64,000 nt of DNA from positions 1,467,649 to 1,531,648 of the forward strand of contig JAUFSD010000014.1 of the NCBI GenBank assembly GCA_033030425.1, given 5' to 3'. The notes beneath the pieces are model-generated. The model was not told the origin of the DNA. It searched no databases and worked only from the letters and a program-made list of their open reading frames with translations. This DNA comes from Verpa conica (taxonomy: Eukaryota > Ascomycota > Pezizomycetes > Pezizales > Morchellaceae). The number at the start of each line of letters is the position of its first letter. Within the stretch, counting starts at the first letter, position 1. The position numbers were made by a program, and so were the translations under genes. Of this stretch, positions 1-64,000 are shown in pieces.

Positions 1-245
1 TTTTACACTCCATCAACACAGTGTCAAAACTGTCAACAATACGGCCACCATCATCTGCGCTGCAAAAGTGAAGCTTGCTGTGCGGTGTGCGCTGGCTCCC
101 ATCATTCCTCCGAACATAAGTGCCACTCCTGTAAGGGAGGCATTAAGTGCACCTACTTACCCATCAAGTGCGTCAATTGTCTACAGAACCCAGAACATAA
201 GGCCAACGACCCAGCTTGCCCCACGCGAGCCAAGTTATCCATTAG

Positions 246-623
246 TTTCACGGATGGATGTGCAGGGATACTCGGGGGATATTAAGCGGTGCCCTGTGCA
301 CGTAGGAGAATTGAGGTAGGGTAATCGGGGTTGGAAAGTGGGAACAAGGGAATTGTGCAAGCGGGGATTTTTGTATAAATAGGGAGCGTTGCTCCCTCTC
401 TGTAATAGTTTTTCTCTTCTTTCCTTACGCAACGTCTCTTCAGTTAGATTCAATAGAAGCTTTTTCTTCTCGCTGCCTCTCTACCACTACATCGCTACGC
501 GATCGCTGAATCCACTGTGACTACATCACAAACTCTTGGTATTTTGCTTGCAACGGATAGTTGCCTTGCCATTAAGTTAGTTGTGTCCTGTGGCTACGCT
601 GCTCCCACGCTGTCCCCTTGAAA
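246..623 (+). mobile_element. PB1: intact 378-bp PB element with 5-bp TSD ATTAG
   Basis: This is the only empty PB copy in the window and defines the element. It starts TTTCACGGA, ends CCCCTTGAAA, and is flanked by ATTAG at 241-245 and 624-628. It sits inside a LINE ORF1 whose sequence is otherwise collinear. The ends form a short imperfect inverted repeat (TTTCAmGG). The left half carries a TATA box and a small hairpin. The site used by LINEs in the other copies is intact here at 427-443 (ACGCAACGTCTCTTCAG). A 5-bp TSD, an internal promoter and about 380 bp would fit a solo LTR with unusual ends or a non-autonomous DNA element. No coding capacity is seen. Confidence 0.85.
374..396 (+). promoter_or_regulatory. 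TATA box and adjacent hairpin of PB1
   Basis: TATAAAT is followed directly by the 6-bp-stem palindrome GGGAGC-GTT-GCTCCC. All four PB copies keep this arrangement (TATAAATA, TATAAAAA or TATAAAAG followed by GGGAGCGwyGCTCCC). Such conservation suggests a working RNA polymerase II core promoter. The LINE landing site lies about 60 bp downstream of the TATA box, so it is probably just inside the transcript. Confidence 0.65.
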
Positions 624-1167
624 ATTAGGAAAGGTAAGGAAATTGAGGTAGTCATGACAGACTAAGGGTCTTTTTTCTTTTTTCTACGTTTTTCCTTTTT
701 ATTCTTTTACGATCGCAGCCAGTCTGTTAAAATTCTTCGGTTATAAGGTTATTTTTCTCTCGCAGTTTTTCCTTACATGTTTTGATCTGGTCAGGCAGTT
801 TTCTTGTTGCTTCATGTTTGTAACTTATTTTTAGTGCGCGCCATCTCTATGGCTTACCTAATAGGCCTTGGGCCTAGATGGGAAATAAATACTACTACTA
901 CTACTACTACTTGCATTCAATACCATACCTACCTTGTCCCTGAGTTCCTAGTCTCTCGATACTAGTCTTGCCTCGTGATTATCTTTCAAGGGGGACAGCG
1001 TGAGGACAACGTAACCACAGGACACAACTAACTTAATGGCAAGGCAACTATCCGTTGCAAGCAAAATACCAAGAGTTTGTGATGTAGTCACAGTGGGTTC
1101 AGCGATCGCGTAGCGATGTAATGGTAGAGAGGCAGCGAGAAGAGAAAGCTTCTATTGAGTCTAACTG

Positions 1168-3202
1168 AAGAGAGAGAGAGAGAGAGAGTTTTTATTTCCC
1201 ATCTAGGCCCGGGGCCCATTAGGTAAGCCATATAGATGGCGCGCACTGGAGGTAAATACAAAAATAAGAAGCGACAAGAAAACTACTTGACTAGGTCAAA
1301 ACGTGTAAGGAAAAACTACGAGAGAAAAATACCTTATAACTGAGGAAGTGTTACAGACTAGCCGTGGTCGTAAAGAAAAAAAGAAAATGTTCTGAAGAAA
1401 AAGAAACTCCCTAGTCCGTCATGACTACTTCGACTTCCTTACCTTTCTTGATGGATAATTTGGCTCGCGTAGGGCAAGCTGGGTCGTTGGCCTTATGTCC
1501 TGGGTTCTGCGGACAGTTAATGCACTTGATGGGTAGGTGGGTGCACTTAACGCCTCCCTTACAGGAGTGGCACTTATGTTTGGAGGAATGGTGGGAGCCA
1601 GCACACACTGCGCAGCAGGCTTCACTTTTGCAGCGTAGGTGGTGGTGGCCATAGCGTTGACAGTTTTGACACTGTGTGGATGGGGTGATGGGGATGAAGG
1701 GCTCGAGGCGGCACATCTTATTCAAGATGACTAGGTACCTGCACCCGAGGTTTTCGATGGTGACTCTTCCGGGGAAGGCGAGAATCATGGAGGAGTGGTT
1801 TTTGTTGGTCCGGTCTCTACTGAGCCATCTGGGAATTTGTGCTAGCTGCACATTTGGGAGGTTAAGCTCGACGTGGGCGGCTATCTCTTCGCCCGCTTTA
1901 ACTCCGTCTCCAACGGACGTGGGGACTCCGTGGAGGATAAACTTGGACCAACGACTGTTGGCTTTGGCTGAGGTGGGGGAGAGACCGAGGGCAGACAGTG
2001 CCGCACAGATGTTTTCTGAATACGGTGCCGCATTCTCTCCTGGTTGATTAGGGCCGCCAGAGAAGACCAGGTTTGACTTGCTGGTGTATCGGGCCATGAG
2101 GAAGGAAACTCCCGTTCCCTTAAGGGTGCTGTTGACTTTGGCCAGGATAGAGTCTTCAGTGACCCTGTCTGGCGCTGGTTCAGAGAGTTCTATCACAAAC
2201 TCTCTGTTGATCTTTGTGTACTGGGGTTTGAAGAGGGGTTCAACCTTCTTCTTTTTGGCTGGAGGGGAGGGGGCCTTGGGTGCTGGCTGGGCTGGCTTCT
2301 TTGCCGCCTCAGCGTAGCTGGCCTTTGTTTGTTTGTGAGGTTTAGGAGCCGCCGGTTTTGGGGCCTTTGGCTGTTGTGGTTGTGGCTGTGGTACTGGTGG
2401 GGAGGGTTGTTGTGGGCGGGTGTTGGTCTGTAAGCGAGCCACGGTCGCTTTGAGGTAGACTACCTCGTCTGTCAGGGTGTGAATGGAATTGAGGAGGGGG
2501 GAGATGGCGTTATGGATCAGCCAGGTGGTGTAGTTGACTGTCCCGCTCTTAGATTCAACGGAGGGGGGGAGGTAGGAGACCTTAGGGTCATAGGGGGCCA
2601 GGAAGTCTGGCTGGTCCAGAGACATCTCGGTGTCCTGGGTTTGGGGGGTAGGGTCTTTGAGGGGGGTCTCCACCTCGAAACTCTCTGCCAAAGCAGAGAA
2701 ACGACTACCGCTGGCGGTAGAGTCGACTCTAGGTCGTTTTGAAGGGGAGGCGGATCTGGAGGAGGAGGAGGCCGCTGTGCCAAAGGGAAGGAAGGTCTGG
2801 GTGAGCGGGGTCAGGGCGGGGGTGGATCCAGGAGTGGCGGCCATCACTTTTTCTGTGTGCCTCCGCTGGATTTCCGTTTCAATGTCCGCCGTTTTCTGCT
2901 GAAAGTAGGCCCAGTTGTTGTTGGCAATCTGGTAGCCTGATTTAGTGTGCTGTTGGAGAGTCATTCTCCTTCTCGCTTTGAGCAGCAATTTCAAGTCAGA
3001 ATCGTCGTATTCGCTTAGGGGTTTGTCGGCAAAGGGGTCGACATAGTCGATGTAGGCACCGGAGAAGGACATTTCTGAAGGTACGCAAGGCTTCAGAAAG
3101 AAATAGGGTATATAGATCGAAAGACTCTTATCAAAAGGAACTTGCCCGAAGGTTTGCACCCGTGAAAGAGGAAAAGGTCGTGGTATAGACACGCTCCCTA
3201 GG
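1168..3202 (-). mobile_element. ORF1-only LINE copy B (2.04 kb)
   Basis: The structure on the minus strand is a 5' UTR starting CTAGGGAGCGTGTC, a single ORF1, and a 3' UTR ending GGGCCTAGATGGGAAATAAA and a (CT)n tail at about 1168-1188. There is no trace of an endonuclease/reverse transcriptase ORF between ORF1 and the tail. It lies directly downstream of copy A, tail to head, both inside PB2. Length and structure match copies A and C, so this is a family and not a one-off deletion. It would need the enzymes of another LINE to move. Confidence 0.85.
1411..3072 (-). CDS. LINE ORF1 (gag-like) protein, copy B, 553 aa
   Basis: The reading frame is intact. The ATG at 3072 (MSFSGAYIDYVDPFADKPL) is chosen because the same start context is conserved in all three copies. 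The frame stays open upstream, but only through 5' UTR and the tail of the neighbouring element. In order the protein has an acidic N-terminus with LSEYDD, a Ser/Pro-rich linker containing SPSKRPR, a short helix near WLIHNAISPLL, a Pro/Lys/Ala-rich basic stretch, a conserved RNA-binding-like middle (from INREFVIEL to YLVILNKMCRLEPF), and a C-terminal Cys/His knuckle array. This layout is typical of Tad1-clade LINE ORF1 RNA-binding proteins that package element RNA. No enzymatic domain is present. Confidence 0.85.
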   Translation of the reverse strand: MSFSGAYIDYVDPFADKPLSEYDDSDLKLLLKARRRMTLQQHTKSGYQIANNNWAYFQQKTADIETEIQRRHTEKVMAATPGSTPALTPLTQTFLPFGTAASSSSRSASPSKRPRVDSTASGSRFSALAESFEVETPLKDPTPQTQDTEMSLDQPDFLAPYDPKVSYLPPSVESKSGTVNYTTWLIHNAISPLLNSIHTLTDEVVYLKATVARLQTNTRPQQPSPPVPQPQPQQPKAPKPAAPKPHKQTKASYAEAAKKPAQPAPKAPSPPAKKKKVEPLFKPQYTKINREFVIELSEPAPDRVTEDSILAKVNSTLKGTGVSFLMARYTSKSNLVFSGGPNQPGENAAPYSENICAALSALGLSPTSAKANSRWSKFILHGVPTSVGDGVKAGEEIAAHVELNLPNVQLAQIPRWLSRDRTNKNHSSMILAFPGRVTIENLGCRYLVILNKMCRLEPFIPITPSTQCQNCQRYGHHHLRCKSEACCAVCAGSHHSSKHKCHSCKGGVKCTHLPIKCINCPQNPGHKANDPACPTRAKLSIKKGKEVEVVMTD

Positions 3203-5243
3203 AAGAGAGAGAGAGAGAGAGAGAGAGATTTTATTTCCCATCTAGGCCCGAGGCCCATTAGGTAAGCCATATAGATGGCGCGCACTGGAGGTAAATACAA
3301 ACAATAAGAAGCGACAAGAAAGCTACTTGACTTAGATCAAAACGTGTAAGGAAAAAACTACAAGAGAAAAACACCTTATAACCAAAAATTTTTAACAGAC
3401 TAGCCGTGGTCGTAAAGAGAAAAAGAAAACGTTCTGAAGAAAAAGGAACTCCCTAGTCTGTCATGACTACTTCGACTTCTTTACCTTTCTTGATGGATAA
3501 CTTGGCTCGCGTAGGGCAAGCTGGGTCGTTGGCCTTATGTCCTGGGTTCTGCGGGCAGTTGACACACTTAATGGGTAAATGAGTGCACTTAACGCCTCCT
3601 TTACAGGAGTGGCACTTATGTTCAGAGGAGTGATGAGAGCCCGCACACACTGCGCAGCAAGCTTCACTTTTGCAGCGTAGATGATGGTGGCCGTAGCGTT
3701 GACAGTTTTGACACTGTGTAGATGGGGTGATTGGGATGAAGGGTTCGAGGCGGCACATCTTATTCAAGATGACTAGGTACCTGCACCCGAGGTTTTCGAT
3801 GGTGACTCTTCCGGGAAAGGCGAGAATCATGGAGGAGTGATTTTTATTGGTCCGGTCTCTGCTGAGCCATCTGGGAATTTGTGCTAATTGCACATTTGGG
3901 AGGTTAAGCTCGACGTGGGCAGCTATCTCTTCGCCCGCTTTGACTCCATCTCCGACGGATGTAGGGACTCCGTGGAGGATAAACTTGGACCAACGGCTGT
4001 TGGCTTTGGCTGAGGTGGGGGAGAGGCCGAGGGCAGATAGTGCCGCACAGATGTTTTCTGAGTACGGTGCCGCATTTTCTCCTGGTTGATTAGGGCCGCC
4101 AGAGAAGACCAGGTTTGACTTGCTGGTGTATCGGGCCATGAGGAAGGAAACTCCCGTTCCCTTGAGGGTGTTGTTGACTTTGGCTAGGATAGAGTCTTCA
4201 GAGACCCTATCTGGGGCTGGTTCAGAGAGTTCTATCACAAATTCTCTGTTGATCTTCGTGTATTGGGGTTTGAAGAGGGGTTCTACCTTCTTCTTCTTGG
4301 CTGGAGGGGAGGGGGCCTTGGGTGCTGGCTGGGCGGGCTTCTTTGCTGCCTCGGCGTAGCTGGCCTTGGTTTGTTTCTGAGGTTTAGGAGCCGCAGGTTT
4401 TGGGGCCTTTGGCTGTTGAGGTTGTGGCTGTGGTACTGGTGGAGGGGGTTGTTGTGGACGGGTGTTGGTCTGTAAGCGAGCCACGGTCGCCTTGAGGTAG
4501 ACCACCTCGTCTGTCAAGGTGTCGATGGATTTAAGAAGGGGGGAGATGGCGTTGTGGATCAGCCAGGTGGTGTAATTGACTGTCCCGCTCTTGGACTCAA
4601 CTAAGGGGGGAAGATAGGAGGTTTTAGGATCGTACGGGGCCAGGAAGTCTGGCTGGTCCAAGGACATCTCGACGTCCTGGGTCTGGGGGGTGGGGTCTTT
4701 GAGGGGGGTTTCCAACTCAAAACTTTCTGCCAAAGCAGAGAAACGGCTACCACTAGCGGTAGAGTCGACTCTAGGTCGTTTTGAGGGGGATGCGGATCTG
4801 GAGGAGGAGGAGGCCACGGTGCCAAAGGGGAGGACACTTTGGGTGAGCGGGGTAAACGAGGGGGTGGATCCAGGAGTGGCGGCCATGACTTTCTCAGTCT
4901 GCCTCCGCTGGATTTCTGTCTTGATTTCCGCCGTCTTTTGCTGGAAATAGGCCCAGTTGTTGTTAGCCATCTGGTAGCCCGCCTTGGTGTGCTGCTGTTG
5001 CGTGGTTCTTTTCCTCGCTTTGAACAGTATTTCCAGGTGAGAATCGTCGTATTCGCTTAGGGGTTTGTCGGCGAAGGGGTCGACATAGTCGACGTAGGGG
5101 CCGGAGAAGGACATTTCTGAAGGTACGCAAGGCTTCAGAAAGAAATAAAGTATATAGATCGAAAGACTCTTATCAAAAGGAACTTGCCCGAAGGTTTGCG
5201 CCCGTGAAAGAGGAAAAGGTCGTGGTATAGACACGCTCCCTAG
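3203..5243 (-). mobile_element. ORF1-only LINE copy A (2.04 kb)
   Basis: It has the same layout as copy B: 5' end at CTAGGGAGCG immediately after the PB2 sequence ACGCAACGTCTCTTC, one ORF1, a 3' UTR and a (CT)n tail at 3203-3228 that abuts the 5' end of copy B. The tail-to-head tandem fits a second insertion into the target sequence regenerated by the first. Site-specific LINEs are known to form such arrays. Confidence 0.85.
3453..5114 (-). CDS. LINE ORF1 (gag-like) protein, copy A, 553 aa
   Basis: The ORF is intact and nearly identical in sequence and length to copies B and C, with the conserved start MSFSGPYVDYVDPFADKPL. The Ser/Pro-rich linker, the basic Pro/Lys/Ala stretch, the conserved central domain and the terminal knuckles (CQNCQRYGHHHLRC and following CC, CHSC and CVNC clusters) are all present. 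Differences from copy B are scattered single residues, mostly in the N-terminal 100 residues. Three intact frames suggest recent activity or selection on ORF1. The likely role is RNA binding in a retrotransposition particle. Confidence 0.85.
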   Translation of the reverse strand: MSFSGPYVDYVDPFADKPLSEYDDSHLEILFKARKRTTQQQHTKAGYQMANNNWAYFQQKTAEIKTEIQRRQTEKVMAATPGSTPSFTPLTQSVLPFGTVASSSSRSASPSKRPRVDSTASGSRFSALAESFELETPLKDPTPQTQDVEMSLDQPDFLAPYDPKTSYLPPLVESKSGTVNYTTWLIHNAISPLLKSIDTLTDEVVYLKATVARLQTNTRPQQPPPPVPQPQPQQPKAPKPAAPKPQKQTKASYAEAAKKPAQPAPKAPSPPAKKKKVEPLFKPQYTKINREFVIELSEPAPDRVSEDSILAKVNNTLKGTGVSFLMARYTSKSNLVFSGGPNQPGENAAPYSENICAALSALGLSPTSAKANSRWSKFILHGVPTSVGDGVKAGEEIAAHVELNLPNVQLAQIPRWLSRDRTNKNHSSMILAFPGRVTIENLGCRYLVILNKMCRLEPFIPITPSTQCQNCQRYGHHHLRCKSEACCAVCAGSHHSSEHKCHSCKGGVKCTHLPIKCVNCPQNPGHKANDPACPTRAKLSIKKGKEVEVVMTD

Positions 5244-5435
5244 GAAGAGACGTTGCGTAAAGAAGAAAGAAAGAAAACTATTACAGAAAGGGAGCGACGC
5301 TCCCTTTTTATACCCCAAATCCCACTTTATACAATGCCCTTGTTCTCATCCTGAACACCTGTTACCCTACCTTCCTCCTTGTATAAGTCACGACAAGACT
5401 TACCCTGGCGCCCCTGATCGCTCCGTGAAATTATC

Positions 5436-5972
5436 GCCTGCTGTTCTCCAATAGGTGATCGGTTTTTACAGTACCCAAGTTTTCTGTCCGCGTCGCCTAG
5501 ACACACTCCCCTCACTAAGGCCCTTGCTACACAGATACAGGAGGATGAGGATTAGGTAAGTAGTAATAATACTAGGCCTTTGAGGCCGCAAGTGGTTTTC
5601 CACAGGGTAACGGAAATAGCTAAGCACCTCACCCAGCTGGTCTATAAGCTAAGGCACGTACGAATACAAGTGATGCATAAGGTTATATCAACGATTGATT
5701 AAAAAGATCATGATCTAGCTACATTAAAGTAATTTATTTTATGGCACTAGTGCCAAGACCAGTGCCAAGGTAAAACACGTGATGAATTCCCGTGACATGG
5801 TCTCTCATATACCCTTCGGCAAGACTACGAGGTTGCCAATCTCGCGGAGGACTTACTACGGGGAAAACCAGTAAACCTCTAAAATAGGCCAAAATATAGC
5901 CCTGTCGAGGACTCAACCTACCTTCCAGAGGCATCTAAATAAGCTCACCATGGGAAGGGCGTATCGAAGCTA
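5436..5972. other. Intergenic, no gene recognised
   Basis: This stretch follows the PB2 target duplication. It holds only short frames without recognisable protein features and no LINE-like sequence. It ends at the left terminal repeat of the next MITE. Confidence 0.5.
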
Positions 5973-6207
5973 TTGTAGGGGGACAAAAATACCCGGTCAC
6001 CTACAAGGTAACGAAAAGTTTGAGATGAGTATCACTACACAACCAAAATAGATAACAGAAAGTTCAATTTGGGAAAGAATGCATTAATAGTCTATGCACT
6101 ATTTACATTTATTAATCTATATATTGTTGTGGAGGAATATATTATATATATCTAGATGAGGCTCTCGGTTGCTATGAGAGTGACCGGGTATTTTTGTCCC
6201 CCTACAA
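5973..6207. mobile_element. MITE, 235 bp, TIR TTGTAGGGGGACAAAAATAC, TA target
   Basis: Perfect 28-bp terminal inverted repeats (5973-6000 and 6180-6207) are flanked by TA at 5971-5972 and 6208-6209. The TA duplication suggests mobilisation by a Tc1/mariner-superfamily (Fot1/pogo-like) transposase. The interior is A/T rich and noncoding. It shares its TIR pattern with the 401-bp element at 13.5 kb. Confidence 0.85.
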
Positions 6208-6696
6208 TACGACTACTCATATTAGCGCCGTATAAAAGTCAGGTCCCCGAGACCATGATTCCCAGAGACTAGCAACTCTATAGTCATCGGATAATGACTT
6301 ATACCGGCTTCCGTGTGTTTGTGCTTCCTACATGTAAAATATAACTCCAAAAAGCATCTTCCTCAGCAAGAATACTGCAGTTATAGCCTAGAAAGAGCAC
6401 TCTACACACCTCAGTAGCATGAAATATATGTTATTAAGGATCCTTTATGATTGATGTATAGATAAATCTATAGAGAGGTAAGTGGTCTTAGTTATTGCTA
6501 GTGTAAGGTAGCAAGTAGCAGACTTGCGATTTGTTATCTTAGGCTAGACGTAATACATATTTAACTACTACAGACTTGAATCCCTTGTCCTATAGTTATG
6601 AATGGAAAGAGAATGAGTGATAAAAGATAAAGAGGAAAAAGTAAAGTCAAAATAACTATTCCACCTCACGATAAAACATTGGCCTATCAACAATAA
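6208..6696. other. Intergenic A/T-rich spacer
   Basis: No gene, terminal repeat or LINE tail is seen. It is the 3' flank of the convergent minus-strand gene that ends at 6697. Confidence 0.5.
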
Positions 6697-7377
6697 TCAG
6701 AAAATTGAGGTAAGCCAATCCTTAGCCTCTACAAAACAATCTGCAACCTTATTAAAAGCCTTTTCAACCTCCGCCCACACTTCTTTCAAAAAATTAACTA
6801 TCGCCTGCGCGATTTCCACAATTTTGCCAACTGCCGCCTCCCAGAACACCATAAACCCACTCATGATAGTCCCCCAAAGGTCGGCTGCTGCGTCCTGCTG
6901 ATCTTCGGGTAGATTGTTAATCATGTTGATTATTTTTTCGTTATTTTGATCAATGATCTCCGAGGATTTAGCCTTCATTTTTACTTTATTGGCCTCTAGC
7001 TTGGCCCTCCAGGCATTCTTGTCCGGCTTCTGTTCGTTCTTAAGACTGTTGGTCATCGTTTCGAATTCTTTCGTTTCAGCGCTGTGTTGATCGACACAAC
7101 CATTCCCGACACTCTTTATATCTGCTTTTGTGCTTGCATTGACAATATCAGCGGCCTTCAGTTTGAGGGCTGGGCCTCGGCTTATGAGACGTTGCTTGGT
7201 TTTTTCAATATCTCCATCGTCCTCCACGGGGTTCTCGGGATCGACAATAGGAGGGTAGAGCTCGAAGAATTTGCGAGTGTTTCCGGCTTCATTGCACTCT
7301 CTATAGAATTGTGCCATTCCTCGGAGCTTCAGCTCCCAAACGGGGGCTTCTTGGGCGGTTACGGTTTCGGTGGCCAT
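6697..7377 (-). CDS. Small protein with helical C-terminus, LPEDQQDAAADLWG family, 226 aa
   Basis: It is an uninterrupted ORF starting MATETVTAQEAP. The N-terminal half (about 1-75) has a segment around WELKLRGMAQFYRECNEAGN and an acidic patch EDDGDIEK. A charged Lys/Glu/Asn-rich middle (about 90-140) follows. The C-terminal about 75 residues look like a run of helices: after LPEDQQDAAADLWG come several amphipathic, Trp/Phe/Val-rich segments (GFMVFWEAAVGKIVEIAQ, FLKEVWAEVEKAF, DWLTSIF). The same core motif occurs in the protein at 9254, so the two are paralogues facing away from each other. No signal peptide is seen. The helical hydrophobic C-terminus could be membrane-active, but that is inference; I do not recognise a named domain. 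Confidence 0.7.
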   Translation of the reverse strand: MATETVTAQEAPVWELKLRGMAQFYRECNEAGNTRKFFELYPPIVDPENPVEDDGDIEKTKQRLISRGPALKLKAADIVNASTKADIKSVGNGCVDQHSAETKEFETMTNSLKNEQKPDKNAWRAKLEANKVKMKAKSSEIIDQNNEKIINMINNLPEDQQDAAADLWGTIMSGFMVFWEAAVGKIVEIAQAIVNFLKEVWAEVEKAFNKVADCFVEAKDWLTSIF

Positions 7378-9253
7378 TGCGCTATGAATAGCTTTAGTAA
7401 GTTGAATTTAAAGGATTTCGTAGGGTATCTTACATATCTGATTTCTGGATAGGTATTGTGAGAAGAGAGGTTACTATAGGATGGAGGTCCTGGGAAGGTA
7501 TTGCTATGAGAAATAGTTAGTGAGTTGATATTGAAAGAGAGGGCGGGATATAGTACCCTTTTTATAGATGGTAGATAGTTGTAATGAAGAGAGAACTTGA
7601 TGAAGTGTTGTGTTCTGGGAAAGATATTGCGGTGGGAAGCCTGGTTTATATAAGAATATGGGGACCGCTAGCGCGTCAGTGTTTTGTGTTATGAAGACTA
7701 ATGGGGCGTATGACTTGAGGCATCGGAAAGGTCTTAGAAATTTTTTTACCAAACTCTCTCCATAACCAGGATATTCTGCAGAGATAGAGTAACAGGTGGG
7801 CTTGACAAGGATGATTTCTGTGAAGGCTTTCGGCTTCTATCCAAACCGACAACGATATGCAACTCTGCTCGTATCTCAGCTGAAAATCAAGAAAAAATCG
7901 TATGATCCTCCGATTTCTATACGAGATAACCTCTCTGGCAAATCAAGTGACATCAAGACTGACTCCGAATAGGAAATAGAAGGCGAAGGTGCGGGAAAAG
8001 TTTTTATCACAGGTGGCGTTTGAAGTGGGTCTCGAGCGGGCAAATAAGTCTATCAATTAGTAAGAATAGCAATAGTATGTATATTCTTTCCAATATAAAC
8101 CAGTATAATTTGAACTGCCACAACTAATGGCGAGGCTTATGACTTGATAGATGATAAGGGCTTACCTTCTGCTACTCCACTGATCGTCAGTTGATACTAT
8201 CCCCCCGATTTGCTTATAAGTATAGCTTGCATATGCGTGGAAAAACGCTAAATCGTGGCTACAGCGGTGCATATATGAGGCTTTTTTTGCGGTCTAGAAA
8301 ACAGGCTACTACATTTCAATAGCTACAAGATTTACAGTTGATCTAATCAACAAAAAAGTCCCGTTGCTTGGATATTCAATTCCTTGATGAATGAACTCGT
8401 AAGCCCATAGCATATATTACATGAGCCAAGTCTGTATGCCTTGTAAAAACAAGTATGTTAGCTAGAGCGTAGCAAAAAGAAAAAATCACAGCTAACAATA
8501 TTATTCCTAATCCTGATAGCCCATATTACTAGTGTTGGAACGCCAAATAGTTGCCGAAAGTTGTATATGATGGTGGGTGCGCCTTACGCACCTCAGTGGT
8601 AGTAAGACTAAGAAAACACCAGGGCCTAGACTACCGGGGAAATAATGTGGCTTTATCCTGCATACCATCTACTACTACCCCTACTAGTCTATACCACAGA
8701 CTCCTTATCCTTCTAATCGGCCAAAATGAACTACATCGCGAAACTGCCCCACTTGAACAGTCGGGATTTAAATAATAGCTCGCAACCGAGGAGGCTAGAA
8801 CTACACGATCTAGTGCCAGGCTTCTAGGGGTGTTCAGGGTGTTCCCACTATACATGGGATAGCACTACTAGTACATAACACTTGCATGGATTCGTGAAAC
8901 AGGGAGGAGGGGGCATTCAGCTATGAGATTCAGCTGAACCCCAAGATTTGCAGAATTATTACGTAGCAGAAGAACAGGTTCTTGTGATTATGATGATTTA
9001 CGTATTGCCCTACATGAATAATAATCCCAAATTTACATTCCCTTGTGTGAACAGATGCCATAAACCGCGAAAATTGCTGTTCTCTGCCAGTAGATAAAAC
9101 CCATATCACTCCCCCCACCCCAACTCGCTATCACTCAACATCTTTTCTCAATAAAATCATTACTATTACTATCACACCTCAAAGGTACTATTGTTACCAC
9201 TCATATTACTCAAGCGCCGAGCAAAACTGATAATAAATACAAGCCCTAGAATT
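7378..9253. other. Intergenic region between the divergent paralogues
   Basis: This 1.9-kb stretch would carry the promoters of both divergent genes. No convincing coding sequence is visible. A short hairpin GGTGCG-CCTTA-CGCACC lies near 8567. Just upstream of the plus-strand gene the sequence is C/T/A-rich (about 9110-9190), which is common in fungal promoters. Confidence 0.4.
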
Positions 9254-9868
9254 ATGTCGGCCCCCGAGAGCGTCCCACAATGGAAGCAGCGAGTGATGCA
9301 CTCCTCTCAGTCTGCTATTGATATCATCAACAAGCAAGCTGCCGACCCTGGAGTGCCTATCGCCCCTCGTGCATTCTTCAGCTTTGGAAAGCCCGATCCC
9401 AAGCCTGCGCCTACGCCTTCATCTTCTGATTCTATTCCTGAGAAGCAACAACAGCAACTGAAAGAATTCTGCCGCATTGCTCTCGGTGACCAAAAGAAGG
9501 CAGTCGTCGACTTTTCCAAACAGCTACGTGAGGCGATAGTTAGCTCCGCTGGCAAAGAAAGTATACGGAAAACGGCTAAGGCTGCTTACGAAGACATCAA
9601 AACGAAAATTACAAATATTATCGACAAACAGACAGATTCTGCGATTGATTATATCGGGAAAATCCCCGAAGACCAGCAGGAAGCAGCGGCAGATTACTGG
9701 GGTGACCTATCCGAGCGTGTCTATGCAACTTTTGCTTTAGCAATGGAATGTATTACATCTACTATAACACGGGTTATAGAGTTGAATATCCAGATTTGTT
9801 CGGTGGACGCAAGGATGAACAGCGAACTAGAGCGGACATTTGAGAGCGCAGCTTGGATGCTGAAGTAG
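9254..9868 (+). CDS. Small protein with helical C-terminus, LPEDQQDAAADLWG family paralogue, 204 aa
   Basis: The frame is open upstream to 9191, but the ATG at 9254 (MSAPESVPQWKQRVMHSS) is chosen because the upstream extension is not protein-like. After a Pro/Ser-rich linker (about 35-60) comes a region rich in Lys/Glu/Ala. Next are IIDKQTDSAIDYIGKIPED and QQEAAADYWGDL, which match the minus-strand neighbour at 6697 (IIDQNNEKIINMINNLPED, QQDAAADLWGTI). The C-terminal helices (FALAMECITSTITRVIEL) are less hydrophobic and end sooner. The pair probably arose by duplication and has diverged strongly. The family is not recognised, and function is unknown. Confidence 0.65.
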   Translation: MSAPESVPQWKQRVMHSSQSAIDIINKQAADPGVPIAPRAFFSFGKPDPKPAPTPSSSDSIPEKQQQQLKEFCRIALGDQKKAVVDFSKQLREAIVSSAGKESIRKTAKAAYEDIKTKITNIIDKQTDSAIDYIGKIPEDQQEAAADYWGDLSERVYATFALAMECITSTITRVIELNIQICSVDARMNSELERTFESAAWMLK

Positions 9869-10407
9869 TTTCTTTTATTTCAGAACTTGATTACCTGTTT
9901 GTATTTGAGATTTTGACAACGGAAAATGAAATTGGGAGGGGTTTTCGAGGGTGGAATGCATTTTTCTAAGTAGCAGAATGCTATGAGCACAGGCCCGTCT
10001 ATATTGAGTTCAATTAAACAGTGATAATGTCGCAGTCACCACCGGACATCTAAAACTATAGTAGAACCTAATTAGATTCTTCTTTAAATCCCTCAGCCGA
10101 GCTTCGATGTACAGTTACACATATCATAATTCCACTTCTCTAGATCTCTTCTGGGGCCTTAAAATACTTGAAATTGAATTTTGTATCTCTGAAACACCTC
10201 TAAAAGCGCTGGGGTGGAAATTTGGTAGGATGGAATTATGATAGGTATTACTGTATTGAAGTCCGGATAATCGGAACACAAAATTATGTCACTTAATGGC
10301 TCGTACGAAGATCGTGAGAATAAATGGTAGTAGTGAGCGCATTGTTTGGGAAAAAAAGCCATGATAGCGATGTCTCATAGCGCCACTCTGCCGAGGTGGG
10401 TTGAGTA
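9869..10407. other. Intergenic, no gene recognised
   Basis: Only short frames without protein-like composition are seen. It ends at the TA target of the MITE at 10408. Confidence 0.45.
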
Positions 10408-10586
10408 CCGCATTAACAGGGGAGAACGAGAATTGCACTTTGGGATCTAAGAAGTGTGACTGGAAGATCTTACTGGTATCCGCGTCTTCGCCACTTTCTG
10501 CTAGACGGGGAAGAAATTTTATTCGGTTTTCTTTACCTCTTATTTCAACCACGAAGTGTAATTCTCGTTCTCCCCAGTTAATGCGG
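10408..10586. mobile_element. MITE, 179 bp, TIR CCGCATTAAC..., TA target
   Basis: Inverted repeats of about 33 bp (CCGCATTAACaGGGGAGAAC and onward at the left, its complement at the right) are flanked by TA at 10406-10407 and 10587-10588. The interior is noncoding. It is a different family from the other MITEs in the window. Confidence 0.8.
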
Positions 10587-12138
10587 TAGACCTCCTACCA
10601 CTCTACAGGCGCGCCAAACACATCACCCAATGGAGTTACTTACCTATTGAGGCCCGCTACTAGTGATCCCGACAGATCAGTGTGTTGGGTTGTTTATCTT
10701 TGGCCAAAGATAATCTCTCCACGGATCAATGGCACCGCTATTGGAGATAGGCGGCTAACCCCATCCCGTACTAGTACTTGGTGGCGGAGTGAACACGCAC
10801 CCTGCATATGGCGTATCCCTTAGTGGGGACAGTGAGCTTGTCAGGTATACTGGCTTATTCTCGGTTCTTCACGTATTGTCCACAGTTTGGACCACAATAC
10901 CGGCCCGTTGGCGCAGTTCCCCAATGTCTGACAGCCGTCTATTGCGAGCTCTCTTAGCACCACGTGGATTGCCAAACATATGTGCACTTATGCTTACTCC
11001 CGTCTGCTAATATTGGTGTAAGCCCCCAGCAGTACAGTTAGGACCTTCTCCCCGTTACTCGCATATGCCGTGGGCAATATAATCTGCCAAAACTGGGCAT
11101 TATTTATTGATCCCGTACATGGGCTGAATCCTATGCATTCCTTGGCGTTTTAACTGTTAGTTGATTATGGCCCAACACCGATTCTTGCACTTGCACTTGC
11201 ACTTGAAATACTAGCGATGTCAGAAGTGCATGCCCAGTGCAGTTTGTGGACCCATAAAAACAGGTCTGTCTCCCAACGGATTTAATCTTTGGTGGGGTCT
11301 CAAACACGTTGCAGATCGTGTGGGGTAAATGCCGCGGTGAAACCAAACAGATCGCCAGAATCTGCGCCACCTCGTCTGCGCTATGGAAGGATAAGGTTAG
11401 GGTTCATGTAGCCCTCCTATCGGAAGGAACATATGCCGTCCCCACACTTTTACTAGAGGCGACCCCCGCCATGGGCGCGGTCGTCCGGTCATGATCATTG
11501 CCCATTGCCCCGGTGCCATTTGGGGGGGTCGCATGCCCTGAACGAAGGGCCATAATCATGATCAGTACCAAATAAACTGTCCCGCCAGAGGGCCTCAGAG
11601 CTGGCCCTAATTGACTGGCCCTGGGCGGGGGGCCACGCCCGCCCCCCTACACCCGTGACTGCTGCGCATCCCTGTCCCAAGTCTAGAACCAGAACCCAGT
11701 ATAGTAAACTTGAGAATTTGTTATACTCCGTACTCTAGGCATATCTTTATACTGTGCTAGGTTCTTTTAGATCATCGGGAGTACTGTTCCAGGTGCCAGT
11801 GCACGGTCCTGTACTGGGTTAGGGTTTACTCGATTGGGGAGCTGATCTATTGGCTGAGCCGGCTGGCCAACCAGAAACCCGCTAGGCCTTGCACCCCATA
11901 ACCCTTTCACTTCGTTCAGGGCATTTCACTTCGTTCAGGGCGCACGGCGGACACGAGAAGTGAGACATGAGGACTAAATTGCTTCGGAATATTCTGTCAC
12001 CTCATACCCTTGTTTTTCTGAGGGAATATCCTTTCAGAGCCGCTTAGCCGTTTCTAATACACAATTTTAAGTTACAGACACAGAACCAACAACTTCCCAT
12101 CTTGCCCTATCTCATTCTAAGTAGGTATTCCTCCTCCG
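10587..12138. other. Repeat graveyard without a gene
   Basis: It holds a diverged partial copy of the hairpin element found at 20.57 kb (10664-10730, with GTTTATCTTTGG and AGATAATCTCTCCAC), a triplicated CTTGCA tract near 11186, and a segment at 11491-11548 whose reverse complement recurs at 56567-56615. A 19-bp tandem duplication containing CTTCGTTCAGGGC lies at 11905-11942. No coding sequence is supported. Confidence 0.45.
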
Positions 12139-13027
12139 CTAGTTATTTGCCTTAACTCCCCCAGAAGCCTCAGGCTCCGGTGTCCATAGAATATCACTCG
12201 AAACCTCCGCTTTTTGAGCCATGTCGCGGTACTGGTGCAGTGCCCAGATTGAAAGCAGCTCTTCAAGCTGTGGCAGCCCTTGCGCCGTTAGGAAAGCATT
12301 GACTGATGTTATCTGCAGTTTGTTACGCTCAAGGTCCATCATGTTCGGGGACGGCACGACCTCGTCGGATTGATCCGGCGACGGGCCTTTCGCGGCAGTA
12401 ACTCTTCGGTAGACATCTGTCTCGTAGTCTACAGCTACATCTAGGTTCTCTACAGCCTTCATATGCTCGTCACTAGGCTGGCCTCTGAACATGAAAGGCG
12501 GCTTAACCCATTCCCAGACGCTCTTGACCTTTATCTCCCACCTTAAGCGGTCGACAAAATTCTGGCAGTTCTCGAGAAGAATGTTGTAGATAGGGTTCCT
12601 CTTGATAATCTCCTTTGCTATTCACATAAAAGAAAAAAGAAGAAAAATCAGCCCTTGATAGTTTTTAGAGAAGCTTTTATACGTACCTTTCTCTAGAATC
12701 TCTTCATCGGTGAGTTCGGTATCGAGCCAGGGCCCAAACCGAGTGAAGAGACTCAGTTTTGCTGTAAGGATATTGCTCTTTCTACATACTGATAGAGTGT
12801 TTCTGGGGGTGAGGAATGTATCTCCGGTGATAGGAAAGATCTCGAAAAGGATTTCCGCAGGCTCGCCAACCTATTCCGTTAGGGAAACAGTAGAGGGGAA
12901 ATAGTTTATGGGAACTTACCACTAGCGCCCAGTGGTTCATTGGGACAAAGTCGATGAACACTGTGCCTCCATCTTTGTTTTCTGATCCAAGGGGCCTGGA
13001 ATAGCATGACATCTTTCGAGCTGGCAT
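12139..13027 (-). CDS. LRAT/NlpC-P60-like protein, three exons, about 256 aa
   Basis: The exons on the minus strand are 13027-12920, 12870-12687 and 12617-12139. The introns have GTAAGT...TAG and GTACGT...TAG ends, and the joined frame is a whole number of codons (771 nt). The start MPARKMSCYSRP is the first plausible ATG, but an upstream one is possible. The protein has a His in NHWALV (residue 32) and a Cys in NCQNF (residue 115). This His...Cys order with an N-C-x-x-F context is the hallmark of the circularly permuted papain-like fold (LRAT, PPPDE, NlpC/P60-like), which acts as acyltransferase, phospholipase or protease. No signal peptide or membrane segment is seen. The C-terminal 120 residues are polar and unassigned. 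The family call rests on two short motifs. Confidence 0.6.
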
Positions 13028-13510
13028 AGCTGAGTAGGAATTGCGGAAATTGGAAGCGTGGCAATTGTGGTCTTTGTCTCTACAAATTGTACTATACGTA
13101 CCAGTGAGGAAATCCCTTAACACTTACAAGAACCGCAATATATCTATGAAAAACTCAAAGAATTATAACGCCCCCCTTCCCTCCTCTTTCCAGGCCTTCG
13201 GGGTTTGAGCACTCCGAGCACATCTGTAGTACATAGTATTCTTCTACCTACCAAGTATATGCAAAGGGGTGTTTAATCGTCGCTGTTAACTGCAAATTAT
13301 TCTGCATGTTTCTCCCTGTGTAGGTCCTGAAACCATGCGGTCTGCGATAAGAGGCCTAATCTCATGATCATAGCCTCTACCCAGCAAGTACCGGTGTTAT
13401 CGTACAGACCCATAAGCTCAATTAGTCTGTATAGAAAAGCCACCAAAGTCAGAACGCGTCAGCTGGGGGTGTCGGTACCGCGAATAGGCTTTTCAGCTCT
13501 TCGTTAAGTA
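13028..13510. other. Intergenic upstream region of the LRAT-like gene
   Basis: It probably contains the promoter of the minus-strand gene. No other gene or repeat is recognised before the MITE at 13511. Confidence 0.45.
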
Positions 13511-13911
13511 TTGTCGGGTAGCAAAAATACCCGTACATTTGCGCAATGGCATGGCAACGCAAAGCAGTCAACACAAATAAGCGAAAATTAACAGCAAAAG
13601 CATGGAATAAATGCCAGGTAAAAAAATCAAAAATAACTGAATATACATTAACACTTGTTTTAAAAAAGGCTAGTCCTAATGGTTATCTAGGCTCTCTAGA
13701 TCATAGGTTGTATTAAAGTACCCAAAACTCCAGATTTTATCATTTCCCAAGAATGAATGATTCTTTAATTTCATCACCTCAGGCCTATAGTTTTATCTGA
13801 TACCATTTGGTCATTTTTTAGCTGTTGTTTTGGATCAGTTGTGTTGTCATATTGTAAAGTGGGTTGGTTGTGTTGCTACGCAAATGTCCGGGTATTTTTG
13901 CTACCCGACAA
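13511..13911. mobile_element. MITE, 401 bp, TIR TTGTCGGGTAGCAAAAATAC, TA target
   Basis: Inverted repeats of 33 bp with one mismatch are flanked by TA at 13509-13510 and 13912-13913. The first 23 bases share the pattern TTGTmGGGkrrCAAAAATAC followed by CCG with the element at 5973, so both are probably moved by the same transposase group. The interior is A/T rich and noncoding. Confidence 0.85.
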
Positions 13912-14439
13912 TATATCTAATTCACTATCCAGCTAGCTTCCGGACTCAACAGCATGATAACGCCCAAAAACGTATGCTCCGGTGGCCAGTGTAATACACA
14001 TACAATGCCTATGTGGCAACTCACAGTAGTAAATTGAGCCAGTAAAATAACTCTGTCTGCATATGTTAAAAATGTAGTAGTAGTTTTTACTATTGTTCAT
14101 TTCTAGAAAACCGCTACGGAGATATTAAGGCCATGGCCTAATATAACTACAGGATCATGAGTGTTAATTCCCAAGTCCTATTCCTAAGACCCCAAGCATT
14201 AACCGGTGCTGATCAAAGCAAGTGTCCGTTGCGATTTGGGCTACATAAGTGGATTACCCAAGATAGAGGTGGAATAGTAACTCGCCGTGGGTCTTTGTAG
14301 GCGTTGAAGTAACGCCGGGCACTCCGAGATCTGCTATCGGTGTTTAATTCTGTAAGCGAGATTGTGTCTTAGACTACAAGGGGGACTGGGCCAATAGCGC
14401 CCAGCCTGACAGCTGCAGAACGTGTCTTTTCCCCCTTTA

Positions 14440-14553
14440 CAGTCTCCGGCAGAATTATTGCGAAAAGAGGGGTTAGCGAACAAAGGGACATCAAATACCA
14501 ATCAGACCTGAGTCCTAAGTGGCGTATTTTTGCATTAATTCTACCGGAGACTG
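14440..14553. mobile_element. CAGTCTCCGG MITE, copy 1 (114 bp), TA target
   Basis: It has inverted repeats CAGTCTCCGGcAGAATTAtT and complement, flanked by TA. The interior contains GGGGTTAGCGAACAAAG, shared with copies at 14795 and 57262. Noncoding. Confidence 0.8.
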
Positions 14554-14750
14554 TATTGCCACCACGACTAGTTCTGCCCAAGCCACCAACCCGGAAACCT
14601 CCGACTCTCTACAAAGCATCAACGAGGAGCTTGCCTGTACCCGAAAAAGCAACACTATACCAGTAAGGTAGCTTTGCTAGCCGTGCAATTTATGCAAAGC
14701 TCTGGCAATAACTGTCCGGAGTATAGAGCTCTGCGTGCAGTTAGTCGAGT

Positions 14751-15020
14751 ACTCGTAAACCGCTGACGTTTTTGGGGCGGGCTGATATTACATACAGTCT
14801 CCGGCAAGAAAGATCGAGAAACCAGGGTTAGTGAGCAGGGGCCCTACAGCCAGTACAATTGCTAGAATCCTTGCCACAATACTGAAAAGCCAATAGAAAC
14901 CCTAAATTCGAATCTCACGTTTCTCGATCTTTGTTGCCGGAAGCTGTACCATATAATATAGACTTGGCACATTTTTGTATGGTATGCAGTCTATTCTACA
15001 AACGTCAGCGATTTACGAGT
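14751..15020. mobile_element. Foldback-type element, carrying a nested MITE
   Basis: Its 21-bp ends read ACTCGTAAACCGCTGACGTTT as an inverted repeat with one mismatch. Just inside the right end is a run matching the hairpin element at 16332 (TTTTGTATGGTATGC and beyond), so it belongs to the same family. The 152-bp CAGTCTCCGG MITE at 14795 is inserted in it, so it is older than that insertion. Confidence 0.7.
14795..14946. mobile_element. CAGTCTCCGG MITE, copy 2 (152 bp), nested
   Basis: The inverted repeats begin CAGTCTCCGGcaAGAAAGAT and pair with the right end, with TA on both sides. Length equals that of the copy at 20292, which also shares the AAAGATCGAGAAA inner part of the TIR. The interior has GGGTTAGTGAGCAGG, related to copy 1. 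Confidence 0.8.
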
Positions 15021-16331
15021 AATGGCCGATGCATGTAGATTTTGAGCTACAAGCTAGTACTACAGTGGCTCTAGGCTAAGTCATCGATCTACACTGAAAA
15101 ATTAAACGAAAAAGATAATCATGAGAAGGGTGAAAATCCTGTCTTTGTCTTTTGTTTCCCCCCCAATCTTGGATACACCCCGTAATTCTATGTTTTTCTT
15201 GTACTCTTTCTTGCGGGATATAAGTCGGCATTGGATTATCAATGGATATGGGCGCATAAACAGTAAAACAAGATAGTATAATCTGAAGTAACAAGATATA
15301 AATACAAGAAAATACGTAAGATCGAAAAAGCGCGTTGTACAGCCTCTAGCAAACGGGGTACAAAAACAAGTTCCAGAAATGCTTCCTCGCTGAGGACTAT
15401 GACTGTATTTTTTAGCTAACATAATACTACCTATTTTTATATACTGCAGGAAGTTGTATGTGTGTACATATGTTGTTAAGTGTAGCTGAGCATTGATCTT
15501 ACAAGCGATGCAACCCCTCTATAAGGTTACACTAAACTACAAACACTACCTAGAGCTCTTGGGGAGCTCCATGAATATAATGGTATTTTTACGGTGGTTG
15601 CGATAGTGCAGTAGTAGTCGTTTGGAGATGCTCGTATATAAAATATGATTGTTGCATAGATATTTCGCCAAATTTGGCAAGGCACAATATATATCATTCG
15701 CCTGTTCCGGCTGCTCTACGGCAAGGGATTTAATGGTGAGCTCAGTAGCGAGCAGCCAATCCTTCAAAACATGTGGTAACACAGGCTTGGCCCACCGCGA
15801 TCGGCTTCTGTCGTTTGTTCTGGTAGTCGACCAGTGACCTAATCGTGATGAAACAGGGACAAGGGTCGCTATATCTCTGCTGGAAACCCTAACCCCATGT
15901 ATGTTCGTGTCTACGTTGATCAATTTGATCTACCCAACAGGAGGAAATCCTGAGTTAATTTTCTAGACCTGCATACGGCGACGTAGGAAGCTAACTATAC
16001 TCAATGATCACCTTTGTATATATCCTCTATAGTACCGGAGTTTCTAGTTCCAGATCCGTACCTTCAAGTGGATCTTGATCCCACCCATGCCGAAACCTCA
16101 CCCGGGGGACTCAGCTAATCGGTGTTCCCCGAATGCGGTAACTAGGAGCGCCATGTCTTTCCTACGAGGCCACTTTTGTAAACCTGTGCTGCTGGTCAAT
16201 TCGAGCATCTATTCCTCGGCAGAAGCGCAAAATCCAGCCTTAGATTCGAGGAAAAACAACCCATAAGGCGCATTACACCTTGCAGATACAATGTGAAAGT
16301 AGGCAAGACATGGAAATGCTCGAAGATAACG
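15021..16331. other. Intergenic; one doubtful 125-codon frame
   Basis: A minus-strand frame at 15546-15923 has a fairly protein-like composition, but it has no recognised motif, no supported start context and no neighbours that explain it. It may be a gene remnant. Nothing else in this stretch is supported. Confidence 0.35.
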
Positions 16332-16462
16332 AGTACTCGTATTCTCATGACGTTTGTAGAATGGACTGCTATTGCATACCATACAAAACTGCGCCAAGCC
16401 TACGATTTTGTATGGTATGCAATAGTAGTCCATTCTACAAACGTCATGAGATTACAAGTACT
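16332..16462. mobile_element. Foldback element with 59-bp arms
   Basis: It is a near-perfect hairpin: the arm from AGTACTCGTATTCTCATGAC through GCATACCATACAAAA pairs with its complement after a spacer of about 13 bases. The same sequence blocks occur at 14751-15020, in part at 16459-16702, and as a fragment near 21485-21535. Confidence 0.75.
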
Positions 16463-16702
16463 TGTGGTCTCATGACGTTTTGGGAATCGACTGGGTCTGC
16501 ATATGGGTGCATATTGCTGCATGAGTGGGAATCCAGTAGATACCGCTAGAATAACACAACAAACCGTCTTGGCTATTAGAATTACAACGCAAAGACAAAA
16601 GGGATTCCCCTGAACCTCTTAAACTCTCAGGGCTAGGGATACTTAGGCCATATGAATCTATATACAGACCCAATTCTCAAAACATCATGAGATTACGAGT
16701 AG
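16459..16702. mobile_element. Second, diverged foldback element
   Basis: Arms of about 40 bases (TACTTGTGGTCTCATGACGT...GGGTCTG, pairing with CAGACCC...TACGAGTA) surround an unrelated interior. It abuts the hairpin at 16332 and shares its CTCATGACGTTT core, so it is probably a related family member. Confidence 0.6.
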
Positions 16703-17017
16703 ACGGCAAAACGTGATGGGATATCTGCCAGGGGATGCTTGAATACCAACAATCGCTTATTTATGTCATACAAAGCAAAGAAGTCTTGGAAATAACATCG
16801 GTAACATCAGCACTAGTACAAATCTGCTTCCCTGCCCTACCACTGCACCTCCAGAACCAATGATCGGAGGTCCACTATTCACTCCCACAAATCAAACAAG
16901 AAAAGAAAAATATCCCTCAAGAACTCCTGTCGGTCTGTTAGGAATGAATAATTTCAGGTAAAGGTCAGTTGGGAGGTTACCATCAGAAATGAGCCTAACT
17001 TAGTCTCATGGGTAGAC

Positions 17018-19128
17018 TTAGAGTGAGGTTCGTACTGTGAGTTCCCCAGTAGCCCAGTCATCGTGCAACGTGCTCACCGTGCTCTGTGGTTTGATATTGT
17101 TGATGATTTCTTGTGTCTTATCATCAATTACGGCCAGATCATCCGGGAGGATCCCCGGCAAGCCGCCACTGGATCCCATCTGGAATTTTGGAATCTCAAG
17201 GGCCCCAAACGAGGTTGGTTTAATAGTGGCAAATACTTTGAAAACATTGTCAGCCGTTTTCAGCCCATTTGGTACTGACAACCGGATCTGCAAATCGCGT
17301 GTGTTTCCAGCGTCAACCATCTCGTAACTCGAGCTCTTTGGGTAGATCTGCGAAACCTCCCAAGAGGGCCCAAAGTCGAAGATTGTGATCATTAGTGGTA
17401 GGTGTAGGAGATTTCTAAACCGAATTGTGACTCCCTCTCTTGCGGTTGCCTCGACTATACCATTTGTTGTTTCTGGGGTTGACACCAAGTATTAGCATAA
17501 TGACAGTATAGGAATAGCAGTATGTTCTTACCCTTGCCCAGTACACAAAATTCAAATTTTCCCTTTAAAAATGTCGGACTAGGGTTCTTCAAATCTCGGA
17601 CCGCGCGAACTTGTGCGAGATGCATTACACACTTGAGGATCGCCTCTGGGTCCCCCGAAGGTGCGAGGTTAGGGAACGGCTTTTGTTCCGCATCCAACAC
17701 CTCGTATTCCGCACGATTATTCACAGTGATGTAGTAGTCTGCAGAGCCTTCTTCACCGTCTTGAAATAGGGCCAACGGGGCGACACTGTTTTGGACAATC
17801 TGTGGATAGATCTGCCGAAGTTTATCTAGCATATCTTTCTGAGGTATGTCTTGTGAGATGTTTGCGGAGTGTTGATACTTTATACGTGTCTTTGTATCTG
17901 TAGGTTTCCTCATGAGAACCGCCTGAGCACCATTGTCCCAGACCGGAACGGGGTTTCCAATGATATAGGCCTCTGATGTAACCGGAGAAACATCTGTCAC
18001 CACAACTTTCGCTAGACGGTCTCCGGTACCGTTCCAGTTCCATGGGTAAACCAGATACTCCGCTCCCAAGCACACGCCATGTGCAGCACCACCGTTTAGT
18101 CTCACCATACTATGCTTATCCTTATAACTAAAGGGTCTTGTAGCATCAATTGAGGGCATATACTGAGCGGCGCTTTCTTGACTTAAGAAGTAACGGCTTC
18201 CATTGCCTGAGAGTATTGGTTCTTGGTCTCCGACATTTTGCTTGTACAGATCTCGTAGGTATTCGATTTTACGCTGGATATCGTCGTTAATCCTCCGGTA
18301 TAACATTTTATGCGTAAGACCCTGACCCCCGGATTGAAGTGCATTCAATAGTGACCATGTCAAGAGCCCTGTCGGGGCATTGGCCTTACCAATGGGGGCT
18401 TCTAGTGCGGATTGGTCTGCGCGGCAGGCAGCGAGTAGCTCGAACCCGTACGGCTCCAACATCCAGTTTTGCTTCACCATGCCTTCCTGGGGTTTCTGTT
18501 TCCCCCAGGCTCTAGACAACGCCGCGTGGGGTACATCGAGCTTTTCTGTGGAAATGTCTTCATCATTAACGTTGGTTAATCCACGCGAAATAAGTTTCTT
18601 TTTCGTGTCACGCACGGCACCAGCTGAATGGCAACTATCGAGTACAACGGTCAGGACCACCTCCTTGTCCACCAATTGCTGAAGAAAGTAGGCCATCTCA
18701 ACATCTCTCAGGAAGCGACCATTGGTGCGGCAGTCGGTTGGGACAATTGATTCGTCATAAGCATTCATGCCTTTCAACTCCTTATATAGTGTCCGGGCCC
18801 GGAAGCCATGTCCGGAATAATGAAAGTATACCAAGTCTCCGGGTGAGGCTTTCTTGGTGACGGTTTTCAGCGCATTCACGATGTTGTCGTATGTTGGCCA
18901 CTGTTCTTCTGGTTCCGTCGGTACCGGGTCACCCTCGTTGGGGGATCTGGAGGCAGTGAGCTTGATGATGTGGTCTTCGACAAACCCTTGCTCCCCAAGG
19001 AGATATTCCTCGACGATAAGGATGTCCCCGACGCAGCCTGTAAGGTGGTCGGTCTCCAGTCCATCTATGTAGCAGTTGATTCCGATAAGGACTGCCCATT
19101 TCTGTGGTGTACTGTTTTCGTTCGCCAT
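17018..19128 (-). CDS. Caspase-like (peptidase C14) protein, two exons, 683 aa
   Basis: The exons on the minus strand are 19128-17532 and 17472-17018, with a 59-bp GTAAGA...CAG intron. The spliced length is exactly 684 codons. The start MANENSTPQKW is the ATG directly before the caspase fold. An N-terminal p20-like domain (about 10-300) carries the catalytic dyad: His107 in YFHYSGHG and Cys166 in LDSCHS. A central region (about 330-460, GAAHGVCLGAEYLVY) and a C-terminal beta-rich region (about 530-660, with FRNLLHLPLMITIFDFGPSW) follow. This three-part layout fits large fungal caspase-like proteins. Metacaspase-type enzymes cleave after Arg/Lys and are linked to cell death and protein quality control. 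Both catalytic residues are intact, so activity is plausible. There is no signal peptide; it is likely cytosolic. Confidence 0.85.
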
Positions 19129-20136
19129 GTTTGAAAGTTCTGGAAATAAAACTTTAAAGTGGTGTTGGTTATGTGGGTGTTTCTGTAGGTTTCTTGGGGT
19201 TTTTGGTATTTCAATAACATGAATATACCTGTATTTATAAATCGGTCTCAGCAGAGCACCTGATACAATCACAGGCTATTTGGGGTGGGCTGTGTAATTT
19301 CATGATACTCTTGGTGAAGCAAAAATGTGGATAATACGAAAACCTACAATATTGCCGGTGTGCATGAAGATCTAGACCCCTCTCAACGAAAGTCAAATAA
19401 CGTACGTAAGGATATTACGAGTAAAGTGGCAAAAAACGCCTGAGGTGAGACATTGGATTTTAAAAATCCTTGGTGAAAAGAACCCCGCATCACGGAGTCT
19501 CCGGAGTGATCTAGAGCAATTATCATTCAGCTAAGAGTCTTTCTATTCCTGTGTTAGGTAAAGCATACTTGCAGCTTGATAACGATTGTGGGTCAACTAT
19601 ATCCACATACCGATGCATGTGAGTGCATAGGAATATTATTTGATGTGACATCTAGTGAACCGTTTCGGAATATGGAAATGATGCTCCCTAGATACCTTGA
19701 GTTGGGGTTCAAAAAGGTCTAAACGCCGGAGATAACTGTATTCATTCTTGATTTATTGAGGCTCTCAGTATTGGGAATAAGAAATAGTTGTCTATGTACG
19801 CTGTTATGGTTTATTGTATGCTATAGCTTATTCAAGGCTTTAAGTTCTAGAATATTTTTCAGAGCCCGGCTTGTTTATACATAGCTAGCTAGTTATTGGG
19901 ATATGCGTAGTTCCGGTAACCCTGTATCTAATGGGAGTGGCAAAGAAAGTTCAAGTTTCTGCAGCTCCTCTATTCCTTGTTGAGGTCATTTTCCTTTCTT
20001 GCCGACCTTTGCTTCTAGGACTTAAACGATCACCCTAGATCATCATAGATATCTCAAGGTTGGAGGCAACTACCGTATGAGAGAGCCTAGGGGGAGTAAG
20101 TGGTCGGATTGATAATAGAATGAATTTCATTACAGT
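19129..20136. other. Intergenic upstream of the caspase-like gene
   Basis: The first few hundred bases should carry the caspase-like gene's promoter. No gene, LINE or clear inverted repeat is recognised in the rest. Confidence 0.4.
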
Positions 20137-20276
20137 CAGTCACGAGTACCGTCTTGCAACGGACAGGGATTATATCAAGTGTTTTATAAGCAAGAAGAAA
20201 GAGCCAAGCTAAGATACTTTACTACCTATTGGCTCCAAACCCCTTTGTTCGTTGCCAGACGGTACTCCTCACGACC
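20137..20276. mobile_element. MITE-like inverted-repeat element, about 140 bp
   Basis: Ends containing GAGTACCGTCTkGCAACGrAC are inverted with a few mismatches and a small gap. No clean target duplication is seen, so the edges are approximate. Confidence 0.55.
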
Positions 20277-20291
20277 GGGTGAGCGACTGTA

Positions 20292-20443
20292 CAGCCTCCG
20301 GTAGAAAAGATCGAGAAAGTAAAACCTTAGATTCGGGGCCTTGATTGGCCTTTCGCGTTCTCGGCGAATATTCTAGCAATAGTAATTGGCCCAAGAACCC
20401 TTGTCGGCTACCCTTGTTTCTCGATATTTTCTACCAGAGGCTG
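20292..20443. mobile_element. CAGTCTCCGG MITE, copy 3 (152 bp), TA target
   Basis: The inverted repeats start CAGCCTCCGGTAGAAAAGAT and pair with CTACCAGAGGCTG at the right. TA flanks both ends. It has the same length and inner TIR as the copy at 14795. Confidence 0.8.
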
Positions 20444-20565
20444 TACTATCTATCTAGTTGCCGCTAATGCTGTTGCAAAGTGAGGCAGACCGGACTTCAC
20501 CGTTTTGGAATTGACAGCATTGGCGAGTCTAGTGTTACCATTGAAGGGCGTATTTAGGAACTAGA

Positions 20566-20685
20566 AACTACTGCCGATGCCGATAGACAAGTGGGTCAGA
20601 TGATTTATCTTTGGCGTGCAAGATAATCTCTCCACTTAAGATAAATAACCTGACCCACTGATCTATCGGCATTGCTAGTAGCTCT
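20566..20685. mobile_element. Hairpin element, about 120 bp
   Basis: Arms of about 45 bases (ending GCCGATAGACAAGTGGGTCA and onward to TTTATCTT) pair with the complement, with a short interior. A diverged fragment occurs at 10664-10730. Confidence 0.65.
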
Positions 20686-20739
20686 ATGGGGGTATGCACG
20701 GTACAGTTAGTTTTTTTACGACCTAGTAAAGGTTTCAGG

Positions 20740-20958
20740 GGTCATAACATACCGTATTACCTCGATAAATTGGCTATGCAGGCGTCACCGCCACTTCCTA
20801 TCAAACGTATATTAGCTATCTGATCGTAAGGATTGATATCTTAATCTAGTTTCAATATGTTTAGAGACAGCCTAACAGGGTTTAGGTAACACGTTTAAGT
20901 CTAGGTGGCGGCGACGCCCACATAGCCAAATTATTGAGCTAATACGGTACTTATGTCC
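20740..20958. mobile_element. MITE-like element, 219 bp, about 58-bp inverted ends
   Basis: The ends contain ACCGTATTACCTCGATAAAT and TTGGCTATGCAGGCGTC and pair with the right end with scattered mismatches. The interior (CCTATCAAACGTATATTAGC) recurs in diverged form at about 21600-21760. Confidence 0.7.
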
Positions 20959-21559
20959 ACATATAACATGCAAGGTGATTCCCGGAGGCTCACTGCAAGC
21001 CACGCTTCCAATCCCACCAAAGAAATGCCAACATGTCTCAAAAAATCAATCCTATAGTTATAGACCTGCCTACTTGTCCCACAACGTTCTTATGTGGCGT
21101 TCTTATAATAAACTCAGGTGGGCTGAGTAGCTGTGGTTCTGTAGTCTCACCAGGAACTACAGCGATGTATACCTTTTAGAGTACCTACCCCACTTAGTTG
21201 CATTATCTGTAGTTGGAAGAATATGCTATACTAGAAATCAGCAGATTTCCCAACACGTATCATGGGGTAGTACCTGGGTGTTTGGGTATTTTGGGGCGGT
21301 ATTAGAGACTCGGCCAGCATTACAGGTACTATCTTGTGATTCGTTTGGCTTGGGGATAGAAATATCATGCATAAGTGATATCCGATGCGGTATAGAGTCT
21401 GTAGCGGCCCGGCGTTGCGCCCACACCACTTGGAAAATCCCGGGGAAGACTAAGTAAGTGGGGTAATTAGATGCCACTGTTAGCTATACTCGTAACCCCC
21501 TGACGTTTCCGGAATGGACTGCTATTGCATACCATAGAAAAATATGACAAGTCTATGAT

Positions 21560-21765
21560 TACCTGCATACTTTATGTATGGGTTATGTAGGCGTTACTAA
21601 AACCTCCTATCAAAGGTATACTAGCTATCCGATAGTGAGGATTATTATCCTAAGCTAGCCTTGGTCATTAGAGAGAGCCCAATGGAATTTGAAAAATAAT
21701 AGGTGGCTCTGATAGCGTGTAGCCTATTCCCTGGGATAATGCGGTATATTCAATTATAGACACTG
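21560..21765. mobile_element. Diverged copy of the 219-bp element
   Basis: It is collinear with 20740-20958 over the CCTATCAAAGGTATACTAGC interior and retains degraded end sequences (GGTTATGTAGGCGT, ATAATGCGGTAT). The edges are approximate. A fragment of the foldback family lies immediately upstream (21485-21535). Confidence 0.5.
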
Positions 21766-21952
21766 GCCTCCTATCAATGTGTAAGGGCACCCGAACTTCC
21801 CCTCATTCTGACTACGTGGCAGCTCTTCATCCCTGATGATAATTAAGAAGGCTCTAAGCCTAAACTTGACCTTTTTTCTTTACTTTAGGGGCATTTGGTG
21901 TGAAATCACCACAGAAAAGAACATAAAAATGTTGATTATAGCTTTTAGCTTA

Positions 21953-22097
21953 GTATTCGGGGAAATAAGTACCCAAAAATGTAAGTTTTATATTCATAAC
22001 CGAAGCTACATTGTAATGCATAGAGGCTGCCACATCCAATAAAGACTCTCTTATCCGAGACTTGCATTTTCGGGTACTTCTTGCCTGCCCCGAATAC
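21953..22097. mobile_element. MITE-like element, 145 bp
   Basis: GTATTCGGGG at the left pairs with CCCCGAATAC at the right, and the inner AAGTACCCAAAAATG pairs with a near-complement near the right end. No clear target duplication is seen. Confidence 0.5.
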
Positions 22098-22867
22098 ACA
22101 TGCAGCTTAGGTACCGAGAATTGGGGGCTTGCATTTCAGCTTCATTATCTGTGGTGAGTGATATTTTGAGAATGATTCACGTGGGGTAGTGTTTTGTGGA
22201 TGCAGACCTAGACTGTTCTTAATAGTTTATGGCGTTCGAGATCAGAGCAACTATTGACTTAAGAATACCTTAAAGGGCAAGGTTTATGATTTTCGGTCAT
22301 GGGGCCACTTGCTCTCGTAATTGATTTGAAATATGCCGGAGGTTCAGCCAGTGGTGAACATGATGGAGATATGGTCGGTATAGTTTGTGTAATTTTAAAA
22401 CTCTACGTTAATACCTCTAGTTAAAATACTCTAGCTGGGGCGCTTCAACTCAAGGCTAGCGCTGAGATACCGCTATCAATATTGCTACCCCAAAAATAAT
22501 AACATAATTAAATAATATAGTCGGGGTAGGCAAAAAGAACCTGAGTATACAAGCTGCAAGTAAAGGATTTAGTCTAAACAATCCCTGCCTTACTCGTATC
22601 GACCGGCCTGGACATCTAAACAAAGTACGAGCAAAAAGGTCTTGTAGTGAACGGGTTGGTAGTAGCACCACTTACTCAAAGTAAGAAATTTCTCGCCTTA
22701 TTTTCTTGTTTAAGAGGGAAATTACCTTTACAAGCTGGTGCTTCACTATTTTCAGCCTCCCAGTCCAATTATGGATCCCCGCCAGTTAACGTGGTGCATA
22801 AGAGCGTTGCCACACCCATGTTGCTTAATCTTTACCTTAGATCTGATAAGATCCCAAGACCTCCGCC
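22098..22867. other. Intergenic upstream of the TPR-CHAT gene
   Basis: No gene or clear repeat is recognised. The last part probably carries upstream control sequences of the gene starting at 23042. Confidence 0.4.
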
Positions 22868-22879
22868 TATATATAAGCT
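22868..22879 (+). promoter_or_regulatory. Possible TATA box of the TPR-CHAT gene
   Basis: TATATATAAGC lies about 170 bp before the chosen start codon, in an otherwise noncoding stretch. The assignment rests on sequence and position only. Confidence 0.4.
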
Positions 22880-23041
22880 ACGTTAGTTAGACAGCACCCC
22901 AACGTCTAGAACAGAACCAAACCCTCAGATTATCGGAGAAGACGACATAAATTTCCCCAGATAGTCTCTAATTCAAAGTATATATCTCCAAGGTTTCATC
23001 TCAGAAATATTCCCTAAGCTGACCTTTTGATTAGCAGCTCG

Positions 23042-26000
23042 ATGAGAATCCCCGAAATCGAAATGGCTGGAGTGCTCGCTGTTATCAAGCGATGGAATGC
23101 CAATATCAGCCCTCTCGATAGCTTGATCGATCAAGCAAAAACCGTAGGAGAAGAAACCTCTCCTAGCCAAATTATATTAAATAGCCCGGAAAGCCAGCCG
23201 TTCTTAAAATTTAAAACCCTAGACGACCTTGACAATGCAGTCAAACAAGCTAGAACAGCGGTAGATGCAACCCCAGGAGGCCACCCAGACCGAGCAATAG
23301 TTCTATACGACCTAAGTGCCTTGATCGACTTAAGGTACCGGCTCACCAGCAACAAAGAAAATCTCCAAGAGGCCAAGCAGCTCGAAAAACAGGCCGTAGA
23401 TACAATCCCCATCGACCATTCGAGTCGACCAAGCATGCTGAATGATCTGACATCCAGGCTATTATCTAGATATCAGCTGACAGGGGATATGGAGGATCTT
23501 GAGCAAGCCACTATGCAGGCGGAGCAGGCAGTGACAGGAACCCCGGATATCGATTTACCGAATCTCTTGAGCAACAAGGCTAGCACGTTCGGCGTTCGGT
23601 ACGAGCGTACGGGAAAAGTAGAAGACATTGAAAAGGCGATTATGTTCTTGAGACAAGCAATTGAGGCTGCCCCCCCAAATTATCCCGAGAGAGCGGACCT
23701 GCTGAGTCGTTTGGCCTTTGGGCTAGCGGCAAAGTTTGCGCAGACGAAAGATATGAAAACCCTCGATCATGCCATCACAAAAGCAGGGGAGGCATTGGTT
23801 GAAACTCCTCCGGATAATTCGATTCTACCAAGGCGCTTGGACAACTTAGCCACCATATTGCTCTTTCGGTACCAGCAAACAGGAAGCTCAAAAGACATTG
23901 ACAAGGCAATTAAGCTCATGGAAAAAGCAGTTGCTAATCCCATTGATTATCCCGACCCAGCGAATCTCCTAGTTACCCTCAGTTCCTTACTTGTTTCTAA
24001 GTACAAGAAGATGGAAACTAGCAATGACCTTGAGCAGGCCATAATGCGGGCAATGCAGGCGGTAGCTGGGACCTCTCGAAGCCATCCAGACCGAGCAAGA
24101 CGCTTAGAACTTCTTGCTGAAGCACTCAGTCTTAGATATGAGCGAACCGGAGGATTGGGGGACATCGAACAAGCAATTACACTCATGGAACAAGCAGTTA
24201 CCAGCCCCACGAACTATCCTGACCCAGCGAGGTTTTCGCTCACCCTAAGCACCCTGCTATTTTCGATGTATAAGAAGACAGAGCTTATCAACGATCTTGA
24301 GAAGGCCATCACACCGGCGGAGAAGGCTGTAGCGGAAACCCCCCCGAGTAACCTAGACCGGCCACTACGACTAAGCCACTTGTCCAACTTACTGGTCTTT
24401 CGGTTTAAGCAAACTAAAATAGTTAAAGACATCGAGAGGGCGATTGACCTCTTGGAGGAAGCGATTGATGCCACCCCCCCAAACCAACCTGACCCAGCGA
24501 GTTACTTAAACACCCTAAGCTCTCTGGTAGCATCTAGGTCTAAACAGATGGTGGTTAGCGAAGCCCTGAGGGATACCATGAGACTAGCCGAGCAGGCAGA
24601 AATTCCTTCCGATAACCTGAACCTGCAGCAGCGGCTAGGATGGCTGTCTAGCATATTTGAAATTCGGTTTAAGAAAAAGCTAACGGAGGAAGACATTGAC
24701 AAAGCCATTGCAAGTGCTAAGGAACAAATCTCTATTGCTCCCACAGATCATCCAGACCTCGGCAGTTTGTTCAGAACCCTGAGCTCCCTACTAGCAAATA
24801 GGTTTAAACAGAGGGGTATTCTTGACGACCTTGAGCAAGCAATTGTAAATGCGGAGGAGGCGGTGAAAAACACCCCAATAGGTCACCAGCAGCTACCGAG
24901 ACGCCTAAGCAATCTTTCTAATATACTGGGCCTCCGATTTCAGCAAACGGGGGTGGAGGGGGATATTACTGAGGCCATTACGCTCATTCAGAAAGCAATT
25001 ATTGCTATTCCCCCTGATAGCCCCGACCTAGCGAGCTACACTAGCAACCTGAGCACTCTATTTGTATCTAAATATGGGCGATTCGGGGGAAGTGATAACC
25101 TTGAGCAAGCTGTTATAATGGCAGAGCAGACAGTGGCAAAAACTCTCCCAGATCACCCAGAACTCCCGAGGCGGTTGAGTAACTTGGCCAGTATATTGGC
25201 TCTCCGATATAACCGGAAAGCAAATCTAGAGGACATCACTAGGGCAATTGCACTCACAAAGCAAGTGCTCAATAGCATCCCCCCAGATCATTCTGATCGA
25301 GCGAATTACTTGAACAATCTAGCGTGCCGGCTAGTAAACAGGTTTGACAAGAACAGAGGGGATAACACGGATGATCTCAACGAGGCCATCAATTTGGCAT
25401 CTCAAGCCGTCTCACTCAAGCACAGCAACCGATTCGAACATAAGTCTTGTCTAAGTAACATGCTAAGCACTAGATACGACTGGGGGAAAAATCCTAGTGA
25501 CCTCACGAAGGCCATAGAGTTGGAGGAGGAAGTTTTGGCCTATGTAGAGGCAAAAACACCCCCGATCCACCATGACCGAGCGATGCATTTGATGAACCTT
25601 GGTGCTAAACTGGGTTCCAAGTACTATTACACAACAGCCTTTGCGGACCTTACAGAGGCTATTAATCGGACAAAACAGGCATTGGCAGCAGCTCCACCAA
25701 ACGACCCAATAATACCACAGATCCTAAGCAATCTCACCGAATATCTAGGTTACAGATATCGGCGGACAGGAAACCCTAGCGACCTAAATAAAGCTATCCA
25801 ACAGGCCTCGGAGGCGCTTAAAGCGATTGACATTGACCACGATGATCGATTTCCAGTGTTGAGCAATCTGAGCAATCTTTTAGGCAATAGATACTTGCTA
25901 AGAAGAGCCCTTAAGGACCTCCAGAAATCAGTCGAGTTGGGTGAAGAAGCAATAAAAATCCCTCCAGACAGCTCTAAACGACCGGGCTACTTGAGTGACT

Positions 26001-28238
26001 TAGGCAACAAATATGAGCTTTTGTACATGCGGACGGGAGACCCAGAAAAGCTTGAGAATGCCATACGGCTAGCGAATCAGTCAATTGAGATAGCAGACGG
26101 CAACCCAAAACGTGTTGGGAACCTTAATAACCTAAGTATCAAGTTATTGAAACGATATCAAAGATCCAAGCGTTTCGAAGACCTCAAAGAGTCCATCAAG
26201 CGGGCAGAGCAAGCAGTTGCTGAAATTCCTGCCAGCTCCTACTACCACCCTGATAGTGCTGCAATGTTTTCTAACCTTAGCGAAGGTCTAGCACTTAGGT
26301 ACAACCTTCTTTCCTTTTCTTGTGCTTAAACCATTAACTCTATATAGGTATAAGTATTCACATGTACCAGAGGATCGTAAGCGCGCAATCGACCTAGGGA
26401 AGAAGGCAGTGAATGCTGTTCCTTGGAACCTACCAGACCGTGCCATATACCAGTACAACTTGAGTCACCACCTAAAAGAGAGGTTTGACAAGACGGGTAA
26501 TGCCGAAGATTTCCAGCAAGCTCTCAATCACCTAAACGAAGCTTTTAAAAATAAGCATGCAACTCCAGTTATTCGAATACACGCTGCAAGACTGATAGCA
26601 AAACTCCTACAAAAAGATAAAAAATGGGTAGAAATCAACAAAGTTACTAGTGAAGCTATTGAGCTTCTCCCACTTGTCAGTCCACGATCACTAGACCAGA
26701 ATGATCAGCAGGATGTACTGAAAGAATTCGCCGGCTTCGCTTCACTTGCTGCTGCGGTAGCTCTTAACGCCGAAGAGTCTCTTAACGCTGAGGAGTCGGC
26801 GACTAATGCCTTAAGGCTTCTAGAGCTTGGTCGAGGTATTATCACAGGCATCCGGCTGGACAATAGGATAGATATCTCGGGGCTCAGCAAAGAGCATCAA
26901 GATATCGCCAAGGAATTCCAAGAGCTTCGAGATGAACTTGACTCGTCAAATAATCCATTATCGATTCCTCCAGGACCACTAGGGCAGTCGCCTTATGGGT
27001 CTCTCGCGACAGAGCCCACCCGACGCCAGGAAGCCAGCGACAGATTCGCTAAACTAATCCACATCATCCAACACCAGCGGGGCTTTAATAACTTCCTCAG
27101 ACCCCCTGATGAGAAGGAGCTCAAAGATGCTGCATCGTCCGGTCCTGTTGTTGTCATCAACGCCTCTATCCGCTGCGATGCATTCCTCATTCAAAAGGAT
27201 AGTATTAGCGTATTGAAATTAACCAACTTAGATGAAACCAGCATTGAGTACTACGCAGACATTTTAAAAGCACGTAGGTCGGAAAGGAATATTATGCTAC
27301 TGCTGGATTGGCTTTGGACTTCCATGGCAGAACCGGTTTTGAATAAGCTGGGGTTCAAGGAGACTCCGTCGCGGGGAAGCGAGAAATGGCCACGGGTATG
27401 GTGGGTGCTGACTGGCCGAATGTGTCATTTTCCGATACATGCCGCCGGACAACATTCTGCGCATTCTACAGACACTGTACTTGATCGAGTGGTGTCTTCG
27501 TACAGTCCTACTATCAAAGCACTATTGTATACTCGTCGGAACAAACTCAAGGAACGTGAAGTCGATAATGTTTTGCTCGTCTCGATGCCTAAAACGCCTG
27601 AGCTTCCGGATCTTTTGGGGACTACAAAAGAAGTGGAAGCCGTTGGATCAAAGCTTTCTCCTCTCATGGAAGTAGCGAGCCTAAAACTACCTACTAAGCA
27701 AGATGTCCGAGAAAAATTGAAAAACTGCAAAATATTTCATTTTGCGGGTCATGGCGAATCAAACTCCTCCGATCCATCGAAGAGTGGTTTAATTGTTCAG
27801 GATGGTCTTACTGATCCTATCACTGTTAAGGATCTACTCGATATTAAGCTACACGAAGACCCCCCTCAGCTTGCGTATCTGTCGGCTTGCTCAACTGGAG
27901 TGAATTCGGTAGAACCTCTGCTAGACGAGGGGATACATCTCATAGGTGCCTTCCAGCTTTCCGGATTCCGACACGTGATTGGGTCACTATGGACAGTGTA
28001 TGACGAGCACGCCGTTCAAGTGGCTGGAGACGTTTATGGGGAAATGATTAAGGGAGGGATGAGCGATGAATCAGTATGTCTAGGTCTACATAATGCTTTG
28101 AAAGCTCTCCGAAGAGATGTCCCCCTGCCCGGCGAGCCCAGAGACTCAGTGGTGGTAGGTGTGAGCGGTGATGACAATGACATAGAGAAAATTAGTGGAC
28201 CACTTTCATGGGCTGCATATATTCATACGGGGGTCTAA
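23042..28238 (+). CDS. TPR-CHAT protein (caspase-like putative protease), two exons, 1715 aa
   Basis: The exons are 23042-26298 and 26348-28238, joined across a 49-bp GTACAA...TAG intron. The spliced length is 1,716 codons including the stop. The start MRIPEIEMAG is the first ATG in an ORF with no stop for 3.2 kb. Residues of about 60-1190 are tandem TPR-like repeats of about 45 residues (pattern: LExAIxxAEQAVxxTPxxHPDRxxxLxxLSxxLxxRYxxT). The C-terminal CHAT domain (about 1370-1715) has the expected His in FHFAGHGES (about 1551) and Cys in LSACSTG (about 1599). CHAT domains are separase/caspase-type proteases; bacterial TPR-CHAT proteins act as effectors, for example with type III-E CRISPR. 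Some repeats are close to identical at DNA level, a sign of recent expansion. Likely cytosolic; substrate unknown. Confidence 0.88.
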
Positions 28239-30499
28239 GATATACCGATAAGGTAAGCAACAAGTTTATTTAATCTTTATGGGGACACTGGTCCCCCACC
28301 TTTTAAATTACACTAGCTTAAATGGTTTCCTAACAAATGTGATGTTTTTAGGAAGGTTACCAAAGGGGGCATTGCACATTATACAATTCATATTCATGTT
28401 CAATATGTGTATCAGTCTGTTACTATTCAACTATGTTCAGTCGATCAAGTTATAGGAGCGATGTTTTATTTATTTTTCTTTGGCACGTATTCAGCGTAAA
28501 ATTTTATGTACTTTTCAGCTGATTTATCCGAGCACGATAAGATGCCTAGCTAAGTAGTTGCGACGTGATTTCCAAGTCCAAAGAGTTCTCGTATCATTGA
28601 AGAATGGGATGTAGTACTAAGGAATCAGAGCATGGGCGAGTATAGAAACTTGTAGTCCCTGAGCTGAAGAGGTAAAATCGGACTTTGAAAGATTTACCCA
28701 CTAATGTCTCTGGGACTTTATAAAGCAGCTTATCTTGTTATCTCATAATAATTCTATAAAGAATTGATAGGGAAAGGCAAGACGAGTCCTCTTATACATT
28801 TAGAATTGCTTGATTTCGTCCATATCTAGAGGGGGAGCGCCAAGTGTTGCCAAGAGCAGTAGCACCTCCCAATCAATAGACCATGCAAGGTACGAATTAT
28901 TGGGGACTCAGGCCAATAGGAATAACCCTTTACTCTATACCACGATCCGCGCCTAGGCAGAAATCGTGGCTAGGCGATAGCACAACAACCACAAAGAAAG
29001 TATCTATTTAGAACCCCATTATACCATATCTACCGAGGGGCGCTTTTGGTACCTCCGTTTCACGGTGGCATCGGAGGAAACAATCAGATGCAACGGCACG
29101 CTGGATACTGGGACGAGCAAGGTAGTTGACTCATGCTCGTTGGAAACAAGAGCAAGTCGCATGGGCACCCATACACAGTAACGGGCAGCCTTACCAATCG
29201 TCCGGTCCTTGCTTGGACGCGACGGAAACAAGGGGACTGGCTGGGCACCGTCCGCCGGTAGTCAATTGTGGTCCGACTGTGGTCGAACTGCCGACTACAG
29301 AGGGTAGGTGAGGTAGTCGAGCTTGATCAGAGACCATCTTCTAACCCTAACCTACCTACATTCTAACCTAGGCCTTGGGGGGGCTTTGGGCATATAGGTG
29401 CATGTCCTAATCTATTTATAGGATAATCTGTCTGTCCGTCCACACATTGGATAGACTGGCTTGGCTGGAAAACTGTAGTCGACTACAGTCTAATAAGCCC
29501 AATGTAGTCTTCCCAGTCCATAATTCGGGCTGGCTTGGCAATAAAAACTCCAGTCGACTGTAGTCTGACTCGACGGTTGGCACCACTGGCTGTGACTAGT
29601 TTAATTTTTTGCGTATTTTTTCCATACATATTCCGATTTTTTGGGGGTTCCTTAGGTTGTAGAAGGACACCCCCTACCAGGCCATAGCTAGAATTTCTTC
29701 ACAAAATTTATATTCTTAGTGCCGAGCCTACCTCATTAAAGACATAACTTTGATATAAGCATACAAAGTTCTGCTCCCGACCATATGCTACTATCGAGAC
29801 TCCACTGTATTTTGATAATGCACAGACAACTTTACCTCGATTGAGCTACCACTTTTAGCTAAGTCACACTGTCTAGCTATTGTCTAGCCACTTAGAGAGA
29901 AGTATTTTTTAGCACGTTGTGGCACACGCTAGTAGACAAGTATTACTAGCCATAGAGACACCTGTCCTCTTAGAGGAATGTCCCAACTCAGATAACTCCT
30001 CTCCCGTCTCATTATTGTAATATCATCCTTGTTTTTTTCTCTATGATCGAATTAGGTCATCTCTTCGTTTAGGATCTTCGATGGTAAAGAACACCTGGCA
30101 GCCTACAACGTTAAGGGATAGTCAAAGCCTGGCAAAAAAAATATCTTATAGGCGCTCGCGTTTGTAGTTGACACAGTTGCTTCCTAGAAGTACCAAGGCA
30201 TAGCACTGAGTCTCCTGTGGGGTCCTCGTTGGTCGGGCTCTCGAACACACCTCCAACATTTACTACAGTCGCTGCGTATTCTAGTTACTGTAACCCCATA
30301 ATATATTTGTGATATGAAGTGTTTTAATGTTATAGAAGGCGTATTGACTAATTATATTACCCTAATCAAATTTCTAAGAACCAACCTTTCGAATAAAATA
30401 CACGTGAGGAGCTATTAATAACATACCAACCATCCCACTACCGTCATGGCTTATCAAACATATCGCAAACAAAAAATAAATGTAGTCTAATTAGAAAAA
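28239..30499. other. Long intergenic stretch without a recognised gene
   Basis: No coding sequence is supported over about 2.2 kb. At 29240-29590 there are repeated GTCGACTGTAGTC-like blocks in both orientations, including a TGTAGTCGACTACA palindrome near 29473, probably remnants of an inverted-repeat element. Confidence 0.45.
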
Positions 30500-31027
30500 T
30501 CAATATATGACCAGATACTCGGGGTTAAACATAATAGCGCCCTCGAAAACAATCTCAAACGGTGTGATATCAAGGTCGGGGTCCAAGGGAGTCCCGTCAT
30601 CAAAGGGTGAGCTCGAATTATAGGATACAAGAGAGCATTTAAATCCCTCAGGGCAGCTTTCGGTCCCTGTCTCCTGACCAGTGCTCGCCTAGAGTGAATT
30701 GACCGCGTCAAGATCCGTAGATCTCGCGTTATAATTCTAGTCTTATAGATGATGGCAAAAGCTGATGCTATTCGAAATCTTCACGTAGTTCAGCGGCTTT
30801 CCGGCCTTAAAAAGTCTCAAGTTTTTCAACTTGTGCTGGAATGAATGGAAGAGATCAACCCACGAGTAGCTCTCTATATGGACATGCTCCCAGCACCCGG
30901 TAGCACAGTCATCTAGAGATAATTCCTCTAGATCCGATGCCACAGGATCCGAGGTAATAAAGAATGCAATGGCACCGGGCTTTGGAGGGGCGAAGAAGAA
31001 TCCCGATAACTCGAGTGTCTTGAGCTT

Positions 31028-31489
31028 CGAGTGTCCACTCACCGAAGGAAGAAGAAATATACTGCAACGCGAAATGGACAATCCGGACGTTCCCATTACC
31101 CTAGACGACATTTTTTACCCAGCCAATCCGAAGAATTGGACGTGGGGAGCCTTGATGTGGAGAGAGTTTAAAAGAAAAAGCAAGTTGAGAAGAGAGGCAA
31201 GAGGAGAGGCAGACGAGGGGGAGGCAGAAATCAGAGAACAAGAGGAAGAATGGGGATGGGGTGACATGTGGGAAGATATAGCAAGCAGCGCACACGGACA
31301 AGAAGAGATTAGTGAAGAGGCGTAAGGAGTTACAATTTTGTTTGACTTTATTTGTTTATTTTTATTTTTATTTTTATTTTGTTATTTTTATTTTATTTTA
31401 CTTTGCAAGTATGGGTAGGATTTTAGTGCGGGTACCATAACCTCAGGGTTGCATGTACTTAAATGATAAATTCATTCATTCATTCATTC
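31028..31489 (+). mobile_element. 5'-truncated LINE, 462 bp, 14-bp TSD, (ATTC)n tail
   Basis: It is flanked by AGTGTCTTGAGCTT at 31014-31027 and 31490-31503, a classic target-primed reverse transcription signature. The insert opens in a coding frame (ECPLTEGRRNIL, resembling the HCPLL...RKEL end of LINE ORF2), continues to an acidic Trp-rich C-terminus (WGWGDMWEDI) with a stop near 31325, then a T-rich 3' UTR and an ATTC repeat. It differs from the families in the PB nests and is the last part of an ORF2. Confidence 0.8.
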
Positions 31490-32255
31490 AGTGTCTTGAG
31501 CTTGGTAAACTGAAGGTCTGTAGGAATTTGTGGATCCAATCAACCGACTTTAGTATTAACGACTTTATGTTTATATATTCGTTAACTAATCGAAGAGGAA
31601 AACATGAGAGTTGTCCTCCACCTCATCGTAGTTGGTAGAGATGCAGAGTAACAAGTGGATCAGGCCACCCAAAGAACTCTGGAATGAAGGGTGCCAGACG
31701 TTTTCATTGGTGCGAGGCAGCAAATATGTCACTATAAGTGATGTTGGGGCTATCGTGTTTCCAATGAAGGCTGGAATGATAGTGTTCTGCACCCTGGCTG
31801 TGTGATTTTCGTTGAATGTTCGACATGTGAAACGCAGAGGTAAGGACTGGACCTGGAGGATGGAGTCGACTAATTGGTTCTGGGGTCTAGAAATAGTTCT
31901 ACATGAAGTTACCGGACTCTGAGACTCTGGTCAGCAGTAATCCCTGCTCGCGCATCTGGGAAAATATGGTACATACCCACAATCGGTGCTGGAGGTTATC
32001 AGTCATGCAGGGCAAGAGTTCCAAGTTGATAGAGAGCTCAGTAACCAATCCCGTAGCACTAGAGGATGTTTCAAGGGGACAGCGTGAGGACAGCGTAACC
32101 ACAGGACACAACTAACTTAATGGCAAGGCAACTATCCGTTGCAAGCAAAATACCAAGAGTTTGTGATGTAGTCACAGTGGATTCAGCAATCGCATAGCGA
32201 TGTAAACGGCGGAGAGGCAGCAAGAAGAGAAAAGCTTCTATTAAATCTAACTGAA

Positions 32256-34294
32256 GAGAGAGAGAGAGAGAGAGATTTTATTTCCCATCTAGGCCCGGGG
32301 CCCATTAGGTAAGCCATATGGATGGCGCGCACTGAAGATAAATACAAACAATAAGAAGCGACAAGAGAGCTACTTGACTTAGATCAAAACGTGTAAGGAA
32401 AAACTACGAAAGAAAAATACTTTATAACCGAAAAATTTTTACAGACTAGCCGTGGTCGTAAAGGAAAAAGAAAAAAAGGCGTACTTAAAAAAAGAAGAAG
32501 AACTCCCTAGTCCGTCATGACTACTTCAACTTCCTTACCTTTCTTGATGGATAACTTGGCTCGCGTAGGGCAAGCTGGGTCGTTGGCCTTATGTCCTGGG
32601 TTCTGCGGACAGTTGACACACTTGATGGGTAAATGAGTGCACTTAACGCCTCCTTTACAGGAGTGGCACTTATGTTCGGAGGAGTGATGAGAGCCAGCAC
32701 ACACTGCGCAGCAAGCTTCACTTTTGCAGCGTAGATGATGGTGGCCGTAGCGTTGGCAGTTTTGACACTGTGTAGATGGGGTGATTGGGATAAAGGGTTC
32801 GAGGCGGCACATCTTATTCAAGATGACTAGGTATCTGCACCCGAGGTTTTCGATGGTAACCCTTCCGGGGAAGGCGAGAATCATGGAGGAGTGATTTTTA
32901 TTGGTCCGGTCTCTACTGAGCCATCTTGGAATTTGTGCTAAGGGCACATTTGGGAGGTTAAGCTCGACGTGGGCGGCTATCTCTTCGCCCGCTTTAACTC
33001 CATCTCCGACGGACGTGGGGACTCCGTGGAGGATAAACTTGGACCAACGGCTGTTGGCTTTGGCTGAGGTGGGGGAGAGACCGAGGGCAGACAGTGCCGC
33101 ACAGATGTTTTCTGAATACGGTGCCGCATTTTCTCCTGGTTGGTTGGGGCCGCCAGAGAAGACCAGGTTTGACTTGCTGGTGTATCGGGCCATGAGAAAG
33201 GAAACTCCCGTTCCCTTGAGGGTGTTGTTGACTTTGGCCAGGATAGAGTCTTCAGAGACCCTGTCCGGCGCTGGTTCAGAGAGTTCTATCACAAACTCTC
33301 TGTTGATCTTCGTGTATTGGGGTTTGAAGAGGGGTTCGACCTTCTTCTTTTTGGCTGGAGGGGAGGGGGCTTTGGGTGCTGGCTGAGCTGGCTTCTTCGC
33401 TGCCTCAGCGTAGCTGGCCTTTGCTTGTTTATGGGGTTTTGGGGCCGCCGGTTTTGGGGCCTTTGGCTGATGTGGTTGTGGCTGTGGTGCTGGTGGGGAG
33501 GGTTGTTGTGGACGGGTGTTGGTCTGTAAGCGAGCCACGGTCGCTTTAAGGTAGACCACCTCGTCCGTCAAGGTGTCGATGGATTTGAGAAGGGGGGAGA
33601 TGGCGTTGTGGATCAGCCAAGTGGTGTAGTTGACTGTCCCGCTCTTGGACTCGACGGAGGGGGGAAGGTAGGAGACCTTAGGGTCGTAGGGGGCCAGGAA
33701 GTCTGGCTGGTCCAGAGACATCTCGGTGTCCTGGGTTTGGGGAGTGGGATCTTTGAGGGGGGTCTCTACCTCAAAACTCTCTGCCAAAGCGGAGAAACGG
33801 CTACCGCTGGCGGTAGAGTCGACTCTAGGTCGTTTTGAGGGGGATGCGGATCTAGAGGAGGAGGCCGCTGTGCCAAAGGGAAGGAAGGTTTGGGTGAGCG
33901 GGGTCAGGGCGGGGGTGGATCCAGGAGTGGCGGCCATCACTTTCTCTGTGTGCCTCCGCTGGATCTCCGTGTCGATTTCCGCCGTCTTCTGTTGAAAGTA
34001 GGCCCAGTTGTTATTCGCAACTGTGAAGCCCTTAGAGGAGTGCTGCGCAAGAGTCATTCTCTTTCTTGCTTTAAGCAGTACTTTCAACGTGGGATCGTCG
34101 TATTCGCTTAGTGGTTTGTCGGCGTAGGGGTCGACATAGTCGAAGTAAGAGCCGGAAAAGGACATTTCTGAAGGTACGCAAGGCTTCAGAAAGAAGTAAG
34201 GTATATAGATCAAAAGACTCTAATCAAAAGGAGCTTGCCCGAAGGTTTGCGCCCGTGAAAGAGGAAAAGGTCGTGGTATAGACACGCTCCCTAG
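32256..34294 (-). mobile_element. ORF1-only LINE copy C (2.04 kb)
   Basis: The 5' end is CTAGGGAGCGTGTC directly after ACGCAACGTCTCTTC of PB3. One ORF1, a 3' UTR and a (CT)n tail at 32256-32275 abut TTCAG of the PB 3' half. It is the third copy with the same length and no ORF2. Confidence 0.85.
32507..34165 (-). CDS. LINE ORF1 (gag-like) protein, copy C, 552 aa
   Basis: It is an intact frame from MSFSGSYFDYVDPYADKPL to ...VEVVMTD, collinear with copies A and B except for one Ser fewer in the linker and scattered substitutions near the N-terminus. The conserved central domain and Cys/His knuckles are unchanged. It encodes a LINE RNA-binding ORF1 protein with no enzymatic domain. Confidence 0.85.
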   Translation of the reverse strand: MSFSGSYFDYVDPYADKPLSEYDDPTLKVLLKARKRMTLAQHSSKGFTVANNNWAYFQQKTAEIDTEIQRRHTEKVMAATPGSTPALTPLTQTFLPFGTAASSSRSASPSKRPRVDSTASGSRFSALAESFEVETPLKDPTPQTQDTEMSLDQPDFLAPYDPKVSYLPPSVESKSGTVNYTTWLIHNAISPLLKSIDTLTDEVVYLKATVARLQTNTRPQQPSPPAPQPQPHQPKAPKPAAPKPHKQAKASYAEAAKKPAQPAPKAPSPPAKKKKVEPLFKPQYTKINREFVIELSEPAPDRVSEDSILAKVNNTLKGTGVSFLMARYTSKSNLVFSGGPNQPGENAAPYSENICAALSALGLSPTSAKANSRWSKFILHGVPTSVGDGVKAGEEIAAHVELNLPNVPLAQIPRWLSRDRTNKNHSSMILAFPGRVTIENLGCRYLVILNKMCRLEPFIPITPSTQCQNCQRYGHHHLRCKSEACCAVCAGSHHSSEHKCHSCKGGVKCTHLPIKCVNCPQNPGHKANDPACPTRAKLSIKKGKEVEVVMTD

Positions 34295-34680
34295 GAAGAG
34301 ACGTTGCGTAAAGAAGAAAGAAAAACTATTACAGAGAGGGAGCAACGCTCCCCTTTTATACCACAAATCCCCCTTTATACAATGCCCTTGTTCCCATCCT
34401 TACATCTATTACTCTACCTTTCTCCTTGCATGAGTCACGACAGGACTCACCCTGGCGTCCCCGATCATTCCGTGAAAGGATGCTTTCACGGATCAATCAG
34501 GGGCGCCAGGGTGAGTCTCGTCGTGACTCATGCAAGGAGGGAGGCAGGGTAACAGGTATCGAAGAAGGGAACAAAGGCATTGTACAAATGGGAATTTTGG
34601 GTATAAATAGGGAGCGTTGCTCCTTCTCTGTAATAGTTTTCTTTCTTTCTTCTTTACGCAACGTTTCTTGATCGTTAGGG
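34278..34680. repeat. Head-to-head PB promoter halves forming a ~190-bp-arm inverted repeat
   Basis: The promoter halves of PB3 (minus) and PB4 (plus) meet at the 6-bp GGATGC, giving two divergent TATA boxes about 245 bp apart. Each arm contains GCGCCAGGGTGAG-like sequence, GACTCATGCAAGGAG, the TATA box and the GGGAGCGTTGCTCC hairpin. It is a potential bidirectional promoter and a long near-palindrome. Confidence 0.8.
34602..34623 (+). promoter_or_regulatory. PB4 TATA box and hairpin
   Basis: TATAAATA is followed by GGGAGCGTTGCTCC. The full-length LINE starts about 60 bp downstream, so this PB promoter would be placed to drive it. Confidence 0.6.
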
Positions 34681-34830
34681 ACAAAATACTTCGGAAATTA
34701 CTCTAAGCGACGGTTACACACACCAAAATCTCTTGTTTTTCATACCGTCAGACAACTTCCCCGCTTTAGTTCCATCAACGTTTCTCTTCAACGCTATCAG
34801 ATAGCTTGAAGACACCATACTACAGACATC

Positions 34831-36426
34831 GTGGATACCTCAGCCTCGCGTCCTGAGAGCCCATCCACCCCTCCCCCTCTCTTACCAAGGATATTCGCGC
34901 TACCGCTCTCCCCAGAGAAGTGCAGCCTTAAGCGAACTAATTCCTCCCCAAATCACCGGTCAAGCTCGCCTAGCAAGATGTCTAGACAAAGCACCCTCCC
35001 CTTTGGAACCACCACAGGCCCAGATAACACACCAGAACTCACAACGGACAGCTCAACCATGCCCGACCCCACCTTCCCCGTCGTCGAGGAAGAAGCAATG
35101 GACGAAGACAAAGACTCCAACTCTGACGGAGAAGAACCACACTTCACTGCCCCCCCATACACACAAGAATACGACCCGGAAACCAACTACCTTCCGGTAG
35201 CGCAAGACTCCACCATCTCTAAGTCAGGAGCTTTCAACTATATAGCGTGGCTGGTTGGAGAGTCCTCGCTAGCGAACCAGTCCGAGATCGCGAAACTCAG
35301 GAACGAGATTTCAGACCTCAAAGAAATTATCCAGAAACAAGCCCTGGACGCGCAAGTCAGGCACAATACCATTACTACCAATATACTACAGCTGAAAGCA
35401 GCCAGTAGCCATTCAATCCCAGCAAACCCTCCCCCGGTCCCCAGAGACACCAGACCAGGACAGAATAAAAAGAGTAATCAAGCCCAGCCCCCCAAAAACA
35501 AAAGCTACGCCGCAGCAGCAGCATCTGCACCAAAAACGGACAACTGGGAAAAAGTAGCACCAAAGAAAAAGGCCCCGCTCTTTAAACCAGAGTTCTCTAG
35601 AGTCAATAGAGAAATCATCATCAAAACCATCAGTGACATTCCCATCACCACCACCGACAACGCACTACACCACATCATAAGCAAAGGACTAGAACAAACA
35701 GGACAGAAAGTCCTGATGACCAAAAAACTGGGCAAACAGACAATAGTAGCATCTGCCCCCTTCGATCAGGACTCATCACATCTTCTCAAGTTCACCAAGG
35801 AAATAGCGGGCACCCTCAACAGACACGGGTTCAACGTCGGGGAAGTAAAGGCCAACTCCAGGTTGACAAAATTCCTGGTACACGGCATCCCAACAGATAT
35901 CGGAAAAGACGACAAGGAATCTGGAATGAACCTGGCCAGCATCATCACTGAAAGCTACAAACAAGTTAAACTAGCTCAAGTACCATACTGGTTCACCCAA
36001 AAAAAAAGCAGAGAAAACAAACCGTGGTCGACGATGGTCATAGCGGTGAACGGAAATTACACCCTAGAGACCTTGGGCTTTAGGTACCTCATAGTGGACA
36101 ACAAATTCTGCAGAATGGAGACATATCACCAGTACGGACCAAGCACACAGTGCCACAACTGCAATAAGTTAGGACACCCCACACCGCTGTGCAAAGAAAA
36201 AACCCCCACCTGCGCAGTCTGCGCAGAACAACACCACATCAAGGACCATAAGTGCGCCCAGTGCAAAGGAGGCATCACTTGCGAACACACCCCACATCGC
36301 TGCGTTAATTGCAACAACTCGCTACACAAATCCTCAGACAGGAACTGCCCGATGAAGCTACAGATAGCAAAGGACCGCAGAACAGCACAAGAGGAAGCAT
36401 ACAAAGAAGCCATGGACGCCGACTAA
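34831..36426 (+). CDS. LINE ORF1 (gag-like) protein of the full-length element, about 531 aa
   Basis: The frame opens at a GTG (34831). The first in-frame ATG is at about 34978 (MSRQSTLPFG), and the GTG may be a decayed ATG. It has the same order of parts as the ORF1-only family: Ser/Pro-rich N-terminus with SPSKMSRQSTLPFG, acidic stretch, WLVGESS helix region, basic Pro/Asn/Lys linker, conserved middle (FRYLIVDNKFCRMETY) and Cys/His knuckles (CHNCNKLGHPTPLC, CAVCAEQHH, CAQCKGG, CVNC). The stop is followed directly by the ORF2 ATG (TAAATG), which suggests ORF2 translation by termination-reinitiation. Confidence 0.8.
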   Translation: MDTSASRPESPSTPPPLLPRIFALPLSPEKCSLKRTNSSPNHRSSSPSKMSRQSTLPFGTTTGPDNTPELTTDSSTMPDPTFPVVEEEAMDEDKDSNSDGEEPHFTAPPYTQEYDPETNYLPVAQDSTISKSGAFNYIAWLVGESSLANQSEIAKLRNEISDLKEIIQKQALDAQVRHNTITTNILQLKAASSHSIPANPPPVPRDTRPGQNKKSNQAQPPKNKSYAAAAASAPKTDNWEKVAPKKKAPLFKPEFSRVNREIIIKTISDIPITTTDNALHHIISKGLEQTGQKVLMTKKLGKQTIVASAPFDQDSSHLLKFTKEIAGTLNRHGFNVGEVKANSRLTKFLVHGIPTDIGKDDKESGMNLASIITESYKQVKLAQVPYWFTQKKSRENKPWSTMVIAVNGNYTLETLGFRYLIVDNKFCRMETYHQYGPSTQCHNCNKLGHPTPLCKEKTPTCAVCAEQHHIKDHKCAQCKGGITCEHTPHRCVNCNNSLHKSSDRNCPMKLQIAKDRRTAQEEAYKEAMDAD

Positions 36427-39400
36427 ATGTGTGACATCTCAAAAACAGGCACAGCCCTAGCGCAGCAGCTGAACTGCGCCAAGGGAATGGCCTCCACTCT
36501 TTCAGTATTGGAACAAGCTAGTTCGTCCAGAAACATTTTTCTTTTGTTACTACAGGAACCGTGGGTCCAGGAAAACGGACTCCCCCCATCCATACCTAAT
36601 TTTGACTTATTCACTCCGGCAACTCCAGCAAAGTGCGCCACCTATGTTAGAAAAGACCTAGGGCTAAGACCGGTCATCACCCAGTCAGTCGAAAACTTTA
36701 TACTAGGGGTCACAATCCAAATCAACAAAAAAACAGTACTCATTCTTAATATTTACTCACCCGGAAGATCCAAACACATAGCAGAGGCGACAGCAAAACT
36801 CCAAGTCGATCCCAATACGTATCTAGCGGGAGACCTCAATAGCCACCATGAATGGTGGTACAAAGAAAAAACTCCTCTACATTCGGACAGAATAAGAGCA
36901 GACACCCATGGACACAAAGTAGCAGAATGGCTCGAGGATCAGAACCTAACGCTACTAAACGACTCCAGCTACACACACTATCCAAGGAACGGCCAGTCCC
37001 CGACAGTAATAGACCTGACAACGTGCAAAATAATAGCTTCAAGAGCCTAATACACAGCGTACAAACTGACGAAGGACCATCCCACAATTGAGATCACTCT
37101 GCGGTTCAGACGGCATGGAACTTCGAACCCCCAAAAAACACAACAAAAAGAGCGTGGAACAAGCTGAACACACAAATCTTCTCAGATGAGATCCGAAAAC
37201 TCAAAGCGAACCGGTACAACTGGACGAGCCCAACAAGCACGCTAGACAGTGTTAAAAGCATTCTTAAGGAAGTAGATCGCATCATAGAAACCACAGTCCC
37301 CCTGAGAAAAGCAGGGTGGTACAGCCACCCCTGGTGGACAGAGCACCTAAACACCCTAAAAAAAGAAGCGACAACAAGCGCCAGAATCGCAAGAAACCTC
37401 CCGCGCAATCCCGAAGCAAGAAAAACGGCAAACAGAGCAAGCAACCAGTGGAAACAAGCAGTCCGATACGCCAGAAGAGACTACATCAAACAGAACATCG
37501 CCAAAGCAGACAATAATACACTGTGGAAACTTGTCAAGAAACCCAAGAGAGTTATGAGAATACCGGAAATGCAAGGTGATGACACGTTTGCGGGGAAGGT
37601 GGACAGGTTTAACACATCCTTCTTCCCCAAAAATGACAGTCCCCTACCCCCAATTCCAGATAAATTTATACCCCCTTGTACCGAGGATCTCAGTAACGCA
37701 TACACAGAGATAACCATAGAAGAAATAAATCGGGCATTGTCAAGAAACCTAAAAACAGCACCAGGGGCGGACAACATGAAGTGGGACACAGTAGTGGCAA
37801 TACACAAAGCAAACCCCGAACTCCTCCAAGTAGTCTTCTCACAGCTACTGTGGCACGGCGTACACCCAGAAGAGTGGAAGATAGCCAAGTGCGTACCGAT
37901 ACTCAAACATCGAAAAACGGAACTACAAGAACCCAAATCCTACAGACCTATTTCCTTATTACCCTGCATGAGCAAGCTACTGGAAAGCATAGTGGCCAGA
38001 AGAATCACCCGGTATGGCAAAGAGTGCGGCGGACTCTCGAACTCCCAGATGGGAGCAGTGGAAGGACGGTCCAGCACAGACTCCCTGCTAAAAATGCTCA
38101 CCCCAGCACAGGAATGGCTCAGAATAAAAAAGACAACAGGCCAAAACCCTATAAGACCGGCCATACTTACAAACGACGTAGAAGGAGCCTTCAACCTGGT
38201 AAACCACGAGCGGCTAATACACATCATGAAAGCTAGGAAATTCCCCACGTATACCTGCAAGTGGGTGGAAAACTTTATCTCGCACCGAAAAGTCTTCTTT
38301 GCCTTCAACCAGGAAGAATCGGAACGGCTACCCTACAACTCAGGAGTACCCCAGGGCTCCCCACTCTCACCCATACTGTACATGATTCTAGCGGACCTAC
38401 TTCTCAGACCAAAAGAGACGACCACAGAACTTAACAACGTCTACATGGACGACGACGCCATGCTGCAAGGAGCCAGATCGGAGAAGTTCATTGCCATTAG
38501 GCTACAAGAACGGATGAGTGAGAAGGAACAAAAGGCACAGATACTGGGCATCCGTTTCGCCCCCGAAAAGGCAGACCTACTGTATCTCCTTCCAACAACC
38601 AGCAAATCCAGCAAGACAGTACCAGTTAATCTCTACGGCAAACCTGTCATCCCCCAAACGAACATAAAAATACTCGGAGTCTACCTAGATCAAAGACTCA
38701 CATTTAGAGAGCACATCAGCAAAGCTATCTCCAAAAGCAACACAATACTAGCAATGATCAAAAAAACCATCAACAACAACACGATCACACCTAAAAGTGT
38801 CTACAAACTAATAACAGGCCTTTTCCTGCCCTCCCTAATGTGGGGATCGGAAGTGTGGTGGACAGGTGCCAGACACATTCTGGACCGTCTGTCCCCAATT
38901 TACAACAAGGCAGCGCAGATAATAACGGGACTTCCCCAACACGTTGACACCGGAAGACTCCTGAAGGAGGCCGGCCTCCCCCCGCTCAAAACACAGCTGG
39001 ATATCAAATCACTACGATATGGCATCAGGACACTCAGTAGCACCAGCGACAGTCCCAACAAGTCAACTCTAGTAAAACTACTACAGAAAGAAAACCACTA
39101 TCACGGAGTAGGATTAGAGCGAATAGCCCACATTGTTCAGCACTACACTCAACATCAACCCATCGAAGACACAGAAGACATCCCAAAAGAACTGTGGCTC
39201 CCCCCTTACAACATTACTATATCAAACAACACCAAGGAAGAAGCGGCCAAAGAACACAATCACTGGGTCAGAAACAACCCAAACGTACTCCCAGTGTACA
39301 GCGACGGATCCAAAGACAAAACAGTCAGCGCGGCTTGGACAGGAAACCTGTCAAACCGGATATCAATAAAAGGAAGCGTAAACATAGGGCCGAAAGCGGA

Positions 39401-40076
39401 CATACTGGACGGAGAACTAGCAGCAATCGCAGGGGCACTCAGAGAGCTGGTAGCCTCCGGAGTCACGAAGACCGAAATATGCCTGATGGTCGATAACCAA
39501 ATGGCGCTAAAACGACTCACAGGGGCAGCAGCACCCAACAAAGAGTTTACAAGGCAAAGCCTGGAGGACATTAAGACGCTACAGCAGAGAGGCTGTAGTG
39601 TCAGAGGACAGTGGACCCCCTCACACGTTGGCATAACAGGAAACGATAAAGTTGACGCTCTAGCCAAAAAAGCACTCGAGATAACAGACACATACGGAAA
39701 GATTACCATCACCTGGCTCCAAAGCCTCCCACGACATGTACCACAAGAACAAACAGGCTTCACGAAGGGACCGTACCCACCTTACAGCGAAGTTAGCAAG
39801 CGCTTTGCAGACACACTCTTCAGAGTACGTAACGAGGCAACACATATCGATCCAACACACTTTCGAACATCAGCACAGTGCAAGTGCGGAGCGAATCTCT
39901 CCAGCAAGCACGTAGTACTACACTGCCCATTACTGGACCAACAAAGAAAGGAACTAATCGATCAAACACATGGAAGCTCCTGGGAAGACATAGTCAGCCA
40001 CGACAGCTATCTACCCCTACTCTCGTTCCTGAGAGCAACGAAAGTAGTTTGGAAAAAGAATAAAAGGAAAAATTGA
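36427..40076 (+). pseudogene. LINE ORF2 (endonuclease-reverse transcriptase-RNase H), broken
   Basis: Collinear coding runs over about 1,216 codons. First comes an APE-type endonuclease (LLLQEPWV, AGDLNSHHEWW, DLTTCKI). A frameshift near 37045 and an in-frame TGA at 37089 follow. The frame then runs on through a linker to a reverse transcriptase (YRPISLLPCMSKLLE, GVPQGSPLSP, VYMDDDAML), an RNase H domain (VYSDGSKD, DGELAAI, SHVGITGNDKVD) and a C-terminal Cys/His motif (CKCGANLSSKHVVLHC). The endonuclease and the rest can no longer be made as one protein, but RT and RNase H are otherwise intact. The break is minor, so inactivation is probably recent. Confidence 0.85.
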
Positions 40077-40286
40077 AGGCGACCTGCGGGAAGGAAGTTT
40101 TTCTTTTGTTTGCAGGCAATAATATCGGGCGATAAACGAAGGGGAAAAGGCTTTAGTTTTGTTTTTGTTTTTTGTTTTTTGTTTGTTTTTAGGCGGTAGT
40201 TTGTAGGCGGCCCTTCGGGGCTTACGTAGTGGCCCACGGGGCTAGATCGGACAATATATACTATACTTTACTTTACTTTACTTTCT

Positions 40287-42645
40287 TCCTCGTTATGAGG
40301 CATACCCACTCGGAATCCCAACCTCGTCGACGATAGAGTTACTGGCAAACCTTCGGGCGCGCATAACTTCTTCAGCAAAATTACCTCTGTTGTACATGTT
40401 GAGCATGAGAATACCGCAAACCTTCGGGCGCGCTGGTTCCTCTTTGTCGAATTCTACCTTCTTTCTGGTGCCCCCTTGGGGGAGTTGCGTCCACCAGCCC
40501 CTATTACCTCCGGACTTCACACTGCCAGTCTCTGTAAGCCTAGCGCTGGAACCTCTGTCAAAGTCTTCCGGAAACCCTCTCCATCTCACTTGATTTGGAT
40601 GAGTTCTTTACGTTGCCGCTTGAGCGCTTTCATTACAATTTTGGGGATCCCTTAACCAAGGACCATTCCCCACCATCACCAGCGAGCGGGCAGCCCCCCT
40701 CAACAACACATTATCCTACCGGACCAGGCAGACTCGATTCTCCAGGCTCCCCACTATACGACAACACTTTCTCTGACCGGAAAAAGTGTACCAGTCAAGA
40801 AGTGGTTGACATCCGGCTCTCATACGGTCATCCTGTGACGATTTAATCATCGACATGACTAGTCTCAAGTACCTCTCCATATAGAGACACCTAAGGATCT
40901 CCCTTGAGGCATAGGACTAGCTATCCCATTCCAGTCAATAGATACTAAGGAAAGTCATTACTACGATAGCCTGATCCCTAAGCGAGCTGGCGAGCTCCTA
41001 GGACGGAGCGAAGCTCACCGTCGTCGGTATGCGACAGAGACCAAAGTAATGCGTCTGTGGCTTATAGCTACGGGAGATACTAGTGCAATGAGACTGAAGC
41101 AGTTACCTCCATGAACAGAGTTAAGCTCCTGTTCCTCTAGGAGGAATAATAACAGCTTCGCTGATGGCCAATCTTATGGGAGGCCGAGAGCCATGAAACG
41201 AGAGCAAAGCTACGCTTAGTAGTTAGGGCCGCCAGCAAAATAAGTAATTAATTAACCTGGCGGCGTCACGAATCGAACCATAGGGGGCTAGGCCTTGTGC
41301 GTCGCCCTAAGGTCCTTATGGATCAAGATTACCTCTCCGCCACGACTCCAGGTTGGACTAGGAACGTGGGAAAGGAATCTAAGCAACGGCAGGAATCACC
41401 AGTGGGTTACCCTACCTAGGGGACTCTGTGTTTCTAACACCCCCGAGGCGCCCCACTGTGCCACCCGCCGTTTGCAGAGGGGGCCCCCCTGAGTTGCTGA
41501 TTCGCTAACAAAAAGACAAGTTTTGGACCCCAAAAATAACCCCAAAACCGTCAGGAAAATTTGTCCAACCGAACCAAACGCGGAGGGTATATGGGGGACA
41601 GTGCTGCGAATCCATAGGTGCAATCGGATTTGAAATCGGACCATTTTAGCAATAGTTACAGAGCTTTTAGTAACCAACGCTTTTTAGTCGCTAGTCTGTC
41701 AACCCCGCTAGTTCTTAGGGGCGCTCTAGACTCAGTTGATTTCCAAGCACGGAGGAATTGTTCCCCCGCTTCTTGGCAGCCTGCTCGCAATCAAAAATCA
41801 TAGCTTAAACCTGTCCTTCCCCCAGGACAATCATTCTTGCTAGTCAACGAACAACCGTTGTTCAGAGACCCTCATACTCTTTGCTAAAGACGTTTGTCTT
41901 CCCCTGGGAAGCAGAGCCTTTTAAAGTCTTTAGTTATCTATCCATTAAATCCTTATTCCTGTTTTGCCTAGGGACTGTCGACCTTCCGTGTTGACGAGCG
42001 GTTCTAAGCCTCGCTGCTGAAGCTTCTCGTCAGAAAGGGAGGTTGTTGGTTTTTTTTGGTACGGCAGTACTCCCCTGGGAGTGCCCCCGTTACACATCCA
42101 CCCCCTTACTATCAACGGTATGCCGACTGACAACGGTCTCTACCTTCCCTACCTCGGTTCCACATAGTGGAAACTCAACTCTACTTTACATCCTACGCTC
42201 CCCTTACCTCTCTGCCAGAGGATTGTCCGTGTCTAACTTCGGCTAGGGAGAGGGTCACGACGCCGGGAAACGGGAGCTCTCGTCCGTGAGGAGCTGTTCA
42301 TCATTTGCACCGCGATGTTAGTGAACCTCACTCGGGACCCGACACACCCCCCGGGATTCAAGCCCATCGACATGAAACGCCAGATTGGAAGATGCTTTTG
42401 GAAGAGCAAGAGTTGTTTATTATTCGGTTGCATGTTCTTTCTTTGGTGTCGCTTAGTTAGTTCTATGTGTTCTTTCTTTGGTGTGTTCCTCTACACGCTT
42501 AGTTCGTAGATACATGTACATTCTTTGGCCGGTACCCAGTACCGTTTAGTTAGCTTTGGCGGAGTTGTTTGGCGGTCTCTTCGGAGACTTACTTAGTGGG
42601 CCACGGGCCTAGATAGGAAATAAACACTTACTTACTTACTTACTT
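40287..42645 (+). mobile_element. Short non-autonomous LINE, (ACTT)n tail, with a solo LTR inside
   Basis: It lies tail-to-head behind the full-length LINE within PB4, starting CTCGTTATGAGG after a CTTC target remnant. Its end, GGGCCACGGGCCTAGATAGG and then AAATAAACACTT repeats, resembles the 3' end of the ORF1-only family, which suggests use of the same reverse transcriptase. Without the LTR and its duplication it is about 1.1 kb. It has a Pro/Ser-rich frame at about 40595 that is cut by the LTR and continues across it for some codons. No enzyme domain is seen. Confidence 0.65.
40834..42094. repeat. Solo LTR 1 (1261 bp), TSD CATCC
   Basis: It starts TGTGACGAT and ends CCCCGTTACA, with TGTrACG inverted ends, flanked by CATCC at 40829-40833 and 42095-42099. 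It is collinear with the LTR at 43185. Each copy has its own 5-bp duplication and there is no internal gag-pol. So it is a solo LTR, probably left by recombination between the LTRs of one element. It lies inside the short LINE. Confidence 0.9.
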
Positions 42646-43086
42646 TCTTCAGTCAGACTTAAATACAACTTCTTTCTTCGCTGCCTCTCCGCTGTTTCAT
42701 CGCTTCGCGATCGCTGAACCCACCTCATACTTCACAAACCTTTGGTATTTTGCTTGTAACGGATAGTTACCTTGCCATCGAGTTAGTTGTATCCTGTGGT
42801 TACGCTGCCCTCACGCTGTCCCCCTTGAAAGATGCCAAATTAGCAAAATACGCAGCGTTTGATGAAGTGTTTTTAAAGTAGATTGTCTTTGAAAGTAAGT
42901 GGTGTAAATTTAAGGTGGAAGAATTTATTGATGGTACGGAGATTCAGAATATCTTGAATGTTGGTGACTGTCAAGAACGACAAATCATCAGTTCTCACTC
43001 GGTCACAAATTGTCACTCGACCACCAGTCAGCCTTGCCCGTTTCATATCAGTTTCATGTCTAGTCTCATTGATGTTTCATGTATGG

Positions 43087-43180
43087 GATGACGTGGCTTG
43101 CCACGTCATCAGGATCTCCTTAGTTTCCTATCACGTATCTTGTTCTTGTTTCATGTAGTCTGACACGCTACGCGTGTCAG
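43087..43180. repeat. Two perfect short palindromes
   Basis: GATGACGTGGC-TT-GCCACGTCATC at 43087-43110 (11-bp stem) and CTGACACGC-TAC-GCGTGTCAG at 43160-43180 (9-bp stem) lie just upstream of the F-box-like pseudogene start, amid repeated GTTTCAT words. GACGTGGC/GCCACGTC resembles a bZIP/CRE-type site. The second palindrome abuts LTR 2, whose target GCCTC overlaps its last base. Confidence 0.6.
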
Positions 43181-43184
43181 CCTC

Positions 43185-44439
43185 TGTGACGATCTAACTA
43201 TCATCATGACCAGTCTCAAGTACCTCTCCATATAGAGACACCTAAGGATCTCCCTTGAAGGATAGGACTAGCTATCCCATTCCGGTCAATAGATACTAAG
43301 GAAAGTCATTACTATGATAGCCCGAGCCCTAAGCGAGCTGGCGAGCTCCTAGGACGGAGTGAAGCTCACCGTCGTCGGTATGCGACAGAGACCAGAGTAA
43401 TGCGTCTGTAGCTTATAGCTACGGGAGATACTAGTGCAATGAGACTGAAGCAGTTGCCTCCATGAACAGAGTTAAGCTCCTGTTCCTCTAGGAGGAATAA
43501 CAACGACTTCGCTGATGGCCAACCCTAGGGGAGGCCGAGAGCTGTGAGACAAGAGCAAAGCTATGCTTAGTAGTTAGGGCCGCCAGCAAAAATAATTAAC
43601 CTGGCGGCGTCACGAATCGAACCATACGGGGCTATGCCTTGTGCTTCGCCCGAAGGTCCTTATGGATCAAGATTACCTCTCCGCCACGTCCCGAGGTTGG
43701 ACTAGGAACGTGGAAAAGGAATCTAAGCAACGGCAGGAATCATCAGTGGGTTACCCTGCCTAGGGGACTCTGTGTTTTCTAACACCCGCGAGGCGCCCCA
43801 CTGTGCCACCCGCCGTTTGCAGAAGGGGCCCCCCTGAGTTGCTGATTCCCTAACAAAAAGACAAGTTTTGGACCCAAAAATAACCCCAAAACCGTCAGGA
43901 AAATTTGTCCAACCGAACCAAACTCGGAGGGTATATGGGGGACAGTGCTGCAAATCCATAGGTGCAATCGGATTTGAAATCGGACCATTTTAGCAATAGT
44001 TACAGAGCTTTTAGTAAGCAACGCTTTTTAGTCGCTAGTCTATCGACTCCGCTAGTTCTTAGGGGCGCTCTAGACTCAGTTGATTTCCAAGCGCGGAGGA
44101 ATTGTTCCCCCGCTTCTTGGCAGCTTGCTCGCAATCAAAATCATAGCTTAAACCTGTCCTTCCCCCAGGACAATCATTCTTGCTAGTCAACGAACAACCG
44201 TTGTTCAGAGACCCTCATACTCTTTGCTAAAGACATTTGTCTTCCCCTGGGAAGCAGAGCCTTTTAAAGTCTTTAGTTTGCAACCCTTAAAAATCCTTAT
44301 ACCTGTTTAGCCTAGGGACTGTCGACCTTCCGTGTTGACGAGCGGTTCTAAGCCTCGCTGCTGAAGCTTCTCGTCAGAAAGGGAGGTTGTTGGTTTTTTT
44401 TTGGTACGGCAGTACTCCCCTGGGAGTGCCCCCGTTACA
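43185..44439. repeat. Solo LTR 2 (1255 bp), TSD GCCTC
   Basis: It matches LTR 1 over its full length with a few percent of differences, TGTGACGAT at the start and CCCCGTTACA at the end. GCCTC flanks it at 43180-43184 and 44440-44444. It is an independent insertion, not the partner of LTR 1. Confidence 0.9.
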
Positions 44440-44624
44440 GCCTCTTCCCTTTCATGTTTCGGCCATACTATAAGTATCGAGCCATTTCCCCAGTTCTTAG
44501 TCTTAGCTCTCTATCCTTCAACTTGTATATACTACCAAGTACCTACTCTAGTTCCAGTCTCTCCAGTCTTCTAGTCCATGTGCCCATAGTGTCCCAGCTC
44601 GTTAGACATCACCTGCTGTCCCCA

Positions 44625-45032
44625 CTAGAGCAAGGGCTTGTGTACTTTTACAAAGGTGGCAGGAGAGGAAGAAGTCGTATTTTTGATGCTTTTTACTATC
44701 GCTTCGAGCCTTTCAAAGCGATCGTAAACGCTGGTGGGTAGGTGGTTGGAGGCGTACCGTGTCTTTGTCTGAATGTTATCGACTGCGGCGGTGATAGTGT
44801 CAAGTTGGTGGGAGAGTTCTAAGGTGGCATGTTTGGCCTGGGCCGCAACTTTAAAAGTAGAGCACAAGAGAGTGAGGAGCAGCTTTTCCATGGGGGAAGT
44901 ATTGTCGTCATTCATGGCATTGGCGACAGTGGAAGAGATGAGAGAGGAGTTCGGCATGCCTATTTCATGGTCTATGAGACCAGTTTGGAGGTTGTCGTAG
45001 ATTTCCGTGAGGGAGGGGTCAGGGCTTGGCAT
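44625..45032 (-). CDS. Hypothetical protein, 135 aa
   Basis: It is an uninterrupted minus-strand frame starting MPSPDPSLTEIYDN. Composition is protein-like: an acidic/polar N-terminus, a helical middle (MEKLLLTLLCSTFKVAAQAK), a heptad-like stretch HQLDTITAAVDNIQTKTRY, then SVYDRFERLEAIVKSIKN suggesting a short coiled coil, and a Ser/Thr-rich end. No family is recognised. It could be a small gene, a first exon, or an ORF1-like remnant of another retroelement. A TATATAGG box lies about 180 bp upstream on the minus strand. Confidence 0.45.
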   Translation of the reverse strand: MPSPDPSLTEIYDNLQTGLIDHEIGMPNSSLISSTVANAMNDDNTSPMEKLLLTLLCSTFKVAAQAKHATLELSHQLDTITAAVDNIQTKTRYASNHLPTSVYDRFERLEAIVKSIKNTTSSSPATFVKVHKPLL

Positions 45033-45597
45033 TTTGAAGCCTAGGATTTTGGTAAGTTTGGTGGGGAAAAACGGTTGCCACGCAAAAATTTGGTGTTGAA
45101 TTTCAAAAACTGAGAAAATAGAGGGGATGTAACTGGGAGGGAATGAATATGTGAACTAATATAAATACTTGGCTCTCTGAGCTCTCCCTGCGCAAGCCAG
45201 TTTTCTCCTATATACATAAATGTGGTCGACATACGCCAGGGGAAACCTTCAGTTCAGCATCACCAAGTGTATCACGAAGGGTCACTCAACGGTGGAGCAA
45301 CCCACAGGGAATATCCTGGGCCGGAGATGGCTGATACAAGCACTGACGACAGGTGGCGTCAACTTGCGGGTAATGTTATACCCCTCAGAGCCCCAATTTT
45401 GCCTTGACTCCCCCGACAGCCCTATATCAAACTGTGGGATTATTCCCTGCAAGCTCCCATGTATAGACTTTAGGTTCACGATATGGATCCATCAGGGTTA
45501 GGTTTAGAGATATCTAATCTAAATGTGCCATCAGATAAGATTGTTGGCGCGTTGATATCTGTCGACGCGTTATCTAGCTGCCATATCACTCACTATA
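45033..45597. other. Intergenic between divergent genes
   Basis: Two overlapping short frames occur here but lack protein-like features. It probably holds promoters for both flanking genes. Confidence 0.4.
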
Positions 45598-47584
45598 ATG
45601 TCGCATCTCCGACCGGAAGAGTACTTTGAGACTACTGCCCCTGACCAATGGGCTCTCAAGGGTTTTTTCGAGTACTACGTGTCGTCTATCAAATCTCCCG
45701 AGTTTCAAAAGCTCATAGATCTTTATACGCGTACTCTCACTGTAATTTCTAAAAGACCTCTGGAGTCATCCGAGTCACAGCGTGCCAATTTTCTATTCAA
45801 AGCGTATAAGAAAGTGTGTACAACCCTCCTAGTAATTTTCATTTGTTAGCTGCAGTTTGCTACACTGGCGGCCGAGAGTGAGCTGCACTGACTACTTCGA
45901 TTATAGGGGAGGGACCACGCCCTTGCCAGAAACCTTTGGGCTGAATATACAAAAGAGAAATCAACGAGTACTACCTCAACCACGATAGTTAATATTGGTA
46001 GTATTGGAAATGTCGGTGTGGTCCACAACCAAACAAACCTCAATGTTGCCAAAGACATAGGTGCGCCCACAGAGAACAAGAGAAGAAAGTCAAAGCGGAA
46101 AAGAGCTACACGCGCGGCGTATTCCCCCCCTCCACAGTGTCGCATCTGAGCCTACTTAACTTTGATAGTTCACCGCCACCAACCTATGCAGAAGCTACGG
46201 ATTCTTCTGCAGACGACCGTGCATTAATAAATGATAGTAAGAGGAGGAGGACAGCTGACATAAGGTACCTTAGTATATCACTCTTCTCCGCTGATGGAGG
46301 GTCACGTTTACTCATTGTAGTAGTCTTCTTCCGAGACCTCTACAGGAATTCCACCAAGAGTACTTGAAGATGGAACCTAGCCGTATGTGGAAACTGAGTA
46401 ATGGAAAAATTGTAGAGGAAACGATTTATAAAGCCGTTATCGAGTCATCGGAGCCTGTTTCGGAGCTGCAGCTCCGCTGGGTCGTCGATTCTAGCGATAC
46501 TTGGACGAAGACAATATTTACCCCGGGGGAGCTGGAAGAGATCACGATGGAAGAAACAAATCGAATGCGCATTATCAATGGGATAGAAGGTTCAAAGGTT
46601 GACTGTCTAAGCTCTCTATCGAAATACAGTGGGGTAAGTTTCGTATACCGTCTTTTCCCCTCCACACTTTTAACCGCAATCAGGTAGCAACAACCAGCGA
46701 GCTCCGCGAAATTCTTTTTAGCCCCCAGTCAACCAGTGGTATCGAAGAAGAGTGGGTTGAAACTGTCTTAAAACAAATGTAAGCTACTATCCTACTAATC
46801 TGTCATATAGAGGACTTACTTCTGGAGATTTCAGGCTTGTGATGTATGAGAATCGCAATAACCCGCTCAAATCAGAGCAACTTGAGAACTGGTATGAGAT
46901 GAACCTTTGGAGTGTTCTTGTTGATAATCTTTTTATGCGTTCTGTGCATGATGTGACATTACTACGGTACACCCCCACCCCCACCCCCACCCCTAGCCAC
47001 CCTATACCTCTAATACTCGATTCCTTTTAGCAAGGAGGCAAGTTCCTTGGCAACTATGGAAGCGTTGAACCACGCCAGGACCGCAACCGGGCCTGGAAAT
47101 TACATGAAGACTGGTACACGCTCCGACCTTATAATAAGGGGCGTTGGCTGCGATTTCCCCTTTGAGTACGGTGCGGGTGAGACAGCGCCAAAATATAGTG
47201 GCGAAATCGCGACAAAATATATCGAGGATGGAATAAAGTTGCGGATAACCATGCGCCATATGCTAAGTCGGCTTGTTCAGGCCGTCAAGGATGATGATGT
47301 GAATAAACTAGAAGTAGTAGGGCTGCAGTGTTCAGGTAAGATATAAATAAACCCCCAGATAACAGTTATATCACTGATCGCCCTTGTTTGCAGGGTTACG
47401 CGCTACCGTTCTTAGAATCCGTATACCAAAGGGCTTCTATGTAGGTGTTGTGGGAAAAGAAAAGCCTAACGGGATCCCCGATGATGTTAGACGTTTACCA
47501 GCAATTGCGACACTTATGCGATCTCTGTGGCGGATGAAAGTCAGCGATGTATCCAATATTCTTCTACATCTACTCACTCACTAA
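45598..47584 (+). CDS. Seven-exon gene of unknown family
   Basis: Proposed exons: 45598-45813, 45908-46264, 46336-46633, 46684-46778, 46811-46966, 47031-47335 and 47394-47584, each flanked by GT...AG ends with matching phase from exon 3 on. Exon 1 (MSHLRPEEYFETTAPDQWAL) ends at a GTGTGT donor. Within exon 2 the frame changes between about 46052 and 46137, either by a missed intron ending CCACAG at 46137 or by an indel in the C7 run at about 46125. Exon 2 has a basic NLS-like KRRKSKRKR, which would be lost if it lies in an intron. The C-terminal part has DLIIRGVGCDFPFEYGAGE...KYIEDGIKL, a D...E-x-G-x-E...K spacing loosely like PD-(D/E)XK nucleases (inference). A (CACCCC)n run lies in intron 5. 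Likely nuclear; function unknown. Confidence 0.6.
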
Positions 47585-49568
47585 CAGGGATTTCTAGGTA
47601 ACAGTAGAAGAGTGCGTAGGGATTGTTAATAGGGTATAGTAACATATTTGGTGATTTTTGGTGGGATTCGTCACACTCCCGGGTTCGTCATACCCCAGGC
47701 GTGCCTCTAGTTAGTAAGTGTAGAAGTAGATGTGTCCTTATGTCCAGATAAGAGAGGGATTTGGGACTAAGGTCCGACCCCCTCCTCCTTAATAGTAAAA
47801 CGAATGAATAAACCTACTACAACATGACTGATTGGTCAGCACAGCACCCCAGTGATCCACTGTGATTTAACTTTAAGCATAGAGTACACCAGTCTAATTC
47901 GTATCAGACGCTACATTCAAGATTAGTAGATTTCTTTACTTTCCTAGGTAGTCGGGTGTGGTGTGGTGTGAGATAGGGTTAGGTATTCTGCCAAGTCTGC
48001 GCCACCTACGCCACGCCTGCGCCAACCACCTCCTTTTCAAGTCATCCATCGCCTCGCGTCGCCATCCCTCTTTCCCCCCATTACGCGACGTGCAGTTTCT
48101 CAACACCAGGTATGTCAAACCCCACCTTTATTTGAACAATACCCGTGAGCAGTGCGAGTGGGAGTGGGAGTTATACTAGTATTCTGGTGGCCTCGATGAT
48201 TTGCCCGGTTCCGAGCAGACCCTGTTGGGTGCGAGATACCCCGCTCTGATTCCTGATGCTTAAGGCAGCTTGTTTCAAACAAGTTCGCCAACCCAGAGTA
48301 CTAGTCCCACCGGTGGCCCAGACGATTTGCTTTTGGATGTAACGGCTTCATAGCCTGTGGCGCCTTGCTCTATCGTTTGCGGCTTAAGGCAGCTAGCCAA
48401 CCCGGTGGGGGTGGAGGGTGTTTGAAGGGTGTTTGGTGAAGCTCGCTAACTTTTATAATTTATAACCATCGACATTGTTGGTGGAAACAAGGCGAAGATG
48501 GTTGCGGTCGGTGCGTTCAAGTTATATGTCTAGAGAGAATGGTATCTGCTACTTTGTGAGTGTTCTCGTTTCTCTTATATAGGTAGAGGCTTACTTCTAT
48601 AATCTCTAGTCCTCCCAGCACCGCTTCAACGCCGTGTCTCGCTTCCACAAAGGGCTGTAACTCAATGGTAGGTTCTCCGTAATTCATCCCCAAGTGCCCA
48701 CGTTGCTAAACTATGGCTTGCAAATTCAGTGTAGAAATAATGAGGGGGTCATCGTGCGCGAATAGATGCTGTATATCTAGTTTCTGGTGAGATACAAGTA
48801 GTATCTTTTGCTGCTGCATCTATTCGCTAACAAGCTTTGAATGCAGTGTTAAGATCTAATACAAATCAATGAAACACGTCTATTTATCAGCATAAGCGTA
48901 GGTCGGTGTTGCCCCGTGCACCTGCTTGTGTGGGAAGTCTTACTTAGATTAGTCCTTACAGGGAGTATCAACTTTCGATTATGGGCTGTATATGTGTTTT
49001 GGTATTTAAAATATTGAATATCTTATTGCTTATTTCTTGACTCGTGAATATTATATGTACAGCCAATTACATAAAGTAGTTTTCCGGTGAATTGATGGAA
49101 GTCTACACGCTCCTCCGTAGCTAGCTGCCGTCTTACTCAGAGATCAGGTCTCCGAGGAGAAATACCGCGATACCCATAATCTTCACCTTTGTATAATATG
49201 ATATAACCCGACTGCAATAGTATCCAGGATCTAATAATAGCAGCAGTCATGATGGCCACCCAGCGAGTGATGCATTGTGACCTGTGGGATACATCAACCT
49301 CCAACCTCCAACCATTCATAGACCGTCACTCGGGCACAAAGGCAGAGAGGAGTCTTGATGAGCAGTTATACATGCATATATTACTACATGTGCCCATCGA
49401 CCCCTCAGAGACAGACGGATACAGGCACATCATTCGCCAAGTCAACCCGTGGATATTCAGGCATCCATGTGTAACCCCAGTCAATCAACAGATATATATA
49501 CATACATGCATGTCCTCCATCTCCACCCCACTCTCAATGGGCATACATGCAATCTCTGCTTAAAGACA
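47585..49568. other. Intergenic with repeat remnants
   Basis: There is no supported gene in almost 2 kb. Two imperfect direct repeats with GATTTGC...GGCTTAAGGCAGCT...GCCAACCC lie at about 48190-48300 and 48310-48410. A small inverted repeat (GCGAATAGATGC at 48759 with its complement at 48816) may be a MITE remnant. Confidence 0.45.
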
Positions 49569-52500
49569 ATGAGCTCCTTTCGTGACGACCGTGGGTCGCA
49601 CCACCAGAGGGACCTTCACCAGCCTCACCGTCCTGCAGACTTAATGACAGAACCCACAGTCCTATCTTCGCTACTCTCGTACTGCTCGGTCTGCGATAAA
49701 GACCTCAATATATTCCATCGATATGAGCACTTCCTGAGCAAAGAGCACGCAAAGGCGTTGCGGGAAAGGGGTGGGGAGATTGATGCCTCTGAACTCGTCA
49801 GCACCAGTGATACCCACGCCGTGTCTCCTACGTTCAATCAATCTGGGTTTTCCAGGACTAGTAATTTTGTATCTCTACACTCATTCCTAGAGATGCAGGC
49901 GCCGAGATATGCCTCCGAGCAACCCGCTAATCATGATACGCCTCAGTATACTTCCTCTAGGACCCAGACGAGTATATATACCCCCGAGTCTGCACCGCAA
50001 GAGAGGTATGTCCCCGACCAATTCACTATTTATGGTATCTCTCCATACACCCTCTAAAATAAAACCAACCAGGTATACCCCCGGCCTCGGTTCGGGAGAG
50101 AGATATTTCCCAGAACCATCTACTATCTACAACACCCCTCAACAGACCCCTTCAAGGGCGCAGACGCCCAGATATACCCCCGAGTCGCCGCTGCGGAGAT
50201 ATATCCCCAAGATACCCGCTAATTATGATACGCCTCAGCATACACCCTTCAAGTCACAGATTCCCAGGTACAGCCCTGAGCCCGCAATCGGAACAAGATA
50301 TTCACCAGAACCCCCCTTCACACCCACCTATACTGAAACGGCTTCACCTATCGATCACGAGCCCCAAACCTTCCTCTGCGGTATATGTAATGCACCAATC
50401 CCTGTATCAGCGGTAACATCACACTTGACAAACTCTGCTACCTGGAAATGTTCTAAATGCGAGTACTCGGTACACGCAGACTGGAAAGAGCAGCATCTCG
50501 AAGCCTGCGTCAAAACTGACGGTGAATGTAAAGTGGACAATGATTGGATTCAGGAGAATATGCAGTTTGCTGCGCCGTCGGATGGTGAAGGGAGTGATAT
50601 CGAGGGAGGGATTGATCTTCTGGGCGGTGATGATGTATTGGAGCTTACCGGGTGGGGTGTAATGAACTTTCAGCATCCAACCCCGGGGCTTCGGGATGGA
50701 GGGGTACAGAAAGAATATTCAAGTACCACCACTTCGGCAACTGAAGATGGTGGAGTACAAGTAGAGCCGTCCCCTAGAATTGATGAGTCTGAGTTCGGGA
50801 GTGAATCGGGGGATACAGAATATACAGATGCTATTGATACACAACCATGGGATTCAACCTGCGGCGAGGAATGGGTAACCACCACCCCCGAGATTGATAT
50901 CAGTGCTCTCGAGCTGGGCCTTGGGTATCAGGGCTCCCAACCATTAGCTAGAGGTTCAAGCCTATCACCACCAGAAACAATCCACTACTTTCCACTAGTC
51001 GAGGTCGAAAGCTACACTCCCAAAGTGCCTGCTGAGCATCTAGAAATTCCTGATGTTGACGTATTCTTTATGGAGGAGATGGATCAGGGTATTCCACTCG
51101 CCACGGAACTCTCACAGAAATCGTCAAGTCCCACAGTAGACATAACCTCCAATGTCACCGCTAGCCCGAGTACCCCGTCCTTCAATCAGGACAAACTCCC
51201 CCAACAGCCGGGGGTTCATGATCCATCACTTACACTCTCCCAACTCCTTGGGTTCAACAATCCGACACCATCATCAGATCACTCAGTGAAGAAAACATCT
51301 GAGACCCCAGCCGGTCCGTCTACCCGGTCAAGTCACCAACTTCAGTCTCCCCAGGAGCCAGCTATCTATGAGCCCCCAAAAATACTCTCGCAAGTACTGG
51401 AGATCCATGATCCAGAACCAGAGCCCTCTCAGCCACAGGAGAGCTCTCACCCGGCACTAGAGCCTTTCCAACTACCAATATTATACGATTCGTCACAAAC
51501 CCTATCTCCACTACTAGGGGTTTATGATCCTACACCACAACCACCAACCCCCCCGGCAAGTATCACTCCCGACATCCCCGCTAGTCCGTCTACCCCGCCC
51601 AACAACCAAGGTCAACTCCCCCAACAACCGGAGGTCTATGATCTACCAGCGCCACAACCCTCTGCCGAACACACCATTATACACCAGAGCTCTCCGCCAC
51701 ATGTACAGCACATATGGGGTGCCCGAGCTCTCCCAGCACCTCAGGCCGGGAACACGGAATGGACATGCAACCTATGCAAAAGATCTATGCAATATGAGAG
51801 TAGAATGCCACACCTTATGGGCTCTAAACACCGGATACAAGTAGAGCTCGATAGGCAGGAACAGCTCCGGAAGCGGGCACTACCGAGGCCACCACCGAGA
51901 GCGCCTCCGAAGCCGCCCATAAGTAAGTTCTCTTGGGAGTGTGAGCTCTGTAACAGGGTCATGGATAAGGCTACACAAAGATCTCACCTGGCAGGGAGCA
52001 AGCATAAGTTGCAGATGGAGCTCAAGAAGAGAGAGGGGCCACGGAGTACTGTTATTTCCGAGGCTGCCCGGAGAGCTGAGGAGATGAAGAGGTTTGATGA
52101 ATTGCAGAGAGCTGGGGAATTACGGAGAGCTGAGGAGTTGAGGAAGCAGAAGGAGGTTCAGAGGTTGCGGGAATTAGGCGTACAGGAAGGGTTCCAAGCA
52201 CAGGAGAGGTGGAAGCAGGAGAAGGAGCGTCGGCAGGAGCAGGAGATAAGGCAGCAGGAGCTAAAGAGAGATGAAGAACTTCGGAGGCAGCAGACCCTGG
52301 TTCAGGAAGAGGAACTGAGAAAGCAGGAGATCCGAGATAGGGAGTACAAGCTAAGTCAGGAAGAGCAGCGGAGGCAGATGGAAGTGGAACGGAGGCAGGA
52401 AGAGGCGCGGAGAAAAGTCGAGGAGTGGAGGAGAGAGGACCAGAGGCAAGAAGAGCTGAGGAGGCAAGAAGAGCAACAGAAAGCGGAGGCTTTTCGGGTG

Positions 52501-53856
52501 CAGTTGGAGAAACGGAATGAGGAATATCGTAAGCAGGAAGAGCTGCGGAGGCAGGTACCACTGAACTTATCCATAAACAACGCAAATTGGAAGTGCAATG
52601 ACTGCAAAAAGACAATGAGTATTAACTCACGAGAATCTCACCTAGGAGGAAAAAAGCACCGAGCACAGTTAGAGCTCCTAAAGGCAACAATATTGCAGAG
52701 TACAGCCAACCGATGGGCTATTGATAGAGAACAGATATCGAAAATGCAGGAGGATGAACGGAGGAAGGAAGATGAGCGAAGGCGAGAAGAGATGAAGAGA
52801 CATGAAGAGAAGCGGAAAGAAGAGAATGCCAGGGCACTGGAGGAGAAGGAGAAAGAGAGGCATGACCACCTAGCCGGGAATAAGAATTGGAGGCGTGAGC
52901 TTCAGCAACCTACGGCTACATCCTGGGACATTCCCGACTTTGTAGAACCACAGTGGGGGTGCGGGGTTTGCAAGAAGAGGTTTGCTATAGGTTTGAGGGA
53001 CGAACATCTGGCAGGTTCTGCACACCAGGAAAAGTTCCGAAAGGTCACGGGACAAGGGAGCGAGATCAAAACAGAGGTTGCAAGTAATGAGATACGTAAA
53101 AATGACGAAAATAAAGTACGTCCGAAGATGCGCCTACAGCTTTGGCTCAGTAGCAAAGTTCGCGAGGCCGACGTTACAGTGGTACCTCCTCCGGTCGAGC
53201 ACGACCTATATACGAAGGAAGCCATAGCTACTATGTCACCCCCTAAGATCAAGCCTAATCTAAATATAAATGGTTTCAGAAGATACAGCGTTCGTAAAAG
53301 GGAAATAGATTTGGCGAAGGGGGGTGTTCAAGTGGGTGTCGAACATCAAAAGCAGACAGCCGATAATCACGCTACTAGTGGTGGGGAGGCAGGTTATAGA
53401 GACATTCAAATAGTGAGTCCCATATTATCAAGGGAAGGACCCCGGAAACTTACATCCGCTCTCCAGGCCGGGCTTCACGTAGTGCCTCCTGCAGGGCCAG
53501 GAGTCTTTTGCGAATACAGTGTCTCAGAGAAGATTACTTCGCAGAGTAAACCAAATTCCCGTCCCGCACATTCAATATACCAGGCCCATAGCCAGCCCCC
53601 AGTGCCCAGAATACTACAAAAAGAACCTCCGGGCCCTGTCAATAAGATGCTTACCCAGGCCAGCGATACAACTTTTTATTGTGAGTGCGGCAAAAGGGTC
53701 CGTAGGAAGCCCTGGTGTAGGGATTGTGACTACTCAGTTTATAGTTCGTGGGGACGGGTGCGGAACAATGAATTACAGCACCAGCGAGACATGACATTAC
53801 GACGACCAGAACCCCAAGTCGAATGGTGCTTGGTGTCTAAGAGGGATAATCGCTAG
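49569..53856 (+). CDS. Multi-zinc-finger (U1/Jaz-type) coiled-coil protein, about 1430 aa, one frame break
   Basis: The start is MSSFRDDRGSHH. The frame changes once near 50050, inside a repeat where neighbouring units predict the continuation; this is an indel or sequencing error. Parts in order: a first C2H2-like finger (CSVCDKDL...HFLSKEH); tandem Pro/Tyr-rich repeats of the type RYTPE...YDTPQxTPxxxQ at 49890-50330; a CGIC...CSKCEY Cys cluster at about 50380; a long acidic Pro/Ser-rich region; two U1-type fingers (CNLCKRSM...HLMGSKH and CELCNRVM...HLAGSKH) at 51760-52010; a Glu/Arg/Gln-rich coiled coil of about 180 residues; two more fingers (CNDCKKTM...HLGGKKH and CGVCKKRF...HLAGSAH); and a C-terminal CECG...CRDCDY motif. 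U1/Jaz fingers with G(S/K)KH ends usually bind double-stranded RNA or RNPs. Likely nuclear. Confidence 0.7.
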
Positions 53857-55560
53857 TTTTATATGAAGGTTCTTCTATCTTGAAATGATTTTTGTTTATT
53901 TGGGTATCTTCATTTATACTTTGTTTACGCTAGTCTACCGGTATTTTATTAGTTTTATTATGACCTGGGAGGGAGTAGTGGAGAAGGTGGGTTTCTTTTC
54001 TGGTGCATGAATCTTTTCTGCTGGAAAAATCTACGTAGGTGAAGGTACAGGTTGTTTCTTACTAAGTCAATATGTATGTCTTCAATGCATTGATTTTTCT
54101 TTTTACTTGAATGCTAAACTATACCTATTCAGCCCCCACTCTTTCAAGAGCGCCACCCATAGTATTCAACATGTGAAAGTACGGGTGTAAGCAGTAGAAT
54201 TATTATTCAATATTACACCTCAAAGAGGGGGTAAGCCCGACCTCTTAACCCTACATGCCTATACCGTTGTCGGTCATACTTCAACGCAACTAGCCGGCAA
54301 ATAGCTGCTATAGGGGTGTGAGAACAGTATAATCTCCCTATAAGTATCAACAGTATATACTTAGTACGGTTTTACGCCTATTCTATGATTCTACCCTGAA
54401 TGGTATGTGCCCATGGAAGCCCTATATAATTCATTATGCTCTTCCGGGCACCGACCTTTTACATTGTGAGCTTAGCGGGTAAGCTATATAATACTTTCTG
54501 GTGATTTACTAGTATATTCATCACGGGATTAGGACATGTGATAGGGGGGCGAGTGATATTTCGTGATTCTCATTGTGGTTTCTCTTTTTTCGCTCAGCAG
54601 TTACATGAGCCTGCGGGCTATGGTAATCCTAATGATAGTGGGAATGTGTAGTAAATAGGAATAGAACACAAAATCCCTTTTTGAATATAATGGGTGGTGA
54701 AATCGATGAGCGGTTAGATTTTTTGTACATATACCATTCTATAATATGGGGCTAATACTACATGTATTCTGATCTCCATCTCCATACCAGGGAATTTACA
54801 TATCATATCTACTAATTCACTACTTCTAGGAAGTATCAGTATATAAATAGGTAGTTCGAAATAGTTTACAAACTCTATATCTATATAGGAAAGTCTGTAA
54901 AGAAACCGCAACCGACAACACAGGCAAGTAGACGAAGCCAGCAGAGAAGGAGCATATTACTTGCTATCATAAGAAAATGATATATACTAGGCTTCAGAGT
55001 ATTCAAATAATTTACAGGGGATGATATATCTTTATTCCCGTGAAGAGGGGATAGGTAGAGGATACCAAGGTGGAATCTATGCGTACTACTGGTACTATAT
55101 ATACACTTTTGTATCCTGTATATTCAGGGATTGTGTCTAACCCTGATATATAATTCTCTAACCTCACATACACCATACCTTAATAAGGTACTTTATAGGG
55201 CTCCTGTGTTGCTCTCTACTCAATTATCTTAGTATCATAGCCTATTTTGTAGAGGTCCATACACTGCAAGTCAAAACGTCGTAGCAATTGATTCAAGCTA
55301 AGCTACATATACATGTCCACCCATCACCATCTTCTGTCTCAGAACCACTATAATTCCACCCAAAATTTCATATTCTCGCCTAGAACCGAGAACCTTAACA
55401 AGAAAAACACCTTTAATCGATCAAATTTACTCAAGGCCAGGGTATATTCGGGCGGGGCGGAGCTATACCACACATAAAGTCAGCCTCTTCGATGCACCAA
55501 TTGAGAATCATAGTGTAACAAACCTTATCTTGCCATTCTCGGCTTCTCATACTCACTCCC
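53857..55560. other. Intergenic, no gene recognised
   Basis: It is A/T-rich with short frames only. No terminal repeats or LINE tails were noticed. Confidence 0.45.
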
Positions 55561-56007
55561 CTACCCCAAACACCACCAGTACAATGGAACCGCACGTGTC
55601 CCATCCTGGGCAGCCCCGTTATCGTTCAAGACATAGCCCGCCACACCCTCCGGGGCATACGCGGACAAATTCGACACCTTACTTTCGTCCGCCTGTGTAC
55701 CATACAAGTGATCGTGAAGACTCCCACTGTACCAGCGCTTGAGTTCAACACTGCCATCAACCTTTTTGTCAAACATGTACCATCCAATCTGTTCGGCCTT
55801 GTATCCGAGATTTTTAACGGCATTATCAAATTCAGTGCGGTCAGTCGTGTAGAAGTGGTCGCCGGTGGAGGCCTGGAAGCAACGGTAGACTGCGACGGTG
55901 CCCTTGACATTATCACTGTAGACATAACAGGCAACGCCCAAAAACTTGTAGCCAGCTTGGAGAGCGAGTTCACCCTTGGGGTCTGTTGTATAGAAGTGGT
56001 CAGGCAT
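55561..56007 (-). CDS. DUF5648-like repeat protein, 148 aa
   Basis: A single-exon frame from MPDHFYTTD contains three related units with HFYTT/HLYGT at the start and a G(Y/V)xxLGVACYVY / GYKAEQIGWYMF / GVAGYVL end: residues 1-37, about 50-88 and about 98-130. This His-Phe-Tyr-Thr-Thr pattern with hydrophobic Gly-Tyr strands is typical of the DUF5648 family, predicted beta-propeller-like or carbohydrate-binding in bacteria and fungi. The protein has no signal peptide or membrane segment and is short for the family, so it may be a minimal cytosolic member. Function unknown. It is isolated from other genes. Confidence 0.75.
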   Translation of the reverse strand: MPDHFYTTDPKGELALQAGYKFLGVACYVYSDNVKGTVAVYRCFQASTGDHFYTTDRTEFDNAVKNLGYKAEQIGWYMFDKKVDGSVELKRWYSGSLHDHLYGTQADESKVSNLSAYAPEGVAGYVLNDNGAAQDGTRAVPLYWWCLG

Positions 56008-56859
56008 TCTGAGTGTAGCGGAGAGATGGGATTTTTTAAAAGGTGTTGCGGAAAGATAGTCTTAAGATTGTAGAGAAAGGATGGCTGTTAATGCTGAATT
56101 GGAATCGAGGAGAGAATAGCTCTCCTTATGTACTTTCTGAAGGAGACAGACATATCCATTAGGTACAGCGTATTTGAGTAGAATAGATTACAACACATGG
56201 TAGCTGTGTCAATCGCAGCGTTCGTAGTGTCTCCTCAAGTGGGCCCTACAGCATGGTCGAGACCGGATGGACTATGAACTATTGTCAGTCTGGAGCTGAG
56301 TTCAGCTCGACTACAGACTACAGCAAGCCCTATAACGCCTCAGGTTTCGATTAGCAATTCCCTACCCCACTGGGTTATTAGTTATTAGGGCACAGGCTAA
56401 TATATACTCTGCCCCATAGTCCCTCGTAGTTATCTAGAGTCTTTCGCATCTCTCAGGCCGTAGTCCATGTTCCTTATATTCAGTGACCTAGTCCTTAATC
56501 CACTATCGTAGTATAGGTTTAGTAAGGCCTATTCATACTGAGATATCTATTAAATCTCTAAGGTTACTTCGTTCAGGGCATGTGGCTCCCCAAAGGGCAA
56601 CAGGGTAATGATCATAGCCACATGCTAAATCTAATGCTGGAAGTAGAGAGCTTCGTTGCCCATCTGTAACGTTGTAGCGCGTCATGTGGGTACATAGGTC
56701 CAGCTCGGTAATCACGGACAAAACCATATCGGCATTGTACATGCAGCAGGCACTTTACTTATCTGCCAGAAAACAGGGGAGTATTGTGTGGCGTCGTGGG
56801 CTGATATTTTACCATACGAAAAATCTGGGTTGTTATGCGGGCGGACAAGTACCTATGCG
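56008..56859. other. Intergenic with a dispersed repeat fragment
   Basis: Bases 56567-56615 match the reverse complement of 11491-11548, ending at CTTCGTTCAGGGCATG. No gene is recognised. Confidence 0.4.
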
Positions 56860-57019
56860 CTCAGTAGGGTATCCCATAACCCGGTGAAGCTACCCCTTTC
56901 CCGTGGGGCCAAAGTTCTGTGGCTAGACTCAGGCTTCTACTATTTTTCATAGGCTACTATATGTTGAGCCACCGCCACTTTGGGGGGCAGCATTTTTCAC
57001 CGGCTTATGGGATACTCAG
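56860..57019. mobile_element. MITE-like element, 160 bp
   Basis: CTCAGTAGGGTATCCCATAA at the left pairs with the complement of GGCTTATGGGATACTCAG at the right, continuing inward through CCGGTGAA. The 3-base gap at the left end and lack of a clear target duplication leave the edges approximate. Confidence 0.55.
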
Positions 57020-57261
57020 CCCACAACGAGATTTTATTGTTTTTGGACGTTACAACATGTCTCAGACTGACAGCGGAGCTCGTCAAATGATAAGACTTTT
57101 TCTTAGTTTATGTGGGGTCTTTTCTCTTAGATTTAGCCCCTGCTTGGGGTCAATTTAAGTCATGGCTTAGTGTAAGTGCTATGGTGCTGGGTAAGTCTGA
57201 AGAACTACGGTAATTCCTATGTAGAAGTAGTTTTTATTTAAAGATTGACGTAGTGAATTTA

Positions 57262-57381
57262 CAGTCTCCGGTAGAATTATTGTGAAAACGGGGGTTAGCG
57301 AGCAAGGAGTTTGTAGCAAGTACCTGCTACTAGAATCTTCATTGAGGACATTAAATGCCACATTAATGCTGCTGGAGACTG
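57262..57381. mobile_element. CAGTCTCCGG MITE, copy 4 (120 bp), TA target
   Basis: The inverted repeats start CAGTCTCCGGTAGAATTATT and pair with ATTAATGCTGCTGGAGACTG, with TA on both sides. The interior GGGGTTAGCGAGCAAGG matches copy 1 at 14440. Confidence 0.8.
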
Positions 57382-60300
57382 TACTTATGGTATTAAGGGT
57401 GCTTCGCTTACGAAGGCCGAGGCATTCACTTTTGTTATCTATTCCGTATAATATGTTCTAGGAGCGGATAGGTAGGCATCCCCTGGATGGGTTACCTGTT
57501 GGATGGATTGTTGTCTCTGGAGATTTTTATATTGTAGGCACTTTTTGGTAGAAAAAAATAGTTATATGTCATCTGATAAGTATGGGTGCCTTATAAACGA
57601 TGCACTTGAGTATTTTCTGTCCCACTATAGGGTAAAGACACCACAAAGCACATACCACAACACCAATAGCGGTAATAAAAAGTGTCATAATTGAAGAAAG
57701 AATGCGCTGATAAAGAACTAAATTAAAGAACTAAAATACAGAGCAAATCCTAAACCTTATATAACCCCCAAAAATTTGTAAATAACAGTTACCCGGTTAG
57801 CCAACCGGCACAATAAACTATCCGATACCAGTCCGGGTAATTGGAGCGGATTCATCCGTCGGTCAAATAGTTGTACCGTAAGTCCGTTGTCCTCAGTTGC
57901 CTAAATAGGCAAGTGAGGCCGGTATCATAGTGACAACCACTTGGCGAGTGATAAAATTCCAACAATAATTAATATTTTAAATACTATTAGAGATATCTAT
58001 TGGTTCCTTTTAACCCTTGTGGACTAATTATTTATGAAAAGGGCTAAAATCGCGTTTTTTTGTTGTAGATGCTTCCTAATAAGGATAGCTGATAGCTGAT
58101 AGGCGGTTTCATATATGAGTCACGTGTTTTCCTATTTGCTAGGTTTGAGGATCCAGGTAAAAGGCATACCATATGAGGGTTTAGGGTTTTCTCTTTCGGA
58201 GTATATATCGATAGATCTCTCTATCTCTTTTAGACAATCAATTCAGCAGGTTATTACCGCATTTTTTAGTGGGTAAAGGCCGAGTGCTTTCTCATGTTTG
58301 GTTGCTCGGGGCAGAGAACCTCGCTTAGAGGCTAGTCACCCTCTGCAAAATAATGTATAGAGCCTATGAAAATTATTAAAAGAAATCATCTATCTTTTCA
58401 CAAATATTTAGGCATTTTTTTGGCATTTTTCAGAGGTTTTCTAGAGAGTTTACCAGCGGTGCCTACCTGCGCTCCTGTAGGGAGGCTCTGGGGGGGGGGG
58501 GGGGCGCCTGGGGGAGCCTGTGGGTCTTAATCAAGGTTTCAGCAAAGGTTCCACCTTTTGGCTGTGATGGCACGGATAAGCCTGGTATTGCAAACCTTGG
58601 TTGCTGAGCTGGCTGGTATACATGTAGCGAACCTTTTCTCAACCACATAAGGGTTGTCCAATGTAACTTTCCAGCGCACATAATCTAATCCTCCTTCAAT
58701 TATGGAGATTCGAGACACCTCACCCCCTCATAGTCAGGAAACCGTTTCTCTCTGCGCCTCTTGCAAAACCTCCTTACTCCGCCTATTCCACAGCTAGCAT
58801 AGACGCCCTCCATCCAGGAATGAGCGTGCGATTGAGAATTACGTGTCGATCCCGCTAAGGCGCTCAAAAGACTCTTCCCGACAGCACCACATCCTCAAAG
58901 AAAGATCTGTCGGCATGGGCCTATAGTAAAGAGGTTTACAGAAGCCAAGCTGGTATAGAGTTCGTAGTGACCGGATTTGGGTTTTTTATGTGGGTAGTGT
59001 TGGTTACAACGGAAATCTTGCTTTGATAACGGCCCGGCCCGGGGTGCAGCGAGAGTACTAGGTTAAGTGATTTGTGTTATCAAATATCTAGAGTAAAAAC
59101 TAATAATCACTCGTAAAACAAGGTTGCAGGATTTCATTGCTTTATTCGACGGAGGGTAGGGGGTTTAGGATAAGAACCCTTACCCTGGCTACGGACATCT
59201 GGTGCATACTACAATATATATATAGGGAGGAACTAGTAAACCAAAACAGAGTGTAAAGAACGCGGGAAAAATATCGTAGTTTTATCTACCAAAAATCGTT
59301 TGATTCTCACGAGTGATCAATATCCTTGCCGATGATCTTTTGTTTGCATTCGAGACCCCCCGGTGATCTCCGTATGCGTCATGCATCTTTTCTACAATGG
59401 TGTTTACGGATACCACATAATATCTGATTAGTACCTGTTCCTCAATTATGATCTCATCCGGAGATCTCATGGAAGGAAAGTGTCCATCCCGCGGGTATTC
59501 ACGCCATTATCACATGCAGTTACCAATAGGCCATCTACCGACAGGCCAGCATCCCACATTATGTACATCCCTACATTATACGAGCATGAAAATTTTGGAG
59601 ATGACTTCAGGACTCAATCATGTGTTTTCAACCTTATGAGTACGGAGGCCTATACCAACCAATCCGCCATGTAAAAAAAAATGCGAAAATTGAAAATATG
59701 AAAATATATAATTAGTTGGTCTAGTGCGAAGGGGTGTGGTAAGATAAAAGTGACTATGGCTAGAGAGCTACTGTATATAGTTTAAGAGATGGTGTATATA
59801 TTAGGAAGTTCTACTAGTAAGAATAGAGAAGAGTAGTTGCTCTATAGCTATTTTCCTAGGCTATTTAAAAGCATGAGCACCTCTGTTATGCATACCTAGA
59901 CCTTCTACATACTTATATTCCTAAGGAAATGAAAATTCGAGACAGATAATTTTTCTGAAAGAAGTTTGGAGATGTAAGTATATTAGTCCCCTAATGCTGT
60001 GTAATAAAATATATGTTGGGATTGAGATTATCATAGTATATAAAATGAGGTAGTAAATTTATCTTATTTTTATTTTTAAATCTTTACTTCTCGCTTTTTA
60101 TATTCACCTTTTATTTGTATTTTTATTTTTTACTACATAGGATCACACTAGGGCTAGGCCACTCTATAAGCAGTGGCAGTCTCCTGTTATCGCTCGCAAT
60201 TCTCTAATCTATACTACTCCCAAGCTCCAGTAGCTATCTAACCACAGATTTTTCGTAATTCACCACCCCCCTCACACTAAACCCGCTTATTTCACGTTTC

Positions 60301-60778
60301 CACATTTTTAATTATCGCGTTTTATTGACATGGCGTATTGGTCAATATAGGCCTCCGTATCATGAGTGAACAAATCAAAAATCTCTCAATTCAGGTTATG
60401 AGATTGCTTTTCAGACCACCTAATGAATACTATGGTGGTACTTTTAAAATCAAGGGTTGTGGAAGGTGTGTCTCGACATCGTCGCCTGTCCGCTTATCCC
60501 GCGGACAGTTTCGCCGGCTACGTTTCCAGCAATTATTACCCCGGTCCCCATCACCTTAAGCAACAACCCCGATTTAGGATGAGGTGAATGTTATCATGAA
60601 TTTCTATGAATAAACTGGGCTAGTTAAACCATTCTTGAGGGATTGAGCTATTTAATGGGGCACTCCCTAGCATAAGTTTATGGAAATTTATTTCAGTACA
60701 GTTCGAGATCTCGTCTTTCGTTATTCCAAAACCAACGAATATTTTCTGGCTATTTGAGTACCCAAACTACCATCCTCG
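57382..60778. other. Long intergenic stretch without a recognised gene
   Basis: Many short frames occur, none with motifs or splice support. A run of 15 G lies at 58490-58504. The last 400 bases probably contain the promoter of the decarboxylase gene. Confidence 0.45.
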
Positions 60779-63700
60779 ATGACAGCCTTGGGCGGGGATC
60801 CAGCTAAGGCTGCGGAATTCTTGGACGAGCGGGAGTCGAACGAACAACATGAAGCTATCAGTGCTATTTTCCTCGGGCCGAGAGCTGAGAACTTTAAAAA
60901 GTTTCAGGAGTTCATCACCATGGTCATAGAGGGACATAGGGATTTACGATTGAGCTATCAGCCAAACGACCCGGTATTTCCTTTACCTCATACGTTATAG
61001 GGCCTCTTTACAAGAGGAGAGAGTATTTACTGACATCATAACGGCATGAGTATTATTAGGTCCAAATTACTCCGGCAATCCAAGCAAGTGCAGCCTATGG
61101 CAATAGGATGAACAATCTTCATGAAGCCTTAGTTGTCATACAACAGGAGTTTCAAAATGACTCCGTCCCCTTCTGGTCGCCACGGTACAATGGGCATATG
61201 CTTAGTGATACTTCTATGCCTGCCACCTTAGGATACCTGAGCACCATGCTGTGGAACCCTAATAATGTCACGGGAGAGGCTAGCCGCATCAGTGAAGAAA
61301 TTGAAACCGTTGTCGGCTTGGAGCTTTGTACTATGCTTGGATTCGACACTACCAAGGATCCGAAGCCTTGGGGTCATATCACCTCCGGTGGGACGGTGGC
61401 TAATCTGGAGTCACTTTGGTTAGTAGCTACATATTTCATCCGGTAACCATGGGTCTTTTTAGTGTATACTAATGGCATGATATGTGTTTTCATATAGGGC
61501 GGGTAAGTCACCAATCCTTTCATAGGGGGGCACCCTGGGAGTAAATTTACTAACTAGTCATAGCCCGAAATTTGAAATTCTACCCGCTATCTTTCCGTAG
61601 TGCAATCGACGACGAGGCTGAGCTGGCACCCGTGCAAGAGACCTTCCAAGTCGAGACTTGCATGGGGCCACAAAAACTGTTTAAAGACCTCTCTGTCTGG
61701 GAGATGCTGAACCTCAAACCCCAAATAATCCTGGAAATTGGAGAAAGGGTAGAAACTGAATACGGTATATCACAAGCTCGCCTGACCGAGATCATGGAGC
61801 CTTACAATATTCAAAATGCCGGGAAAGGTGATATTGAAAGAAGGTATGGCATTGACCTGCCTATACGGTTTCTTGTATGCAGTACAAGACACTATTCCTG
61901 GCCCAAGAGCGCCGGTAAGTCTTATATAGGTCTGAGTTTGTCACATTACTATACTTAAAATCACTAATTAATTCCAGACATCACTGGTATTGGGGCAACA
62001 AATATGATCAATGTCCCTGTGGACAATAGTGGACGTCTTAGACCTGATAAACTCAGAGAGCAGCTAGATGGGTTGTTGGAAAGTGGGCAAGCTGTGTATA
62101 GCGTGGTGGCTATTGCCGGTTCAACGGAGGAGGGGGCGGTGGACCCTGTGCAGGACGTTATAAACCTTCGCACTGAGTATCAGGCGAAGGGTATGTCTTT
62201 CATCGTTCATGTTGATGCAGCATGGGGGGGTTATTTCAGGAACATGGTTAGACCCTTAGAGGTACCATTCGACGGAAACCCCGATTTTGTTGGTAGTCTT
62301 CCTCTACGCACCGAAGTTGAAGTCAACCTGCGAGCTATTCAGTACGCCGATTCGGTTACTGTGGATCCTCACAAGAGTGGATATATCCCCTACCCAGCCG
62401 GCTCATTGTGCTATCGTGACGGGAGAATAAGGTTCCTAGTGACTTGGACGGGCCCTTATCTTGCATCGTCTGCTGGTATTGGTGCATTTGGTGTTGAGGG
62501 GAGGCAAGTCCTAACTTACCCATATTATTTGCACAGTAGCGATCTGCTTACTTCTTTAACAGCAAGCCTGGAGCTGCTGGGGTTGCGGTGTTTATGTCCC
62601 ATTATGTCATTGGCCTCAACCTGCAAGGATATGGCTCTTTACTCTCTTCGGCGATATTCACGTGTAGTAGAGTATGTGAATATTACCTAGTATGTACACT
62701 CTTATTAGTGACTAACTAGAGTGTTTTTTGGAACAGATGTCTTGCTATTGGGCAACAATGGAATCAAGCAACTTTGTAGTTGTTCCTTTTAATATGCTCA
62801 CCTCCGAAAATCAAGAGACGGTCCAACGATATGCGAGTACACCGGAAGTGATAGACCAGAGGAACAAACTCAGTGCCCTCATCCCAATCTCAAACTGGGA
62901 CATACAGGGTGATGCAGAGGCGTTGCAATTGCTCCAGGGAATTGGCTCTGACCTGATTATTAATTCATTTGCTTGCAATTTCAAAATCTCTGATGATAAG
63001 TGGAACACAGATGTTGAGGAAGCAAATCTGTATAACAAACGCATTGCAGATTTACTCACTGTTTCTGCAGACCCGGCGAGCAAAAGGCCGATCACTGACC
63101 AACTTTTCTTCATCAGCTCAACTACGTTTGAAAGAGGGCAGTACCTAGAGTGTGCAACTAGCTTCAAAACACGTCTTGGTCTGGCTGGCGACGAAAATAT
63201 CTTCCTCCTCAGGAGTGTGGTGATGTCACCGTTTGTGACTACCCAGGGACTCCTAACGGAACTGATGGAAGTATTCCGAAATGTTGCTGAAGAACAGGCC
63301 CAGGTATTCAATACGATCACTTTAAATATTGTTAATACCACCCGAGGCAATAAGATAGAAGCTCACGTTTTATAACTAGATATCAATCAAGCGTAACGAC
63401 AAGAATCGCCGCGTCACGCATACCTTCCTAGTACATCCTACAGAGTCAAAGCTCTACCTTGTCCATCAGCACATGTTTTATATCCCTACCCACCGTGAAC
63501 AGCTCATTATCACAGCCGAAAGTACAAATGACTATAAAGAGTCTTACAACACAGCAAGGGCAGCCAGTAAAGGGCATTTGCTATTTTTGACCACTACAAG
63601 CAAGGTGACACTTTCGGAGCTCTTAGAAAAGGGATCGTTCTGTGGTACATTAAGCACGTATAGAGGGTATACTTCACATTCGTTCGCTTAGGCTCATCTC

Positions 63701-64000
63701 CTTTAAAAGACAATCTCCGCTTGTATAACACTCTGCTGGTATAAACGAATCTCGTTATAAGCTATATTTACTGATATTCCTATTTTAGAAGCAAGGAGGA
63801 CAAGTGGGATATAGACGTCACCAATATCAAAATCATCAAGCGGCGTCCCTTGGACTCTCGGGCAAGAGATACGAAATATTCCCCGTTCATACCATTCTAC
63901 CTCTACGGCACCCCCGATGCAGTGAACATTGACCATATGCTCCTCCGCGCACCCAGTATTCACATCTCAGCCGAAAATATTATATGCTCTAAAACGTTAT
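60779..64000 (+). CDS. PLP-dependent decarboxylase (group II), partial at the window end
   Basis: Exons: 60779-60973, 61060-61418, a 5-nt microexon 61498-61502, 61564-61914, 61978-62503, 62563-62671, 62737 to about 63370, then coding to about 63670, and a last visible exon from about 63790. The spliced protein shows the family hallmarks: HMLSDTSMP region, ITSGGTVANLESLW, VHVDAAWGG (Asp contacting the PLP ring nitrogen) and VDPHKSGY (PLP-binding Lys at about 62373). It continues into a long C-terminal part (HMFYIPTHREQLIITAE, FYLYGTPDAVNIDHMLL). The enzyme should decarboxylate an amino acid; substrate not deducible. One intron is GC-AG. A stop at 63373-63375 followed by a frame change to the next coding block indicates an indel or a very short unrecognised intron, so it could be a recent pseudogene. 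Confidence 0.8.
61498..61502 (+). other. Putative 5-nt microexon (GGCGG) of the decarboxylase gene
   Basis: The bases GGCGG are preceded by TTTCATATAG and followed by GTAAGT. Only their inclusion joins exon 2 (ending CTT TG) to exon 4 (starting CCCGAAAT) in frame. The product then reads SLWAARNLKF, the motif expected at this position in the family. The flanking introns (79 and 61 bp) have TACTAAT and TACTAAC branch-like words. Confidence 0.7.
62504..62562 (+). other. GC-AG intron in the decarboxylase gene
   Basis: The donor is GCAAGT and the acceptor TTTAACAG. Removal restores GVEGSKPGAAGVAVF, the expected sequence after the PLP Lys region. Without removal the frame runs into unrelated sequence. 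Confidence 0.75.

What the first reader, a model, noticed from the sequence alone, without database searches (positions are those of the whole stretch)
246..42830. PB elements act as a mobile landing pad for site-specific LINEs
Three of four PB copies are interrupted at the same place, TCTCTTC^AG (or TTTCTTC^AG), the site intact in PB1 at 427-443. The inserts are five LINEs: ORF1-only copies A, B and C with (CT)n tails, a full-length two-ORF LINE and a short LINE, both with (ACTT)n tails. Outer PB halves are paired by their own 5-bp duplications (TTATC, GGATG, GATGC), so the interruptions are within single PB insertions. The site lies about 60 bp after a TATA box, so an inserted LINE would be transcribed from PB. 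Site-specific LINEs are known in rDNA, telomeres and spliced-leader genes. A promoter-bearing mobile element as the host site is, to my knowledge, not described. Alternative: PB plus LINE moves as one composite unit.
Basis: partly seen in the sequence, partly recalled or inferred. Interest (0 to 1): 0.87.

Follow-up and report, generated by a model that had tools for sequence, protein, structure and literature searches.

The report
LINEs that insert into LTR promoters
In this fungal-looking genome one family of LINE retrotransposons inserts at one exact spot inside the terminal repeats (LTRs) of two other retrotransposon families, just after the point where those LTRs probably start transcription, so one mobile element seems to live on another's promoter.

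Summary
"PB" is a solo LTR (369 bp in the element read) of a Ty3/Gypsy retrotransposon: PB pairs flank gag-pol, with 5-bp duplications. In the 45.8-Mb genome, 49 of 52 LINE 5' ends and 53 of 56 LINE 3' ends lie at the same nucleotide of this LTR (LTR1), at the equivalent position of a second gypsy LTR family (LTR2), or against another LINE stacked there. The other six are rearranged, interrupted or unresolved. Empty sites are common: 109 matches for LTR1, about 70 for LTR2.

Both LTR families hold a 9-nt stretch complementary to their own primer-binding site (ACGCAACGT; ACGCAACAA), the two differences being compensated. As in self-primed Tf1-like elements, this probably marks the transcript start; the LINE site is 15-16 nt downstream in both. 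LINE tails, (CT)n, (ACTT)n or (ACTTT)n, and (ACT)n, run into matching target sequence and re-create the site, so LINEs stack head-to-tail. ORF1-only LINEs with conserved ORF1 (median dN/dS 0.13) accompany autonomous ones.

Best reading: a site-specific LINE lineage parasitising LTR promoters. LINEs that target transposons are already in print, so this is a new variant. Transcription from the LTR is inferred, not shown.

The parts
246..623 (+). PB1: empty solo LTR1, TATA box, ACGCAACGT, intact LINE site TCTCTTC^AG (cut after base 441); duplication ATTAG
   Evidence: LTR identity
984..5430 (-). PB2: solo LTR1 split by LINEs A and B (LTR 3' half 984-1166, 5' half 5244-5430); duplication TTATC; itself inserted in LTR2
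1167..3201 (-). LINE A: ORF1-only, (CT)n tail, inserted at the end of the tail of LINE B
3202..5243 (-). LINE B: ORF1-only, (CT)n tail, inserted at the LTR1 site
32069..34477 (-). PB3: solo LTR1 split by LINE C (halves 32069-32252 and 34295-34477); duplication GGATG
32253..34294 (-). LINE C: ORF1-only, (CT)n tail, at the LTR1 site; ORF1 570-aa open frame 32507-34219
34484..42830 (+). PB4: solo LTR1 split by LINEs F and S (halves 34484-34669 and 42651-42830); duplication GATGC
34670..40288 (+). LINE F: two-ORF LINE, (ACTTT)n tail; ORF1 34810-36426; endonuclease 36427-37050 and RT plus RNase H 37092-40076 in different frames (broken)
40289..42650 (+). LINE S: short non-autonomous LINE, (ACTT)n tail, stacked on the tail of F; holds a solo-LTR-like insertion 40834-42094
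8..916 (+). 3' part of an (ACT)n-tailed LINE, interrupted by PB1 and, at the window start, by an LTR2 copy; its tail runs into ACTTGCAT of LTR2
917..983 (+). LTR2 3' half, first piece; continues at 5436-5470 after the PB2 insertion
   Evidence: LTR2 identity
5436..5470 (+). LTR2 3' half, last piece, ending GGTTTTTACA

Best explanation
A lineage of LINEs (APE-type endonuclease, RT, RNase H), together with ORF1-only and short partners, targets one position in the LTRs of two Ty3/Gypsy families. Shown: LINEs sit in sense orientation 15-16 nt after the start of ACGCAAC, the LTR stretch complementary to the element's own primer-binding site; their tails match the target just upstream of the insertion point and regenerate the site, giving head-to-tail stacks; many LTRs are empty. 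Inferred: ACGCAAC is the transcript start, as in self-primed Tf1-like elements; the LINE is transcribed from the LTR's TATA promoter as a 15-nt LTR leader plus LINE; the LINE endonuclease nicks the site, the RNA tail pairs there for target-primed reverse transcription, and the leader pairs with the upstream target to give uniform 5' junctions, as postulated for R2. ORF1-only and short copies are probably mobilised in trans by autonomous LINEs with matching tails.
For: PB = LTR: six same-strand pairs 5438-5446 bp apart, 5-bp duplications in three of three pairs read, gag and pol in the one pair whose coding was read. 5' ends: 52 places = LTR1 23, LTR2 15, LINE tail 11, unclear 1, rearranged 2. 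3' ends: 56 = LTR1 24, LTR2 14, next LINE 15, other 3. Empty sites: LTR1 109, control 0; LTR2 55, control 4, and 23, control 1. PBS complement in both families at the same 2-nt offset with compensated differences. TATA to ACGCAAC 53 and 39 nt, to the site 68 and 55. 15 of 15 CTAGGG-type copies start at the same base. LTR2 allele mismatch across the insertion in 2 of 6 paired cases against 1 of about 70 empty sites: suggestive only.
Against: No RNA data, so start site and LTR-driven transcription are untested. Queries came from LTR-located window copies; relatives with very different ends elsewhere would be missed. Three 5' and three 3' places could not be placed at the site (L056, L059, L060; L111, L117, L135); L111 could be an off-site copy. 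Occupied LTR1 halves are somewhat clustered on the tree (12 changes; 17 of 1000 shuffles reach 12 or fewer), so insertions are not a random draw of the LTRs sampled. LTR1 site alleles gave no leader-import signal. The leader test on LTR2 rests on few pairs, chosen after seeing them.
Confidence: 0.8

Rival explanations
1. Sequence-specific LINEs that recognise a CT-rich or microsatellite-like motif; the LTRs are hit only because they are the commonest carriers of the motif, and the promoter plays no part.
For: Tails are simple repeats and LINEs also insert at LINE tails. Microsatellite-specific LINEs are in print (passages of PMC4640811).
Against: The motif TCTCTTCAG alone should occur about 320 times by chance, yet no resolved end was at such a site outside an LTR or a LINE stack. 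LTR2 has a different target sequence, ACTTGCAT/ACTTATAT, at the same distance from ACGCAAC.
Confidence: 0.12
2. LTR and LINE move together as one composite element.
For: The LTRs with LINEs keep intact 5-bp duplications at their outer ends; occupied LTRs are somewhat clustered on the tree.
Against: Empty LTRs are common; different LINE types occupy the same LTR family and one LINE type occurs in many LTR backgrounds; LINEs also sit at LINE tails.
Confidence: 0.03
3. Site choice follows open chromatin or transcription-coupled access at the LTR start rather than sequence specificity of the endonuclease.
For: The position relative to the inferred start is constant in two LTR families with different sequence.
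Against: Insertion is exact and in one orientation, and LINE tails inside other LINEs are hit just as precisely.
Confidence: 0.04

Closest known systems
Tx1L, the Xenopus LINE whose endonuclease is target-specific (target Tx1D, a DNA transposon: recalled; Tx1L seen only as a cited reference in PMC8869645)
   Same: Site-specific APE-type LINE whose target is another mobile element
   Different: Here the targets are LTRs of two Ty3/Gypsy families, next to the inferred transcript start; hosts, tails and clade differ or are untested
R2 LINE in 28S rDNA (abstract of PMC3774820)
   Same: Co-transcribed with the target; upstream target sequence left on the RNA is postulated to give uniform 5' junctions
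   Different: R2 uses rDNA transcription and an HDV-like ribozyme; no Rfam family passed its threshold in this window; the target here is an LTR
Microsatellite- and telomere-specific LINEs (passages of PMC4640811; SART1 and MoTeR seen in search listings and reference lists)
   Same: Repeat-like tail matching the target, head-to-tail stacking
   Different: The target is a unique position in an LTR, not a repeat array
HeT-A, the gag-only LINE of fly telomeres (passages of PMC5537684)
   Same: Keeps ORF1 without RT and depends on a partner's RT; transcription helped by an upstream element in the array
   Different: Not telomeric; the promoter would come from an LTR; partner dependence not shown here
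Tf1/Tj1 self-primed LTR retrotransposons (passages of PMC4600332)
   Same: PBS complementary to the presumed 5' end of the element's own mRNA
   Different: These resemble the host elements, not the LINE; 9-nt complement here; LTR1 has TTTCA...TGAAA ends, not TG...CA

Membership tests
Non-LTR retrotransposon (LINE) | APE-type endonuclease and RT | tested here: met
   Exo_endo_phos_2, RVT_1 and RNase_H in LINE F, in two open pieces of different frame
[quoted passage not shown]
   Only indirect signs: 3' tails, constant orientation, repeated target sequence at both ends
Site-specific LINE | Independent copies at one target position | tested here: met
   49 of 52 5' ends and 53 of 56 3' ends at the LTR site or against a stacked LINE
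Tad1, Tx1 or R1 clade | Position in an RT phylogeny | not tested
   No labelled reference RTs at hand; named relatives are mostly fungal (e.g. Morchella sextelata, 39% over 69%)
PB as LTR of a Ty3/Gypsy element | Paired direct repeats around gag and pol, with target duplications | tested here: met
   coding read in one element
PB as LTR of a Ty3/Gypsy element | TG...CA ends | tested here: not met
   LTR1 ends are TTTCA...TGAAA; LTR2 has TG...CA
Chromovirus | Chromodomain at the integrase end | tested here: inconclusive
   PF00385 at 23.1 bits, cut-off 25.1; SH3_Tf2-1 at 61 bits, above its cut-off
Self-primed (Tf1-like) element | PBS complementary to the 5' end of the mRNA | tested here: inconclusive
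   9-nt complement found in both families; the mRNA 5' end is unknown
HeT-A-like gag-only LINE (analogy only) | Conserved ORF1 without RT | tested here: met
   dN/dS median 0.13 over 78 pairs of 13 intact copies; 33% identical to ORF1 of LINE F. Likeness of kind, not shared descent
HeT-A-like gag-only LINE (analogy only) | RT supplied by a partner | not testable with these tools
   Only shared kinds of tail with autonomous copies

The most novel reading that the evidence does not exclude
A stable hyperparasitism: a LINE lineage has no promoter of its own and depends on the LTR promoters of Ty3/Gypsy elements. It inserts just after their transcript start, carries the LTR's first 15 nt as a leader for accurate 5' joining, and its tail and target have diversified together with two LTR families, with ORF1-only LINEs as a further parasitic layer.
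Probability: 0.5. Interest if true: 0.88.

Novelty: new variant of a known kind. Interest (0 to 1): 0.77.

Why it matters
Known LINE targets are mostly multicopy genes, telomeres and microsatellites. Here the target is the promoter region of another class of retrotransposon, at a constant distance from its inferred transcript start. That would explain simply how a LINE finds itself behind a promoter after every insertion, and it is a natural experiment on how LINE target choice, RNA tail and host sequence change together (two LTR families, several tail types). Both 5' joining and trans-mobilisation of ORF1-only LINEs become testable.

Tried and rejected
Composite-unit model: tested on a tree of 53 LTR1 5' halves and not favoured. 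LTR1 site alleles (TCTC/TTTC) as a test of leader import: alleles are mixed within LTR1 types, so uninformative (the earlier script had a faulty pattern and listed only 3 sites). LTR2 alleles: 2 of 6 paired insertions disagree. Of the six, L051 (agrees) and L050 (disagrees) are clean 2.0-kb copies, L072 (disagrees) has an internal deletion, and L054, L076, L078 (agree) hold other insertions; L074 and L057 were left out because nesting made pairing of their ends unsure. Rfam and tRNA scans of the window: no match. Organism not identified: relatives of ORF2 and of a caspase-domain protein include Pezizomycetes (Morchella, Kalaharituber, Trichophaea) at 34-39% identity, among many others.

Literature: eight searches on targets listed no paper titled on LTR-specific LINEs, but some lists were capped (one search showed 20 of 590, one search showed 12 of 73) and the library is open-access only, so absence from print is not shown. 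Two more searches were for background. One hit, 'targets LTR' in PMC10787394, concerned RIP (passages).

Rows dropped before counting: 1 of 35 places lacked the 3' end and was not fetched, 24 places were counted as 22 LINEs, 2 being second pieces of one copy. L110 and L123 were counted as LTR1 although diverged. In one search, 2 of the 20 'occupied' tips were of unknown content. In one search and only the best 120 hits were shown.
Full report
WHAT IS IN THE WINDOW. The four PB copies are real and each is bounded by a perfect 5-bp duplication: ATTAG (246-623), TTATC (984-5430), GGATG (32069-34477), GATGC (34484-42830). PB1 is intact; the other three are split at T(C/T)TCTTC^AG. LINEs B and C begin CTAGGGAGCG directly after ACGCAACGTCTCTTC; LINE F begins GATCGTTAGG after ACGCAACGTTTCTT. 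LINE A begins after the (CT)nTTC tail of LINE B, and LINE S after the (ACTTT)nCTTC tail of LINE F. So a LINE's tail re-creates the target and a second LINE can use it. All four window PBs are solo copies.

WHAT PB IS. A search of the window's own genome (45.84 Mb, 25 contigs) with PB1 gave 46 matches; only 40 of 209 first-look candidates were scored, so this is a lower bound. Six same-strand pairs lie 5438-5446 bp apart. Three pairs were read: all have the same ends, TTTCACGG...CCCCTTGAAA, a 5-bp duplication (GGGAA, CATGC, GTTGG) and the same sequence after the 5' LTR. Coding was read in one, L031: gag (Retrotrans_gag) and pol with RT, RNase H, integrase, a Tf2-type SH3 domain and a chromodomain match just under the Pfam cut-off. 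PB is therefore the LTR of a Ty3/Gypsy, probably chromovirus-type, element (LTR1).

SECOND HOST FAMILY. Many LINE 5' ends lie in a different sequence...GTATAAAAGGGACGCATCTCTGTCAGTTAGTTAGTTCTTCACGCAACAACTTGCA. It begins TGTCAAGAACAC and ends GGTTTTTACA. Its empty copies include ten same-strand pairs 6.34-6.46 kb apart, and a 1.2-kb piece from inside one pair encodes RT-RNase H and integrase. This is LTR2, also Ty3/Gypsy. It occurs in two alleles at the site: ACTTATAT|TGTTACC and ACTTGCAT|TCAATACC.

SITE SPECIFICITY GENOME-WIDE. Two LINE 5'-end queries returned 29 and 23 places, every candidate scored. Of these 52, the sequence before the LINE is the LTR1 site in 23, the LTR2 site in 15, the tail of another LINE in 11, unclear in 1 (L056) and rearranged in 2 (L059, L060, one locus). 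Two 3'-end queries returned 35 and 24 places. After setting aside one without a 3' end and two duplicates, 56 LINE 3' ends were read, five in the window and 51 from fetched stretches: LTR1 3' half 24, LTR2 3' half 14, start of another LINE 15, other or interrupted 3 (L111, L117, L135). L117 and L135 are cut short by other repeats; L111 could be an off-site copy. All placed LINEs are in sense to the LTR. Empty sites: 109 for LTR1, reversed-pattern control 0; for LTR2 55, control 4, and 23, control 1, with at least one place in both LTR2 lists. A limit: the queries were taken from LTR-located copies.

TAILS FOLLOW TARGETS. (CT)n tails run into CTCTTC of LTR1, (ACTT)n and (ACTTT)n into TTTCTTC of LTR1, (ACT)n into ACTTGCAT or ACTTATAT of LTR2. 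Autonomous copies with an uninterrupted ORF2 frame exist with each kind of tail: C11:211.4-217.1 kb (CT)n; C13:1274.5-1280.8 kb (ACTT)n; C22:1242.5-1248.1 kb (ACTTT)n; C14:508.7-514.5 kb (ACT)n.

POSITION RELATIVE TO THE TRANSCRIPT START. Two nucleotides after the 5' LTR the elements read ACGTTGCGT (LTR1, three of three read) and TTGTTGCGT (LTR2, one read). These are the reverse complements of ACGCAACGT and ACGCAACAA within the respective LTRs; the two differences between the families are compensated. In Tf1 and Tj1 such complementarity means that the 5' end of the mRNA is the primer (passages of PMC4600332). If so here, transcription starts at ACGCAAC, 53 nt (PB1) or 39 nt (LTR2) after the start of TATAAA, and the LINE site is at +15/16 in both. 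Constant spacing with a different target sequence is the strongest hint that the promoter matters.

MECHANISM. Shown: exact site, orientation, tail-target match, stacking, many empty sites. On a tree of 53 LTR1 5' halves (33 empty; 20 counted as occupied, of which 18 carry a LINE) the label changes at least 12 times, against a mean of 16.3 for shuffled labels; 17 of 1000 shuffles reach 12 or fewer. So there were many insertions, but they are somewhat clustered; the sample is biased, since empty copies came mostly from a best-match list. Inferred: LTR-driven LINE RNA with a 15-nt LTR leader; target-primed reverse transcription with the tail pairing at the site; 5' joining helped by leader-target pairing. 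R2 gives the precedent: RNAs that retain upstream 28S sequence go with uniform 5' junctions (abstract of PMC3774820). Here 15 of 15 CTAGGG-type copies start at the same base. A trace of a carried leader would be an LTR allele on the 5' side that differs from the host LTR's own. In LTR2, 2 of 6 paired insertions show this (L050/L103 cleanly, L072/L128 probably), against 1 of about 70 empty sites, Fisher p 0.015. The pairs are few and were chosen after seeing them, and 3 of 14 junctions with the TGTTACC-type 3' half carry the other allele on the 3' side, so I call this suggestive only.

ORF1-ONLY PARTNERS. Of the 15 copies of the A/B/C subtype, 13 have both ends on record and span 2.0 kb (11) or 2.4 kb (2), too short for ORF2. 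ORF1 is open over the 507 codons read in 11 of 15; 3 have stops and 1 was not assessed because its start differs. Among 13 intact copies (these 11 and two LTR2-type) pairwise dN/dS is 0.06-0.18, median 0.13 over 78 pairs; choosing intact copies biases this downward. Their ORF1 is 33% identical to that of LINE F, so this looks like an old separate lineage, not a recent deletion product. HeT-A is a functional parallel (passages of PMC5537684).

NOVELTY. Papers on target-specific LINEs name transposons or other TEs among the targets (passages of PMC4640811 and PMC8869645); Tx1L in Tx1D is the recalled case. Eight searches on targets showed no LINE specific for an LTR in the lists given, some of which were capped. 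I file it as a new variant of site-specific LINE. The clade was not tested.

Noticed in passing
40834-42094 and 43185-44439: Two copies of a 1.26-kb repeat, TGTGACGAT...CCCCGTTACA, each with a perfect 5-bp duplication (CATCC, GCCTC): looks like a solo LTR of a further element, inserted in LINE S and beside PB4.
   Followed up: partly
42967-43184: A sequence beginning TGTCAAGAACGACAAATC, LTR2-like at its start only; the same start interrupts a short LINE in L087. Possibly a third LTR family.
   Followed up: no
1-5470: A nest at least four layers deep: LTR2 holding an (ACT)n LINE, itself hit by an LTR2 copy and by PB1, and the outer LTR2's 3' half hit by PB2, which holds LINEs A and B.
   Followed up: partly
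G000, 17 RT matches at about 25% identity plus 2 further pieces: A distant LINE family, many copies with open frames of 1089-1094 aa; its ends were not mapped. It would make a natural negative control for site specificity.
   Followed up: no
G000:C15:1344805-1352515: A rearranged cluster of LTR1 copies in both orientations with broken pieces of LINE.
   Followed up: no
17455-19275 (-) and 23018-28238 (+): A caspase-domain protein whose hits include bacterial and fungal caspase proteins at about 31-38% identity, and a long repeat-rich protein that looks TPR/CHAT-like by eye (not scanned).
   Followed up: partly
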